A stretch of 64,000 nucleotides of DNA from the NCBI GenBank assembly GCA_027579435.1, contig JANBPK010000937.1, positions 31,512 through 95,511 of the forward strand, written 5' to 3'. This DNA is from Candolleomyces eurysporus. Its lineage: Eukaryota; Basidiomycota; Agaricomycetes; Agaricales; Psathyrellaceae. The notes under the pieces are model-generated. The model ran no database searches. It worked only from the letters and a program-made list of their open reading frames with translations, and was not told the DNA's origin. Shown here piece by piece: positions 1 through 64,000 of the stretch (positions are counted from its first letter, which is position 1; each line of letters starts with the position of its first letter). A program made the translations under genes and the position numbers.

Positions 1-958
1 CGAGTCTCAGCACCAGAAGTGCCTTCAGTCCTCAGCCAGCGGCACGCAACGTGCTAAGGCTCTCTTGCACCAGCTGGCCGCCGGCCACTCCCTCAATGAG
101 GAAAACTAGTCTCCGGCTCATTCAGAGGCCGGACTCCGTTTCACAGCCAACAGAATTTCCAAGATGAAAGCTACCACTCTAGTACGGGGCCATGTTTCCG
201 ATCAAATGAACATCAGCGTGGCCGTCGAGGAAGCCGTTTGATGTGGGCCAAGTGGGACTCATCCTTGCTCGACTCCTCAATAGAAGTGCTAGCAGGTGGA
301 CGGCAGGTGTTCCACTTACATCATACAATCGTTCATTGCACGGAGCACCCAAGCTCTCATTTACACCGGCTTGGACACCACCTTCACACATAGCAGGTGG
401 TTGCGTTTGGGCTTCAGCACTTCACCATCAGCGCAAGTTTTGCCAGGTCATGTACAGCAAAGGCTCCATCGGTGTCTAGCCAGCATCTTACCTCTGCCGC
501 TGTTGCACGCGTAGCAAAGTGGGAAGTGCGCGGCAGTGCCACTAGCAACGCCCGTGAAAAGATCATCATCACAGAGAGACACTCATGGCGTTCTTGTGAG
601 TGCCAGATCACTATTCCGTTTTAGCCACAATAGTCTGCAGCCTGCCAAACAGAAAGAAATTGGAAGTGGGTTGAGATTGTTATGTAATAACCCCAGTAGT
701 ACTCNTTTTTTTTCTCTTAGTAATACTAGGACTGCGTACTTAGTAACTTAGGACTACGCTTTGACTACGGACTACGGACTATTACATAGCAGGACTGTGC
801 AATTATCAATGTATGCCTCAGCACGGACTGCGGCACAGTAGCATGTATAGTATATAGGCAGTACAAGCTGAGCGGTAACTCCTCAGCTTGTTCTCAAGAA
901 TCTACTCTCTTGTCTACTCGTATTAACTCTCCTCTCGCACTAGTCCTCTTTCTAGTGA
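1..958. other. No convincing gene; promoter-like end
   Basis: I see no supported gene here. A single N precedes a T-run at 705. Near the right end are a TATATA stretch (about 850-856) and a short perfect inverted repeat (865-872 with 882-889, eight-base arms). They precede the ATG at 959 and could be a promoter or the leader of a retroelement. Confidence 0.4.
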
Positions 959-1787
959 ATGACTCTCGCAGTCTACACTAAAACCGAAATCGACTCGCAC
1001 TACCTTATCACCTACGTTCGACTCTATTTCATCCTTGCCCCAGACGCCAAGATCCGTCTCGGATCATTCATAGTACGTAATCTTGTCGGTGACGTTATTA
1101 ACGCTACACAGGGCGCTATCGACCGTCCGCCAAGTACTCCGGAACTGGCAGCAGCGCTTGCTCTCCTCGACCAGAAATACGCAGAGCGAGGCCCCGACCT
1201 TTTGCAACAACTTTGGACGCTCGCATCTCCGACCGAGGATCCACCTCCCCTCATCCATTCCGTTACTTCGTCTGTTGCTCATTTGCCTCACGCTCAAGCC
1301 CCTCCTGATTATCGTCCCTCCAAACGTCGACGAGCAACCTCCGATCCCAACTTCCCAGGGTCAATTAATAGTGGCCATACCAACCCCAACGAACCCTCTA
1401 GCTCTAACTCCCAGTGAAGGGCGGATAACCCCTCTCATTTTTAAAGAGAACATCTCCGACTCCGCCAATATCTCCTTTCGTTTTTGGCACCTTTGTTATC
1501 ACCCTTTTGAAGACCCTCCCCTTATCCATTGGGCCGTTTTTACCGCCACTCGACCTATCAACCGAACTCAGAACCCTTCCTCGTTCACCTTAGGCCGACT
1601 TCGTCTCCGGTGCAACAAGGACCTGAGCAAGCCCGTAACAGAGATACTGATGGGAAGCTCTTCACGCCCCTTGGAGGGATCTTTGGACTTATCATTTGTC
1701 GAATGGGCTACTCTGGCACACAAAATATCAAGTGCTCATGCTAGGGGTGGACCTACTCACACAAAGGGGCAACACATTCGGTCCTAG
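959..1787 (+). pseudogene. Frameshifted ORF of unknown, possibly retroelement, origin
   Basis: An ORF from ATG 959 runs 152 codons to a stop at 1417. The sense-looking protein then continues in another frame to 1787, so the two halves are probably one broken gene of roughly 270 residues. The first part is Ala/Leu-rich with a basic KRRR patch at about residue 122; the second part has PLIHWAVFTATRP and SFVEWATLAHKIS stretches. I recognise no domain. It sits in a repeat-rich region and could be a gag-like/ORF1 remnant, which is inference only. Confidence 0.3.
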
Positions 1788-2239
1788 CAAAACCCACATA
1801 ACTCCTCATCGCCTGGATTTTAGCATCTTTCATTGCTCCTGCAAATTTATTCGACGGTATAAACGTGGGGAGAGCTGCCCAACCTCCAGACATCACTCTG
1901 TCTCGGGGCTCAAGGTCCCTGCAAGGTCTTGATTGGATCAGGCTCACACTAAAATGGGGACCACTAAGAGGACTCCGAGTCCACACTCACTCAGTGCGTC
2001 AAACTCAAGTCAAACTTGACTGAAGTGACCCGGTACCTCACAGGAAAATTGGTTAATGCATAAGCCCAACGATGAAGGTAACAGCGGATGCATCTCAAGA
2101 TTAACTTAAAGAAACTGCTAACTGCTAACCATTTGACCAACCCACAGCACCGTTGGTGAGCCAGTGGATGCAACCTGCTCCTAGTTTTATGGGTATCGAG
2201 ATTCGCTCGTCGCGTCGCAGGACTCCTATTTATTTGGGT
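1788..2239. other. No gene seen
   Basis: No coding signal or clear repeat is visible up to the start of the 187-bp repeat. Short ORFs are present on both strands but none looks conserved. Confidence 0.4.
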
Positions 2240-2426
2240 GTCGCAGCTCATCTCGATCTCGCACTCTTAGATCACGGTGGTCCTGACTGACCGAAAAGCC
2301 TGACGGCTTTTGCCCGTAAAACCTTCGCTTCTCCGCTGAACTTCTAACATCGCATTCAGACAGTAACCTTTATCTGTTATGCTCAGATAAAGTTCTCGGG
2401 AAAGCAGCCTTAGCAAGTTGCATAGA
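2240..2426 (+). repeat. 187-bp direct repeat, copy 1
   Basis: This segment recurs at 4861-5047 with the same length and two differences that I can see (a C/T near 2384 and an A/G near 2406). It begins with the coding-like end HLDLALLDHGGPD followed by a stop, then a perfect hairpin (AAAAGCC, TGAC loop, GGCTTTT) and an untranslated-looking tail. Flanks differ between copies, so this is a dispersed element end, possibly the 3' part of a retroposon. The class is not recognised. Confidence 0.75.
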
Positions 2427-2499
2427 TAACAAGCCTAAGATGGAGTGACGTAGGAGGGTAGGGTTAGGATCATGTCTATGCAACTAAGCGATGGCAGGT

Positions 2500-4535
2500 T
2501 CTTCCGGTGGTTAACAAAGTTACTTGTGCACGTAACTTGTTCCCTTACTAATTTAACTTTTTCTAACTTTTTCAACTCAAGTAAATCTTTCCTCAACATG
2601 TTTACTTCACGTTAACATTCAAGTTAGACCAAGTTAGAGTATGTTAACTTAAGCTAGGATCAAGCTATATACAAGTTAGCACAAGTAAACTTGAGCTGTA
2701 TATTCNTTTTTTCGCCAAATGGGTGTGTTGGGTGGGTCCTTAGGTGAGTCCCAGCTTGCGCGCTGAAGCACGGCCATTGTGGTTCGCTTTCATATGGGAA
2801 GGGACAGCCAGAGACGACATCCTTATTTCTATATTTGCCTATCACGGAGCTTTAGGAGATGAGGTTGAACATTCGTTGTCGGATCTAGAGAGGAACACAT
2901 ACAAGGATGATTGGCACGGGCCCCCACTAGATACGAGCAGGGTTACGCTGCGTCAATTCCGGGTGTTGTGGATACCTGTGTCCTACCTTTGGAGGGTACG
3001 GTTGGAGCACTTAGGCGAGTCGTCAGGTCCACCATCATCGAGGTTACCCCAGAAACTTCCCCTATTCTCGCAATCCTTCCCAGTGCTCAGTCGTTCAGCT
3101 TTCCAACAACAACAACAGATCTGGGTCTCGCAGAGATTGTTCTTGGCTCGCGACCATTGCCTGCCCTTCCCTGTGAGCTGTGTTGTTTCCTCATCATCCC
3201 ACCTGAAATTCCTCGTCCTCATCCCGTTCCACCCAGAGCCTTGGTCCCATCAGCGAAGCCTCAGCAAACCCTGCATTTTTCGTCCGTTCTCACCATGTTA
3301 CCTGGCCCACATCGACCAGCTCCAGCACGATATTTGCGCTCACATGTGCAATCTGAAAAGCAAGAGCTGTTGGAAGAGAGAGCAGTAAGGCCTAGTGCAA
3401 AACGAAGGAAGTACAAGGGGGAGTACTACGCATTGATCGACGAAGATGGAAATGAGGTGTTGTCAGACGAAGGGTACGAGGTTCAATGACGTGTTGCTGC
3501 TGTATACATAGTAGTAGTACATGTAAATGTACGCTTTGTGTTCAAAGCTGTTCGGTAGATTCAATCTCAGTGTTGTTTCGAGTTTTGGGTATTGCCATTG
3601 TCAGTCGGATTTTGGCGTCAGTTCAGCGCTAGAGCGGCCTTCAACAGGAACATCCAAGCATTGTTAGGGCCCAATGGTAAGCAAAAAATCATATAAATCT
3701 GGTTGAAGGACCCTTCTTTCTTGAATGCTCGTCTGACGGTGACCTGGTCCGTTGTCCTGCAACGAGATGGTCATGCCAGCATCAAAGCCATGGGAATGGG
3801 TATAGGCTTGGTTGGCATACAGTTATTGTCCTCCTTGCTGTTCTTTGCCCTTAAATCAAGGTCTAGTAGCTCAAAGTTAGATACATGTTAGCGTCAAGTA
3901 AGTCAAGTTGATCCAAGTTAAAAACAAGTTAACTTGTAGTTAACGTACGCTGTTAACATAAGTTAACATTTCTGCGTCGGTGTGGTCGTTGATTTATAAG
4001 TCTTACTCAAATCATGTATAATCAAATGAGGCGTTCTGTGGCTGTATTCAGAGCTATATAAGATATTGAATCAATTTCCTGGGTGTGTTTAACCCTCTGA
4101 CTCCTCAGAAATGACTTATTTTTCCAGCAGTTAGTCACCAAGAAAGTTGCCAAGGGATGATTTAACTAGGAAGCAACAACCTCTTATTCTTCAATGCGAC
4201 ATTCGATAGCCAAGATCGCCTCCTCTATGAGTGATCACACTATATATGAGTAAAGTTTGTGTGATTTCATGTTTGAGTGACAACACCAGAAGAGCGAGCC
4301 AGATCAACATGGGAAATTATATTCTTTGCCTCCTCGAACATGATAAGGGTCGAAAAACCACAGATCTTGTAGCTACAGACCCTCTATGAGGCGGCATTAT
4401 GGATATATCTCACCAACACCGGCGACACGTTTACTTGGCCGGTTGCGTGGAAAACAAGCAATTGTAGCCACATTTTAGACCCTAACTTGCAGGCGGAAAG
4501 TTAGATAAAGTTACTAACTCAAGTAACTTTATTTA
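2500..4535. mobile_element. Putative non-autonomous element rich in AAGTTA words
   Basis: Three patches (about 2510-2700, 3860-3980 and 4465-4535) are packed with degenerate AAGTTA/TAACTT/GTTAAC words in both orientations, including AAGTTAACTTG and TAACTTAAG. Dense short words near both ends resemble the subterminal repeats that DNA transposases bind. I cannot define exact termini or a target-site duplication. The interior holds a candidate ORF at 2911-3489. Low-complexity AT-rich sequence is the alternative. Confidence 0.35.
2911..3489 (+). CDS. Hypothetical 192-aa protein
   Basis: An open frame starts MARAPTRYEQG and ends in an acidic tail (LIDEDGNEVLSDEGYEVQ) after a basic KRRKYK patch at about residue 165. 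It is Pro/Leu-rich and no family is recognised. A second long open frame (2744-3388) overlaps it, so coding status is uncertain. The acidic tail after a basic patch, and the stop just before AT-rich sequence, favour this frame. It may be a gene carried inside the surrounding putative mobile element. Confidence 0.3.
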   Translation: MARAPTRYEQGYAASIPGVVDTCVLPLEGTVGALRRVVRSTIIEVTPETSPILAILPSAQSFSFPTTTTDLGLAEIVLGSRPLPALPCELCCFLIIPPEIPRPHPVPPRALVPSAKPQQTLHFSSVLTMLPGPHRPAPARYLRSHVQSEKQELLEERAVRPSAKRRKYKGEYYALIDEDGNEVLSDEGYEVQ

Positions 4536-4560
4536 CAGTCGGTTCTTCCCACGAGGCGGC
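3490..4560. other. Non-coding, repeat-like
   Basis: No credible gene. The stretch contains two of the AAGTTA-rich patches and otherwise AT-rich unique sequence. Confidence 0.4.
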
Positions 4561-4911
4561 ATGCCTCCTCTCCTTCCGACTGCCATCGCCTCTGAGCATA
4601 GAGCTCGCCCGAGGCGCCTTGCCGCCGTTTTCTTTTCCCCACCCTCCACTCCCAAGAAACACCGGCAGCTCATCAGGGATCCCTTGGATATTACCAGGGC
4701 TCAGAACCTGGGATCGAAAGGTGCACCGATCAACAGCAATCTGCGAATTGTCTGTTGGAACCCATGCGGCGGTCTAAGAAATATAACATCGGATTTGTTG
4801 AAATTAAGTTACCGTTGTAAAAGATCTGATAGCTGCTCGGTGTTGGATCCCACCCACCCTGTCGCAGCTCATCTCGATCTCGCACTCTTAGATCACGGTG
4901 GTCCTGACTGA
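4561..4911 (+). pseudogene. Possible truncated non-LTR retroelement fragment
   Basis: This 116-codon ORF contains NLRIVCWNPCGGLRN at about residues 60-74, which resembles the opening strand of the exonuclease-endonuclease domain of LINE-type elements (known pattern: LRI..WN..GLR). The match stops abruptly, and the ORF then runs into the 187-bp repeat, sharing its HLDLALLDHGGPD end. I read it as an internally deleted element, 5' part joined to 3' end. The similarity is short, so a chance match is possible. Confidence 0.3.
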
Positions 4912-5047
4912 CCGAAAAGCCTGACGGCTTTTGCCCGTAAAACCTTCGCTTCTCCGCTGAACTTCTAACATCGCATTCAGACAGTAACCTTTATCTGTTA
5001 TGCTTAGATAAAGTTCTCGGGAAAGCGGCCTTAGCAAGTTGCATAGA
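4861..5047 (+). repeat. 187-bp direct repeat, copy 2
   Basis: Near-identical to 2240-2426 (two mismatches seen), including the hairpin with AAAAGCC/GGCTTTT arms. Here it is fused to the ORF beginning at 4561, which suggests it is the 3' end of a longer element. It ends about 50 bp before the first GTPase remnant. Confidence 0.75.
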
Positions 5048-5100
5048 CCCCTTATGAACTGTCTGAAAATGGCGGCTGCCTTTGCTAGGGAGGACTCGGC

Positions 5101-5500
5101 TCAAGGTTTGGCTACGAGCCCAGCATCTGTTTTTGCGTAGGATTTCTTCTCGTCTACAATTTGGTGCTGGAGAAGAAGGACAATCCCGTTGGAGGCGGGG
5201 TTCTGCATGTTGTCAACTATTGTCTTCACAATGTCCAGAGCTGATTTTGGTGAATTATCCAGGCGGACCATGGCGACCCTTTGAGGACCGCTGAGCATTG
5301 AGTGCCAAAATGTGTCACGAAGCTTGCTCTCTCTCTGAGTTGAGAAATTAGGCTCCGTTTTGCACAAGTTCCATCACATAGTTGCGAGTATGATGCCAGG
5401 CAATGCATCCTCCCCACATATTTTTTGAAAGATCTCCAATCCGGAGGCATGACCATCCTCAAGGAACACACCTGGGTGATATTTCTAGGCAGAACGAACC
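5101..5500 (-). pseudogene. Decayed AIG1-like GTPase, C-terminal remnant
   Basis: On the minus strand the family block GLEIFQKICGED..LPGIILAT is followed by M-stop-W where intact paralogues read T-R-W at the G4 motif. The stop is TGA at 5376-5374 (CGA in paralogues) and the preceding codon is ATG instead of ACG, both consistent with C-to-T changes at CpG. The downstream part (LDNSPKSALDIVKTIVD, QHQIVDEKK, TDAG) is recognisable family C-terminus. No P-loop exon is seen upstream before the next gene begins at 5.7 kb. It is a pseudogene unless the stop is a sequence error. Confidence 0.7.
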
Positions 5501-5700
5501 AGAGAGTTTGGACGCTCCTCGTGTTGCCTTCGTGTTTCGTGTTCCGATGAAGCTGGACCCCCAATACAACCAAATTCTCCGAGTTAACTGGGCAGTTTAA
5601 TCGTGCGGATCTGTGATAGGCGCGCGACGAGTACTCGGATTCTAGAAGAACTAAATACATTTCAAGTGATAAACAAGTGGCATCCGTTGCTGAACTGACA

Positions 5701-6614
5701 TCACCCCTGGGGCGGAAGTAGAGTTGGAGGATTTAGAGGGTCAAGATTAGCGATCGTCACGGGGTTACTCACAAGGCACAGAAAGCCCTTGGTGCTGCCA
5801 AGTCCGTGAACTCCGTCTTGGTCTGTCACATCCCGGCGCCTGTTTTCTGCTCTCCTTTCAATGCATCGATTTAGCATTGGCTCGATAATCTTCCATGCTG
5901 AGTCTGCCGAGTTGTCAAGTCGCTTTACCTCCATGCGGAACTCCTTCTCCAGTTCTTCCTTTCGCCTTTCCAGTGCAGCTGCTTAGGAGCATAGGTCCCA
6001 TCGCGTCGTTGCCAAGACTGCTTTTGAAGCAGCATCCTTCCCGCAGATCCTTTTCAGTTTTTGAAGGCTCGGTATCTCGTTACGCGCCATGCGGTTGGGC
6101 CAGATCGGGTACACGTACACCATCCCAGCGACATCGTAATTCACGTCGCAAGATTTTCTGTGGGGCTCGACGTTGAATATAAGGCAGTGGCGGTCACTTA
6201 GAAATGACTCACGAAGTATGCAACCAATTCGCTGCCCGATTGATCCCATCGGAAACACCTCGAGAGTCGTCGAATCCCGGTGTATCAACGAGAATAAGCC
6301 GATTGCCCGGCACTTCCTGCTCGAGAGCCTGGCGTTTGGGAATTATCGTGGCGTAGCTCGTGGTCTCGCGAGTGCAGGCTGTAAATCCATCGCTGGTCGT
6401 TGCATCGGCTCTCTCAAGGATGTGGTTAATAAACTGTAAGGACAGCATTGAATGATATTCGGCCACATTGGGTATCAACGGCATATAAGAGACTATACCG
6501 TTCTCTTTCCGTGCCCTAAGGGGCCAACTACACTGTTGATCGACGTCAGAGTACTCAGAGAGCGGCTTGAAGAAGCACTCACAGTATCACAATGCCGATC
6601 GATCCTGACTTCAT
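5701..6614 (-). pseudogene. AIG1-like GTPase with in-frame stop
   Basis: Exon 1 starts at ATG 6614 (MKSGSIGIVIL) after an upstream in-frame stop. A 34-nt microexon (6532-6499) encodes VVGPLGHGKRT, a Walker A with Arg in place of the usual Ser. Next comes FINHILERADATTSDGFTACT (G2 region), LILVDTPGFDDS (G3) and a fourth exon with GMVYVYPIWPNRMARNE and TTRWDLC (G4). Directly after TTRWDLCS comes an in-frame TAA (5985-5983), then the family continues in the same frame (ALERRKEELEKEF, RLDNSADSAWKIIE). The last part ends at a GTGAGT-like donor near 5770, so the true 3' exon is undefined. One nonsense change would have silenced it; a read error cannot be excluded. Confidence 0.65.
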
Positions 6615-7012
6615 TGGCTGTACGGCACTTCAAAGAGGGAGCAGAGGGTCGAGGATAGAACACTGGCAGTCGTCAATGTAAGGGTACAACCAGAGCCTGA
6701 CTTAGTCAGCACCGCGAGAAGGCACTGCGCCGGGCGTTCATATCACGTGGGCCTAGGTACAGCTGAAGCATTCAAATGAATGAACAAGGTCATATGAAAA
6801 GGTAGACCCAGCCAGATCTCCTTGGCCGTCTGATCGCGAGAGGTGCAGCCCACCGCCCAGCGCAGTACTGAGGTACCTTGCAAAGATCCAACCAGACGAA
6901 GCCTCGCAACAGACGAGTGCATTTGGCGCCGTTCAATCAGCTATGTTCAGTGCCACACCTTCGATGCACCCTTGCTTACTCAAGGCCGATACGCATTACA
7001 GTCTACAATACA
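6615..7012. other. Intergenic, no gene seen
   Basis: The gap between two minus-strand GTPase loci shows no supported feature. It may contain the promoter of the 5.7-6.6 kb locus. Confidence 0.4.
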
Positions 7013-8194
7013 TTATGGAATGATGCTTGAAAGTAACTGCCGCGATACAGCGCTCTTCCTGAATCTCACTGTAAAAACGCCAGTGAGTGTGGGAGGTGTC
7101 GAAGCTGTCTTTCGAATACTTACAAAGCCCAAAAACCTCTTGATACGAGTGCCCAATGGCAACCGCAATCGCGCTGCTTCAGTTGCCAGAGCTCTGAGTT
7201 TGTCCTTACGTGCTTGAGTCGAGCCTGAGCCTGATTCCTTAAGCAGCTCGTCCAGTTTTCGACGAAGCTCCTGAGCAGCGTCGGTGTGTTTGAGCTTCTT
7301 GCTTTTGTCGACTATTTGCTTTTGAATTGTTAGTATGACACCGTCGATATGGGAGTCAGCACGCCGCTTCAAGACAAGCCTGATAAGATCCCAGGCGGAC
7401 TCTTCCGAGTTCCATAGAGCCGTCATTTCTGCCTTGGTTTGAGGTGCTGATGCCGAGAGCATATCGCTCCAAAACGTATCCACGAGTTCCCGTTTTCGTT
7501 TTTCGCCGCTTTCTGCTGGGCATATGTCCCATCGGGTGGTCGCAAGGATGACCTTCGAAAGACCGTGATTCCCGCATATCTTTTGGAATACCTTGACGTT
7601 TGAGCGGTCATTGCGTGTCATCCGATTGGGGTAGATCGGATACATGTAAACGACGCCCCCGACCTTCATGCTGGAATCGTATCTGCTCACAGAAACATGA
7701 GTGGTTTTCCAATCCTTGAAGGCCGAGGACTGACGAAGATGCAAGCCAGACCGCTATGCGGCGAAGAATCTCCGAGTCTGGTAGCTCGGTGTCATCAAAA
7801 CCCGGCGTGTCCACCAGCACGATTCTTTGGCCACCAATTTGAAAGGCCTTCGCCAGCGGCGAGTCGTTACGCATGTTGATGAAGTAGTGCCCCAGCTGTC
7901 TGGTACAGGATTGGAACCCGTCGCTAACTGGTGCGTCCGATCTCCCAAGGACGTTATTTATGAACTAGCTGAGTCAGTGCGCTGATGGTGCATGGTGTCT
8001 GTGGCGCTTACAGTACTTTTCCCGACGCCTGTCGGGCCCATAATCCTGAATCTCGTATCAGCATCTCTTCATTTGACATCCATTTAAAGGAGAAGGGCAT
8101 ACGGAATCACGATATCGTTCTGTCTCCCTACGCCTTTTGGCAGGTACACATCAGTTTCGGCTCTGAGAAGGTCGAGACTGAATCCTCGGGGCAT
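7013..8194 (-). CDS. AIG1-like P-loop GTPase (locus B)
   Basis: Spliced gene. Exon 1 (8194-8103) begins MPRGFSLDLLRAETDVYLP and ends ..NDIVIP. The 34-nt microexon 8045-8012 encodes IMGPTGVGKST. Exon 3 starts at 7964 with FINNVLGRSD and holds SDGFQSCT (G2 Thr) and IVLVDTPGFDDT (G3). Exon 4 has GGVVYMYPIYPNRMTRND and LATTRWDICP (G4-like TRWD), then a helical, basic C-terminus rich in Lys/Arg/Leu. The last open frame stops at 7013, but a GTAAGT donor near 7125 may lead to another short exon, so the 3' end is approximate. The family is the Agaricomycete AIG1-like group of predicted GTP-binding proteins; cellular role unknown. All key motifs are intact. Confidence 0.8.
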
Positions 8195-9522
8195 GGCGGA
8201 AACGAGGAGAGAAAAGGTATAGGAGGAATGGGCACGCTATGGCGCCCATTATATTGTAAACGGTGGTTCACGGGCGCAGGCAACGAGGCAGCTTAATGTT
8301 GTTCGAGCTGCGACACTTGACACGACCCAGGGAACTGGGCCTGCGCGTCCCATTAGGCAATGAGGCGAGGCAACCTGAAGGTCGCCATGCCGCAGCCGAA
8401 ATAGGACATCACCCTTCAAATCTCGATTGATATCATCCAAAGCTTCGATTAGGCTGTAACTTCAAGTTCATTCACAATTCATTCGGTAGGACAGAATGTA
8501 GTACCTCCAGCATTCACCGTCCCTGGGTAATGCTCTCAGACTTGGAGCTGAGCGCCTGTGACATCACCACCGCTTCAAATTGCTGCGTATAGGGCTGTGT
8601 CGGCAATGGCCACATCTGGAGTCCCGAATCGGCAATGGACCGGCTGACCACTTAAATCTTTAAGCCTTCAGTTTTGCCACCATCCGACGTTGAACGTAAT
8701 CGAGCAATAGGAGCGACAAAGGCAGGTAAAATTCAGGAAGCTTCGTGAATCCAGAACGACTGCCGAAGCTAGAGGTGCCCAAGGGCTGCACTACCTGAGG
8801 ATACTCGCGAAAAGAAACGCATAGAGCAAGTTCGTACCCCGGATTGCAGTCTCGGTAAAAATCGGTTGCTCTCTGGCGAGTTCACGCTAAAGGCAGGGCT
8901 GCGGGTTGAAGAGCGAATTGGCGAAGGATGCTCAACGCTTCTCATGGTCCACAGCCACTGACTCTTAAAGGAGCAACACAGCTGTCCTTGTTCTCTCAAC
9001 TTATCCGCCCATGGCTTGCAAGGCCGACCCCGTGAGGGTGCGGATGGGGAAATGTGAGTTCCCCGCTCTAAGCACTACGCACTCGCTTTCACCCCCACTG
9101 CTGGGATTCAACTTTTCTGCGGTCTGCAAGACGCGTGCAAAACGGATCCAAAAATCTCAGGTTCCGAAAACCTCTTGCAACGCGCAAAGGTTATCTGCGT
9201 ATTGCAAGCTACAAAAGACGAATAGTTGCATTTTGCATCACATTTTGGCTCAATGCAGAATAGTATCAATATTTTCTTATCAAAGGATATGTTTTGCAAC
9301 AATTTCGCCGAATGCAGAACAATTGGATCCTAGCAGACTGCGACTGTCAATGATCCCAGCATCCAGAGCCCTGGTTCTGCGATGCTTGTTTAGGAAAGGA
9401 CCCCAATGAGATCACATTACACGCAAGACTAGGACGGTCAAGCATTGGGTTATAAGTCAAACGTGGCCATTGTTCTTCTCCACCAACCTCGCCTTCCGTT
9501 GCTCTCTACTGACAAGTGAACT
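8195..9522. other. Long intergenic stretch, no gene recognised
   Basis: Between two divergent GTPase genes I see only short, unconvincing ORFs. The 9100-9330 part is AT-rich with repeated TTGCAA/TGCAT words and may be an old transposon. Confidence 0.4.
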
Positions 9523-11117
9523 ATGCCGGCTTCNAAAAAAAATTGATAAGTTGCGTGGGCCGGGTGACCCCTCTGTAGAAGAAGATGACGCCCACGAAGA
9601 TGACATTGTGATCCTGTATGTACGCTCTCCCTTGCTTCTCGATATATAACAGCGAGGACTGATCAAGACCGAAGTGTAATGGGTCCAACAGGGGTAGGAA
9701 AGAGTACGGTAAGAATGTTGGTACGAAGTGCATGTATGGATCTGACAGAGTTTCTTGAAGTTCATTAACAACCTTGCGAATAAGGATGTCGCCGAGGTTA
9801 GCGACGGCTATTCGACATGCACTACCTCCGTCCGACACTACTTCGTGGAGATACCTCAGGAATTAATGAATAAGCCTGGCCGACTGGTTCTAGTTGATAC
9901 GCCAGCCTTCAACGACTCGACCATGTCTCCAGCGGAGAGCCTTCGTAGCATCGCTTGGTGGCTTGCCTGCTCGTACGTCCCATCTTCTTGTATTATCATA
10001 TAGAATTACTTGAAAGGTGATCAGATATAGTGCAAAGAAATGGCATGTTGGAGGCATAATCTACATGCAATCCGCCTACCCCCACCGCGTGGGGAGAAGC
10101 GATATCCCAGATCTTCAGGTCTTTCGGGCGATTTGGGGAACATACTGTGCATCGAGAATTATACTAGCGACCACTCAATGGGGATTCTGCCAATGTGGTC
10201 ACCATGACGAGCTGGAGAGTGTCTTGTCGGACAGATTCTGGGGTGAAACGCATCAGGTTGGCGTGAAAGGGTTCCAAGGTCCTTCAGCTTCGTCACGCCG
10301 TGCTACAATGCGTCTTGACAACTCGCCCGGCTCCGCTTGGGAAGTTGTTCGAGCTTTATTGGAGCTACGAATCGATAAAGATGTCGTATTAAGCCTCCAA
10401 AGGGAGATAGTCGATGACCGAACATCACTGAAACGAACGAGTGCTGCGAAGGCACTCCTCACTGCCGAGTCAGGTTCGGAACACCCTCTGACGAATTTCG
10501 GAATATTGCCTTCTTTCAAGCATCGTTTCACCAAGCGTATTCCGGTGAAAACGGAGGAGCTTCTAGCCTTTATCAGGCGTTTCTTTGTTTTGGTATGTAA
10601 AGACCTTCATTGTGAACCAATCTATTGACCTGTTACACAGAAAGAGAGGCCATATCCATATAAAACGAGTCCAAAACAGAAACGCAGCCGATCTATGACT
10701 GCCGACACCCGCGGTAAGTCGGAATGCCATCGATCTACCCGTAGCATTAAATCCTTAGATTTCGGTTCAACGGGTACCTATCAGCAAACCACCCAGGCGA
10801 ATCCGACGTTCGGAGACCTGAGCACTCCTGCTACAAATACAGGCACTAGGAGTGCATTTAGTACGCGTTTACGCGCTTCTCTTAAGCTAGATTCCGTTCA
10901 ACTGACAACACGGACAGGCGGATGCGGAGGAGCTGCCGAAACTTCCACAGTCACCTTTGGAGAAACCGGAAGCAGCGCGCTTAGGAGGCGAGGGGGACAG
11001 CAGGCGCCATACGCATTCGGACACTCTACGACCTTTGAAGGCCCTACAACTACCCAGGCAAGAACGGCTTCCACAACCAACCTTTTATCTTTTATTGAAA
11101 CGACGAAATCCGGCTAA
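9523..11117 (+). CDS. AIG1-like GTPase with Ser/Thr-rich tail (locus C)
   Basis: The only plus-strand GTPase in the cluster. Exon 1 is 9523-9615; an N at 9534 beside an A-run breaks the frame, and omitting it gives MPASKKIDKLRGPG...EDDIVIL. Microexon 9675-9708 encodes VMGPTGVGKST. Exon 3 from 9761 has FINNLANKDVAEVSDGYSTCT and LVLVDTPAFNDS (G3 with Ala for Gly). Exon 4 has GGIIYMQSAYPHRVGRSD and LATTQWGFC, so the G4 TRWD is TQWG here and guanine specificity may be altered. After an intron (donor GTATGT at about 10592, acceptor before 10641) a 158-residue basic, Ser/Thr/Gly-rich tail begins KERPYPYKTSPKQKRSRS and ends at 11117. Such a long tail is absent from its neighbours. Confidence 0.75.
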
Positions 11118-11236
11118 GGGTTGGGACAAGTTCGGCTTCTTATGGTTGGCTCGTCTGCCGTCCACTTGTCTAGAAGATTCTATCTGCCATTCAATACATA
11201 TTTATTCAAGTCTGTATATCATGTTTGGATTGGTTA

Positions 11237-12145
11237 CTAGAGCCGTCGGTGGTCGGGACAAAAGCGACGTCGCATTTCGAGGAGGTTATTCGCCACTACT
11301 CGTGAATACGGTGAGACTCTTGCACGGTGAAAGGTAGTACCACTTACGAAGCAGAAGAAAATCTTAGAGCCAGTCCCATGTAGTCCATCATCGTCCTTCG
11401 ATATCCTGTTTGGCGACCATTGATTGAGGAGTGTCTCAATCACCTTCCAAGCGGATTCTGCTGAATCGTCCAGTCGACGTACTTTACCGCAGAAAGATTC
11501 CTGGAGCCTCTTCGATTTCTCGTCTCCTTCGTCCTCGGACGGGCACATGTTCCATCGGGTGGTCGCAAGGATAACCTTTGATGCCGCGNTTTTTTCCACA
11601 AATACGTTGGAATTCCTCAAGGCCCGGAAATTCACTGCGACTACCCCAAATCTGATACAGGCACACGACCCCAGCAGTGTGCATCTCAGAATTGTAATTC
11701 CTACGCACCCTTCGTCAGTCTATATCCAGATTTAAACCTCATGCACACTCACGAAGACTTGAGCCAGCTGGCAAGGTTGGTGATAGAAGACGACACATGA
11801 TACATGTTTTCCCAGCCTGGTGTATCAACCAAAATGAGCTGTCGACCGCGGAGACCGGCTTTGAGGCCAGATCGCTGGGGAATTGTGGTGATATAGCTTC
11901 GAAGTTCCTTAGTACAAGCTGAGTATCCGGAGCTAGTATTTGCCTCGTTCTTTCCTAGAATATGATTGATGAACTGAACGCAGTATTACATTTTGCGAAT
12001 GACTGTTCCAATCATTGAAGGGGCTCACGGTACTCTTTCCGTGGCCCGAAGGACCAATTACCCTGTAGACCCCGTTAGCTTGAATGGGTCAAGGGACAGT
12101 ATTACAATGGACATACGGTATCACAATATCGTCCTGCTGGCTCAT
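11237..12145 (-). CDS. AIG1-like GTPase with unusual G3 (locus D)
   Basis: Exon 1 starts at ATG 12145 (MSQQDDIVIP); an upstream in-frame stop rules out a longer start. Microexon 12062-12029 encodes VIGPSGHGKST. Exon 3 has FINHILGKNEANTSSGYSACT and LILVDTPGWEN, where Trp-Glu replaces the usual Phe-Asp. Exon 4 has AGVVCLYQIWGSRSE and LATTRWNMC. An N at 11589 within the exon shifts the frame; deleting it joins GLEEFQRICGK to AASKVILATT. The C-terminus (RRLDDSAESAWKVIETLLN) is normal, with a GTAAGT donor near 11346, so the final exon and exact stop are uncertain. Confidence 0.7.
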
Positions 12146-12694
12146 CTGTGCCAAGGGTGTAGATGCTAGTGCCTTTGCGGTTGTCTTTGAAGGTTCGGAT
12201 TAACTTTGGCTCCTGACGCATTATCTGTATTTTAACCAAACTGCGCTACGTATTAGTAAAACGCAAGGCAGCAGGGCAGTCGCCGTGGGCGATGCGTTAT
12301 CCTGGATCTGGGCACCCCATGCGGCGTGCACATGTTGTCCATGCACTCCAGCAAGCCATCAGGCGAAAGCAGAACCCATTCAATGGAACAAGGTGACACA
12401 GCGTTTCCGAAGAAGTTGTGATCCAGATACACGGGTCGATACAGCTTCCAGAAAATGGGAAGCCCAGGTATTCTAGAGCTGGAATGATTCAGGCTGCGGT
12501 GGGGAAAAAATCAGAGTTTCAGAAACGGTCTAGTGCATCCAAAAATGTCAAAAGAGGGGGCAAGCCATGCGTTTGTCTACAAGTGCGCAGTGGAGCCTCT
12601 TCGTTGATTTTGACGACTCAATTTACCACACCCTCAGATGCAATATCGGTCATGCTATGTACTGCCTGTACGATAAATACTCCGTTTGAATAAA
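12146..12694. other. Intergenic, no gene seen
   Basis: No supported feature. Short ORFs on the plus strand lack recognisable content. Confidence 0.4.
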
Positions 12695-13625
12695 CTAGAA
12701 CGATCGTCCAAGAATACGCTTGAGGAACTTCACTATTAATCTAAATATGGAAGCTTCAGAACGGAGCCTAAGCAAACGTCCTGCGTCTGTTTGCTCTAAC
12801 CGTCTCCCCTGATTTACCATTTGATCCTGAATAAGCAAGTCTATCCCATCCAATCCGTTGTCCACAATTCTCTTGATTAACGCTGAAGCTGAGGCTTGTG
12901 TATTTTCCAGTTCCACCGACGGCATTTCCTGAGTTTCCCCTGGCCAAATGAGATCGCATAGATCCTTTCGCCGAAGTTGAATTTCAGACGCGCTGGCGCA
13001 GAGCTGGAACTTCGTTTGTGCCAGGAATACTATCTTCCCGAGTGCTTCAGGCCCACAGATTTTTCGGAACACTTCCAGACCCGAGGTATGACCGGCGTTT
13101 AGGCGACCAGTGCCGATGTCGTGAACATAAACGACGCCTACAGTCCTCGCGCCGGTGTTGTATCTTAGTGTCGAAGGCCTTAGTGCCGGAGCATGAAGGG
13201 AAAATTAAGACGTACGATGACACAAGCCAATCAGCGATCCTTTCCAAGATTTCTCTAATGCCTTGATTGGCATGGTCAAACCCGGCTGTATCAACTAGGA
13301 CCAGGCGACGACGCTGCGAGCAGATTACCCGAGGCAGAGAGACTATGTAATGCGTCACCTCTGACGTGCATGGGTCGAAGCTATCGGTGACCCTAGCGCG
13401 TTCCCCCTCATACCGGAAAGCTGATAGGAGGTTGTTGATAAACTAGGATTTGTCAGGCCAAATCTCTTTCCTAGGGATCAATTAACGTACTGAGCTCTTC
13501 CCAACCCCCGTGGGACCCATAACCCTGGTTCATTCTGTCAAAGGTATTCGTTGTAGATCATCAAACTTGAATCACTCACAGGACAACGATATCGTCAGCT
13601 CGAATAGTTTGCCGTCCCGCGCTGG
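12695..13625 (-). CDS. AIG1-like GTPase with non-canonical G4 (locus E)
   Basis: Microexon 13524-13491 encodes VMGPTGVGKSS. Exon 3 has INNLLSAFRYEGERARVTDSF, CTSEVTHY and LVLVDTAGFDHA (G3 with Ala for Pro). Exon 4 has VGVVYVHDIGTGRLNAGHTSG, EVFRKICGPEALGKI and FLAQTKFQLC, where paralogues have LATTRWDLC. The stop at 12695 follows FLKRILGRSF, a family-like ending. Exon 1 (..RQTIRADDIVVL) has no in-frame ATG before an upstream stop, so the start may be lost, may use an extra exon, or may be a pseudogene feature. The coding exons are otherwise open. Confidence 0.6.
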
Positions 13626-14450
13626 AGGTTTTGCCACCAAGATTTCACGTTAGTTTGGGCTCAAGAAGTCCGAAAGATGCTGCATACTGAGCATTGCTGT
13701 TTCCGTTTCTCGCATTTCCGCTCATCCTTGGGTAGGGGTATAACAGCAGGCAGGCGAACACCGGGAAGAGAAGAAAGCAGCAGATTTAGCACACAGGCAC
13801 TGGAACTTCGTGTAATACACTTTGAGGCTTGCCCTCGTGTTCGACACAAACAATAGTTCTGGGCCTCGTGGACAACGCTCCTTGTCTATTGAGAAATTTT
13901 CACGCTCATGGGGACGCTGAAGTCTTGAAACAGAAACAGGCGCAGCGTGCACGCAGATATAGACTATCTCATTGGAAGATGCATTCATATGAGCCTTGCT
14001 GTTGACACGAGGTTTCCTCTTCGTGTCGACAGGTGAAAGAACATTCTCCCCCGATCTGAAGCTGACCAGCAGGCCTGTGCAATCGCATCACCACCCACAA
14101 TCCTCGAGGCATGGAGCCGTAATGCGGGGTGCTACTTCGGTTCTTCTACGGAGACCTACTCAACAGTTTCGACCTGTAAAGAAATAAAGCAGTCCTGCGT
14201 CGAGCCTTTTCGAATCCACCATACTGGCATAAGGACGTGGAGGACGTGCTAATTACAGCGGCTTTAAGTAATAAATATCAGGGGTCTATGCGAAGAAATC
14301 CCTCTGCATCATGTTACAACCGCCTCGTAGATAAGGTACAGCGAATCTGAGAACAAACGTTCGCTTGAACCGTGAGCAAGGAGAGCATCCAGCGATTAGA
14401 TCTATTATGGAAAGGTTTAGAGGATTCATGAATCAAGGGTTGAGTAAGGC
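13626..14450. other. Intergenic, no gene seen
   Basis: No recognisable gene. It may include a final exon of the minus-strand gene starting at 15540, whose last open frame ends at a GTAAGC donor. Confidence 0.35.
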
Positions 14451-15540
14451 TTACCAGAAACCGAAGAATGATTTGATGCGCGAACTGAAAGGAATCTTCA
14501 GTTCCTTTACTTGCTGCACTACCTTTTCCAGGTTTTCCCTGCGAGATTTGACAGAGGAGGAGGATTCATTGAGCAGCACCTGAAGCTTTCGACGAAGCTC
14601 AATTGCAGCGTCTGTCTGTTGAAGTTTCTTTCCCTTGGTGACAAGCTGGTGCTGGATGTTGAGAATGATCCCATCCACCTCAGCATGCCCATGCTTCTCG
14701 AGGATAGCATCGATAATATTCCAAGCGTGCTCCGGGCCATTTGGAAGACGTTTCATCGTAGCCGTCCCCTGTGACTGAGATTGATCGAGTAAGTTGCGCC
14801 AGAAATTCTTCTCCAGCTCTTCCTCCCTCTTGGTGCCGGTGTCGGTTGGGCAAATGTCCCATCGTGTTGTTGCAATAATAACCCTTGAGAGGTCGCCATC
14901 TCCACAGATCTTTCGGAACACCTTGACGTTGGAACAGTCGTTTCGGGTCATACGATTAGGGTAGATGGGATACATGTAGACGACACCGGACACCTTCATA
15001 TTGCGGCCATATCTGCACGGAATGCGGTGAAAGGAAGCTCAATGGCTGGAAATTTTCGTCACTCACGCGGATGCCAGCCAGAGAGCAATGCGACGGAGAA
15101 TCTCGGCATCACTTATATTCGTGTCGTCGAAGCCAGGCGTGTCCACTAGAACGAGATTTCTGCCGGACAATTTGTACCTCTCGGCCAGCTCTTCTTTGAT
15201 GGGTACAACATAATGCTGCAGTTGTTGCGTGCAAGACTGAAATCCATCGCTGGTGTGAGCCATGGACTCCCCAATAACGCTGTTCACGAACTTCGTCAAG
15301 TGGGTCAATTACCTGACTGCTGAGCGCGCGGAGAGAGATTTTCTTACTGTACTCTTCCCGACTCCCGTAGGGCCCATGATCCTAGCATTCCACGTTAGCT
15401 CTGTTCTGGCGCGATAGCAGAGCGAGAGAAAGAGGAGCATACGGAACAATGATATCGTTTTCATCCAACCCCTCATCTCCCTTCACGTAGACATCTTCTT
15501 GCGGATCTTTGATAAGTTTTCTGAGCGAGTTTTTGAGCAT
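14451..15540 (-). CDS. AIG1-like P-loop GTPase (locus F)
   Basis: Exon 1 (from ATG 15540) reads MLKNSLRKLIKDPQEDVYV..ENDIIVP. Microexon 15381-15348 encodes IMGPTGVGKST. Exon 3 has FVNSVIGESMAHTSDGFQSCT and LVLVDTPGFDDTNISDAEILRR. Exon 4 has SGVVYMYPIYPNRMTRND and IATTRWDICPTDTG, then a long Lys/Glu/Leu-rich, probably coiled or helical region to KSFFGF. This is the closest relative of the 7.0-8.2 kb gene and has every motif intact. The terminal TGG-TAA lies in a GTAAGC donor, so a short last exon may lie further left. Confidence 0.8.
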
Positions 15541-16126
15541 TGTTAAGTCCCAATCACGTCACAGAATCAACGGGCACGGAAAGCGGTAAGGCTCTCTGTT
15601 ATATCGATGCGGCCGGTGTCCTAGATCAGAAAGCACACACAATAATTGAGGGAAACATGAGAAAACTTACGAAGACACGGCTTTCTAGGCTAGGAATGAC
15701 GCAGTCATCGAGTTCATGCATGAGGTTTCAACGTGCTCCTAAATCGCGAGATCTCGGTTCTGGAAAGGCTGTCTTGAGCCGTAGCGCGTAACGCCTCAAT
15801 CCATTTGCGATAGTAAAGGCGCGGGTTCGTGATGCAGCCATGAAACATTTTGAGAGGAATACGGGACTGAAACGAGGCGTATGCTAATTCAGTTGAATCT
15901 GGGAAAACGGTCTGAAGCCATATGAAAAATGTGCGACTGTGATGCGATCAATTCACACGTTCGTTTTCTTCGCGAAGCTACAACGATTGACAGAGAGAGT
16001 ATTTGACGAGCAGATAAGTATCATATACAATCTGCGAACTGTGTAGTGCCTCAGCTCCCCGTCACAACAATACTGGGCAGGTCCTACTGCGGGAAGTGAA
16101 TCTGTGTTTCAGCTGATTGCGGACGA
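15541..16126. other. Intergenic, no gene seen
   Basis: No supported feature between two same-strand GTPase genes; probably promoter of the 15.5 kb gene and 3' region of the next. Confidence 0.4.
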
Positions 16127-17222
16127 TCACACAGCTGGCGCCCGCCAGGTAGTTTTCCACTCCTCTGACTCCTTCCGAGAACGTGGTCGTGCGTCGCGAG
16201 GGGAAGATCCTTTTCCCCTCTCTTCGAGCGTTCGAAAGAGCTCTTGTCCTGCATCAGTGTGTTGGAGTTTCTTGACTTCATCGACGAGTTGACGTTGAAT
16301 AGCAAGCGTGATACCAGTGCACTCGGACGTCTGACTGAGGACCGTATCAATGACGCCCCATGCAGAGTCGGGGGAGTTCATAAGGCGGGGCATGATTTGC
16401 AGAGACTTGGGTACTCCATTCGCCCAAAACATTCCCTGAAGCTCTTGCTCCCGCTTTTCGCCCGTCCCAGGTGAGCATATGTCCCATCTGGTTGTGGCGA
16501 GAGCAACGCTTGGTCGAGGAGGGTCTTCCCCGCACAGCCTGCGGAAAATGCTGAAGTACAACAGATCCCTTTGTCCAATCCGCCGTGCAGGGAAAATGGA
16601 ATGTATATATACTGTCCCGAGAATTTTAATTCCGGCGCTGTACCTGGCGCATGCTGTCGATGAGGAGACTGATCGCGGAAGGAAGGGAGTCGCACTCACG
16701 AAGCCGCCAGCCAAGTCGAAATCCGACGAAGTACTTCCCACTCGCTGAGACTTGTATGGTCAAGTGCAGGAGTGTCGACTAAAATGAGCCGTCGACTAGC
16801 GGTTCCTGGGTGCTTTTCAGAGAGGACTGGCGGGATTTCTGCAATGTAGTGTCTCGGTCGGTCGGTACACGATGCGAAGCCATCGTCAACGGCTGCCACC
16901 GGACTCCCGGCCAAATTGTTGATGAACTGCACGGACAAAGAGGGTGTCAAGGAGTCAATAAGTGATAGACTGCTTTACCGTGCTCCGTACCGTGCTTTTA
17001 CCAGCGCCTGCAGGACCCATGATTCTGTTTTTTTTTTTCTCATTTCTCAAGATATCGAAGACATCGATATGAAGAAAGAACACACAAAATCACAATATCC
17101 CCGCTTTGAGCCTCTTCTATCGTCATATAAGTGTCTTCTGGTTTTAAAAGCCGTTCGATGCTGAATAGGCCTTGTTTGCCAATCGTGTCGCTCGTGGGTG
17201 AGGGCATGTTACGTATGATCAT
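16127..17222 (-). CDS. AIG1-like P-loop GTPase (locus G)
   Basis: Exon 1 starts at ATG 17222 (MIIRNMPSPTSDTIGKQ..SGDIVIL) and ends at a GTGTGT donor. Microexon 17024-16991 encodes IMGPAGAGKST. Exon 3 has FINNLAGSPVAAVDDGFASCT and LILVDTPALDHT (G3 Gly-Phe replaced by Ala-Leu). After an intron near 16640-16695, exon 4 has GTVYIHSIFPARRIGQRD and LATTRWDICSPGTG. The C-terminus carries QRQLVDEVKKLQHTDAGQEL, a block shared by the family. The stop is at 16127. Motifs G1 and G4 are intact. Confidence 0.75.
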
Positions 17223-17853
17223 GCAGGTGTGGAATTTGGTGAGCGTGCTCTAGGTTTAAAAATCTCTTCATATCCCTCGAGGGACACACAAGCCCACACA
17301 CGGCTGGCCGAAAGACATAGGCATTGTGGGTACCTTGCGACCCGTCACGTAATCCCCGTGAAAAGGATGATCGATGAGATGGCTTGATTTCATGATGGCG
17401 GCATTTCAAGTTCTGTCGAGAGGAGTTCAATGACTCAAACCTTATCGCTATTATCGTGCAGTCTTCGGATCTTGATAGACTGTGATGTGACAGTACAACT
17501 GGGCAGTGAGGCCGTCGCTCCCGTTGAATTGGTTTGAGACCATGCCGGTTTGAGTAAATCGTCTATCTTGCTCATACGAAATCAATTATCAGTCCATCCC
17601 GATATGTACACTATCTAAAGTTAGTCAGAAAGCAGGGAGGATAGTGACTCGATGCCAGCACGAGGTCCCAATAAAGTACGGCAGTAATCCCTAATAGCGA
17701 CCAGTCATGATGACAGTCCATGTTGCAAATATCCGCAAAGGAAGAGGTGGAGAGCATACTTCATAATGGCTATCTGGAAAGAGGCTCCCCGGAAAATGGC
17801 TAAATAAATCGTGGGCCATCCTCTAGCGCAGCGCGACGAATCTTCCTTGTTGC
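17223..17853. other. Intergenic, no gene seen
   Basis: No supported feature. Confidence 0.4.
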
Positions 17854-19693
17854 CTACGAGCTCACTAAACTGAGGAAGTAATCGAAGAACTTGACAACTT
17901 TCGCACGAATAGTCCGAGCAGGACCCATCGCAGGTGAAGGAATGTCATCATCTCCTAATTCCCCCGTCGTACGAATAGGAAGGGGGCCGTGCTGTTTGAA
18001 ACCAGTCAGGATGTTTCCTACCACGGCCAATGCAGACTCTTCTGAGTTTTCAAGCCGAGCCATCGCACTCTTAACCGGAGGGTTCGGAGATTGGCCCCAA
18101 AAGCAGCGCCAAATTTGCTGTTCTCTGGCTTCTACCCCGCCACAGGTCCAGATGTCCCACCTCGTGGTTGCGAGGACGACTTGCGAAAGGATCTCACTTC
18201 CGCATAGTTCTTCAAAGGCCTTAATGTGCCCACAGTCGTTTGTTGAAACATTGTTAGGAAAGGCAGGGACGGTGTAAACGATTCCGCCGAGTTGTAGACT
18301 GGCACTGCGATATCTTATGCCGAGTGTGAGAGTAGGTACATTCACATCAAGCTAAAAAATACGAACTGTGAAAGCCACTCGGTCATGCGTTGAAAGACTT
18401 CTGCATCTCGCAACAGCGTATTCCCAAATCCGGGGGTATCCAACAAGACTAGCTTTGTCTCTTGGGGCAAACCGTAGGCTTCGGCGATGCTGGGCAACAG
18501 AGTAATTTGATAGGCCTCCAATTTCAAGGTACAGGAGTCAAAGCCGTCGCTGACTTGCACACGTTTCTTGGATCCCATCTTCATGAGAATGTTTTGGATG
18601 AACTATGTGCACTTCAGATACGCGTACGCCCTTAAACTGACGGGATATTTGCTTACAGTGCTTTTGCCCGCACCAGAAGGGCCGATGACGCTGGAATTGT
18701 TCTTTATAAGCGTGCGCCTATGAGATGCTAATGTCGGAAGGAAACGCACGGAATCATAATGTCCTTCCGGATATGGGAGCAATATATCAGCTGACGACGT
18801 CGAATCCTTGGAAAGGAGGGCAAGAACGTACTGGCGCCAATCCTGGGTCCCTGCTATACATGGAATCATCCTCAACTCCAGCGTAATTGTACAAGAGAGC
18901 GCGCTTGCTTACAGGTTTTTGGGCTCAGCCCCATTCGTCGAGAGATAGATGTGCTTGTGTATGTGAACTGTGTTCGCGTTGATTACTTTAAAATTCTTGA
19001 CAGTCACGTTCTTCGGCCTATCGAAAATCTTTTGAGACGCAGTAGTCGGTGCTCCGGAACCGGAAGGATAGTTATAAGATGTTCTCTCGAATGAGTTCGA
19101 AGAATTGTGGACTGGCGACGCGGGTTCTGAGATTTTAGAATCCATGGGTACATCATGTATAGGGATCTCCACCGGTTCAAACAGAGGCCGCATTCCCTCC
19201 GGAAAATGTGGAGTCAGTGGCGAGTTTGACCCTGGTGTGAAATGTTAGCGAAATGTGGCTGTCCAGGGTTTGGAACCGTCGGACCTTTGGTTGCACGGGC
19301 CGTGGAGACGGCGGATGATTGGGAGTGGGTTTGGTTGAAATGACCGCTGAGACGGGTGGCATTTTCATCGATACTACGTGCCGCGTAGGATGAGCGGAAA
19401 GAAAGCGAGGTAAGCTTTCGGGTTCTTCGCCAACTATCTGCTAGCAGGACTTGTGTCTTGTCGAGTCCATCGGCAGCTGGGAAAGCGAATATTGAACCAG
19501 CTTCCGGTATTGGGGATAATGGAGACTCGGGAGCTGTGATATACTCCAGCTGTGAGGAGGCCACAGAGTGTCTGGGCTCAGGCGAGATCTCTACAGCCCT
19601 TGAGAGAATTGCGCCCATCTGGGTCGTCTCGAAAAAGCTTGAGCTAGAGGAGCCAATAAGGAGGGGTGCAGGATTGGATTTGCGGTGGTTCAC
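17854..19693 (-). CDS. GTPase with long disordered N-terminus and beta-prone segment (locus H)
   Basis: The N-terminal exon (start at 19693, or more likely internal ATG 19618, MGAILSRAVEISPEPRHS) is Ser/Pro-rich. A short intron (GTCCGA..CACCAG, about 19230-19285) joins it to SNSPLTPHFPEGMRPLFEPVEIP. That exon ends with KNVTVKNFKVINANTVHIHK, alternating beta-type residues, before a GTAAGC donor near 18910. A linker exon ends SHIRKDIMIP. Microexon 18690-18657 encodes VIGPSGAGKST. Later blocks are VSDGFDSCT (G2), LVLLDTPGFGNT (G3), GGIVYTVPAFPNNVSTND and LATTRWDIWTC (G4). The stop is at 17854. The two-part layout (flexible region, beta segment, GTPase) resembles the 23.7 and 27.0 kb loci and suggests an assembly or sensing module, which is inference. 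Confidence 0.7.
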
Positions 19694-20974
19694 ATCATTG
19701 ACAGTGCATAGTAGTTTTCATTCAGGTTAGGCATGTGCAAGCAGCGAGGAAGTCGTGCGGCGCGAGCGCTTAAGGGGACTTACGCAATGCTAAAACGGAA
19801 CTGCTTGAAGTGTTTCAGAAAAAGCTCGATTAGGATTATCCCTCGTGGGTCTGGAGATACCGCACTCAGTTCTGCGACCACCCTTCATGGCTCCGTCCTC
19901 ACTTCTGAGGTAGGCGGAGATTTGGTGCATATACGGCTTGAGCCCCCTAGCCGACCTCGACCACGAACTTGAGCAATCGAAGTTGGAGAGAATCAAAAGT
20001 CGATCTAGTACCGATTTGCTATATCTTTCAGCTGCGATACCGAGGAGAACGAGTGACTTGTATTCAACCAAGTTGTTTTCTGATACTTCCCATGTTCCGG
20101 GGCAGATGCTGGCGGTGCTAAGGGATGGAACGACCACCGCACTCCCTTCGATTGGATGTTTGACAATATACGCGGAGGTGACTTGCTAAAAATATTAAAC
20201 AAAGTGAAGGGTACACGACAATCCGAATCCCAACAAACACAAACTCATCTTTAATGGAAGGTCCCATGGTCGAACACCGCAGAAGGTCGACTTTGTCAGG
20301 TCTTTCCTCCTCATATTTCCATGATCACATCTGTATGCTGGCTAACCTCACAGTACTTGGCGCTTCCATATGAGTTTGATTCAAACAAGAGGGAGTGATT
20401 CTCACCTGTAGGCGAAAACCCCTGACTCGGTTGTGTCATCTTTGACGGTGTTTCCGCCACATTGTCGACTCAAGGTGACCGCAGGCAAATGCACTGCACG
20501 GGACAGAAGCAGAATAGATCTCTCGACTCACCGCAGAGAAGTGAGATAGTGATCCGAATAGCGAAACGTCTTTCGAGCTGCACAACGTGTATGGCAAGTG
20601 TCGGTGGTTTTATTCGCTGTGCGAAAGTCATGATCACGAGGCACTCAGGGAAGACTTCTCTTTCTTGCGTAATACGTCCCCAGAACTGGAGCATTCTTCA
20701 GCAAGGGCAAGGCGAAGCTCAGGATTTTGACACCACCAGACCATCTAAGAAAAGGAGAGGTCGATACACCATTTAGCATAAAATCAGCGGTGACAAATAG
20801 AAACGGGCCCGTCTCCCAGATCATCCGCAAGGGACGCAGCTCTCTGAACTATCAAACAGCTCAAATAGCAGCTGGATGAGGCCCAGCCGCTCGAGGATCT
20901 CCGAGCGCTTGATTTCGAGGGGCGATCGACAGACTAATCTGTACGCTCAGGGCAGATCAGCACTTTGACACTGG
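19694..20974. other. No recognised gene; small ORFs only
   Basis: A 116-codon minus-strand ORF (20137-19790) and short plus-strand ORFs (20462-20776) are present. Neither shows a known domain or splice-consistent context, and I would not call them genes without transcripts. Confidence 0.35.
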
Positions 20975-21507
20975 CACAAATTTCGTCTCATGCTATTTGG
21001 ATGGATTGGATGGACGTAAATAACACCGATCTTCATGTTTCAATTTTACCTGCAAAAAATAATGTAGGCAAGAATACATCTAGACTAGGATGGGGGTGGT
21101 TGCTCACGAAGCTGCTAGCCAAATAGCGACGCAGAAATTCTGCGTCGCTTATATTCGTGTCATCAAGCCCTGGGGCGTCTATTAGAACCAACCGACGGTC
21201 AGCTCTTACAACGATTCGCCCAGTGATTTATAATTAGCATGATATAGTGACCAGCTGCCAAGTACAAGACTGGAATCCGTCGTTCCCACTAGCGACGGAA
21301 CATTGGAGTACGTAGTTGACGAAACTAGAACGCTTGAGCAGCTTCGTCTTTCTTCCCAGCTCCAGTCTGCTCTATGATGCTGGGGCCAGGTAAGCGTCTT
21401 GCATATCGTGCAGAAAATAGATAGCGAGAATCATACGGGATGGCAATGTCGCCTTCCTGCACCTCGAAGGTAGATTTTTCACTCCGGCGTCTGGCCCTGT
21501 CGCGCAA
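20975..21507 (-). pseudogene. Degenerate AIG1-like GTPase
   Basis: Fragments in family order on the minus strand: exon 1 from ATG 21507 ending FEVQEGDIAIP; a 34-nt P-loop exon decayed to IIEQTGAGKKD with no GT donor after it; FVNYVLQCSVASGNDGFQSCT, then a frameshift; LVLIDAPGLDDTNISDAEFLRR (G3 Pro and Thr changed) with several residues missing before LASS; and MKIGVIYVHPIHPNSM with no continuation into the G4 region. Loss of the donor, a frameshift and truncation make this a clear pseudogene. Confidence 0.8.
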
Positions 21508-21937
21508 AAATGACAGGCCTTACGCCTCTGGTCGGAGGGCAACGAGGAGACCATGATGCATGAGGTTTAAGCTCATGAATTGGGATAATATTTGCGTCAT
21601 CGAGGTACATTAAGGCTACCCGAGTACCTGCAGGCTTCCACGCCTCTTAGGTAGCACGGCCCGCGCTTTGCCGCAGTACACCAAATCAATAGCTTATGAA
21701 CCGTGATTGTGATAATGATTGGAAGGTCCGGGATTGAGCGGCTGCATAGATGTGCATGCTCGCACCACGCTTTTCCGCGTTCGGGGCTGGAATGAAGTGA
21801 TTTTGGATTCTCAAACACATAGAGTCGGTCTGACTCTCATTTGCACAGCAATGCCGCTGACTATCCTATTAATCTCATACGAAAAGAGTGCACTACAACT
21901 TATATTGAATCTATGGGGAGAACTCGGCGAAGGGTGC
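21508..21937. other. Intergenic, no gene seen
   Basis: No supported feature. Confidence 0.4.
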
Positions 21938-22936
21938 TCAGAACGATCCTCGAAGGAAACGCATCAACACCTCAATCGACCTAGCGAATAAGCCATCAAC
22001 CGGCTTTGGAAAGCGTCCAGCGTCCGTCTTCTTGAAAGACTTCCGCATATCGACAATTTGCCTTTGAATTAGCAAAACCATTTCACGCGGTGGATCAATG
22101 ATAGTCTTCACCAACTCGAGTGCCGATTCGGGAGTATTCTGTAACCGGGTACTCCGTTGGTGATTTTGATCGGATGCCATGCTTGACCACAGCTCAACCT
22201 TAAGCTCCCGCTCTCTGTCCTCGCCAGCCTCTTTGGTGCAAAGGTCCCACTTTGTGGTAGCGAGGTAGACTCGAGGAAATGCCTCCTTTCCACACAGCCT
22301 TCGGAAGACTTCCAAGCCCGAGAGGTCTCCAACGGTGATTCGACCTGGGACAATGGAATGGATATATACAATGCCGCAGACCTTCATTCCTTCGCCATAC
22401 CTAGGAAACCCATCCAGTTTGCAAACATTTGAAGGCCAATGGAAGAAGTGAGATACTCACGATGATGATAGCCAGACAGCAATGCGGCGAACAACCTCTG
22501 CGTCGCTTAACTCGCTATGGTCAAACCCAGGTGTGTCAACTAGGACAAGTCGGCGATTCCGTAGCGGCGCGGGGAAATTGGAGGGGAATTCAGCGATGTA
22601 GTGCGCTACTTTTGAGGTACAAGGCGCGAAGCTGTCGCTAACTCCGGCAGAACCAGGCTGACCCAGACTACGGAGTACATTGTTGATATACTGGTAAGAG
22701 GTGTTATATCAGTGGCTGCCCCAAGTGAGCGCAAAAGAAACGTACTGTACTCTTCCCATGGCCCATGGATCCCATGACACTACAGAATCCTTTAATTCAG
22801 TGCACCGCAACAAGCACAGACTGCGCATGATTTCGTACGGGATAACAATATCATCTTTTCGAGCCTCTTTCGGAGACATATAGGCATCGTCGCTCTTCTT
22901 CCACTTTTCGCTTTCGATTCTGAACCGCCTGGCCAT
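21938..22936 (-). CDS. AIG1-like P-loop GTPase with TKWD G4 (locus J)
   Basis: Exon 1 from ATG 22936 reads MARRFRIESEKWKKSDDAYM..DDIVIP. Microexon 22779-22746 encodes VMGSMGHGKST. Exon 3 has INNVLRSLGQPGSAGVSDSF, APCT (G2) and LVLVDTPGFDHS (G3). Exon 4 has CGIVYIHSIVPGRITVGD and LATTKWDLC, a canonical TKxD G4. The C-terminus (LQNTPESALELVKTII, QRQIVDMRKSFKKTDAGRF, LMRFLRGSF) matches the family and stops at 21938. All nucleotide-binding motifs are intact. Longer upstream readings from 23209 are unlikely. Confidence 0.8.
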
Positions 22937-23672
22937 CTTGTGTATGTGTCGTCGGAGGCAGTGGATGTAGGAATTTGAAGGGAAAAAGATGAAGTGACAC
23001 CATGAAAGGGTGAAGGGCAGACTCGTGCATTTGCAGATATAGCCGGGATCATCAAACATGCATGCACGACATTGGTCCTCCCTTGCTTGATTCGGATTGA
23101 AATGCAGCCACAGGTATGGCGCCGATGTTTCTGATCCAATTCTGCTCTTGATCGAGTGCCGCATCTTCCGCACCATATGGTAAACGCGTGGATCGCATTC
23201 CAGCAACATCTCCTCGAGGACCTCGCCTACACGTGTTTCTCATGTGATCTCTACCTACCTCACATCTCAGTCGCGTCATGTATATGTATATAACGAATAA
23301 AATATATCGTAGAGACCTACACGTTACACAAGCGACCACAGAAATACTATACAGTTTGCATTCGNCCTTTTTTCTTTTTTTTGACACTACTCATCTCTCT
23401 TGTAATCTCTCTAGTAAGCAACCTTCTTCCCTCTTATCGTCACCCAAGCGCGTCCAAAGCTGACGGGATTTGCGAATAGTCATCAAAGAAAATCCTGATT
23501 GAATGCAACCTAGACCAGGATGTGAGTCTAACCATTGTTGGTGACAAAGGGGGTAGAAAATGAAGCAGAAAGCGTACCAATCAATTGTAGGTACTCGGTC
23601 TTGCACGGCGCGTGGGACCAATTTGAAGGTGTAGTAATTATAAGGAATGGAGCAACTAGATGATCCTCGACC
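22937..23672. other. Intergenic, no gene seen
   Basis: No supported gene. An N precedes CC and a T-run at 23365. Confidence 0.4.
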
Positions 23673-25239
23673 TTAACCCTGGTTGCCTTTCGGACGCCCA
23701 AAGATCGTACCGTCATCTTTGACTCGTTCTAAAATGTGCTGAACCACGTTCCACGCAGATTTATGCGTGTTATCCAAAGGAAATACTGTTTTGATCGGCA
23801 TAGGAAAATGCCCGTCCCAGAAAGCTTGCCAAATTTCGTGATTGGTGGTTAGACGACCACGACCGGGAATGTGATGTTTCGTACTAGAAATAACGACTCA
23901 CTGTAGTACTCTCTTGCCGCATATCTCCCTAAACGCTTTGATTGTCCCAAAATCATCTTTTCCGGTGCCGCGGTAGACGGGAAACTCGTAGACAATCCCC
24001 CCCCAGGTGTATATCGGCTGTATACCTATTCGGTCGTTAGTGGATCCAGGGGGTCTAAAATCAGGGTACGTGACATAGAAACACACTCACTTTGAGGTCA
24101 TCCAATCCGCGATACGACTGATGACTTCTGAATCACCGAAGTCTGGGTTGTCAAAACCTGGGGTATCCACGAAAACCAGGCGCGATTTCCTACCTAGCCC
24201 ATATTGGTTCGCAACATCGCCTGGGATGTCGACGTGATAAGGCGTCGGATCAACCGTATACGAGCTGAATCCGTCATCGGCAGCTATGTTCTCCTTTTCC
24301 CCTAGGGCTGCAAAGACGTTCTTGATGAACTGTGAAGCAAAGGTCGGGTGTGTTGCTCCGACAGTGAACAGCTCCACTTACGGTACTTTTTCCGCCACCA
24401 GAAGGGCCAATGACACTGTAAGGATTGGTCAGCAGCGACGAACTACAACTAGGTGGGATGAAAACGAACGGAATCATGATATCCTGAATAAGATTCCTTC
24501 CAGAGTTCTGAGTACCCGAATCTCCTGGTCTCGTACCTGCAGGATCAACCACAGGTTTCGGAATTGGCATTGGTCGTTAATTATCTGGGTTGGAAGCAGC
24601 TGGTGCTGGTGCCGTATTCACGTAAACGATTTGGTTCAAGGTGATGATGACCGTGACTGGTTGCGAATCGGCGAGGGTCTGGTTGAGGTGGACGCGACCT
24701 GCTTGAACGCTGACAATGCCAACGCTTGTAATATCGAGGTGTTGCGTGCCAGATGCGACTGATAATGCCATGTTATCCAGATGGCATCCCCCAATCAAAG
24801 ACGCTCGCAGAGGGGCAGAGCTATTGGCAAAGGCAAGACGTGAAACTTGTGGTGCCATTTCCGATGAAGACGGAGATATAGTTGTCTAGTGGGCCTCTTT
24901 TTCAACAGAAGAAGAGTTGGCATTGCCATCGAGGCCAGATGGCAGCAAATTCGTGGTGGCTGTGAGGGTGGTAGTAGGATCCGAAGTCTTGGGAGATGGG
25001 CTGCTGGAGGATTGGCCACTCGAAGCTACGCTCGACGAGGAAACAGATACGGTGGTCGTCTTCCTGGACCGTTGTACGGACGTCTGTAAGGGTGTGGGGA
25101 GGGCTATACCTCCCTCCTCATAGACTTCGGAAAGAGGGTCGGTGGGACTCGGAGTCGATAACGAAGTTGCGATAATTGAGTCTAACAGACGATGCGGATG
25201 ATTTCCGACTCCTTCGTACGTTTGGGTGACTTGTGTCAA
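23673..25239 (-). pseudogene. GTPase with extended N-terminus, probably inactivated (locus K)
   Basis: The upstream part (25239-24886 and 24858-24577) is Ser/Thr/Pro-rich and ends in a beta-prone segment containing SVQAGRVHLNQTLADSQPV. Microexon 24415-24382 encodes VIGPSGGGKST. Exon 3 has FIKNVFAALGEKENIAADDGF, SSYT and LVFVDTPGFDNP. Exon 4 has GGIVYEFPVYRGTGKDDFG, then KRVLQ, an in-frame TGA (23900-23898), and VVISSTKHHI. The paralogue at 27.0 kb has CGG/Arg at that site. The donor after the N-terminal exon reads ATAATT where the paralogue has GTAAGT. The C-terminus is short (stop near 23673). Two independent lesions argue for a pseudogene; G4 would be STKH rather than TRWD. Confidence 0.65.
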
Positions 25240-25754
25240 CTCGAATTGAAGGATGCGGTCTGTTCGAGGTGTTTGGTTCAGGCGCGTGGGCCCCGTGTCG
25301 CGGTATGCTTTTATTTATCTGGACGGAATGTGTTCAATGATTCTTGCTATCGAGGGAGAGGTGGCTGTCCTGAAATGCACTTACCTCAAAGCAGGCAATC
25401 GGGTTCGATCTGATACTAGCCATAGGTCCCTTGGTCTCGGATTTGGACCGAGCCAACCCTACTTACTGCCTTTTCAGTTCCATCTGACCAGTAAGTATCA
25501 TGATCACCGAAGGATTGGAGGATTCCTGGTAGCGCTGGATTCTGGCACCATTCGATTTCCCTGCAAAGCACAGTCAACAGGTGCGTTTTCTTATCTTGAG
25601 GTCAATATAGTTTCTCGAGGAAAAACTTCACGCATCTCCTGACCGGGCCCACGTTGGCTTCTGTTCCACTGACGTGATTATTACCGCGACTCTAGCCGCA
25701 CCCCGCTCGAATCTCTGCAGTTCCCACCTATGCTCTAACTCAAGCTTTTTTACA
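25240..25754. other. No recognised gene
   Basis: A plus-strand ORF (25253-25642) has no recognisable content. The stretch lies between the minus-strand GTPase N-terminus and an oppositely oriented N-terminal fragment, so a rearrangement breakpoint is likely within it. Confidence 0.35.
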
Positions 25755-26013
25755 ATGGCCGACTTGGAGACCGACATCCCCACCCCAAACTCTGCAGATA
25801 CATCACCTGCAACGCCCACTGTCATTCGGCATTCATGGACATCGACGATAACATCCGAATCAACATCAACCTCTTCGGAATATGATACGCCATGCGAACC
25901 AACATGTACTAACCACAAAGGGGTATTCCCGGTGTTGTCCCCTATCCCAGAACACATCTCGACAGTACTCGGCTCACCGACATCATGTCCTACTGTCGCC
26001 AGCCTCGGCATTC
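25755..26013 (+). pseudogene. Inverted N-terminal fragment of an extended GTPase
   Basis: From ATG 25755 the plus strand reads MADLETDIPTPNSAD and, further on, DTPCEPTCTNHKG and LSPIPEHIST. This aligns in order with the minus-strand gene at 28.8 kb (MSDLKIVIPFSNSAS, STPCDARCNHERS, LKPILEHAP). No GTPase exon follows in this orientation. It is most simply a displaced, inverted 5' end, possibly of the 23.7-25.2 kb pseudogene, which lacks this part. Confidence 0.6.
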
Positions 26014-27019
26014 CGCCTTTGCGCGGTTGTCTCGAGTGGCAGTCATCCGTATGGTGTTACGTCTGCGCGGATACTCAATTGGACGTCTTGTATGTCAATG
26101 GGAAGAATCAAAAACTAACCTAGAAACTGACTTGGTGCTTCATTACGAAACATTGCCCGCGGAACCCACAACTTTAGTCCTTTCTTCGTCATGTCGTCTG
26201 GTCGGTGTTTGAAGCTCGTCAACTCCTCAAGATGTCCAAATAGTCTCTTCGATAAATCGGGGCTGCCATTCACAATGATCCGATCTGTGAAACGTCGCAC
26301 ATGTAGGCGTGAACGTCTAATATCATCCTGCATCTCATAGGGCGATCATTGTGAAAGGTCTGGAGAACAATCACTCGGGAAGGGCCGGACGCTTGCGCTT
26401 AGCATGTAGGATGGAAAAACAGTAAATACATGAGCCGATTGCATACCTGAGAGCAGGAAAACCAATGAGGAATAAGCAGGAGAGTATAGAAGCCGAGCCT
26501 CATGTTTGGGGCCGTCGTGCGAGCATGCAAGTGGGGCGTCCACGACCAAAAGCCTCGTGTCAAGCCTAATTCATTACCTGGAACGAAGCCACGAAGATAT
26601 TTGCCCCAGGTCGTTGACAGCCGCCGATGAATCACATACTAGTAGAGCCTCAGGAGCTCTGTGCGCAATGAGAATCAGACTTCAGCGCTTTGGACCCCTC
26701 CACTCGGTCCAAGTTTATTCTGAGCCCTAGGAACCAAGCGCAGGAGTATAGGCTCCACCGATTCTATGCCGTAGATAAGTTGGGATATAGTAGGGTACAA
26801 AGCACAAATGATATTGAGGTGAGATGTAGCTGGGATAAGATGGTGGCGGAATGATCCTCTCTCTGCATCCTCACAAACCTTTTACCCAAAAGATACTTCA
26901 CGAACAATCCATAATATTTTATGTATGATAACCTTTAAATTACAATATCGGGAAACATATCTATGGCATAATGAGGCCGAAAACTACATGAGCTGAATAG
27001 CATAGGGCGAACAGCCTGA
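26014..27019. other. Intergenic, no gene seen
   Basis: Short ORFs only; nothing recognisable. 26760-27000 is AT-rich. Confidence 0.4.
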
Positions 27020-28910
27020 TCAGCGGGATTTAGCAGACCTTGAGCGTCGCACGGCCCCTAGATTCAGCAAGGCGCTAATCAACCGGACGATCTTTGAACC
27101 GATGCCAGGTTGCCTTCTACGCCCAGGAACAACGTTGTCCTTTCCGACTCGGTCCAAAACGTGCTGAACCACACTCCAAGCGGAATCCGGTGAGTTGTCC
27201 AAAGGTAATACTATTTTAGGAGGCGGAGTACGTCCGGTCCAGAAAGCTTGCCAAATCCTATCACCCCTGGCATAGTTTTCCTGGCCGGGGAATTGGATGT
27301 GTTTTCTGGTCATGGCAAGAACAACCCTTTGTTGTACTTCCTCGCCACATACATCGCTAAACGCTCGGATTTGCCCGCAATCATCTTTTCCAGCTTGACG
27401 ATAGACGGGAAACGTATAGACAATACTCCCAATATGTATATCAGATTCATATCTATGGAGCAAAGGCGGCTAGTCAGTCTCCACAGACCCATACGAGTGG
27501 GATTTGATGGCTTAAGACACTCACCCGGAAGCCAGCCAATCGGCCATAAGACTGACGACTTCCGAATCATAGATGACTGGGTTGTCGAAACCTGGCGTAT
27601 CCACAAACACAAGGCGTGACCCCTGAGGTATGTTGTGTTGATCTGCGACATCATCCGGGATGTATAGACTGTGAGCCGCCAGCTTGAGTGTACACGAGCC
27701 AAATCCGTCGTCAACAGCAATGTGCCGGCTGTCTTCCCCAAGCCTTTCGAAGACGTTTTTAATGAACTGCAAGAAGGCACAATGTGAGTTCATGTGCGTC
27801 TCCACGACAAAAGAGAAACGCGCTCACAGTACTTTTACCGCCACCCGAGGGGCCGATGACACTGCGAGAAGTCGGTCAACTGGACAATTTATCGTTGGGG
27901 AAGGAAAACAAACGGAATCATAATATCGATAGCAGTCCTTCCAGAATTTGAAACGCCTGAGTTGACGACTCCGGCGCCTACAGGACTGCGAACAGGTTTC
28001 AGAATTTGCATTGATCGTTGATCGATAAAACTTACTTGCTCGCCGGAATGCCTGAGTTGGGAAGAGATCCCGCTGCCATGTACACGGTCTGTCTCTCGAT
28101 ATGTTGATTCTCGATGACGGTCTGATTCAAGTTAACGGGACCTTGAATGCCTTGAATGACGCTCGTATCAAAGTCTTGCGCTTTATGCCCAATTGACAAT
28201 CTTGGGTTCCCTCCTTCGAAGCCATTTACAGACCCTTGCACCAGGGTAGAAGTAACATCGGAGGGAAGGTTTGGCCCTGTGTGTGTAGATGAGGATCTGC
28301 TTGTTTTCTTGTTTGGAGTATTTTGATCAACGTCGATATGTTCGTGCGGGCGGGGCAGGTTGGGTTCTGAAACGGGGACTCGAAGCTGCTCCTGGACCGC
28401 TGGGTTGCAGGGCGGGGTATGAACCTCCGTTTCCGGATTCGTTTCGGGTGTGTGAGAAGGTGTGCAGCTCTCCACGACTACGAGGGGGACCGGTAGGGAT
28501 GATCTTGGCGATGCGGCGAGAGATTGGGGCCCGAAGGGAGTATGGGATTGAGCCCTTACTCTGACAAACGATGAAAGGGTGGCGGATGATTTCCGAGTCC
28601 TTCGGGGGGTTGTGCGTCCCGAAGGGTGGGTGACAGCAGGTGGATTTGGGGTTGGGGCGTGTTCTAGGATTGGTTTCAACGAGTGCGGTGACCTTTCGTG
28701 ATTACATCTTGCATCGCATGGTGTCGAGCATTCCGAAACGTTGGAGTCTGAAATGGTAATCGAGCTCCGAACGATGGACGATAGAGATGATATGCTTGCC
28801 GAGTTTGAGAAGGGGATGACGATTTTCAAGTCAGACATTCTGGAAAGTATGGGTCCGGCGTTGGGGAACTTTGAGCTGAGTGCGAGTCGATGACAATTAT
28901 TATAGTTCAT
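27020..28910 (-). CDS. GTPase with disordered N-terminus and beta-prone segment (locus L)
   Basis: The N-terminal exon (28910-28032) can start at 28910 or at ATG 28838 (MSDLKIVIPF, matching an inverted copy at 25.75 kb). About 200 Ser/Thr/Pro-rich residues lead to a beta-prone segment containing SVIQGIQGPVNLNQTVIENQ, then a GTAAGT donor. A linker exon ends AIDIMIP. Microexon 27861-27828 encodes VIGPSGGGKST. Exon 3 has FIKNVFERLGEDSRHIAVDDG, GSCT and LVFVDTPGFDNP. Exon 4 has GSIVYTFPVYRQAGKDD and LAMTRKHIQF, so G4 is TRKH, lacking the Asp that reads guanine. It ends with an Arg/Ser-rich tail at 27020. All exons are open. It is the intact counterpart of the 23.7-25.2 kb pseudogene. Confidence 0.75.
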
Positions 28911-31486
28911 GTTGGGAAGCCAGATAGCAACGTGGAAACAACGCAGAGCCTCGTGAGGACCTCGAGGCTAGGTGTGCTTGCGCAGCTACTCAATGCACCG
29001 TTCGACCTTCAAGACGACAAGCGAAAGTGATTAATGTGATGACTGGAATAGAAACGAGAACGACCATTTTGTTTAAATTCGCGAAGTTGATAGCCAGGGT
29101 TTCAGGGCCTCAAGGTGGCCATGATTCAACAATCCACGGTTCGTGAAACGTCTCCGAGCATTTGGGGGGGATCCGGACCTCAAGTGTACATGTATGACGG
29201 AGTGGTGCGCAACCCTGACTTGGACGATGTTCTGCCTATCAGGACAATTCCCTGACGACAATGAGCACCCAAAGACTAGTAAATGAACTTCCGCACCTTT
29301 TAGGAACGTAGAAAAACACCAAAACATTATTGCGCCGTTGCATCTCCAGGGTCTACGGGAAAATTGGCGGGGTGGGCACGGAAATTGCCAGACCACGGTC
29401 GCAGATTCGCCAACTACGCAGCGAGTGACGGAGGAACGAATTGCAGCAACTGCTTGGAGAGAAAGACAGGGTCTTCCACCTCCACCGAAGCGAGAAAATG
29501 TTGTTTCGACTACTGCGACCCCAGAAACACAGGCTCAAACAAAAGCCGAAGTTGTCTGAATCTATACACTCGACACCTCAAATCACCAGAAATCATGTCA
29601 CCATCGGTTGTTGTCAGCTACACCAAGCACTAAGTTCAGCAACACCATGATTTTCTCCAAATTCAGATTGGGAACGTGAGTCATAGTCATGGTCATAGTC
29701 ATAAACCGGACTGTGTCCAATTCCTGAACGCCGATTTCAGCTGAAGAGTCGAGTACTTCACCAAGAAGCGCGCAGAACTCACATTCATATGGATGCTCAA
29801 TCTGACATAACCTCTCGCGATTTATTATACCGACCACAGCCAACCAAAGCTCGTCGACTCTAGGATGTTCTTGCTGCTGCTATTCCCTTTGTTGACATGA
29901 CTAGAATTCACCAGAACTACGAAGAAGGTGAGTAGTAACCATGAACGCTTGACTGACTACCCACTAACTTGGAAGATTCAAGCTATCGTTCTTTTGGGAG
30001 CGTGCTCAATGTGGCCTGTCGACAAGACGGGATTAAGCATGCAGCCGATTCGGGAATGAGAGAGGGCGCCAACAGATACGATTATTGCCCGTCACCCTCT
30101 CGTATGAAGTTGGACGAGATCTCATCTGAGGAAACGTCATAGGCGCACATGTTGGCGAAGTTTAAGAAAGTCTGGGCTGACCAAAACGTCGGTATTCACT
30201 TGGAGAGCTGAGGAACCTGCGCAACTGACTTTGGTTTGTAACCTTACTAGGCGATGCTGCTCGACTCCGAGAACATTCTTGCTGTTCTTATAGGTCCGTA
30301 GGGTGACATGATGGCGTCAAGTGCCGGGAGCTGCGGGAAGAGGTCAATCACTAGCTTTCGTCCCTTCATATGCCTTGAGTTGACACGTACCAGGCCCCTC
30401 CTATCGTCCCAGCGGCGCCACATAGTTTATGACACTGTCCTATCTTGTCGATAACATGGTATTTATGCCTCTAATGGTGCTATGCTATATTATGTGCTGT
30501 GGAAGACGCGACTGACGCTGGAAGTCTTCTACTTAAGCCAGCGCACAAGGCGACGCGGTTGGAAAGGCTAACGGTGTGTGGTCCTAGATACCAGGTCAGT
30601 AATTGCTCAGCGATTGAAGTAAATACAAAGAAATAACAATAGACTCCGAACAGAATGCCATCGATACGAGCTCTTGCACTCTGCCACGCCTGCCGACCCG
30701 TTATCGATGTCTTTCCACGCCAAGATGCTCGTCTTAATGTATTTCTCCTGGCCGCACCGGGAGATAATGAGCCTTCACCATACTGTGGAGAAATATAAGC
30801 AATTTCTCGTTTCATCGTAGAATTTCCACTGACTTGGACACTCGTAAATATCGTCTCCAGCTTCAATCGGTGGGGGGCTCGTTCTGGGCGCAGGTCATAT
30901 GAGACAGGTACAGAGGTCAGTGCCTGTTGAAACGGGAAATTTTTTCACGGCCCACCTTGCAGCTAAAAACGCAGTACTTATCTAGCTGTGCCCCCATGGG
31001 ACCCGACCGCCCCTTGCCCATCGCTCACACAATGACCTAGGCAGCTCGACCGCTGTGGTCCAAGAGCTTTCTAGGTTTGAACCGGTCGGTAACGGTTCAA
31101 CAGTGACAGTGCACCACTTACCTTGGGCGACCGGCAGCACATACTCCCCGTGTTGCATCGACGGGCTCGACATGAGATTGAGGGCGGCTGTTTCATGATG
31201 TCGGGATTCAAGATGATTACCGAAAGAGTGCCGCCTAACATGGACAAATCGGTGACGTCTCGCGCTGATTTTTGCTTGCCACACCTAATTTGCCACCGAG
31301 GCATTTCGCATCGCAACAAAGGCGTTCACTCTCGTTTCACAATGTCCTAGGCAACCGTGTGGCAGCAATGTGGCCATTCGCACACTTTTTCAGTCCCTGC
31401 CACAACTTTCCTTTCAGTCGTTTTAGAGGTATTTAAGTGGTCCACCACCAGTCCCCTTTCTCTTACTATCCAGCCTTCAGAGTGAA
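28911..31486. other. 2.6 kb without a recognised gene
   Basis: Small ORFs exist (plus 29338-29559, ending in a Pro/Lys/Thr-rich stretch; minus 30866-30480), but none shows a domain or a convincing exon structure. A TATTTAAG sequence at about 31430 lies some 57 bp before the F-box-like gene and may be its TATA element. Confidence 0.35.
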
Positions 31487-33257
31487 ATGTCGCTCTCCCT
31501 TGCGATGTTGACTCAACGAGGGGCGAGCTCGCACTCACTCGACTCAGGTCGAGGACTTCACGCGCTCCTCCCGGCATCCTTCGTGATGCTAGGGGCTCTC
31601 AGCGTGTTGACAGTCGCTGGGTGGAACGCGTTGAACGCGACCGGCGCGTCGAGGAGATGGAGGGAGGTGGCTTTCGATTTCGCGGCGTGCTATGCATCAT
31701 CTCTTTTTCCGGAGAAGCAGGAGCGACGTAAAGCTCAAGACGTATTGGACATCCCGTATCCCGAGTCGGATACCTCCATTCCATCCTCACCTCTTTCCGA
31801 CACATCGTCCGAGTCGAGTTGTGGTATCACGGCCACAAGTTTCCACCAACCTCAGGCTTCTCCTGCTGCCTCGACCCCACCTGTTCGTCGACAAACGGCA
31901 AGACCTTACCTTCCTCCGCTCACAGTCCAGCCTCACCTCCCCATGCCTGGTGTCCTTGCCGAGAACGGCATCGAGTCTCCCAACTCTCCTTTGAACGAAC
32001 CTCCAATCCTACCTTCATCTCGTCGAACCTTCAAGCCTCGTCGAAAACCAGCTCCCGCTCCTATTCAAACAACTCGAGTGGACTACGACATTTTGGAAGA
32101 CGACGACGAGCCCATAGTCGACTTGGGTCTCTACACGCCTCCAACGCATTCCGCCTCTTCGGCTCCCCATATCTCCCCACTCGCACTCAAACTAACATTC
32201 AAACCCTCCCCATACCCATCAGCCATGCAACGCCGCTTCCGCAACCTCTCGGCCGTCCTCACGGATGACAACATGCAATCCCTCGCTCCGTCGATTTACT
32301 CAATCTCAATCACCATCCCTACCCTTTCGAATGGTGACGTGTGGGTACCCCAGGGTTTACCCAACCCATTTGACGGGAGGACCACGTCGGCTGACGTGCG
32401 GGTCGACCATCCGAGCGTGTTGGATGGGTGCTCACCCCTGCGATACCGGAACCTCTTTTCGAACCTCCGGGAGTTCAAGTGGAGTGGGGCCCTAGGGAAG
32501 AGGTATGGAAGGGGCTCTCGGAGCACGGGTGCACTCCCAGCCCCGTTCTACGACCTTACGAGCCTCCCTTTCCGCCAACTGCAAACATTCGAATTGCGCA
32601 GATGCGCAGTGACGCTTTCCGATTGCCGACACATCCTGCGGAGTTGCTCCCAGCTGAGGGTGTGTGTGGTGGATCGGATCGTGGATGTGGACCCCAGCTT
32701 CTTCGAACACCGTGACCCGCTTTCGAAGAGCACGGCTGGCATTGATGCCGCCGTTCCGAAGGGGGTACTCGCAGCCCACCCGATCTTTCTCCCACTGTGC
32801 GACCCCGATAACGACACCTCTCGTGAATGCGAATACTTACCATCAAACGAACCACTGCTCAGTTGCCCACACCTCCACACTCTCAATCTTCGCAGCACCG
32901 TCGACCTCTGCCACTTCTTCTCCACGTTCAGCGCACCGGCTCTTCGGAATGTTAGGTACGCGCCTGTGCCAGGGCGAGGGCTAGGGAACGAGAACGGGAA
33001 CGTNGGGGGCAATAGAGAAGTCAGGCTCGGCCAACGCAGCGAACACGACGGCGGAGGGCTTGCCCGAGTTGGGTTACGGTATCGTTACGGTGGAGAACTT
33101 CCCTTGGAACATCGGCTGGGAGAACATAGAGAAGTTTGAGTTGGTCGTTTCAGAGGACATGGTCGTGCAGGAAGGTGTTGAAGATCTTTTGAACGAGATT
33201 GCGGATGAGGAGGATGTGATCGTGGTTATCATCGCTGAGGAGGTGGAAGTGAGATAG
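31487..33257 (+). CDS. F-box/LRR-like protein
   Basis: A single long exon from ATG 31487 gives about 590 residues once the N at 33004 is omitted; otherwise the frame breaks and ends at 33139. Removing it continues through GYGIVTVENFPWNIGWENI to an acidic end (EEVEVR) at 33257. Residues about 27-66 (LLPASFVMLGAL..SRRWREVAFD) resemble a divergent F-box, whose C-terminal pattern is RRWRE.A.D. A Pro/Ser-rich linker follows, then leucine-rich segments (LREFKWSG, LQTFELRRCAVTLSDC, HLHTLNLRST). F-box/LRR proteins usually choose substrates for SCF ubiquitin ligases. The hydrophobic N-terminus could instead be a membrane helix. Confidence 0.55.
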
Positions 33258-33782
33258 GTGGTTTTCGGCGTGCCTCGTTTGACCGGTCAGTGTTGATGAC
33301 TTTTCTCTTTGTTTCGGGGTTAGGGGCTACGTTTACGACTTTTTATGACCTTTTTGATTCGCTCCAGTGCCCTTTAATGGGCTTCTTTTTGGTGTACTGG
33401 GTTCCTTTTGTGCCTTTGGCTACTACTATATATTCATTTATTGTAGCATATAACTGGTTAATTGCTCACTATTATTGTTGTACTCCGCCCAACTTGTGCC
33501 ACTCCCGCATCCACGAGATTCTACTCCTCAGTATCCCTATATAATGACCATGCGTAGTGCATGCATAGACTACAGTTCTGACAATCAAAGTCTCCCGTGC
33601 GTAGCATTGAACATCTGTCCAGAAACCTCAAACACGACTCGAGTTTATGTCTCGACGGGTGTTCATACCAACGAGGGGGAGCGAACTTCATTGCAGCATG
33701 TTTAGCGATTGTCTGGAGGCAGGGATAATAGTCCAGCTTGGGGTCTAGATCCTGCAATTAGAAGGTCGTCACACTACACTTT
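33258..33782. other. 3' region, no gene seen
   Basis: AT-rich sequence after the F-box-like gene; no supported feature. Confidence 0.4.
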
Positions 33783-34475
33783 TTAAGGACGAGACTTATT
33801 GATGGCGTATGGATCTCCAAATTTCGGATCGAGGTGATTTCTGAAACCCCTGTGACTTTGAAAACACCTGAAAGAAGACTTCTCCCATGTCCGATCTCGC
33901 AAGAAGTCCTCCATACTTTGCAGTGAAATTGAATGCAACTTCAATTTGTCTTGTGTTGTTGCTAATGACGGACCCATGATTACCGTATACCCTATGTTGC
34001 TAAATATGGTGGAGGGTGTCGGGTCTGGGAATGTGAATAAACGCATACAAACTGGAGAAGGGTGTGGCTGTTGTGGCAGTTCGAAGACCAAGGAAGCAGT
34101 CGAGCCAGTGACTAGACTCCGGAGTTGAGAAATTCCCGCTCTCGATGACAGAATGGAGTGGACGCCGCAAACCCTCAGCTTCAACACCACAAACTGAAAA
34201 TCGTAGCGTAAAGCGCATCCAGGTGAACAAATGGTTGGGTTCCAAGGGCTTACCGGGGAACTTTTTCGAGCTTGAGCAATAAGCAGAAGAACACCTTGCT
34301 GGGCCGTATCTTCCCAGAAATTAGCTGATACAAGCAGTTTGAAGATTTTGGTCGAAAATGCACCTGGCCAAATGCCGAGGGTCCTTAGGTCGAAAAGGTC
34401 AAGAGGACGTTCCTCCTTGTAACCGGCACAGGGGACGGCACGGGGCCTTCCATCATGCTTGATAGAGCTCCGCAT
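33783..34475 (-). CDS. Hypothetical 230-aa ORF
   Basis: One open minus-strand frame, ATG at 34475 and stop at 33783. No domain is recognised. It contains DLFDLRTLGIWPG near residue 30 and IGYTVIMGPSLATT in the middle; the latter looks superficially like a GTPase P-loop context but lacks Gly-Lys-Ser/Thr. A minus-strand ORF upstream (34946-34737) could be an earlier exon. Coding status is uncertain. Confidence 0.3.
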   Translation of the reverse strand: MRSSIKHDGRPRAVPCAGYKEERPLDLFDLRTLGIWPGAFSTKIFKLLVSANFWEDTAQQGVLLLIAQARKSSPVSPWNPTICSPGCALRYDFQFVVLKLRVCGVHSILSSRAGISQLRSLVTGSTASLVFELPQQPHPSPVCMRLFTFPDPTPSTIFSNIGYTVIMGPSLATTQDKLKLHSISLQSMEDFLRDRTWEKSSFRCFQSHRGFRNHLDPKFGDPYAINKSRP

Positions 34476-35124
34476 ATGCGCGTTATCACTCGAGTGGCTC
34501 GGTATCGCCCGGCCAGTCGCTTTGAATCGCCGCTTTCCTCTCCGTTGTCGCAGCAGTGCTAGACATTGGAAGCATGGACCCGCAGCCGTCTGGTTCCGAC
34601 CGGAAGACGTTTAAATTGGATGGAAGAAGTAATGAAGCGAGTCTAAGGTCAGATGTTGGAGGGTTAGACGAGGGAACGCCAACGACGAGAATCATGCAAA
34701 ATGCATAGGTCACTCGCCACGGGTTCGTTTTTGCCGCTACAGCCAAACACGTTGGACGTAGCTGCGGTTGTCAGGATCAGTCGTGCGTTCTGAAGATCTG
34801 GGGGCGTCCCGAAAACAGAAAACACTCTTCAGGGTTCTCGGGGCTCTAGAAGTTGTCCAGATTGGGGAAGATGAGACCAGGATATATTTTGAAGCTTCCC
34901 CTCGCCGCACATGCATGGACAACACGAGGCGTGAGCATGCTTTCATTTTAGATTGCGGCGTTCATGAGGGTTGGTATTGGTCTCGGGATCACTATCACAC
35001 TTCAAAAAGGGCGAATTGAAACGAAAAGAACAAGATTCTTTACAAAGTTGATCGGTACAAGATACTTCGAAGAGCGTATGATGGACTACCCACACTACAC
35101 CGAAGTGAGAGAAATGCGGTGGAT
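34476..35124. other. Intergenic, no gene seen
   Basis: Contains short minus-strand ORFs that might be exons of the hypothetical gene to the left; no firm feature. Confidence 0.35.
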
Positions 35125-36232
35125 TTAAGCTTCTGGAGAACTCACCATATGCAAGCCACAAATAGACTGTATACGTTTTGATAACGGTATCTTCAAATCT
35201 TTGACCTCCCTAGTAAGCGCATCCAGCCGTTCCCGATTTCGTGGAACTCTGGGATCAACGCCAGTGTCTTCCAGCAGTTCCCTGATCTTGACACGAAGAG
35301 CCTGGGCGGCGTCGGTCTGCTGGAAAATTTTTCCTTTGTCGATAAGCTGCTGCTGAATAGCGAGTACGGCATCATTTTGTCCTCTGTGCAAAATGGTGCT
35401 TACAACTTGCCATGCGGACTCTGGTGTATTTTCGATGCGCAACATCGTCGACATCGGAGGAGGTTCCGGAACGCCTTTCCAGAAGCTTTCCCAAACTTCT
35501 TGCTGTCGTCTCTCACCACTACCAGCGGGGCAAATATCCCACCTATTGGTCGCAAGAACGACGGTTGACAGTCCCCCAAAACCGCAGATTTTTTGAAAAA
35601 TCTTGATGTTTGCGTAGTCGGTCTTCGTGATTCTGCCAGGGTAGATAGGATATATGTAAACTATTCCGCCAAGTTTCACGTTGGCGTCATACCTAATCGC
35701 TGTGAGTACTACAGAAGCTAGAGGAAAGCATATTTTGGAATGGACTTACGCTGTCGCAAGCCACACGGCGATCCGACGAAGTATTTCAGTGTCGCTAATG
35801 GTTGCGTTGTCAAAGCCGGGAGTGTCCACCAATACAAGTCGCCGGGTTACTACAATATCGTGTTCTTCAGCGACTTTAGAGGGTAGAGCGACATCGTATT
35901 CGGACAACTTCGCTGTGCACGATGCAAACCCGTCACTCGTTTCAGCACGACTATTGGAGCCCAGTCGCACGAGGACATTGTTTATAAACTGTGTACGGAA
36001 AAGTTCTCGCAAGTTAGCTCAAGAACGCTACTGTGAAGCGACTCACCGTGCTCTTCCCCACACCAATGGGGCCCATGACGCTGTAGAAACAGCGAGTCAA
36101 GCTTTTGTGAGTGACCATAAGTGCCACAAAGACGTACGGAATCACTATGTCTTCCTCTCGAGTTGCTTCCTTTGGTACGTATATATCGTTTGGCTCGATG
36201 AGCCTACGAACGTTCTGAGTTCCTCGAGTCAT
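35125..36232 (-). CDS. AIG1-like P-loop GTPase (locus M)
   Basis: Exon 1 from ATG 36232 reads MTRGTQNVRRLIEPNDIYVP..EEDIVIP. Microexon 36080-36047 encodes VMGPIGVGKST. Exon 3 has FINNVLVRLGSNSRAETSDG, ASCT (G2) and LVLVDTPGFDNA (G3). Exon 4 has GGIVYIYPIYPGRITKTD and LATNRWDICP (G4 with Asn for the second Thr). The C-terminus has QQQLIDKGKIFQQTDAAQAL and a basic helical end, GLHMVSSPEA, stopping at 35125. A GTGAGT-like donor near 35143 could add a short exon. Motifs are intact and the gene looks functional. Confidence 0.8.
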
Positions 36233-36390
36233 TTCGTGGTATTGTGAAACGTAGAGAACTAAGAGTCAAACTCGAAACCAAGAGTGAGAGCGTTAGATAA
36301 CCCATGTTATTATTATATACCGTGCCGCCAACACGTTTAAGCCACGAACCAATTAAAGCATCCGATTACATACTAGATAGTAACACTGAA

Positions 36391-37356
36391 CTATGGACTA
36401 AGACGCGTCCTGAACACCATGGATATCTTTTTGAAAAAATTCCACCTTCTTGATGCTCTTGGGAGAGCCTCGAGCACCCCGTCTTGGTGGCTGAGACGAA
36501 CGTTTTCTCTTCCCTCCCTTTGTGCTCGCACATACTGTTGCAGGATGGCATCTATGACCCCCCGTGCAGATTCTGAATCATTCATTAGCCGTAATCTCAG
36601 CATTTCTTCCATCCCGTTTAATTGAAGCGCCTCGAAAACTTCTTGCTCTCTCCGCTCTCGATCGTTTCCACAGAGGTCCCATCGCGTAGTAGCAAGTGCG
36701 ACTTGTGAAAAGCTGTTGTTCTCTCCAAAGATTGTCCGCAAGCAACGAACACTGTCCATATTGCTGGCTGTCACCCGACCGTGTGACACAGGGAGTAAGA
36801 ATACCACCCCAGCCACCACCACTCGTTTCCTGTATCTGTACAGCGGTTGAATCTTCCATTCCCAGAAGCTAGAGACGAGTAGCACTCACAGCTTCAGCAT
36901 CTCTTCGCAAATTAGCCGCACAACTTTCGACTCTGGCATGTTACAATGATCGAACCCCGGAGTATCAACCAGGATGAGCCTTTTCCCCGTCAGTCTGCCA
37001 TACTGAGTACCCCATTTAGCGGGAAGGTCCCAGGTGTAAAGACAGCACTCCTGCGTACAGGGAGCCAGGAGGTCATGCACCGCAGCCTCATCCGAGCCTA
37101 TAACATTGTTGATAAACTTCAGAAAGCTTAGCGTGTCGTTTCTTTCCAGAAAATGCGCAAGTGTTACCGTGCTTTTTCCAGCGCCTAACGTGCCCAGTGC
37201 TCTGCTGCTCCTCAGACATTGACCGACGCTATTGGTCGAGTAGTACACTCACGCAATGAGAATGTCGCCTTCCCTGACCTCTTTTGTCGCGTCGTTGAAA
37301 CTCTTGACAATATTGATATTCTTAGTCTTTGCACGACGGTTGGAAGATGGAGCCAT
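36391..37356 (-). CDS. Divergent AIG1-like GTPase (locus N)
   Basis: Exon 1 from ATG 37356 reads MAPSSNRRAKTKNINIVKSF..EGDILIA. Microexon 37201-37168 encodes ALGTLGAGKST. Exon 3 has FINNVIGSDEAAVHDLLAPCT and LILVDTPGFDHC. Exon 4 has AGVVFLLPVSHGRVTASN, where paralogues have a YPNRM-type loop, and LATTRWDLC (G4). Here the invariant ICG before G4 has become IFG. The C-terminus is short, ending FFKKISMVFRTRLSP at 36391. G1, G3 and G4 are intact. This is the most compact member, about 160 bp from the 36.2 kb gene. Confidence 0.75.
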
Positions 37357-38029
37357 GTTACAGCGTTGACGGCACTACTATGCAAACTGAGAGGCGAGCT
37401 GGTTTGACGTCGAGGCTGAGAGATGGGAAGATGGTTCTTAGCAAGAGAGATGAAACACCGAACTTGAGTAAGAACTCGTGGTGGCCATATGTACGGATCC
37501 AATAGTAGTGTCTCAAATCTTATCGCTGAGCGCCTCACGATTAGGCACGAGGTATTCATGGCCGCAGCTCTTCAGAGATTGGAAAAATTAGTGGTATCGT
37601 TGTAAAAAGCCTCTGAGACAATTACGACGTTGAATGCATGAAGGTGATTACACTACTGAGCAGACCCCCTTCCCTGTGCGCCAGAGCTTCTACTTCCTAG
37701 CCGCCTCCGAAGCATTTTTGAAGGATAAAAATGATTCGATACGTTTAACTGATCAATTCTAAAATCACGGGCTTCTCTAAACATTCCATATTCAATACTT
37801 GTCGTTGAGGGCGAGTGGCATGAGGCAGGGCTGGCTGACGTCATGGGGTTTGACTCCGTCATCTCCTTTGGTTGACCAGCCCCCTCTCCATGAGTTGCCT
37901 CCCGCTTATTAGAGTCTGATCACGGGTGAGTGAAGGCAGATTCACTCAGCGGTTGACGAATTACCTCTCGAATCCGCTATGGGCGTCAAGAGAGGCGTAC
38001 CATAATCTGAATTTGTTTCCGATTCGGCA
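37357..38029. other. Intergenic, no gene seen
   Basis: A 70-codon minus-strand ORF (37862-37653) has no recognised content and may be a last exon of the gene to the right; unproven. Confidence 0.35.
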
Positions 38030-39210
38030 TTACTCGGATGACGGCGGTACTGTTCCAATGAGTGTAGGTTTGGCTGGTCTCTTAATAAAGCGATTCGACT
38101 TTGGTTCATCGTCCTTGTCAGAAGACCAGATGCAATTGCCTCCCATTTGGTGAATATTATGTGATATAACGGGCAGGAAATAACTCACTGAGCGAGACAT
38201 TGAGACGAAGTAGTAGAAGAACCGAGAAACTGTTCTCGGGTGCTCTCCATCCAGCGCTGCTCTGAGTTCCCGTGCAGCATCCGTCTTCTCAAAGGCTTTT
38301 CCTTGTAAGACCAGCTCTTCCTGGATGGTTAGAACATAGTGATGAGCAGACGCGTCAATGCAGTTTTCAACAATGGCGTGTAAGGCACTCAATGCCGAGT
38401 CAATGCAACTCCCCACACGAAGTGCGGTGAAGTTGCCTTTCAACCCTTTCCAAAGTAATTTCCACGTCTCCTGTTCTCGATGATCCCCTATCTCAAGCGT
38501 CGGACACAAATCCCATTTTGTTGTGAGGGCAATGACGCGTATCAGGCTCTGTGTTCCGCAGAGCTTCCGAAAGACTTCGAAACCGATAGCATCGTTTCTC
38601 GTCAGCCGGTTGGGATAGATAGGATACATGTAGACAACGCCGGCGACCTTCAACTGAGCGCGGTGCCTATAAAACAGCTCAGCTATTTCGAGTGGAATCT
38701 CCCTCAAGAAGAGGAGAAGTACGCACAAAGATGCAAGCCAAACCGAAAGACGCCGAAGGATTTCATAAGGGTCTCCAATAACGCTGCCATCAAGGCCCGG
38801 GCTGTCGACTAATACGCTTCGGCGGTTGGTAAGCTCGGTTAGTTGGATTTTGTGGTGAATGATTCGATCTGGGCGAGATTGGGCACTAAGACGATCATTC
38901 CTGGTGTAGTTCAGTCCCAGTAACACATTCTTGATGAACTGAATTGGACATTTGAGCTGCTGGGTGCTGACAGGGATATAACTGTGGTCAAAGCGTACTG
39001 TACTTTTCCCAGCGTCACTAGGACCAACGAAGCTGAAATAAGGTTGACATGAAACGTCGTTGAGTGTGATATTATATCAAGCACTTTGCATACTCACAGA
39101 ATGACGATGTCGTCTTTTCCAGCTTCATCTTCTAAAAGAACGTCATCCGGCTCCCTCAAGGAGTCAAGGACAGAGAGTGGGAGCGTAGTGTGCTGCGTCC
39201 GATTCAACAT
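38030..39210 (-). CDS. AIG1-like GTPase lacking G2 Thr block (locus O)
   Basis: Exon 1 from ATG 39210 reads MLNRTQHTTLPLSVLDSLRE..GKDDIVIL. Microexon 39032-38999 encodes FVGPSDAGKST. Exon 3 (IKNVLLGLNYTRNDRLSAQS) lacks the SDGF.SCT block seen in the rest of the family, then has RSVLVDSPGLDGS (divergent G3). Exon 4 has AGVVYMYPIYPNRLTRND and ALTTKWDLCP, a canonical TKxD G4. The 3' end either reads straight to 38030 or splices at a GTGAGT near 38190. Loss of the G2 block suggests altered switch behaviour. Confidence 0.7.
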
Positions 39211-39847
39211 TTTGCGAGGATGGGAATCGAGTGCAGGACCGACGGAAGGCTTGAGGGGTGATCAACGAGCGATCGTGCTCTAGGGGCTTCATCTTGATCG
39301 AGAATACACACCAGATAGAGATATCATTTCAAAGTCCGGATTAAGGAAGGTGGATCCCATGCCAATTCTACCCGTAGGTCGAGGGCGAACGCATGTAATA
39401 TCGCCAGTTCGTGGCAGCCAAGAACGTATCGTTATTTGACTTTGTACTATAGGCATGGCGCCGCTCACACTAGTTAGCCTGAGATATTCCCGTCCTACTA
39501 CCTCCTTCGCACTTGGCCTAGGTCCAAAACACACATGCAACACCAACGAGGATACATGACCGCTCGAGCCGGAGAATATCCATTCCCATTTGGTCGATGT
39601 CCTCGCCCCCGTGTCCACAATGCGTGCGTCCTTATTAATATTTGTATAGCCCGACTTGCAAGGCAAATCAATATCAATGCCTTACTAATTTCACAAACCA
39701 ATCATAGCACGATGGAAGTGTCAGTTCCATCTAGTTAACCGATCGAGCTAGGACTGGCCATAGAACCGCGATGATGAATTCAATCGGCGCTGGATGATAG
39801 CATCAGTGGCACACCAAATGGAACTGCTTTGGCTTTGGGATCTCAAT
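39211..39847. other. Intergenic, no gene seen
   Basis: No supported feature between the last GTPase gene and the foldback element. Confidence 0.4.
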
Positions 39848-39972
39848 GCAACTTGCTAGACCGGTGACCGTCGCTCTATGAGCGACCGGTCCAGCTACGG
39901 ACGTTCTCCTGCATCGCAGGCCTTTAGGCGAGAATCGTCCTTCTCCGGCTGGTTACCAGTCTAGCAACTTGC
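39848..39972. repeat. Cloverleaf-forming inverted repeat
   Basis: Terminal arms 39848-39869 and 39951-39972 pair over 22 positions with two mismatches and one G-U. Inside are three further perfect hairpins: 39870-39876 with 39880-39886 (GTCGCTC/GAGCGAC), 39908-39912 with 39916-39920 (CCTGC/GCAGG), and 39930-39934 with 39941-39945 (GAGAA/TTCTC). Together they make a four-way junction. It could be a foldback MITE or a structured RNA gene; it is too long for a tRNA and has no A/B-box consensus that I can see. Confidence 0.55.
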
Positions 39973-40317
39973 TTCCTACGATTTCAAATGCCGCCGCTGA
40001 TTCATAATGTTCCAGCTCGAGGGGTATCTATACACCTTCGATCGCTAGGGGATAGGATGGAATTCGCTGAAGGGGGGAGAAACTGAAGTAGGAACTCTGA
40101 AGACAGCCGCCATGATGCAACGTGTTATCAGCATGCCGGATGCCAATGCTTGCATTCATTCTAGAAACTCACCAGATCCTTTCTTTCACATTATCCATTG
40201 CAATGAATCAGATCGTTGAAATCCGTCAAGTGCTAGCTCTGGAAGAATTGAGGCAATTGGTGACATGGTGAACGAACGATGGTTATGGATCGATCATCAT
40301 GTCTTAAAAATGCAAGC
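39973..40317. other. Intergenic, no gene seen
   Basis: No supported feature before the tRNA. Confidence 0.4.
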
Positions 40318-40405
40318 TGCCCCAGTGAGGCTCGAACTCACGACCTTCCGATCGCCCGCAACAATACTAACAGTCGGACGCTGTAACCAACTCAGCCATG
40401 GGGCA
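40318..40405 (-). tRNA. tRNA-Asn (GTT) with intron
   Basis: The minus strand folds as a tRNA. The acceptor arms TGCCCCA/TGGGGCA pair perfectly; a D-arm region GGCTGAGTTGGTTACAGC and a T-arm with GTTCGAGCC are present. The anticodon stem is TCCGA/TCGGA. The loop is 22 nt and resolves into a 7-nt loop (CTGTTAA) plus a 15-nt intron (GTATTGTTGCGGGCG) inserted one base 3' of the anticodon, the canonical nuclear position. The anticodon GTT reads AAC/AAU. The 88-nt gene gives 73 nt before CCA addition. Confidence 0.92.
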
Positions 40406-41857
40406 CATAAAGGCGAGTCGGCACGTGCCCCCGTGCTGCCAGTGGCCATTTGCTTGTTCTGACCCATGCGACCCAGTGGGACCCCGAAGTACCTATACGG
40501 TGGATTCGTGGAAACCAGTTGTCTAGGAGTGATCCTCACTTGCCAAGCCATTGTGGTATGAAACAATCACACCTGATTCTTAAAAATCAATGCTGTTTGC
40601 CGGCTCACTCCGAGTCTGCTATATCCGCCTTTCAGCTGCGGGGCGGGAGATACCCGCCTACCGAGCAAACTCTCAACTCGGGGAAATGGGTTGCTGCCAT
40701 TAGATGCGACGGATTGCTGNTTTTGCTCTTACCATTTTGGATATATATATACTACCTAAGCGCCCAGCGTCTACTGATGGATGAATCTTGGTTATTGGCT
40801 GCGATTAAGATACGGATGGATGGGGTGGTGGACGACCGTAGTAAAACAGCATTCAATACGGCTTCAGAAGGTGATCGTCAGTGGGTGCTTCACTGCGGTA
40901 CGTAATCGGCCACCTCTCGTGAGCTACATACTAAGTGTACGGTATCCCTTCCAGCAGGCGCTGCTCACATTTTGGATTCATGCTAGCGTCGCATGCCTTT
41001 TAAAGCCTCGAGGCGTGGAAATGCCACTGATCACCTTCAATTACTGCTCACTGTGTTACTTGTCGTAACTGCGACCCTCGTCATGTCTGCGAGCGGCGGT
41101 CGGAGCCTCACCCTTGCCGCGCATAGTAAGGTAAGTGCGGCGATTTGATGTCGTTTCCGAGTTTTGTCCTTCGTGCTCTCGCTGGTGAGTCGTCTTATCT
41201 ATGGAATTAACCAGGATTGAATTGGAACCCACTCCAAGTGGGCCGCCTTGCGATAATGTGGACATGTTCTTGATTTCGGCTCGTAGCACGATATAAACGA
41301 ATGGATGGGTGAAGCTTGGATTGGACGGGCTCAGTGAGTTTCCGGTGTATGTACACAGAGCTGAACACCAATAAAGAAACTTGCAGCATCCCCGAGTACT
41401 CATCCACCAATAATCTATAACTCCGTCCAATTGTCAATCCGTGAGAGAGCGGAGAGCAGGTACCTTGATAAAAATTGCCGTAAAGATCCTTGAATTAGGC
41501 TCGGACTTGGTCCCCTCCCATCCCATCGTTGCAGAGGAGCATGGTGCATGCATAGTATCGATCCTTCGGAACTTTACTTGGTGAGTTGAGAAGTAATCGT
41601 GGGTTACAAATATCGTGAGACTGCGTCGTTGTCTCGGAGCCTGATTATTGCTTCGTAGAAGCTTAGTGTAGTATGTTACTACTACCAGCGGCTGAAAAAA
41701 GATGAACATCCACGGCAACGGTCTCGGTCTCCTTGCCAAAGTAAATCCGTGGGAAGTAGAATTGGGGTATTCGACTGCCACTATAAATGCAAAAAGTGCT
41801 CAATGCTCGGTGCTAGCTACAGCCATCCATCCCGCTTACAGAGCAGACACACAGCTA
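40406..41857. other. No gene recognised; 5' flank of peptide array
   Basis: No supported gene. An N precedes a T-run at 40720. The segment ends with a conserved upstream block (CACGGCAACGGTCTCGGT at about 41711, also seen before the decayed unit at 43.6 kb) and a TATA-like CTATAAATG about 80 bp before the first peptide gene. Confidence 0.4.
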
Positions 41858-42150
41858 ATGCAATTCAAGTCGACACTACAGAAATCTCATCCCTCAGTGG
41901 CAGCGGGAATGGTGACCTTCACCGCAACCATAATAATGACTATCGTTACACTGGTCGGAGCAATACCCGTGCGCGCCCCGGACTTCGACGGTGAGTAGTC
42001 TATCTGTCCATGTTTCCTGAAATTGTCTATTCACACATACTCATTCCACACTGCCCTTCCGTTCCACAAGTAGCCAACCATGTACGCCAAGTGCGCCAAG
42101 GGCCCAGTGGGGATGTGTCGCAACCGAACTTTTGGACGTGCAGCTGCTGA
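41858..42150 (+). CDS. Secreted peptide precursor, Cys type (unit 1, FWTCSC)
   Basis: Two exons, 41858-41990 and 42071-42150, with a GTGAGT donor, CACAAG acceptor and phase-1 intron; 70 aa. Exon 1 is a signal peptide (MQFKSTLQKSHPSVAAG then the hydrophobic run TATIIMTIVTLVGA). Exon 2 encodes a short mature region ending SQPNFWTCSC at the stop. Five of seven Cys-type candidates end within three residues of the last Cys. There is no CaaX box and no dibasic site here. A TATA-like CTATAAATG lies about 85 bp upstream and a conserved 3' motif about 160 bp downstream. Function unknown. Confidence 0.7.
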
Positions 42151-43603
42151 TTGGATAATTTTACGGGCTGGTGGTCAGCAACCTGATAGATCAAACACAA
42201 CCCCCTTGCGTATTGGACTATGATAGATGGACGAGATGAACGCCGTTGGTAGGAAGCTTCATCCAAAGAGTCCCTGACTGTAAGCGAGCCACGTACGACA
42301 CCTTGTTCTGAAATTCTATGCAATCGTTAATCTGTTTAAGATACCCTCGACTCAAACTCGGTCAAGGTTAATTTCTTCATGCAGCTACCACTTCTGCATA
42401 TGTTCAAGTTCAGTGAAATCGATTCTGGCTAATAAGTTCCAAAATTCTGGTCATGCGGTTACGCAGCACCGGGAGCCCCTACCTATGCTCTTATGCAATG
42501 CATTCGTTTACAACAGCAGACCAAAGGGTAACTCCTCACTGTACTCTTTGGAAACTGAAGTAATTGTATAGCCCGATGGGATTTGATGAGTCAAAGCCGC
42601 TTGAATCCCCGTTTAACAAACACTAGAGATTCTACTATGTACAGACTAAAGTGGCGGTGCCGGTATACTGGTGAAAAAACACCTTCGGTTGCGAGGTGGC
42701 CTGAATAACATAGAATAGACAGTTTCTACATGGTTTAATTTTCCCTGATGAAAAAATTGACGGTGAATCCCGAATACCCCGTTTCACGGGATTTTGACTT
42801 ATCAAATATCGTCGGACTTTAGCTTCCCCTTACCATGTCACTTAAGCGCTCGGCCTCTGGATGAGTGGATGTACGTGTGAACAAACGTAGATGACCTCGT
42901 CACGGTCGCTCTATACTCGAATGAAATACACCCAAACCTTTTCGATCTTTGTTTATGTGTAGCTGCTTCAATCTAATGTCCTAACCTGAAACTTCGCTCA
43001 ACTCATAAGTGAAGTAAGATGTGATGTGTACATCCATGTTCTGTTGATCAGATTCAGACTCAGTCGTTGACTAAAGATTCGGGTGGAGCTCTTTATACTC
43101 GAGAAGCTTCTCGGAGCATAATTACTCTGAGTCAGGTACTACTCCTAGCTTACCTCCTAAATCGAAGCCCGAGTCGGCTTCACCGGTACCACTACGATAG
43201 CGATGATGGTCGCCCTCCTCAATGTCTCAATGTCGTGAGCTCGGATAACAAGTCCAAATAAGTTAAGACCAAGCTCGACACCTGGGCGTGAGGGCCGATC
43301 TCTCGAATCTGCTGAACCGAGAGTGCATCGTGGCCTGTGAACGTTGTCAACCTGGAGTTTTGATATTGTTTCGAGATGTTAGCAGAGTAACCGATGAGGA
43401 AAGAGGATTTAGCTCCTCCACGGCGACGGGCTCGGTATCCTTGCGAAATCACAGTGATCACTTAAGAGGTATGAGACTTGAGTTCTGCTCGGAATCAGAT
43501 TCAGCATCTGTGGGAACCATAATTTTTCAAACTCTGTCGGCTACTACGATAAATGCAGAGAGTCGCAGCTCAAGACATCTCTCCCTACACAAACACATAA
43601 CTC
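42151..43603. other. Spacer between units 1 and 2
   Basis: I find no further peptide unit here. It includes the 3' motif of unit 1 (42311) and the conserved upstream block of unit 2 (about 43420). Confidence 0.4.
42311..42337 (+). promoter_or_regulatory. Conserved 3' motif, copy 1
   Basis: AAATTCTATGCAATCGTTAA then TCTGTTT: a divergent copy of the motif that follows Cys-type units, about 160 bp after the unit 1 stop. Confidence 0.4.
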
Positions 43604-44180
43604 ATGCAACTCAGGCCTAATAAAAATAATGTCAGAGATTTCCGTGGCGGGGATCAACGGCTTTCAACCTTTTTCATCAGCTGTGCTGTTGAAACGGGTT
43701 TCAACAAATCAACATTGCTCAAGATTTCGTAAGGAAGGCCCTTGTGAGCTGGGTGAGCAAGTTATAGATGCAGTTCTAATCCACGTCCAACTCAAATTCT
43801 CCAAAAGAAGTGCATAAATCAACCCAATTCCAACCAAATTCTTCAGAGGATCTCTCAATGGCCTTTCAACAGCAGGCCATTGAAACGCTGCTACGGAAGT
43901 TTCCGACACNTTTTTTTTACACCTAGGAAGAAACTTTATCGTTTCTCAGGTCTCATGACAACAGCGATGTTAGCATGTCATGTCGACTATGCTGGTCAGG
44001 GACAAACCCTTGCCCTCCCCTGCCCTAGACAGTGAGTATTACTACACTTCCAAGCCATTCCATTTGTTGATCCACACACTCAATACTTCCTATCCTTTCT
44101 TTCTTTCAAATAGTGTACCCCAAGCTCGGGGATCTGGTGGGGAAGGAGCTCCCCAAATTTGGACGTGTTGCTCGTTGGAT
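43604..44180 (+). pseudogene. Decayed Cys-type peptide gene (unit 2)
   Basis: ATG 43604 (MQLRPN) matches the start of unit 1, but a 280-bp MITE-like element begins 26 bp later, inside the signal-peptide exon. Beyond it, a remnant of exon 1 reaches a GTGAGT donor near 44029. Exon 2 after 44112 still encodes a PQIWTCC core at about 44150-44170, now without an immediate stop. The core and intron positions identify it as a family member; the insertion makes it non-functional. Confidence 0.65.
43630..43909. mobile_element. MITE-like insertion in unit 2
   Basis: A 280-bp segment with imperfect terminal inverted repeats. The left end TGTCAGAGATTTCCGTGGCG and the inverted right end TGTCGGAAACTTCCGTAGCA match at about 16 of 20 positions, most mismatches being transitions. 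Subterminal GTTGAAA/TTTCAAC words occur on both sides. There is no coding capacity. It interrupts exon 1 of a peptide gene, which fixes its left boundary by comparison with unit 1. An N and T-run directly follow the right end, so the target duplication cannot be read. Confidence 0.6.
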
Positions 44181-44320
44181 AACTTCTTTTTAACAATTTC
44201 TGTACATCAGATGAGAGGTCGAAGGGTCGGCGGGTGGACGACCCCGCGGCCGACTTATCGTGTGCAGATTAGATGAGATCATGAGCGCTCGTTATATGGA
44301 TCTTTAGTTGTCCCGACTCT

Positions 44321-44343
44321 AACTCCGTACAGTCATCTGTTTT
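44321..44343 (+). promoter_or_regulatory. Conserved 3' motif, copy 2
   Basis: AACTCCGTACAGTCATCTGT then TTT, about 150 bp after the WTCC core of unit 2. It lacks four bases relative to the longest copies. Confidence 0.45.
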
Positions 44344-44723
44344 TCAATACGACATCATACTAAACTTGTTTTGGTCAAGTTCCGATTTCCCATTCCACCC
44401 TGCGAGGGAAGAATGAGACGGATAGCCTTCTGAACTCGTCTCTGCGAAGTGTCCAAGCTGTTAATAGTGATGATGCCAAAATCATCATCTCTAGAGCCTT
44501 CTCCCGAGCGTGATTTATCATCTTAAGAAGGGTCTCTGATGTCAGTCAACGGCCAGTACCTACAATAGGTGAGTAGAACGACTGAGTGGCTGGCTGAACA
44601 GGTAGCCCACTACCACTCCCCAAGGGGGATCTGCGCCCACATGCCGTCGTACTACAGCGCTGTTCATCCCTCTCTTCCTCCCTTTCGAGTTCCGATTGTC
44701 TCATTCAATTGAAGTCCTCCTTC

Positions 44724-45012
44724 ATGGCAGTGGTGGTAGTGCTCACTGCCACCGCCACCGTGACTGAAGGCGTACAGGCGGTCTTAACTATTCTCGATGG
44801 TGAGCTATATATGACCATGCTTCAGGGTTTCAATCGACATCATCTCGTCCGTTACTTATCCAACACCGTTTTCCTCTTTCTTTGACTTCACCGTATTTGC
44901 AGCCAAGGACGATGGCGTCCATCAAACTCGGTCTGCTGACAGAGCCACCTTGGGAGAAATAACACGCCGGAAGTGCATGTGGACCTGCTTAAGGAGGTGG
45001 TCAGATAGTTAG
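44724..45012 (+). CDS. Candidate secreted peptide, Cys type (unit 3)
   Basis: Exons 44724-44799 and 44903-45012 (GTGAGC donor, TTTGCAG acceptor, phase 1); about 61 aa. The position matching unit 1's ATG reads ATT, so the start used here is a downstream in-frame ATG (MAVVVVLTATATVTEGVQAV), giving a shortened signal peptide. Exon 2 includes EITRRKCMWTCLRRWSDS, keeping W-T-C but with a longer, basic tail than other units and an RR-K site before the core. It may be a diverged gene or a start-lost pseudogene. Confidence 0.4.
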
Positions 45013-45100
45013 TGGAGTCATTCTGTGCGTTCAATGAAGTTCTTGAGCTTGAGGAGGAGATAGCTACCTAGCAGGAATTTACATGAATTCGCAGACCTAG

Positions 45101-45130
45101 AACTCTGTACAATCGCTGTCGCCCATCTGT
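45101..45130 (+). promoter_or_regulatory. Conserved 3' motif, copy 3
   Basis: AACTCTGTACAATCGCTGTC then GCCCATCTGT, about 90 bp after the unit 3 stop; supports unit 3 as a genuine array member. Confidence 0.45.
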
Positions 45131-45861
45131 CTTTACTCTGATTTTAGCCTGGTCAGCGAGTTGGCTGCCCCCAGGTCCGTACCAATGCACTATGTCACGG
45201 TGATGTGACGCTTGACATCTGTCAAAGTCGATCACGTCAGTTACCCACTAGTCGAAGATATCTCTCGTTTAACATTGTCACTCTCGTTGATGTCGGAGGC
45301 GATGCTGAAATGAAGACTGGCTCGGTGATTTGCATCTGGATCGCTATGAAGCTCTTTTGGTCCTCGGATGACTGACTTTTCGTTCATCCATTGTGACATA
45401 CTTGCACTCTCTTCCTAGGACCCAGTTACTGCCGCATATAGTTATGCTGGGTTGACTTGGCTTGACTCGAGAGTAGGGGATCGGTACCATTGAATTATAG
45501 CAATGAACTTTAACTCTGCCCCGAGAGAACTGCGCCTCTTAATAGCAGTAGTAAGCATGTATCACTGACAATCCAAGTACGCACCCATCATCATATGCAT
45601 ATCTTATCTCATCTCACCGTGGTTACTCCGGTGTTGTCCATGGCTACGTACCATCATGCAGAAGACCAGATATGGTCGGGAACTCTACGGCGATCTCAGT
45701 TGCCCTTGTTTTGGACTTGAACCCTGAGCTTTCTTGCAAGTATGATCAATTGCAAGTCTTTCTACAACCCTGTGTAGACTAGATGGGAGAGTCGTTGTCA
45801 GGAAGCCTCATCCAAGCCTCTAACCCCTGTGCTCGAGCGCGTTGTGTATGTCATTTGGTTC

Positions 45862-45888
45862 GGACTCCGTAGAGTCGTTAATCTGTTC
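45862..45888 (+). promoter_or_regulatory. Orphan 3' motif, copy 4
   Basis: GGACTCCGTAGAGTCGTTAA then TCTGTTC with no intact peptide exon upstream; marks a decayed unit. Confidence 0.4.
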
Positions 45889-46630
45889 AATAATTTTTCG
45901 ATTCTACCTCGGTTATGGTTAGCTGTCCATTGTGGTGTCGTTTGATCCGCGTCTGATTTGTTGGGTCGCTGCTCCCCCATCACTTTGCTTGCAATCTCCG
46001 CACCTCCAAACCTATATTGTACATAAAAAGATGGACGAATCACCTGTTGTGGAGCGAAGAAACCCCTATTGAACGCTCTTCGAGCCTACGGGTAAACGAC
46101 GCCCGGCCCCCTGTAGCTCTGACGGCTTGCCGGTCGCCCCTTACTGATTCGATCATCTAAGCGCCTGGCGTCTATCGACGAGAGTAGAGTTGAAATTTAA
46201 TTATTGATCGACTGTTTAGAAGCATCTATGTACAGCTGGCCGGAGCGAGCCAAATCCGACGCTTTACACAGAGTCGCAGGACTCTCCGAGCGCCGAGGGG
46301 TGAATATCATACGTAGGTATGTCCCGGACCGCCCACATTAAAGCCCCACGGCAATCTCCTTGGCCACCCTGTAGGTACCCTTCTCCACGACTTGTTTATT
46401 CAATCACGACATCCCGAAAATGAGTCAAAGATCCCGTCCCCAGGCCTTATAAATTCAAATCGAACGAGACCGCGGTTCAGGGTTCACTGCTTGATCAACC
46501 ATCTTCCAACCATCCGTTCTTCGTCGTGTATAGCTACCCAGTTAGCCACACTCTCACCAACTACCCACCAAGAACATACTAAACCATCTCTGTCTCTGGC
46601 AGGCAAATTAACATACGGAGCCTTGGATTC

Positions 46631-46899
46631 ATGGCGCAGCACTTCAAATCGCGGGCCTTCAAGAAAAATTTTTCAGCGCTCTGTACCACGGCGATGGTAG
46701 TGCTTGCCACCTTGACTCTCATTTCTGCCGGCAGTGGTATCACAGCGGCTGGAGCCCTGCCTTTGCCCAGCCAATTGAATAAGAGTGAGCGCTACTACCA
46801 TCTCTTTTCTAAGCCAAACCTTATTTAATAATTGAAGCCAATGACAAGCGTGGCGACAGCGACCAAGGTTCACTCTTTTGGACGTGCGGCTGTCACTGA
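46631..46899 (+). CDS. Secreted peptide precursor, Cys type (unit 4, FWTCGCH)
   Basis: Exons 46631-46784 and 46838-46899 (GTGAGC donor, TTGAAG acceptor, phase 1); 71 aa. The signal peptide begins MAQHFKSRAFKKNFSALC and continues with a hydrophobic core (TTAMVVLATLTLISAG). Exon 2 encodes TNDKRGDSDQGSLFWTCGCH. A Lys-Arg site before GDSDQG could be cut by Kex2-type protease, releasing a 15-residue peptide (inference). A decayed copy lies at 50.4 kb in a duplicated block. TATAAATTC occurs about 180 bp upstream. Confidence 0.7.
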
Positions 46900-47000
46900 T
46901 CACAGTCATTGGTCCTGGATCTGTATTTACTGTTGTATAAAGGCCAACCTGCCCGTGGCCGCAAAGGAGAGTGCTTTGAAGCTGCTATTTTGTATCCTCA

Positions 47001-47027
47001 AACTCTGTAAAGTCGTCGATCTGTTTC
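47001..47027 (+). promoter_or_regulatory. Conserved 3' motif, copy 5
   Basis: AACTCTGTAAAGTCGTCGAT then CTGTTTC, about 100 bp after the unit 4 stop; nearly identical to the copy at 50779. Confidence 0.5.
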
Positions 47028-47667
47028 ATATCATATCTAACTTCACTCGATGGGCTTCTCCATTCCAATTAGGTGAGTGATCAATCATCACTTTGATTCA
47101 TCTCGTGTACCACCCCAGGGGGTTCTGCGTGATGACATCTCTTGTTGATCAGTCACCCTCCGAACTTCTAGGAGAGACGACTCACGATGTCCGCAGTTCG
47201 TCACTTATCTAGGAACAGTAAATATATCGACACCGTTACAACCATTACAACCTGGAATCTCGACCTAGATTTCTCGAGTTATTGATAAGTTGGATGAACC
47301 TGAACGCTCTAACGACTTTGAAACAAACAGTCGGAGAGATGGTTCTATGGTCAATCATATTTTATCCTAATCTTACCACAGCTGCATAAAGAGCCGCTGC
47401 ATTGCTCTCGAACTTGCAAAAGAGAACTTCTAGAGCTTCACTGCGGACCTTCCAATACTCCTTCATCCTCAATGCCGTTCTGGGTTTCAACNTTTTTTGG
47501 ATGAAGCTCGGATGGTATCAGGATTTGGAGCTTAGAAGCCTCGGGAGGGCTTGATCAGGACCAGTTTGAGGACCCTCAACTAGTATAAATCGGCCTACCG
47601 GGAATCTCTACACTCCCACAATAACAGAAGCGCCGTATATTATCCCTCAGACCTGGCCGCACCTCCG

Positions 47668-47949
47668 ATGCAAAGCTTCAAGTCTAGACTCTCAATTTCA
47701 GCGTTCACGATCAGTATGGTACTCATGACGATGGTCAGCGCCGCACCCTTAGTCTCAGTGACTACGGCGCGAGTAGCACTGGACGGCGGTGGGCGCGATT
47801 CGGACGACTTCAACTTTTGGAAGTCCCTTGAAGGATTGCTCATTGCCACTTATCATGGTAGCTCACGACCCAACTCGAAGTCCAGCAGAGCAAGTTCAGA
47901 CTCACGGTATTTTTGGTCGTGCAGCTGTGGAGAGAATCATAGTATGTAG
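47668..47949 (+). CDS. Candidate secreted peptide, Cys type (unit 5, FWSCSC)
   Basis: ATG 47668 opens MQSFKSRLSISAFTISMVLM, a signal peptide followed by VSAAPLV. Read without splicing, the frame is open to 47949 and ends SDSRYFWSCSCGENHSM. Splicing as in its duplicate at 52.0 kb (donor here GTGGGC, acceptor GTAG at 47861) gives a frame that misses the core, because this copy has one C fewer in the CCC/CCCC run of exon 2. So it is either expressed unspliced, uses another splice site, or is a frameshifted copy. TATAAATCG lies about 84 bp upstream. Confidence 0.45.
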   Translation: MQSFKSRLSISAFTISMVLMTMVSAAPLVSVTTARVALDGGGRDSDDFNFWKSLEGLLIATYHGSSRPNSKSSRASSDSRYFWSCSCGENHSM

Positions 47950-48538
47950 TCGGCCTATTAATAGTACGCACCTCTGGAACTCGAGATCATCAGGGGAGGG
48001 TGGGAGAGTGATCAGGATCCAACTCAACTAGTCACTGATCATAGATCCAAGATGAGTCGTTGATTCTTAATATTCCACGCTAACTGCAATTATCGTCATC
48101 TACTCTCATGATGAACCTTGTTGCGCGCAGCTCTCTCTCTCTTTACGAGGGCATACCCATGGTCGCCAAAGTGAGAGGTTGATGTTGATCATCGTGAGGC
48201 TCCAAATTCGCTCAGGATCACCGATATCTTACTCATTTCATGTTCCATCTCACCGCAGCTACTATGACGTTATCAGTACATACCGTGATACAGACGATCA
48301 AATGGCCGGAAACTCTACGGCGCTCTCGGTTCCCTTTGCCTTGGCCCCTACCCCTGAAACGTCCTGTGCTAAGTATTGTTAATCACAGGTATCTCCACAG
48401 TCGTACATATGCACCACTCGCTCTTCGCCGTTTCCATAACGTCTCTCGATACTCGGAGGAGGTCACAGACACATACAAGTGCAGAGTACAGCGAGTCACA
48501 GTAAAGTTATCTCATCCCTCCCTCGCTCTCTCGGAAAG

Positions 48539-48808
48539 ATGCAATTCGTGCAAAGCTTCAAATCGACCTCGACGTTCGCAATGCTAGCGACCGTGGCAGT
48601 GATATTCTCCATCATGTCAACCAGTGCGATTGCACTGGTCGAAGCTGCGCCCTTGGTTCCCGCCCAAGCCGCAGATGGTTTGTACTAATACTATGCGGTC
48701 AAGCCACTCGGCGACGCGCTTGCTCACGCCGACTGTTTTTCTTTTTCTACAGTAAACGAGGCCGGGACTCGATTCAAAGGAGGACCGCAATTTTGGACGT
48801 GCTGTTAG
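48539..48808 (+). CDS. Secreted peptide precursor, Cys type (unit 6, FWTCC)
   Basis: Exons 48539-48677 and 48753-48808 (unusual GTTTGT donor, TTCTACAG acceptor, phase 1); 64 aa. The signal peptide MQFVQSFKSTSTFAMLAT.. ends with LVEAAPLVPAQAAD. Exon 2 encodes VNEAGTRFKGGPQFWTCC, with the two cysteines as the last residues. Its duplicate at 52.9 kb keeps the same exon layout and WTCC end while the residues between vary. Confidence 0.7.
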
Positions 48809-48942
48809 CTACCTAGGAATGCTCAAAGCTGAGACGGAATTTGAGGGAGGACTCAATCGGTGCAGTGTAGATGTTAATGGACGAGGGATGAGTCGCACGC
48901 AGTACACTATAGATCATAATGATAGGCACAGTAGTTGAGCCC

Positions 48943-48968
48943 AATCTCCGTACAATCGTCGATTTGTT
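48943..48968 (+). promoter_or_regulatory. Conserved 3' motif, copy 6
   Basis: AATCTCCGTACAATCGTCGA then TTTGTT, about 135 bp after the unit 6 stop. Confidence 0.5.
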
Positions 48969-49685
48969 GGCACAAGTGTTCCAGTGTAGTATGTATTATA
49001 TCTTTGTCATACTCAAGTTCGTGAGTTGAGTTGAGTGTTTCGGATTGGGTACCTACGGGCGTTCAACCCTCGGCCCCCACCTCCATTTCGTTAAACTGCG
49101 ATGCTCGGATGCGACCGACCTACCCCCTCCTGTCGATAATTATCATCAATATCAGAACATGCACATACCCCATAAATTGACTCGTTTGATTTTGAAGGAG
49201 GAAGAGAGGATCTTGAAGCTCCGAGTCACGAGTAGAGTCAGAACCTGATCCGAGCCTCCATGATCATCCGTGCAGGCGTAGAATAGAAGTGCGCCTTGAG
49301 GGTAGTGCAAAATTTGAAAGTATTCGGGAGTCAGGGAGTTGAGGGCAGCGTCGTTGGCCGTCCACCGAAAAGATTACGTGAAACGAAGGCGAAACGAGCC
49401 CGAAACGAACGTTGAATGAGAGAGTCGGCCACGGTCTCATCAGTAATAGTATCCATGATACTAGTCTTATGATAATCACGCGAGGCAGGTAGTTGAGGCA
49501 AAGTTGGCTGGCTTGGAGGAGTGACGCTGGTGATAATCGATAAATGATGCCGCTGGTATGAATAAGTCCCTTTAGTGTATGAGTATAAGTATGACTGCGA
49601 GCAATTGGCAGCCATCCGCAGTGCCTTCAAGCCTGAGCAGTTCTTATTCTGTAATCTTCTAATTCTCATTGCTAGACAAGCGACA

Positions 49686-49994
49686 ATGAACTTAAAACCT
49701 TTACCCCTGTCGACAATGGTTATGATCGTCGTCTCAACTCTAGCTTCTGTTGCTACTGCGACAATCCCTGACCCTTCCGGCCTCCTTCCGAAAGAGGTTG
49801 TGGACGGGACTCCGGGTGTTCAAACCAAATCGAAAGGTAAGTTTGAGCTTCTACGCTGCCGGTCTTTTTTTCGTCATCACGAGTTCGACGTCCGAGGTCA
49901 TGTCAAACTTATTAACTCCCCTTGAACAGACCATAAACTGGCGGCACCGGCAGGCATCCCGTTCATTTGGACGAGGGAGGACGATTGGGTGTGA
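49686..49994 (+). CDS. Secreted peptide precursor, acidic type (unit 9, WTREDDWV)
   Basis: Exons 49686-49836 and 49930-49994 (GTAAGT donor, GAACAG acceptor, phase 1); 71 aa. The signal peptide is MNLKPLPLSTMVMIVVSTLA; the linker PKEVVDGTPGVQTKSK follows. Exon 2 encodes DHKLAAPAGIPFIWTREDDW plus a final V. It shares intron phase, size and the W-T core with Cys-type units but has no cysteine. AGTATAAGT lies about 100 bp upstream, as in its copies at 54.0 and 58.9 kb. Confidence 0.75.
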
Positions 49995-50415
49995 TCGCCA
50001 TCACGCGTCGAGTCATCTTAATTTGAAAAAATATGGACTGGAAGTCGGACTTGAAGGGTGCTCCGACTTGATTTATCTTCACGTCCGAGATTTGGGCTTT
50101 TTGGATCGTCAGACTATTTTAAATCACTGTATGTATTCTCTATGTAGCCGTAGTATATCATGTATACGAGTGTTGTATTTAAATAGGAAATATCGATATC
50201 CCTTCTTCCAGCGGGCGTACGGATCTCTCCGCAAAATCTTGTGGGAGACCCTGACAAGAACAAGCAAAGTTCTCACTGCTCTGTCGGGCATCTTCCAAAA
50301 ATTTGTCCTTCGTCGTATGTATTTACCCATTTAGAGACACTCTTACCAACTACCCATCAATAGTATGCTAGACTCTCTCTCTGGTAGGCAACTAAAAACA
50401 CGGAGTTTTAGATTC
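49995..50415. other. 3' flank of unit 9 and 5' flank of decayed unit 4 copy
   Basis: The first part matches flanks after 54301 and 59145. The last part matches the region before unit 4 (ACTACCCA..AACATACT-like words), marking the junction of two duplication blocks. Confidence 0.45.
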
Positions 50416-50680
50416 ATGGTGTAGCGCTTCAAGTCGCGGGGCCTCAAGAAAACTTTCTCGGTGCTCACTACTACGCCAATGGTAGTGCTTGTCACCTTGA
50501 CTCCCATATCCTCTGGAAGTGGTATCTCAACAGCTAGGGCCTTGCCTTTGCCTAGCCAATTGAGCAAGAATGAGTACTATTACCATTTCTTTTTCAAGCT
50601 ATACCTTATCAATAATCAAAGCTAATGACAAGCTTAACGACGGCGACTAAGGATCACTCTTTTGGGAGTGCGGCTGCTGA
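50416..50680 (+). pseudogene. Decayed copy of unit 4 (Cys type)
   Basis: It aligns along its length with unit 4 but has TAG at codon 3 where unit 4 has CAG, ATGAGT at the donor site where unit 4 has GTGAGC, and TAA in exon 2 where unit 4 has CAA. The core reads LFWECGC instead of LFWTCGCH. The two stops and the lost donor are each single C-to-T or G-to-A type changes. Flanks on both sides are also shared with unit 4. Confidence 0.8.
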
Positions 50681-51982
50681 TCACAGTCATTGGCCCAGAG
50701 TCTATACTGCTGTATGAGGACTAAACTGCTCGAGGCTGCGAAGGAGAGTGCGTTGAATCTGTTACTTTTGTATCCTCAAACTCCGTACAGTCATCGATCT
50801 GTTTCATATCATACAAGGCCTGCCTCGCTTCGCTACGGCCTCAGGATACAGGAATAATGACTAAGTTTGGAGTCGATGTATCCCTTGACTCTTTGCTCAG
50901 GGGCTATGGCCAGATGCAACATGCGACTGTGCAACTCCTATCAGACCAAGAATACCTACCTCTGAGGGCCTCACTACTTGTACTGATGAGATCATTGACG
51001 TGCTCATCCCCCTCAGTTGAGACTCTCCTCACGGTCGTATCCAAAACTATGTGATGCTCTGGCAAAGTCTATTGCGTGCACACAAAAGCAATGAAACAGA
51101 CTTCGAGTTCACCCGTTCAAAGACCCTCCTCGTGATTTGGATTATGAGATATAAGAGGACTCGAAGGGAACTTAAGCTTGCCTTGCAAATATAAAATATG
51201 ATGACGACTTGGCATCATACAGAGGTCAAAGCAGGAACCAAAATCAATTGTACAGAATGCAGAAAGGGCGAATTTGGAAAGAGCTGGTCAAAGAGAAAGC
51301 AGCCAAGAAGTAACCAGAAGCAAACTGATCGAGGACCTCTCTTTCAAGATACTAGAGGATATGATTTCACTCAATGGGCTTTTCCATTCCAATTGAGTGA
51401 GAGATCAATCATCACTTTAGTCCATCCCGTGTGCCACTGCAGGGGGTTCTGCGTGATGATATCTCCTGTTGATCAGCCATACTCTGAACTTCTAGGAGGA
51501 GAGATGACCCGCGATGTCCGCAGTTCGTCACTTATCTAAGACCAGTGAACATATGGACCTTGTTGCAATCATCACGACCTGGAACCTCGACTGAGATTTC
51601 TTGAGTTATTGATAAGTCACATTTGGCCTGAACGCCCTAACGACTTTGAAACAAACCGTCGAGATGGTTCCCTGATAAATCATATCTTATCCCAATCTCA
51701 CCGCAACTGCACAAACAGTCGCCGCATGGTTCGCGGACTCGGAAAAGAGACCTTCTGGAGCTCCAGTGAAGGCGGATCTTCCATTACTCCTTCAACTTCA
51801 ATGCCGTTTTATGTTTGAACTTTTCTGGACAAAGTCCAGATAGTAGCTCAGAAGTCTCGGAAGGGCTTGATCAGGACAAAGTTGGGGACACTCCATCCTA
51901 TAAATCGTCGTAAAGAGAGCCCCCACGCTCCCAGCATACCTAAAACGTGGTATATCACCCCTCAGAGCTGAGCACACCTTCA
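50681..51982. other. Spacer duplicated from 46.9-47.67 kb
   Basis: Mostly non-coding sequence similar to the spacer between units 4 and 5 (for example GGGGGTTCTGCGTGATGA at about 51434 and 47128). An additional segment of about 0.5 kb (roughly 50.82-51.35 kb) has no counterpart there and contains no recognised gene. Confidence 0.45.
50779..50804 (+). promoter_or_regulatory. Conserved 3' motif, copy 7
   Basis: AACTCCGTACAGTCATCGAT then CTGTTT, about 100 bp after the decayed unit 4 copy. Confidence 0.5.
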
Positions 51983-52279
51983 ATGCAAGGCTTCAAGTCT
52001 AAACTCTCTATTCCAGCGCTTATGGTCAGTATGGTACTAGTAACAATGGTCACCGCCGTACCCTTGGCCTCAGTGCCTACGGTGCGAGTTGCACTGGACA
52101 GCGGTGAGTGCGACTCGGTGGCTTCAACTGTTTTGTCTCGTTTCCGCGCTTTTCCTTTTCAAGTTGTCTGAATTTTTTGCTCATTGCCGCCTATTACAAT
52201 AGCTCATGACCCCAACTTGAAGCTCAGCAGAGAAAATTCAGACTCACGGAATATGTGGTCGTGCAACTGTACGGAGTAG
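51983..52279 (+). CDS. Secreted peptide precursor, Cys type (unit 7, MWSCNCTE)
   Basis: Exons 51983-52103 and 52203-52279 (GTGAGT donor, AATAG acceptor, phase 1); 65 aa. The signal peptide is MQGFKSKLSIPALMVSMVLV. Exon 2 encodes a hydrophilic stretch ending SRNMWSCNCTE: Ser replaces Thr in the core and two residues follow the last Cys. It is the intact duplicate of unit 5 and shows how that unit would splice without its one-base difference. TATAAATCG lies about 84 bp upstream. Confidence 0.65.
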
Positions 52280-52905
52280 TCATAGTATATAGTAGGCCTA
52301 TAGTACGCACCTACTCGGTGTCTTCGAGATCATCAGGGGAGGGGTGGGAGAGTGATCAGGGTCCAACTCAACTGATCCATCATAGATGAGTAGTTGATTT
52401 TCCACGCCAACTGCGATGATGATGATGATCATGGTTATGATGAACTTTGTTGGCCGTAGCTAGTTCTCTCTCTCTCTCTCTATACGAGAGGATACCCATG
52501 GTCGCCGAAGTGAGAGGTTGATGTTGATCATCGTGAGGCTCCAAATTCACTCAGTATCACCGGGGACTCGTCCATCCATCATATTCTTATCCATGTCTTA
52601 CTCATTTCATCTCACCGCAGCTACTGTGACGTTGTCCGTACATATCGTGATATAGACGACCAAATGGCCGGAGACTCTACGGCGCTCTCGGTTCCCCTTG
52701 CTTGGCCTCGACCCCTGAAAATTCCTGTGCCAAGTATTTTTAATTACAGGTATCTCCGCAATCACACTCATGCACCACTCACTCTTCATCGATATCGTTT
52801 CCATAATGTCTCTTGATACTCGGAGGAGGTTACATTAACATTTAATTTTATAGTACAACGAGTCGCGGTAAAGCTATCTTATCCCTCACGCACTCACTCG
52901 GAAAC
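52280..52905. other. Spacer; upstream flank of unit 8
   Basis: Duplicates 47.95-48.53 kb, including a CT-repeat (about 52467) and a block around CTCTACGGCGCTCTCGGTTC. In the earlier copy this block lies in a 67-codon ORF (48179-48382); that ORF is not maintained here, so I treat the block as regulatory or transcribed leader sequence. Confidence 0.4.
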
Positions 52906-53172
52906 ATGCAAAGCTTCTCGGCCTCGACGTTCGCAATGCTAGCGACCGTGGCAGTGATACTCACCATCATGTCAACCAGTGCAATTGCACTGGTCGAAGC
53001 TGCGCCTATAATACCCGCCCAAGCCGCAGATGGTTCGTACTACTACCACTTTCCGGTCAAGTCACTCGGCGACGCACTTGTTCACCTCGAGCCTTTTTCT
53101 TTTTCTACAGCGAACGAATCTCATCCTCGTAGTGTCGGCGGACAGAAGCCGCCACTTTGGACGTGCTGTTAA
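52906..53172 (+). CDS. Secreted peptide precursor, Cys type (unit 8, LWTCC)
   Basis: Exons 52906-53032 and 53111-53172 (donor GTTCGT, acceptor TTCTACAG, phase 1); 62 aa. The signal peptide begins MQSFSASTFAMLATVAVI and runs to LVEAAPIIPAQAAD. Exon 2 encodes ANESHPRSVGGQKPPLWTCC. The intron is also open in frame, so an unspliced 88-aa form would keep the same end. It is a duplicate of unit 6; exon 2 diverges except for the WTCC terminus, which suggests the end is constrained. Confidence 0.7.
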   Translation: MQSFSASTFAMLATVAVILTIMSTSAIALVEAAPIIPAQAADGSYYYHFPVKSLGDALVHLEPFSFSTANESHPRSVGGQKPPLWTCC

Positions 53173-54013
53173 CCCCCCACCGCTTGAAGCTGAGAAGGAG
53201 CTTATAGGAAGGAGTCAATCGGTGCAAGTTTAGATGTTAAAAGACCAGGGAAGAGCCGCACACAGTGCACTACAGATCATAATAATAGGTATAGTAGTAG
53301 ATGTTGGACCCAATCTCCGTACAATCGTCGAAGTGTTGTTTAAAGTATTCCGGTGTAGTATGTATTATATCTTTGTCACATCTTAGTTTGTGAGTTGAGT
53401 GTTTCAGATCAGGTACCTACGGCCGTTCAACCTTCGGCCCTCCACCTCCAATTCATTCAACTGCGATGCTCGGATGCGACGGACCTACACCCTCCTGTCG
53501 TGACTCTCATCGATATCAGAGCATGCACATCCCCATAAATTGACTCGTTTGTTGCTGTTGGAGGAACGGAGGATCTTGAAGCTCCGAGTTACTAGCCAGA
53601 ACCCGGTCCGAGTCTCCATGGCCATCCACCAGATGTAGACTGGAAGTATCGCTTGAGAGTAGTACAAAATTCAAAAGTACTCGGGAGTCAGGGAGCTAGA
53701 GGGCGGCATCGTTGACCGTACACCGAAAAGGTTACAAAACGAGGGCAAAACGAGCCCAAAACGAACGTGGAATGAGAGAGTCGGCCATCTATGACATGAT
53801 ACTAGTCTTATGATAATCTCCCGAGGCAGATAGCTGAGAGGGTTGGCTGGCTCGGAGGAGTGACGTTAGTGATATGTGGTGCCACCGGTAAGTCCCTTTG
53901 AAGTGCGAGTATAAGTATAACTGCGAGCAATTGGCGGCAACCGTCCTCAGTGCCTTCAAGCTTGAGCAGCTCTTTCCTGTGATCTTCTTACCCTCACTGC
54001 TAAACAAGCGACA
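53173..54013. other. Spacer; upstream flank of unit 10
   Basis: No gene. From about 53.4 kb it is similar to 49.03 kb and 58.23 kb onwards (CCTACGGCCGTTCAACC and AGGATCTTGAAGCTCCGAGT words), the 5' flank shared by acidic-type units 9, 10 and 10'. Confidence 0.45.
53311..53337 (+). promoter_or_regulatory. Conserved 3' motif, copy 8
   Basis: AATCTCCGTACAATCGTCGA then AGTGTTG, about 140 bp after the unit 8 stop. Confidence 0.5.
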
Positions 54014-54301
54014 ATGAATTTGAAGCCTTTGGCGTTGTCGACGATGATCGTCGTCGTCATCTCTACTCTAGCTTCCGTTGCCGCTGCAGCGGCGATCCCT
54101 GTCCCCGCCGCCCCGCCCCATAATTGTTTTGTAACCAGAGAGAAAAGTAAGTTCAAGCTTTCAAGCCGTCTGCNTTTTTTGTTCATCACGAGTTCCGACG
54201 TCCGGAGCCATATTAACCTTGTTAACGTCCCTTGCACAGACCTTAGGTGGGTAAAGCCATGCGGCATGCTCATCTGGACGAGGGAGGATGATTGGGTGTA
54301 A
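54014..54301 (+). CDS. Secreted peptide precursor, acidic type (unit 10)
   Basis: Exons 54014-54146 and 54240-54301 (GTAAGT donor, TTGCACAG acceptor, phase 1); 64 aa. The signal peptide is MNLKPLALSTMIVVVISTLA. Exon 1 ends with HNCFVTREK and exon 2 encodes NLRWVKPCGMLIWTREDDWV, so there is one Cys in each exon and a disulfide is possible. The N at 54174 falls in the intron. It is a duplicate of the unit at 58.9 kb. Confidence 0.7.
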   Translation: MNLKPLALSTMIVVVISTLASVAAAAAIPVPAAPPHNCFVTREKSKFKLSSRLXFLFITSSDVRSHINLVNVPCTDLRWVKPCGMLIWTREDDWV

Positions 54302-55436
54302 TGACCATCATGCGTCGAGTCATCGTAATTCAAAAAATGTGCACTGTAGGCCGAACTTGTAAGGTGGCTTGGTGATCGTCAAAAGGAAGAATTTGAATAA
54401 GACGCCTTGATTTGATTCCCCCTCGAAGTCGGACTCGATGTGGACTGTTTGGATCTCTGGACTATCTTAATTGATTGTATGTATGTACCATGTATGTCAG
54501 TGTTGTATTTAAATAGGGAATAGCGATATCCACCTCTGGACCGACGGACGGCGCTTTCCATAAAATCTCGTGGGGGAACGGAAGTCAGCACTGCCTGGAG
54601 TTGAGTTCATGCCCGTACTTACTAATCTAATCAGGGACGAGGAAGGGGCCATCGCGTGGGGACTACTGAGGCCTGTCTAGTTTGCTCGTTGAGCGCATTG
54701 ACTATGTTCCTCAGCTCTCCATTTCACTTGATTTCGTTTTAACCGCGGTGCGTGCAACGGATTCACCTCATCCTTTGAGAGAGGATATCGATACATCAAG
54801 ATAGTCCACTGTTCAGACGAACGGACGCACCTCTCTGTAAAATCAATCTCGTGGGGTACCTCGGGCCTAACAAGAACGGTATACCGGTGTAAGTACGTAC
54901 TATATTTTTTTCACACTTGAGCTCATTAAGTTCCGGATTAGGATCCTACGGCCGTTCAACCCTCGACCGTCACCCAATTTGTTTCACTGCGACGCTGGGG
55001 TGCGACCTCCTTCCGTCGATAAGTATCATCAATATCAGACCGTGAACATATCCCATCGACTGATTCGCTCGCTATTGAAGGAAGAAGAGAGGATCTTGAA
55101 GCTCCGAGTCTTCATGATCATCCAAGTAGAACGGAAGCGCGCCTTGAGAGTAAGTAATACACAAGAGTGCTTGGGAGTCATGGAGTTAGTAAAGGGCGGT
55201 GTCGGTGGCCGTACACGGAACAGCGCAAGTTACGAAACGAGACTCGGAGGAGTGACGTCAGTGATATTCGGTGCCTGGTATGAATATGAAGAAGTGTAAT
55301 TGTAAGTATGTACAAATGCTAACTTGCAGCGGCCAGTTAGGTGCGGGCAATTGTCAACCATCCTCGTGCCCTCGAGCAGCGGCTGTTCTCATTTTATGCT
55401 GTGATGGTGCAACCCTCACCGCTGTAACGAGCGACA
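54302..55436. other. Spacer, duplicated at 59.15-60.25 kb
   Basis: No gene. Extended similarity to the later block (GGATCCTACGGCCGTTCAAC, GATAAGTA.CATCAATATCAG). ORFs within it are not shared as proteins. Confidence 0.45.
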
Positions 55437-55730
55437 ATGAATTTGAAGGCTTTGGCCTTGTCGACGATGATCATCCTCTTCATCTTGACTCTGGCTTCCG
55501 CTGCCACTACAGCGACGATCCCTAACCCCGCCGACCCCCTCCCGAGAGAGGCTCTGGACGGGACTCCGGGTGGTCAAGCTAAATTCAAAGGTAAGTCTAA
55601 GCTTTTAGGCATGTCTGTCTTTTCGAGATCACAGGTTCCGACGTCGTTATGTCACCCCTGAACAAACCAGGAATTGGGGTGGCGGCCGACAAGTTATACA
55701 CCGCTCATTTGGATGGGGGACGACGATTGA
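55437..55730 (+). pseudogene. Decayed acidic-type peptide gene (unit 11)
   Basis: Exon 1 is intact (MNLKALALSTMIILFILTLA, then REALDGTPGGQAKFK) with a GTAAGT donor. The acceptor that reads GAACAG in unit 9 is GAACAA here. The core reads LIWMGDDD then TGA where others read LIWTREDDWV, so TGG became TGA and ACG became ATG. Use of the next AG moves translation out of the core frame (GIGVAADKLYTAHLDGG). Either a pseudogene or a copy with a changed, longer C-terminus. Confidence 0.6.
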
Positions 55731-57219
55731 GTGCGATCGTGGACCGCTGTGACCAGCGGTGCGGACTCGTCGAGTCATTGGCCGCTAGCCTTATGGAGGC
55801 GTGGTATAATTACTTACCGTGTATGTTTTATGTAAATAGGAAAGGTCGATAGCCACTCTTCGGACGGATGCATGTTCCTCTCCCTCGTTGGAAACCCTGA
55901 CAAGAACGAGGGTCGCCACTGCGTGCAATTGAGTTCATGGCCGTACGTACTAGTCTAATCAGGGACGAGGAAGAGGCTATCGCGTGGGCACCCTCGAGGC
56001 CTGTCTCATTCGTTGGTTGAGCGTTTAAAATGAGGACACCAGGAGGACCAAGTTCTTCGGCCCCCAGTTTCGTCTCTTATCGTCTCGTTCAACTGCGGTG
56101 CGACCAACAGACCTACGTCCTCCTGCCAGATAAGAATATCCATCTACCCTTCGCATGGACTCATACACCTCTCCCTCGTTGGTGACCCTGACAAGAACAA
56201 CAGACGCCGCCACTGCATGCAATTGAGCTCATGGCCGTGCATACTAGTCTAATCAAAGCTAGAAAGGGCCTGTTTCGTGGGGTCCCTCGAGCCCTGTCTC
56301 GTTCGTTCGTTGAGCGTTTTCAATGAGGATACCAGGAGGACTATATATCTTCCTCGGCCCCTCCATCCCCGTGTCTTTTTTGTCTGACTGCGGCGCCACC
56401 GACCGACCGACCTACCTCCGCGTACTCGTACATAGCACACCATGAGTTGACTCAGCTTTTGTATATAGCTGTAGAGAAGTTGGATTAGAAGAAATTGGAT
56501 TCGGAGAATTGGAGTTGGTTTCGAGTCACGTCGCAGCACTCGGTCCGAGACGCCTGAGACCAGACATCGCGAATGAATCGTACCTGTGGGAAGTGACCGC
56601 TGCTTTGCACGGCAGTTGTCTGGGGCATTTTGCCTCCCCACTCATTGTGTGCTCAGACCGGGAAGCAAGAGGAGACATGCTAAAGGTGAACCCAAGAAAG
56701 GAAAGTGGGAAATGCCAACGGAAAACAGCGGTGCCGATGTTGGTTCCTGCACATGCCGCGCGTCCATCTTGGCGCCTGGAAACTGCGTGTAGTATGAACC
56801 GAGTCAAAATGCCTCGAAACTTTGCAAAAATGGACTTGGAGCGCATTTCACAGGAATTAGCGGGGAGGAGGGGGTATAGGGCGGCGTCAACGTCGACGTG
56901 TGTAGTGAGCGAGCTATGAAACGGATGCCGAGCGAAATGAATGAAATCAAACGGAATGGAGGGGAGTCAGAGTCCTGAAACTGGTGCTATGCTATGTGTG
57001 ATGGGATACTAGTCTCACACCCGAGGCAGGACGACAAATCGAGTGACTCGGAGTACTTAACGTCATTTAGGTACGCGGAGGGGTACTTAAGGGCGGGGAG
57101 AGTATGGGGTGCGGACGTTACTGGGACATTTAATCCGCCTTTCCCTTACTTCATTCACAGATACATATTCTGTGAACCCGAACAACCCTACAACTCTCGC
57201 AGCGCCAAGCTCAGCTACG
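55731..57219. other. Spacer, duplicated at 60.56-61.78 kb
   Basis: No supported gene. About 250 bp (56.57-56.83 kb) are present here but absent from the later copy, an insertion or deletion between blocks. A 136-codon ORF (56509-56919) spans this difference and is not conserved, so I do not call it. Confidence 0.45.
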
Positions 57220-57492
57220 ATGAACTTGAAACTCTCTTTGCCGCTGTCGGCGGTGTTCGTCATCGCCATCTCTACCCTTGCTGCTGTCTCCAATGCAGCG
57301 ACGATTCCACCCCCCGACCTCCTCCCGAAAGAGGTTGTAGACGGGACACCCGGTGTTACCCCATCGAAAGGTGAATAATAATATTCAGCTCTTCATCACA
57401 TCACCCGTTAACCTCTTGACGAAGGCCAGAAAGTCGGTCCACCGACAATCAATGCGGCGCTAATTTGGACGAGGGAGGACGATTGGGTGTGA
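57220..57492 (+). CDS. Secreted peptide precursor, acidic type (unit 13)
   Basis: Exons 57220-57370 and 57434-57492 (GTGAAT donor, AGAAAG acceptor, phase 1); 69 aa. The signal peptide is MNLKLSLPLSAVFVIAISTL; the linker LLPKEVVDGTPGVTPSKG follows. Exon 2 encodes VGPPTINAALIWTREDDWV. An in-frame upstream ATG (57109) exists, but the conserved start in all acidic-type units is M-N/H/D-L-K. The duplicate at 61.8 kb differs at only a few mature residues. Confidence 0.75.
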
Positions 57493-58862
57493 TTGCCATT
57501 TGCGGAAGATTCTGGGCCGTCGAGTCGCCGAGAGAAAGAGGTCGCAGTGTGGGGTGGCTTAGTGGTTGGTGAGAAGAAGCTTCAGTTATTTAACCTCCAA
57601 GGAAATGTGGACTTTTGGACTCCCGGACTCTCGATCTTCACTGTAGCATATAAATTGTCTTTTGTATGTAGCATAGTATTTGTAGTTTATTATCTCGATA
57701 GGATAACCGCTCGTCGGATGGACGCGCTTCTCTGTAGAATTTGGACCCTGGTTAGCACCGCATGCAATTTTAGTCCAGGGGCAAGGAAGGAGGGGTTTAT
57801 CGCGTGGGCACCCTCGGGCTTATCTCCCGAGAATTATATCTGGTCAACGGAAAGACGTCAGTTATGGAAGTTTTGCTCCCTCAATTGGCAATGCTCCACT
57901 GTCCTCTGGCATGAAATTTGGAAGAAGGTCCGCACGCCAACATTGCCGTTTGGCTGGTTGGTGTCAATGGCGTGCTCAGAACAATAGTCTAATTGAGACT
58001 CCAGCGGGTCAGCATGGTCGCGATGTGGATTTGACTCCATCAAACAGTAGGAGGCTAGTCTGGCTTAACATTGCCCTTGATAACGTATACCATTCGACGC
58101 AAATTCAAATTAGCTTCTGAACGGTGCCATTTTCATGGCGATATGCGGAGAACTGATGGAATAAACGGCAAAACATNAAAAAGTTTTGCATTACCCTGGG
58201 AGTGATAGTACCCAAGTTCGTTTGTTGATTCGGATTAGGATCCTACGGCCGCCCAACCATCGGCCCTCCACATCCATTTCGTATAACTGCGATACTCAGA
58301 TGCGACTGACCTATCTTCTCCCGTCTGTTAGCATCGATACCAGACCATACACATACCTTATGAAATTGATTTATTGAAGGAGGAAGAGAGGATCTTGAAG
58401 CTCCGAGTCACTCGTCTTACCTGGTCAGAGCTTCCATGATCATCCACTCAGACGTAAAATGGAAGTGCCGCTTGAGAGTAGTACAAAACTCAAAGTACCC
58501 GGGAGTCAGGGAGTCAGAGGGCAGCGTCGTTCGCTGTAAACCGAGCACGTAACGGCGAAACGAACGTGGAATGAGAGAGTCGGTCACGGCCCCGTCAGTA
58601 ATAGTACTGGCAGTATCTATGATATGATGCTGATCTTATGATAATCTCCCGAGATAGCTGAGAGAAGGTTGGCTGGCTCGGAGGAGTGACGTTAGTGATA
58701 TATGGTGCCACTGGTAAGTCCCTTTGAGGTACGAGTATAAGTATAGCTGTTCCCTTGCAGCGGCCAACTAACTGCGAGCAATTGGCAACCATCCTCAGTG
58801 CCTTCAAGTCTAAGCAGCTCTTTCTCTGTGATCTTCTAACCCTCACTGCTAAACAAGCGACA
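57493..58862. other. Spacer and block junction
   Basis: 57.49-58.1 kb is repeated after unit 14 (62.04-62.7 kb). From about 58.2 kb the next duplication block starts, matching 53.4 kb onwards. An N precedes an A-run at 58177. No gene is supported. Confidence 0.45.
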
Positions 58863-59145
58863 ATGAACTTGAAGCCTTTGGCGCTGTCGACGATGATCGT
58901 CGTCGTCATCTCGACTCTAGCTTCCGTTACCGTTGCAACGACGATCCCTACCCCCGCCAACCTCTCGCCGGAATGTAATCCGGACGGTAAGTTCAAGCTT
59001 TGAAGCTGTCTGCTTTTTTGTCATCACGAGTTTCGGCGGAGTCCGAGGTCATATCAAATTTGTTAACGTCCCTTGCACAGGCCTTGGACAAGTAAAGCGA
59101 TGCGCTTCGCTCATCTGGACGACGAGGGAGGATGATCGGGTGTAA
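58863..59145 (+). CDS. Secreted peptide precursor, acidic type (unit 10')
   Basis: Exons 58863-58986 and 59081-59145 (GTAAGT donor, TTGCACAG acceptor, phase 1); 62 aa. The signal peptide is MNLKPLALSTMIVVVISTLA, identical to unit 10 over these 20 residues. Exon 2 encodes GLGQVKRCASLIWTTREDDR plus V: the core gained one Thr and its last Trp is Arg. Cysteines remain one per exon (PECNP and KRCA). A Lys-Arg site precedes the Cys. Confidence 0.65.
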
Positions 59146-60254
59146 TCACCATCATGCGTCGAGCCATCGTAATTCGAAAAATGTGGACTGGAAGTCGAAC
59201 TTGGAAGGTGGCTCGGTGATTGTCGAAAAGAAGAATTTGAATAAGAGGTCTTTACTTAATTCCCCCTCGAAGTCGGACTCGATGTAAACTTTTTGGATCT
59301 CTGGACTATCTGAATTGACTGTATGTATGCACCATGTATGTCAGTGTTGTATTTAAATAGGAAATATCGATATCCACCCTCTGGCCGGACGGACGCAGCT
59401 TCCCACAAAATCTCGTGGGGCATCCTGACAAGAACGGAAGTCAGCACCATGCCCGTACTTGCTAATCTGATCAGGGAAAGGGACATCGCGTGGGTACCCT
59501 CGAGGCCTCTCTTATTTGCTCATTGAGCGTTTTGAATGAGGAGACTACATTTCTCAGCGCTCCATTTCACTTGGATTTGTTAAACCGCGAGGCGGTGCAA
59601 CGGATTCATCTCATCCTTCCAGAGAGGAGGTATCGATGTAGTCTACTGTTCGGACGAACGGACGCACCACTCTGTAAAATCTCGTGGGACACCTCGGGCT
59701 TAACAAGAACGGGATTCCGATGTAAGTACGTACTATATCTTTTTCACACTTGAGCTTATCAAGCTGAGTGCTCCGGATTAGGATCCTACGGCCGTTCAAC
59801 CCTCGACCATCACCCACAATTCGTTTCACTGCGACGCTCGGGTGCGCCCTCCTTCCGTCGATAAGTACCATCAATATCAGACCGTGAACATATCCCATAA
59901 ACTGATTCGTTCGTTGTTGAAGGAAGAAGAGAGGATCTTGGAGCTCCGAGTCTCCATGATCATCCATCCAAGTAGAATGGAAGCGCGCCCTGAGAGTATA
60001 CAAGAGTACTTGGGAGTCATGGAGTTAGTAAAGGGCGGTGTCGGTGGCCGTACACGGAACAGCGCAAGTTACGAAACGAGACTCGGAGGAGTGACGTCAG
60101 TGATATTCGGTGCCTGGGATGAATGAGTGCAAGTCTAAGTGTAAGTATGTGTAAATGCTAACTTGCAGCGGTGGGTGGGAGAAATTGTCAAACATCCTCA
60201 GTGCCCGCTGTTCTTGTCTTATTGCGACCCTCACCGAGGCTTCAACGAGCGACA
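59146..60254. other. Spacer, second copy of 54.3-55.44 kb
   Basis: Non-coding duplicate; no gene seen. Confidence 0.45.
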
Positions 60255-60556
60255 ATGGATTTGAAGCCTTTGGCCAAGTTGTTGACGATGATCATCCTCG
60301 TCATTTCGACTCTGCTGGCTTCCGCTGCCACTGCAGCGACGATTCCTAACCCCGCCGACCCCTCCCGAAGAAGGCTATGGACGGAACTCCAGGTGGTCAA
60401 GCTAAATTCAAAGGTAAGTTTAAGCTTTTAGGCATGTCCGTCTTTTCGAGATCACAGGTTCCGCCGACGTCATTATGTCACTCCTGAACAAACCGGGAAT
60501 TGGGGTGGCGGCCGACAAGTTATACACCGCTCATTTGGATGGGGGACGACGATTGA
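60255..60556 (+). pseudogene. Decayed acidic-type peptide gene (unit 12)
   Basis: A copy of unit 11. Exon 1 begins MDLKPLAKLLTMIILVISTL, then a one-base loss turns the conserved linker (KEVVDGTPG in others) into SRRRLWTELQVVK. The acceptor region reads GAACAAACCGGG with no AG. The core has the same TGG-to-TGA change as unit 11 (WMGDDD then stop), so that change predates the block duplication. Confidence 0.7.
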
Positions 60557-61777
60557 GTGCGATCGTGGACCGCTGTGACCAGCAGTGCGGACTCGTCGAG
60601 TCATTGGCCGCTAGTCTTTATGTAGCCGTGGTATGCCTACCATGTATGTTGTATGTAAATAGGAAAGGTCAATAGCCACTCTTCGGACGGATGCATGTTC
60701 CTCTCCCTCGTTGGGAACCCTGACAAGAATGAGGGTCGCTACTGCGTGCAATTGAGTTCATGGCCGTACGTACTAGTCTAATCAGGGACGAGGAAGGGGC
60801 TATCGCGTGTGCACCCTCGAGGCCTGTCTCGTTCGAAGTTGGTTGAGCGTTTAAAATGAGGACACCAGGAGGACAAGTTCTTCGGCCCCTGATTTCGTCT
60901 CGTTCGACTGCGGTGCGGCCAACAGACCCACCTCCTCCTGCCAGATAAGAATATCGACATCTACCCTTCGGATGGACGCATGCACCCCTCCCTGGTTGGT
61001 GACCCTGACAAAAATAACAGGCGCCGCTGCTGCGTGCAATTGAGCTCATGTCCGTACGTACCAATCTAATCGGGGCTAGAAAGGGCCTGTTGCGTGGAGG
61101 CCCTCGAGGCCTGTCTAGCCCGTTCGTTGAGCGTTTTCAACGAGGATACCAGGAGGACTAGATATCTTCTTCGGNCCCCCCCATCCCCGTGCCTATGATT
61201 TGTCTAACTGCGGCGCCACCGACCGACCGACCTACCTCCGCGTACTCGTACATAGCACACCACGAGTTGACTCAGCTGTCACATATAGCTGTAGAGATGT
61301 TGGATTAGAAGGACTTGGATTCGGAGAATTGGAGTTGGTTCCGAGTCACGCAGCAGCAGCACTTGGTCCGAGAGGCCTAAGACCGCGAATTCGTAATACG
61401 CAGAACGGACTTGAAGCGCATTTCACAGGAATGCGAAGGGCCTCGGGGGTATAAAGCGGTGCCAATGTCGACGTGTATAGTGAGCGAGCTATGAAACGGG
61501 TGCCAAGCGAAATGAATGAAATCAGACGGAATGGAGGAGTCAGTCAAGTGTGTCCTGAAACTGGTGCTATGCTGGGTGTGATGGGATACTAGTTTCACAA
61601 CGGCGGCTTGAGTGACTCGGAGTAACGTCACTGAGGTACGCGGAGGGGTACTTAAGGGTAGGGAGTATGGGGTGCGGACGTTACTGTTACATTTAATCCT
61701 CCCTCACTTCGTTCACAGATACATAGTCTGTGAACCCGAATAACCTACCAATCTTAACAGCGCCAAGCTCAGCTACG
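60557..61777. other. Spacer, second copy of 55.73-57.2 kb
   Basis: Non-coding duplicate lacking about 250 bp of the first copy; an N precedes a C-run at 61175. No gene seen. Confidence 0.45.
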
Positions 61778-62043
61778 ATGCACTTGAAACTCTCTTTGCC
61801 CCTGTCGGCGGTGTTTGTGATCGTCTTCTCAGCTCTCGCTTCCGTTGCCAATGCAGCGACGATCCCATCCCCCGACCTCCTCCCGAAAGAGGTGGTGGAC
61901 GGAACACCCGGTGTTACCTCATCGAAAGGTAAATAGATGTTTAACTCTTCACCACGTCAACCTGCTAATAACCTTTTTGCACAGTCGGTGCACCGACAGT
62001 TAATTCAGCGCTAATTTGGACTCGGGAGGACGATTGGGTGTGA
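61778..62043 (+). CDS. Secreted peptide precursor, acidic type (unit 14)
   Basis: Exons 61778-61928 and 61985-62043 (GTAAAT donor, TTGCACAG acceptor, phase 1); 69 aa. The signal peptide is MHLKLSLPLSAVFVIVFSAL; the linker LLPKEVVDGTPGVTSSKG follows. Exon 2 encodes VGAPTVNSALIWTREDDWV. Compared with unit 13, the second half of the mature peptide is unchanged while other positions vary, which argues for selection on the LIWTREDDWV end. Confidence 0.75.
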
Positions 62044-62956
62044 TCGCCATTTGCGGAGGATTATTGGGCCGTCGAGTTTCCGAAATATAGAAGTCGAAGT
62101 GTGGGGTGGCTTGGTGATTGGTGAGAAGAAGCCCTGGGACGAGAAGCCTTTTATTTAACCTCGAAGGAGATGTGGACATTTTGGATTGCCGGACTATATT
62201 CATTGTAGCATATGTTCTCAATATGTAGCATAGTATGTATATTCAAGTTTAATATGTCAATCAGTAGGATACCCGCGCGCTTCTCTGTAGAATGGACCCT
62301 GGAGCACCGCATGCAATTTTAGTTCAGTGGCTTGGAAAAAGGGGGTCATCGCGTGGGCACCCTCGGGGGTTATCTTCCGAGAGTCAACGAAAACGGGTCA
62401 GTTATAGAAGTTTTGCTCCCTGAATTGGCAACCAGAATGCGAGCTACCGGCAATCTTAGACGACGTTGATTTCGAGATCGAAGGTGACATGGGCGCTAGC
62501 AATATGAAATGGATGGGCGTGAGGAACCTATATAAAGCTGGTTGGGTGTATTTCTGAGCATGTTTTCCTCCACTTCCACTCGTCCGCTGGCATGAAATTT
62601 GGAAGAGGTCCGTGCGCGACTGGCTGTGCTTGGCACAAACAATGGCGTGCTCAGAACAATAGGCGATTGAAACTCCGGCGGGTCGGCATGGGCGCGGCAT
62701 AGACCAAACAGAGGAGACCCTTCTCGTGGGTTGCAACGCGGCAGGCCCAAGGCAAAGAGCTTGCCCATTCTCGACTTGTCATTTTCCGTGGGCGCGCGGA
62801 CCGAACGAAGAAGATTTGCCATCGCAGGCCTGACAGAAGCTCTCAGGGACATTGCACCAACGAGGTTTCCACGAGTCTTGTCGCCGCAGCCGTCGAGCTC
62901 ACACTCCGGTAAGTCTCCTCCGTATACAGCGCTTGTCGTGCTGACCCTTTCCTAGC
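62044..62956. other. End of array and intergenic region
   Basis: 62.04-62.7 kb repeats the flank after unit 13, with about 110 bp extra near 62.43-62.57 kb. After about 62.7 kb the sequence becomes unique and GC-rich. Minus-strand ORFs across 62.4-62.85 kb look like shadows. The 5' flank of the next gene follows. Confidence 0.4.
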
Positions 62957-64000
62957 ATGGCCATCCACTTTTCGCCACCTCCTCCTCCGCCGCCGCCTCC
63001 ATCCGCATCTGACGCTAGTCCTTCCAGGAGACGGAGCGCCCGCCTGTCCGTGCCCAATGCAGAGCCCTCGACCTCGACGTCGTCCGTCGTCTTCCCCCAA
63101 TCCTCCACCTCCGACCCCTCTCCACGCAGCAACCTCCGAAAACGGGCCCGGCCCTCCGACCTGAACGAGTTGGCATCTCCCGTCGTCGTCGCTGTCGCCC
63201 AGAACGCCAATGGACACCAGCAGCGCAGTCCAGAAAAGGCGGCGTCGCCGGAGCAGGAGAGGGTGACGAGAGCCCGCGTAAAGGGCAAGGAGAAAGAGGT
63301 CGAGCCTGAGACGTTGGGGATGGAGAAGAAGAGGCGCAGGTTATCGATTTCCGCCGCCCCCACCGAGGAGCAAACTAGAGTGCGGACGAGGTCGACGGCC
63401 ATGGTCGATCCATCGTCGTCTTTACTGGCCCCTGCAAGACCCAACCACCGCAAACGCAAGTCGCTCAGTGCCTTGGACGACATCAAGCGAGAGCAGCTTC
63501 AGCAGCTGGCCGCTGCTGCCTCATCCAATCAGGAGGAAGAGCAAGAGTCTCCTGCACCGAAGAAGGCGAGGAAGAAGGCGAGGAAGAGCTTGGATGCTGA
63601 CATTGCGGTCACCTTCCTGTTAGACGATGTTCCCTTGGGTAATGGAAAAGGCAAGGAGAAGGAGACGAGTCCTCGTCGGACTTTGGTGCGTCCAATCCAG
63701 CATTTGGGTCGTGCATCCGTTAATCCATCCGTTTTAGCGATCTACCTCTACGAAAAACTCGGATGAAGACGTTCAAATGCAAGTACCACCCCTGCCTGTA
63801 GAATCTTCTCCCAAGTTGCGAACCCGGAGGAGTACACGGAAATTGAATGCCGCATCCACAGAACCACCATCTTCGATTGCTCCTCCGACCTCACCCCCTT
63901 CGTCACCGACAACTCTGCGACGAGCGTCTACCCCGCTTGGAGCTGCCGCTGCCATCTTGGCGTCGACCGTCCATTCACCTACCCTACCCCCAAGTGCACT
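62957..64000 (+). CDS. Basic low-complexity protein, 5' part, runs off the window
   Basis: Exon 1 (62957-63685) starts MAIHF then a Pro run; its GTGCGT donor and the TTTTAG acceptor before 63738 give a 52-bp phase-0 intron, and the downstream frame (RSTSTKNSDEDVQMQVPPL) stays open to the window edge. More than 330 residues are Ser/Pro/Lys/Arg-rich with motifs typical of nuclear localisation (RRRSARL, KKRRR, KKARKKARK). No catalytic domain is reached, so function cannot be assigned. Without splicing the frame would end at 63766. Some large Agaricomycete E3 ligases begin this way, but that is only a guess. Confidence 0.6.

Follow-up and report, generated by a model that had tools for sequence, protein, structure and literature searches.

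The window, a 64,000-nucleotide stretch of Candolleomyces eurysporus DNA, carries what the initial annotation took to be a tandem array of genes for small secreted peptides that share a conserved short end, raising the question of whether these genes are real and what their products might do.

Extent of the array

The entire 95,511-bp contig was scanned mechanically for gene models made of a signal-like exon, one intron and a short exon ending in [FILMV]-W-[T/S]; this returned 13 models, all on the plus strand, and none on the minus strand, bearing out the proposed tandem family. The scan's requirement for a hydrophobic N-terminal stretch (best 12-residue mean of at least 1.9) holds for 13/13 models; signal peptides and their cleavage points were assigned from hydrophobicity and visual inspection rather than with SignalP. 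First-order Markov random contigs, scanned on one strand each, gave 2 matches in 10 with phase 1 only and 5 in 20 with any intron phase, a background of about 0.25 models per random contig strand versus 13 on the real plus strand. Two control motifs were run on the plus strand: W without a following T/S matched four times, including once at the decayed U12 and once in an out-of-frame reading at U5, and Y-T/S matched twice. The array of secreted-peptide-like genes is confirmed as real. Its units are as follows, each model end being directly followed by a stop codon:

40993-41273, +, U0, newly added upstream of the reported span; exon 1 40993-41125, intron 41126-41214, exon 2 41215-41273; end IMWTCS
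41858-42150, +, U1; exons 41858-41990, 42074-42150; end NFWTCSC
43604-44180, +, U2, decayed, with approximate limits; reads IWTCC but lacks the stop; 5' part split by a stretch that resembles an insertion and contains inverted repeats (arms 43684-43694/43864-43874)
44724-45012, +, U3, weak model; exons 44724-44799, 44903-45012; end CMWTCLRRWSDS; start region doubtful
45582-45887, +, relic unit; LFWT-stop end at 45706-45720; 3' element about 145 nt further on, an exact fit to the pattern
46631-46899, +, U4; exons 46631-46784, 46838-46899; end LFWTCGCH
47668-47949, +, U5, weak model; exons 47668-47788, 47900-47949; end YFWSCSCGENHSM; the acceptor homologous to that of U9 gives a frameshift, and the model depends on an alternative acceptor
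48539-48808, +, U6; exons 48539-48677, 48753-48808; end QFWTCC
49686-49994, +, U7; exons 49686-49836, 49930-49994; end FIWTREDDWV; GenBank H1R20_g8926 (partial); C. aberdarensis counterpart EST38_g3666
50417-50680, +, U8, decayed copy of U4; one stop per exon; LFWECGC-stop end and 3' element persist
51983-52279, +, U9; exons 51983-52103, 52203-52279; end NMWSCNCTE
52906-53172, +, U10, block copy of U6 with strongly altered linker; exons 52906-53032, 53111-53172; end PLWTCC
54014-54301, +, U11; exons 54014-54146, 54240-54301; end MLIWTREDDWV; two Cys in variable segment
55437-55730, +, U12, decayed; standard splicing puts LIWMGDDD-stop out of frame
57220-57492, +, U13; exons 57220-57370, 57425-57492; end ALIWTREDDWV; C. 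aberdarensis counterpart EST38_g3665
58863-59145, +, U14, weak model; exons 58863-58986, 59081-59145; end SLIWTTREDDRV; two Cys in variable segment; tail altered by an inserted codon and W to R
60255-60556, +, U15, decayed copy of U12; additional exon-1 frameshift, acceptor lost
61778-62043, +, U16; exons 61778-61928, 61985-62043; end ALIWTREDDWV; identical to GenBank H1R20_g8927

In all there are 18 units, 13 models (three doubtful: U3, U5 and U14) and five decayed (U2, the relic at 45582-45887, U8, U12 and U15). The earlier tally, roughly twelve genes plus five decayed copies, was accurate for its span, which holds 12 models (U1, U3, U4, U5, U6, U7, U9, U10, U11, U13, U14 and U16), but the start it set at 41858 missed U0. 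The single design it described is seen in the order of signal exon, intron and short exon and in intron phase 1, the best-scoring phase in 12/13 models; the exception is U13, where phase 0 scored higher and the phase-1 reading gives a GQKVGPP junction, the same as in an annotated C. aberdarensis protein (P0002). That design nevertheless spans two tail subfamilies, eight Cys-tailed units (W-[TS]-C) and five with IWTREDDWV or a variant, whose homology profile comparison did not support (probability 1.2); a common origin of both is likely. The translations start MQ, MN, MH, MA or MP. The contig ends 2 kb beyond the array, a tRNA scan was empty, and Tandem Repeats Finder reported two small arrays, neither built of peptide units.

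Flanking signals accompany many units. TATAAA/TATAAG lies 30-220 bp upstream of 7/13 starts (at -76 in U1) versus 6.9% of random positions (binomial 8e-6, with duplicates not independent). A 23-nt element past the stop is common to 5/8 Cys-tailed units, and its pattern, derived from the sites themselves, has six matches in the window versus 0.01 expected. Besides the site in the relic unit, these positions carry it, U0 with a partial score:

41421-41443, +, 3' element of U0 (18/23)
42314-42336, +, 3' element of U1
47003-47025, +, 3' element of U4
48946-48968, +, 3' element of U6
50781-50803, +, 3' element of decayed U8
53315-53337, +, 3' element of U10

It was not seen in the other three Cys-tailed units, U3 (13/23), U5 (12/23) and U9 (14/23), and U2 reaches 16/23 only, a score that random stretches reach too. 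A general genomic motif was considered and rejected, the genome having eight places at two or fewer mismatches, six of them inside the array.

Block duplications and rates of change

Two block duplications, A and B, enlarged the array and account for much of its copy number:

46484-54577, +, block duplication A; 46484-50261 (U4-U7) versus 50273-54577 (U8-U11), aligned pieces 76-78% identical
53400-62696, +, block duplication B; 53400-58022 (U11-U13) versus 58226-62696 (U14-U16), aligned pieces 78-82% identical

Six block pairs were rate-tested (U6/U10, U11/U14, U7/U11, U5/U9, U13/U16 and U12/U15), the Fisher p values being uncorrected for multiple testing and coming from pairs that share units. 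Codon counts show most signal exons and the IWTREDDWV tail to be under purifying selection. In the signal exons, pN/pS was 0.04/0.15 for U11/U14, 0.12/0.59 for U7/U11 and 0.11/0.38 for U13/U16; constraint was weak in U5/U9 (pN 0.14, pS 0.22) and not seen in U6/U10 (0.04/0.04). IWTREDDWV tail codons gave pS 0.46 in U7/U11 and 0.43 in U7/U16 with pN 0 in both, and U7, U11, U13, U16 and two C. aberdarensis proteins have the same amino acids in the tail, though synonymous sites differ. Tail constraint was not evident from codon counts in U6/U10 (one nonsynonymous, no synonymous change), U11/U14 or U5/U9 (pS 0.32, pN 0.28). The constraint predicted for the W-T terminus is therefore present in the IWTREDDWV group, whereas codon counts do not show it in the Cys group.

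The middle, meaning the segment between signal and tail, changed at 0.47 versus 0.16 in its own intron in U6/U10 (p 6e-4), 0.40 versus 0.13 in U11/U14 (p 9e-5) and 0.41 versus 0.24 in U7/U11 (p 0.016), and exceeded the two flanks taken together in all three (p 3e-5, 2e-6 and 4e-4, respectively); against the downstream flank alone, the U7/U11 middle did not differ (0.41 versus 0.36, p 0.39). The middle thus outpaces intron and flanks clearly in U6/U10 and U11/U14, and less clearly in U7/U11. It was not faster in U5/U9 and U13/U16, where it lagged behind the intron (p 0.036 and 0.032) and, for U13/U16, also behind the flanks (p 0.0015), and the decayed pair U12/U15 showed no middle excess (p 1.0 versus intron, 0.58 versus flanks). 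Between species, the middle is nearly identical in U7, U13 and their C. aberdarensis counterparts, which makes its change episodic. Synonymous change was also high in the U6/U10 linker (pS 0.69, pN 0.38), which may reflect local replacement or hypermutation; a search of the contig for donor segments of altered linkers returned nothing beyond the units of the family and 11-16-base words expected by chance. With gaps scored as mismatches the middle segments are no outliers, 7-22% of block windows being as low.

The proposal that linkers diverge while ends are kept thus describes U6/U10, U11/U14 and, more weakly, U7/U11, but neither U5/U9, where the tail changes equally, nor U13/U16, where the linker is kept. 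Calling the W-T end a core prejudges which part is active, as the middle changes fastest. One ambitious reading is a peptide-diversifying array, in which a fixed secretion leader and a W-T tag would bracket a segment rewritten after duplication on both sides of the conserved intron, yielding secreted peptides of a new class, signals or toxins, that bear the tag and have their own W-T partner; we regard this as a long shot.

Relatives and known peptide systems

A protein search with a profile of 12 units returned four proteins, two being the contig's own and two from C. aberdarensis with an identical IWTREDDWV. A profile of U0, U1, U4 and U9 matched no protein, and a trimmed U6 query had no words in common with any; such searches need shared 5-residue words, and distant relatives could escape. 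No relative outside Candolleomyces was found at this sensitivity, and the family appears, as far as searched, to belong to one genus only. Pfam gave no family above cut-off for eight units and two relatives and, when run over 30 single reading frames (with two of the entries overlapping in one of them), one match below cut-off. The general kind of small secreted orphan protein fits: short, signal-bearing, without a known domain and lineage-restricted at shared-word search sensitivity. The family is undescribed only in part: protein searches returned U7 and U16 as hypothetical proteins (H1R20_g8926 and H1R20_g8927), but none of the 11 other models as annotated. Their gene numbers are consecutive, despite the five intact and three decayed units that separate them.

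Own-genome searches with U13, U6 and U4, whose counts are lower bounds, matched within the array only, U4 finding itself and U8 alone. FWTCC occurs at 10 genome places, one being U6; the eight others read were rejected as further genes, none having an immediate stop or a signal-exon model (five long tails, three without model). W-[TS]-C-C-stop, a pattern that also admits TGG as its last codon, has 39 places: two are U6 and U10, 30 were examined (14 with a true stop), and the seven unexamined all end in TGG. All 28 places of W-[TS]-C-x-C-stop were examined. From these 58 loci came U1 and a single further candidate, the weak phase-2 model L063; own-genome and tail-pattern searches thus found no second locus.

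Unexpressed remnants of an old small gene, kept by block duplication alone, could account for the five clearly decayed and three doubtful units and the scarcity of annotation, but the codon-level constraint, the TATA and 3' elements and the annotated C. aberdarensis counterparts make this very improbable.

The statement that the peptides match no known fungal family stands, no described family having matched. The small secreted proteins of the DELD family in the basidiomycete Piriformospora (Serendipita) indica reportedly have a short C-terminal motif in common, and are alike by that description; their motif differs from the array tails. No translation (0/13) ends Cys-aliphatic-aliphatic-X as basidiomycete CaaX pheromones do (U4 ends CGCH), and 13/13 have a hydrophobic N-terminal segment. 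Rab-like geranylgeranylation of the -CC/-CXC ends was set aside by reasoning, because the predicted products should enter the ER lumen. Neither an eight-Cys pattern nor a Pfam domain of hydrophobins or Cys-rich antimicrobial proteins was found. Mature parts carry a net charge of -3 to +3 and at most two Cys in the 13 models, making a Cys-rich fold unlikely. Antimicrobial or anti-grazer defence peptides kept as a diversifying array would fit the array's growth, its five decayed copies, its lineage restriction as far as searched and the accelerated middle of some pairs; as the peptides are also not typically cationic, we consider this rather unlikely.

MSDIN precursors have conserved ends around a variable core, and the array might encode comparable leader/variable-core/follower precursors that use the secretory pathway, the tail being a processing tag and the middle a released, perhaps modified, product. 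Conserved signal exon and tail do flank a fast middle, plainly so in two pairs and with less certainty in one more, and the two Cys in the middle of U11 (13 residues between) and U14 (10) could close a loop. MSDIN/cycloamanides are described as a small expanded family of short precursors with cores excised at conserved prolines (PMC9233826) and cut out in the cytoplasm (PMC9769878), neither of which is seen here; the array has a hydrophobic signal-like exon, with an MSDIN leader in 0/13 translations and no conserved flanking prolines. A six-frame Pfam scan of 11.5-41.5 kb of the window recognised no tailoring or processing enzyme, whether prolyl oligopeptidase or DUF3328/UstY-type, and array units do not show the KEX2-repeat precursors of dikaritin RiPPs. 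With the U7 and U13 middle also kept between species, we judge such precursors improbable.

KEX2-processed repeat proteins (KEPs) of Agaricomycetes share with the array an N-terminal hydrophobic secretion-type segment in a small mushroom precursor, and some of their core peptides are described as ending in Trp (PMC9769878). Their repeats with dibasic KEX2 sites are not seen here: there is one tail per precursor, dibasic pairs (KR/RR/RK/KK) occur in 3/13 mature parts, and no dibasic site is conserved before the tail. Plant CLE precursors are described as multigene products of 50-150 residues with a signal segment, a non-conserved middle and a short conserved C-terminal motif (PMC7552357), and Qsp1 of the basidiomycete Cryptococcus neoformans as a peptide that is released in pro-peptide form and matures extracellularly (PMC7537855). 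If the array encoded signalling precursors of this type, the C-terminal 5-10 residues would be excised as the signal and the middle would be a spacer, a layout that CLE matches and that the protein-level invariance of IWTREDDWV across two species favours. The likeness to CLE is one of layout only, since the array is fungal and includes Cys-containing tails, the tails are, by eye, W-[TS]-C... or IWTREDDWV with no 12-13-residue CLE motif, and the middle exceeds the background in two or three pairs, as a mere spacer should not. Qsp1, likened by description, is a single 11-residue peptide, and the passages on it in PMC7537855 mention no tandem array. Given also the lack of a conserved dibasic site, this explanation is possible but doubtful.

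A proposed role

Taken together, we favour, at a rough probability of 0.57, a family of secreted precursors, duplicated in tandem and each giving a single peptide, in which a C-terminal anchor stays fixed, another segment can change, and the product serves a biotic interaction. The N-terminal hydrophobic segment would bring the product into the ER and then be removed, so that a peptide of some 27-46 residues remains. The C-terminal tail of this peptide (hydrophobic-W-T/S, then a Cys motif or REDDWV) may be a fixed contact, anchoring it to a receptor, surface or processing partner, while its N-terminal part would be where targets are switched or recognition is evaded. Turnover, the orphan status of the family and the growth of the array speak for interaction with competitors, grazers or partners, or for recognition between strains, rather than for housekeeping. 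Judged from its sequence, the locus resembles a young family of peptides with a predicted role in signalling or defence.

Small genes of this kind are easily overlooked, as the return of 2/13 models as annotated proteins illustrates. With their flanks and introns as built-in controls, the duplicate pairs allow one to measure which parts of a mushroom peptide stay fixed and which are pushed to diverge. Should the tail serve as a recognition tag, the partner that reads it could define a new pathway of peptide signalling or defence in fungi.

Gene models and decayed units

The window closes a contig of 95,511 bp, taking up its final 64,000 bases, in the 65.9-Mb genome of C. eurysporus, an agaric of the family Psathyrellaceae. 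We scanned the whole contig for a Met start, a hydrophobic 12-residue stretch, a GT..AG intron of ~45-160 nt and a short exon 2 carrying [FILMV]-W-[T/S] no more than 11 residues from the stop, and obtained 13 models, all of them on the + strand and none on the minus strand. With one strand read from each, 10 random contigs of first-order Markov sequence yielded 2 models (20 contigs yielded 5 with any intron phase), whilst control motifs on the + strand gave 4 matches for W followed by a residue other than T/S, two of them on array units, and 2 for Y-T/S. Twelve models lie within the span 41858..62043 for which the initial annotation had proposed about twelve genes, with U0 additional, and the phase-1 intron it described scores best in 12 of the 13. 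TATAAA or TATAAG lies 30-220 bp 5' of 7 of the 13 starts, as against 6.9% of random positions (binomial 8e-6, block copies being non-independent). Protein searches returned P0001 (hypothetical protein H1R20_g8927, partial), identical to spliced U16, and P0004 (H1R20_g8926), which is U7 starting at its second Met. The peptide array is real and, as far as the searches show, mostly without annotation. The five decayed copies claimed earlier were also recovered; these and the additional model are:

40993-41273, + strand: U0, MPFKAS...IMWTCS*, directly upstream of the reported span
U2: decayed, interrupted by an insertion-like stretch that contains inverted repeats
Relic unit: decayed, ending LFWT* at 45706-45720
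U8: decayed, one stop per exon
U12: decayed, frame broken
U15: decayed, frame broken and acceptor lost

Self-comparison revealed growth by block duplication, from U4-U7 to U8-U11 (pieces 76-78% identical) and from U11-U13 to U14-U16 (78-82%). The stretch within U2 (window 43604-44000; short inverted repeats with 11-nt arms at 43684-43694 and 43864-43874) is possibly a small transposable element. Twelve window positions (e.g. 43910, 47492, 54174) are a single N, several adjoining T runs, and are probably homopolymer lengths left unresolved in the assembly.

Subfamilies and a 3' element

The units, all ascribed earlier to one design, share their layout and hydrophobic-W-T but form two subfamilies. 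Eight Cys-tail units end in FWTCC, LWTCC, FWTCSC, FWTCGCH, MWSCNCTE, FWSCSCGENHSM, MWTCS or MWTCLRRWSDS, with an early F-K in six; the five IWTREDDWV units (tail altered in U14) begin M-[NH]-L-K. Profile comparison of the groups was not significant, and their common origin is therefore argued from position, layout and the shared hydrophobic-W-T.

Seven CTCYGTANARTCGTYRATCTGTT-like 23-nt sites occur in window 41421-53337, ~100-165 nt 3' of the stop; the pattern, derived from the sites themselves, has 6 window matches when ≤3 mismatches are allowed, where 0.01 would be expected. Scored without gaps against a single consensus, the best sites reached (out of 23) 22 for U6, 21 for U8 and U10, 20 for U4, 19 for the relic, 18 for U0 and 17 for U1, with lower scores in U2 (16), U9 (14), U3 (13) and U5 (12). 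As 11 of 2,000 random 320-nt stretches reach 16 and none scores higher, we count the element in five of the eight Cys-tail units, decayed U8 and the relic. Genome-wide, six of eight places at ≤2 mismatches fall within the array, to which the element is nearly confined. It backs U0 as a unit, exposes the relic, and could act in transcript ending or mRNA regulation.

Conserved ends and a changing middle in some pairs

One rival explanation holds the units to be unexpressed remnants. The tails of U7, U11 and U16 differ at synonymous sites only (U7/U11, pS 0.46, pN 0; U7/U16, pS 0.43, pN 0); between U7 and U13 not even the tail DNA differs, with flanks aligning at only 43-45%. The U11/U14 tails differ by one inserted codon and one nonsynonymous change, those of U6/U10 by one nonsynonymous and no synonymous change, and those of U5/U9 show pS 0.32 and pN 0.28. 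Constraint on the W-T terminus is consequently visible in codons of the intact IWTREDDWV units, but not in these three pairs. Signal exons gave pN/pS of 0.04/0.15, 0.12/0.59 and 0.11/0.38 in three pairs and 0.04/0.04 in U6/U10, and the whole of exon 1 gave 0.14/0.22 in U5/U9. Exact IWTREDDWV is present in C. aberdarensis EST38_g3665 and EST38_g3666, counterparts of U13 and U7. The EST38_g3666 annotation runs nine residues beyond this motif in the frame of the U7 3' sequence, suggesting loss of the stop codon; at the N-terminus it extends over sequence that forms the 5' leader of U7.

Duplicated units aligned together with their surroundings provided a local yardstick.

Nucleotide identity within three duplicate pairs
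U6/U10: flanks 82-84%, intron 84%, signal 95%, exon-2 linker 53%, tail 89%
U7/U11: upstream 85%, downstream 64%, intron 76%, post-signal exon 1 62%, linker 53%, tail 90%
U11/U14: flanks 84%, intron 87%, post-signal exon 1 57%, linker 66%, tail 97%

The middle, between signal and tail, changes faster than its own intron (p 6e-4, 0.016 and 9e-5, respectively) and than both flanks (p 3e-5, 4e-4 and 2e-6), these p values being uncorrected for multiple tests and the pairs having units in common. Against the downstream flank alone the U7/U11 middle does not differ (p 0.39); coding DNA thus outpaces the adjoining intron in U6/U10 and U11/U14, and less clearly in U7/U11. The proposal that linkers diverge while ends are kept fits these pairs, but not U5/U9 and U13/U16, where the middle is slower than the intron (p 0.036 and 0.032) and, in U13/U16, than the flanks (p 0.0015). 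In the decayed pair U12/U15 it differs from neither. Block windows as low as the changed segments make up 0.7-5% without gaps and 7-22% with gaps as mismatches. Since synonymous sites in U6/U10 change fast too (pS 0.69), the segment may have been replaced from a donor elsewhere, but a search of the contig for one had no result. The U11/U14 post-signal segment has pN 0.49 versus pS 0.28, and carries two Cys in both units and none in U7, U13 and U16. The rate pattern is unusual in some pairs, and the array more informative than at first reading, since duplicates bring built-in controls.

Distribution and interpretation

Three protein searches and pattern searches of the own genome, covering nine of 10 FWTCC places and all W-[TS]-C-C places but 7 that lack a true stop, placed the family nowhere but in this array. 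Relatives beyond this genome were found in C. aberdarensis; among 5.8 billion proteins matches came from two Candolleomyces species only, in a search relying on shared short words, so that absence elsewhere is no proof. Annotated genomes of Coprinopsis and Coprinellus are reported as available (PMC10182949).

Another rival invokes leader/core/follower processing. A six-frame Pfam scan of window 11.5-41.5 kb found no peptidase, methyltransferase, P450 or UstY-type enzyme, although introns could mask domains; the contig ends 2 kb past the array. One minus-strand frame of 11.5-26.5 kb gave a weak dynamin/P-loop signal, no single stretch exceeding threshold; with the mutually related stretches (70-76% alike) at window 7505-7822, 14835-15154 and 22455-22549, this may mark a small family of GTPase-like genes in this region. 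Outside the array also lie a 0.9-kb duplicated stretch (23678-24581/27105-28022, 66% identical) and a 188-nt direct repeat (2239-2426/4860-5047, 98.9% identical).

We favour, at somewhat better than even odds (about 0.57), secreted single-peptide precursors: the signal segment would direct secretion and then be cleaved off, the tail would serve as a fixed contact, and the middle would be free, at times driven, to change within a biotic interaction. Two rivals, a CLE/Qsp1-like C-terminal signal with the middle as spacer and defence peptides, overlap with this reading, which is neutral between signal and defence. The layout agrees in outline with that described for CLE (PMC7552357), without the CLE motif. 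The array peptides lack the several cores flanked by KEX2 sites that define KEPs (PMC9769878), and the leader and proline-bounded core given for MSDIN (PMC9233826). No Pfam family scored above cut-off for eight units and two relatives (spliced U3, U5, U7, U10 and U13 being outside this set), in keeping with the initial view that no known fungal peptide family is matched, and open-access literature, judged by title and abstract start, held nothing describing this one. The array represents a novel family within an established general category, orphan small secreted peptides, its own secretion being putative.
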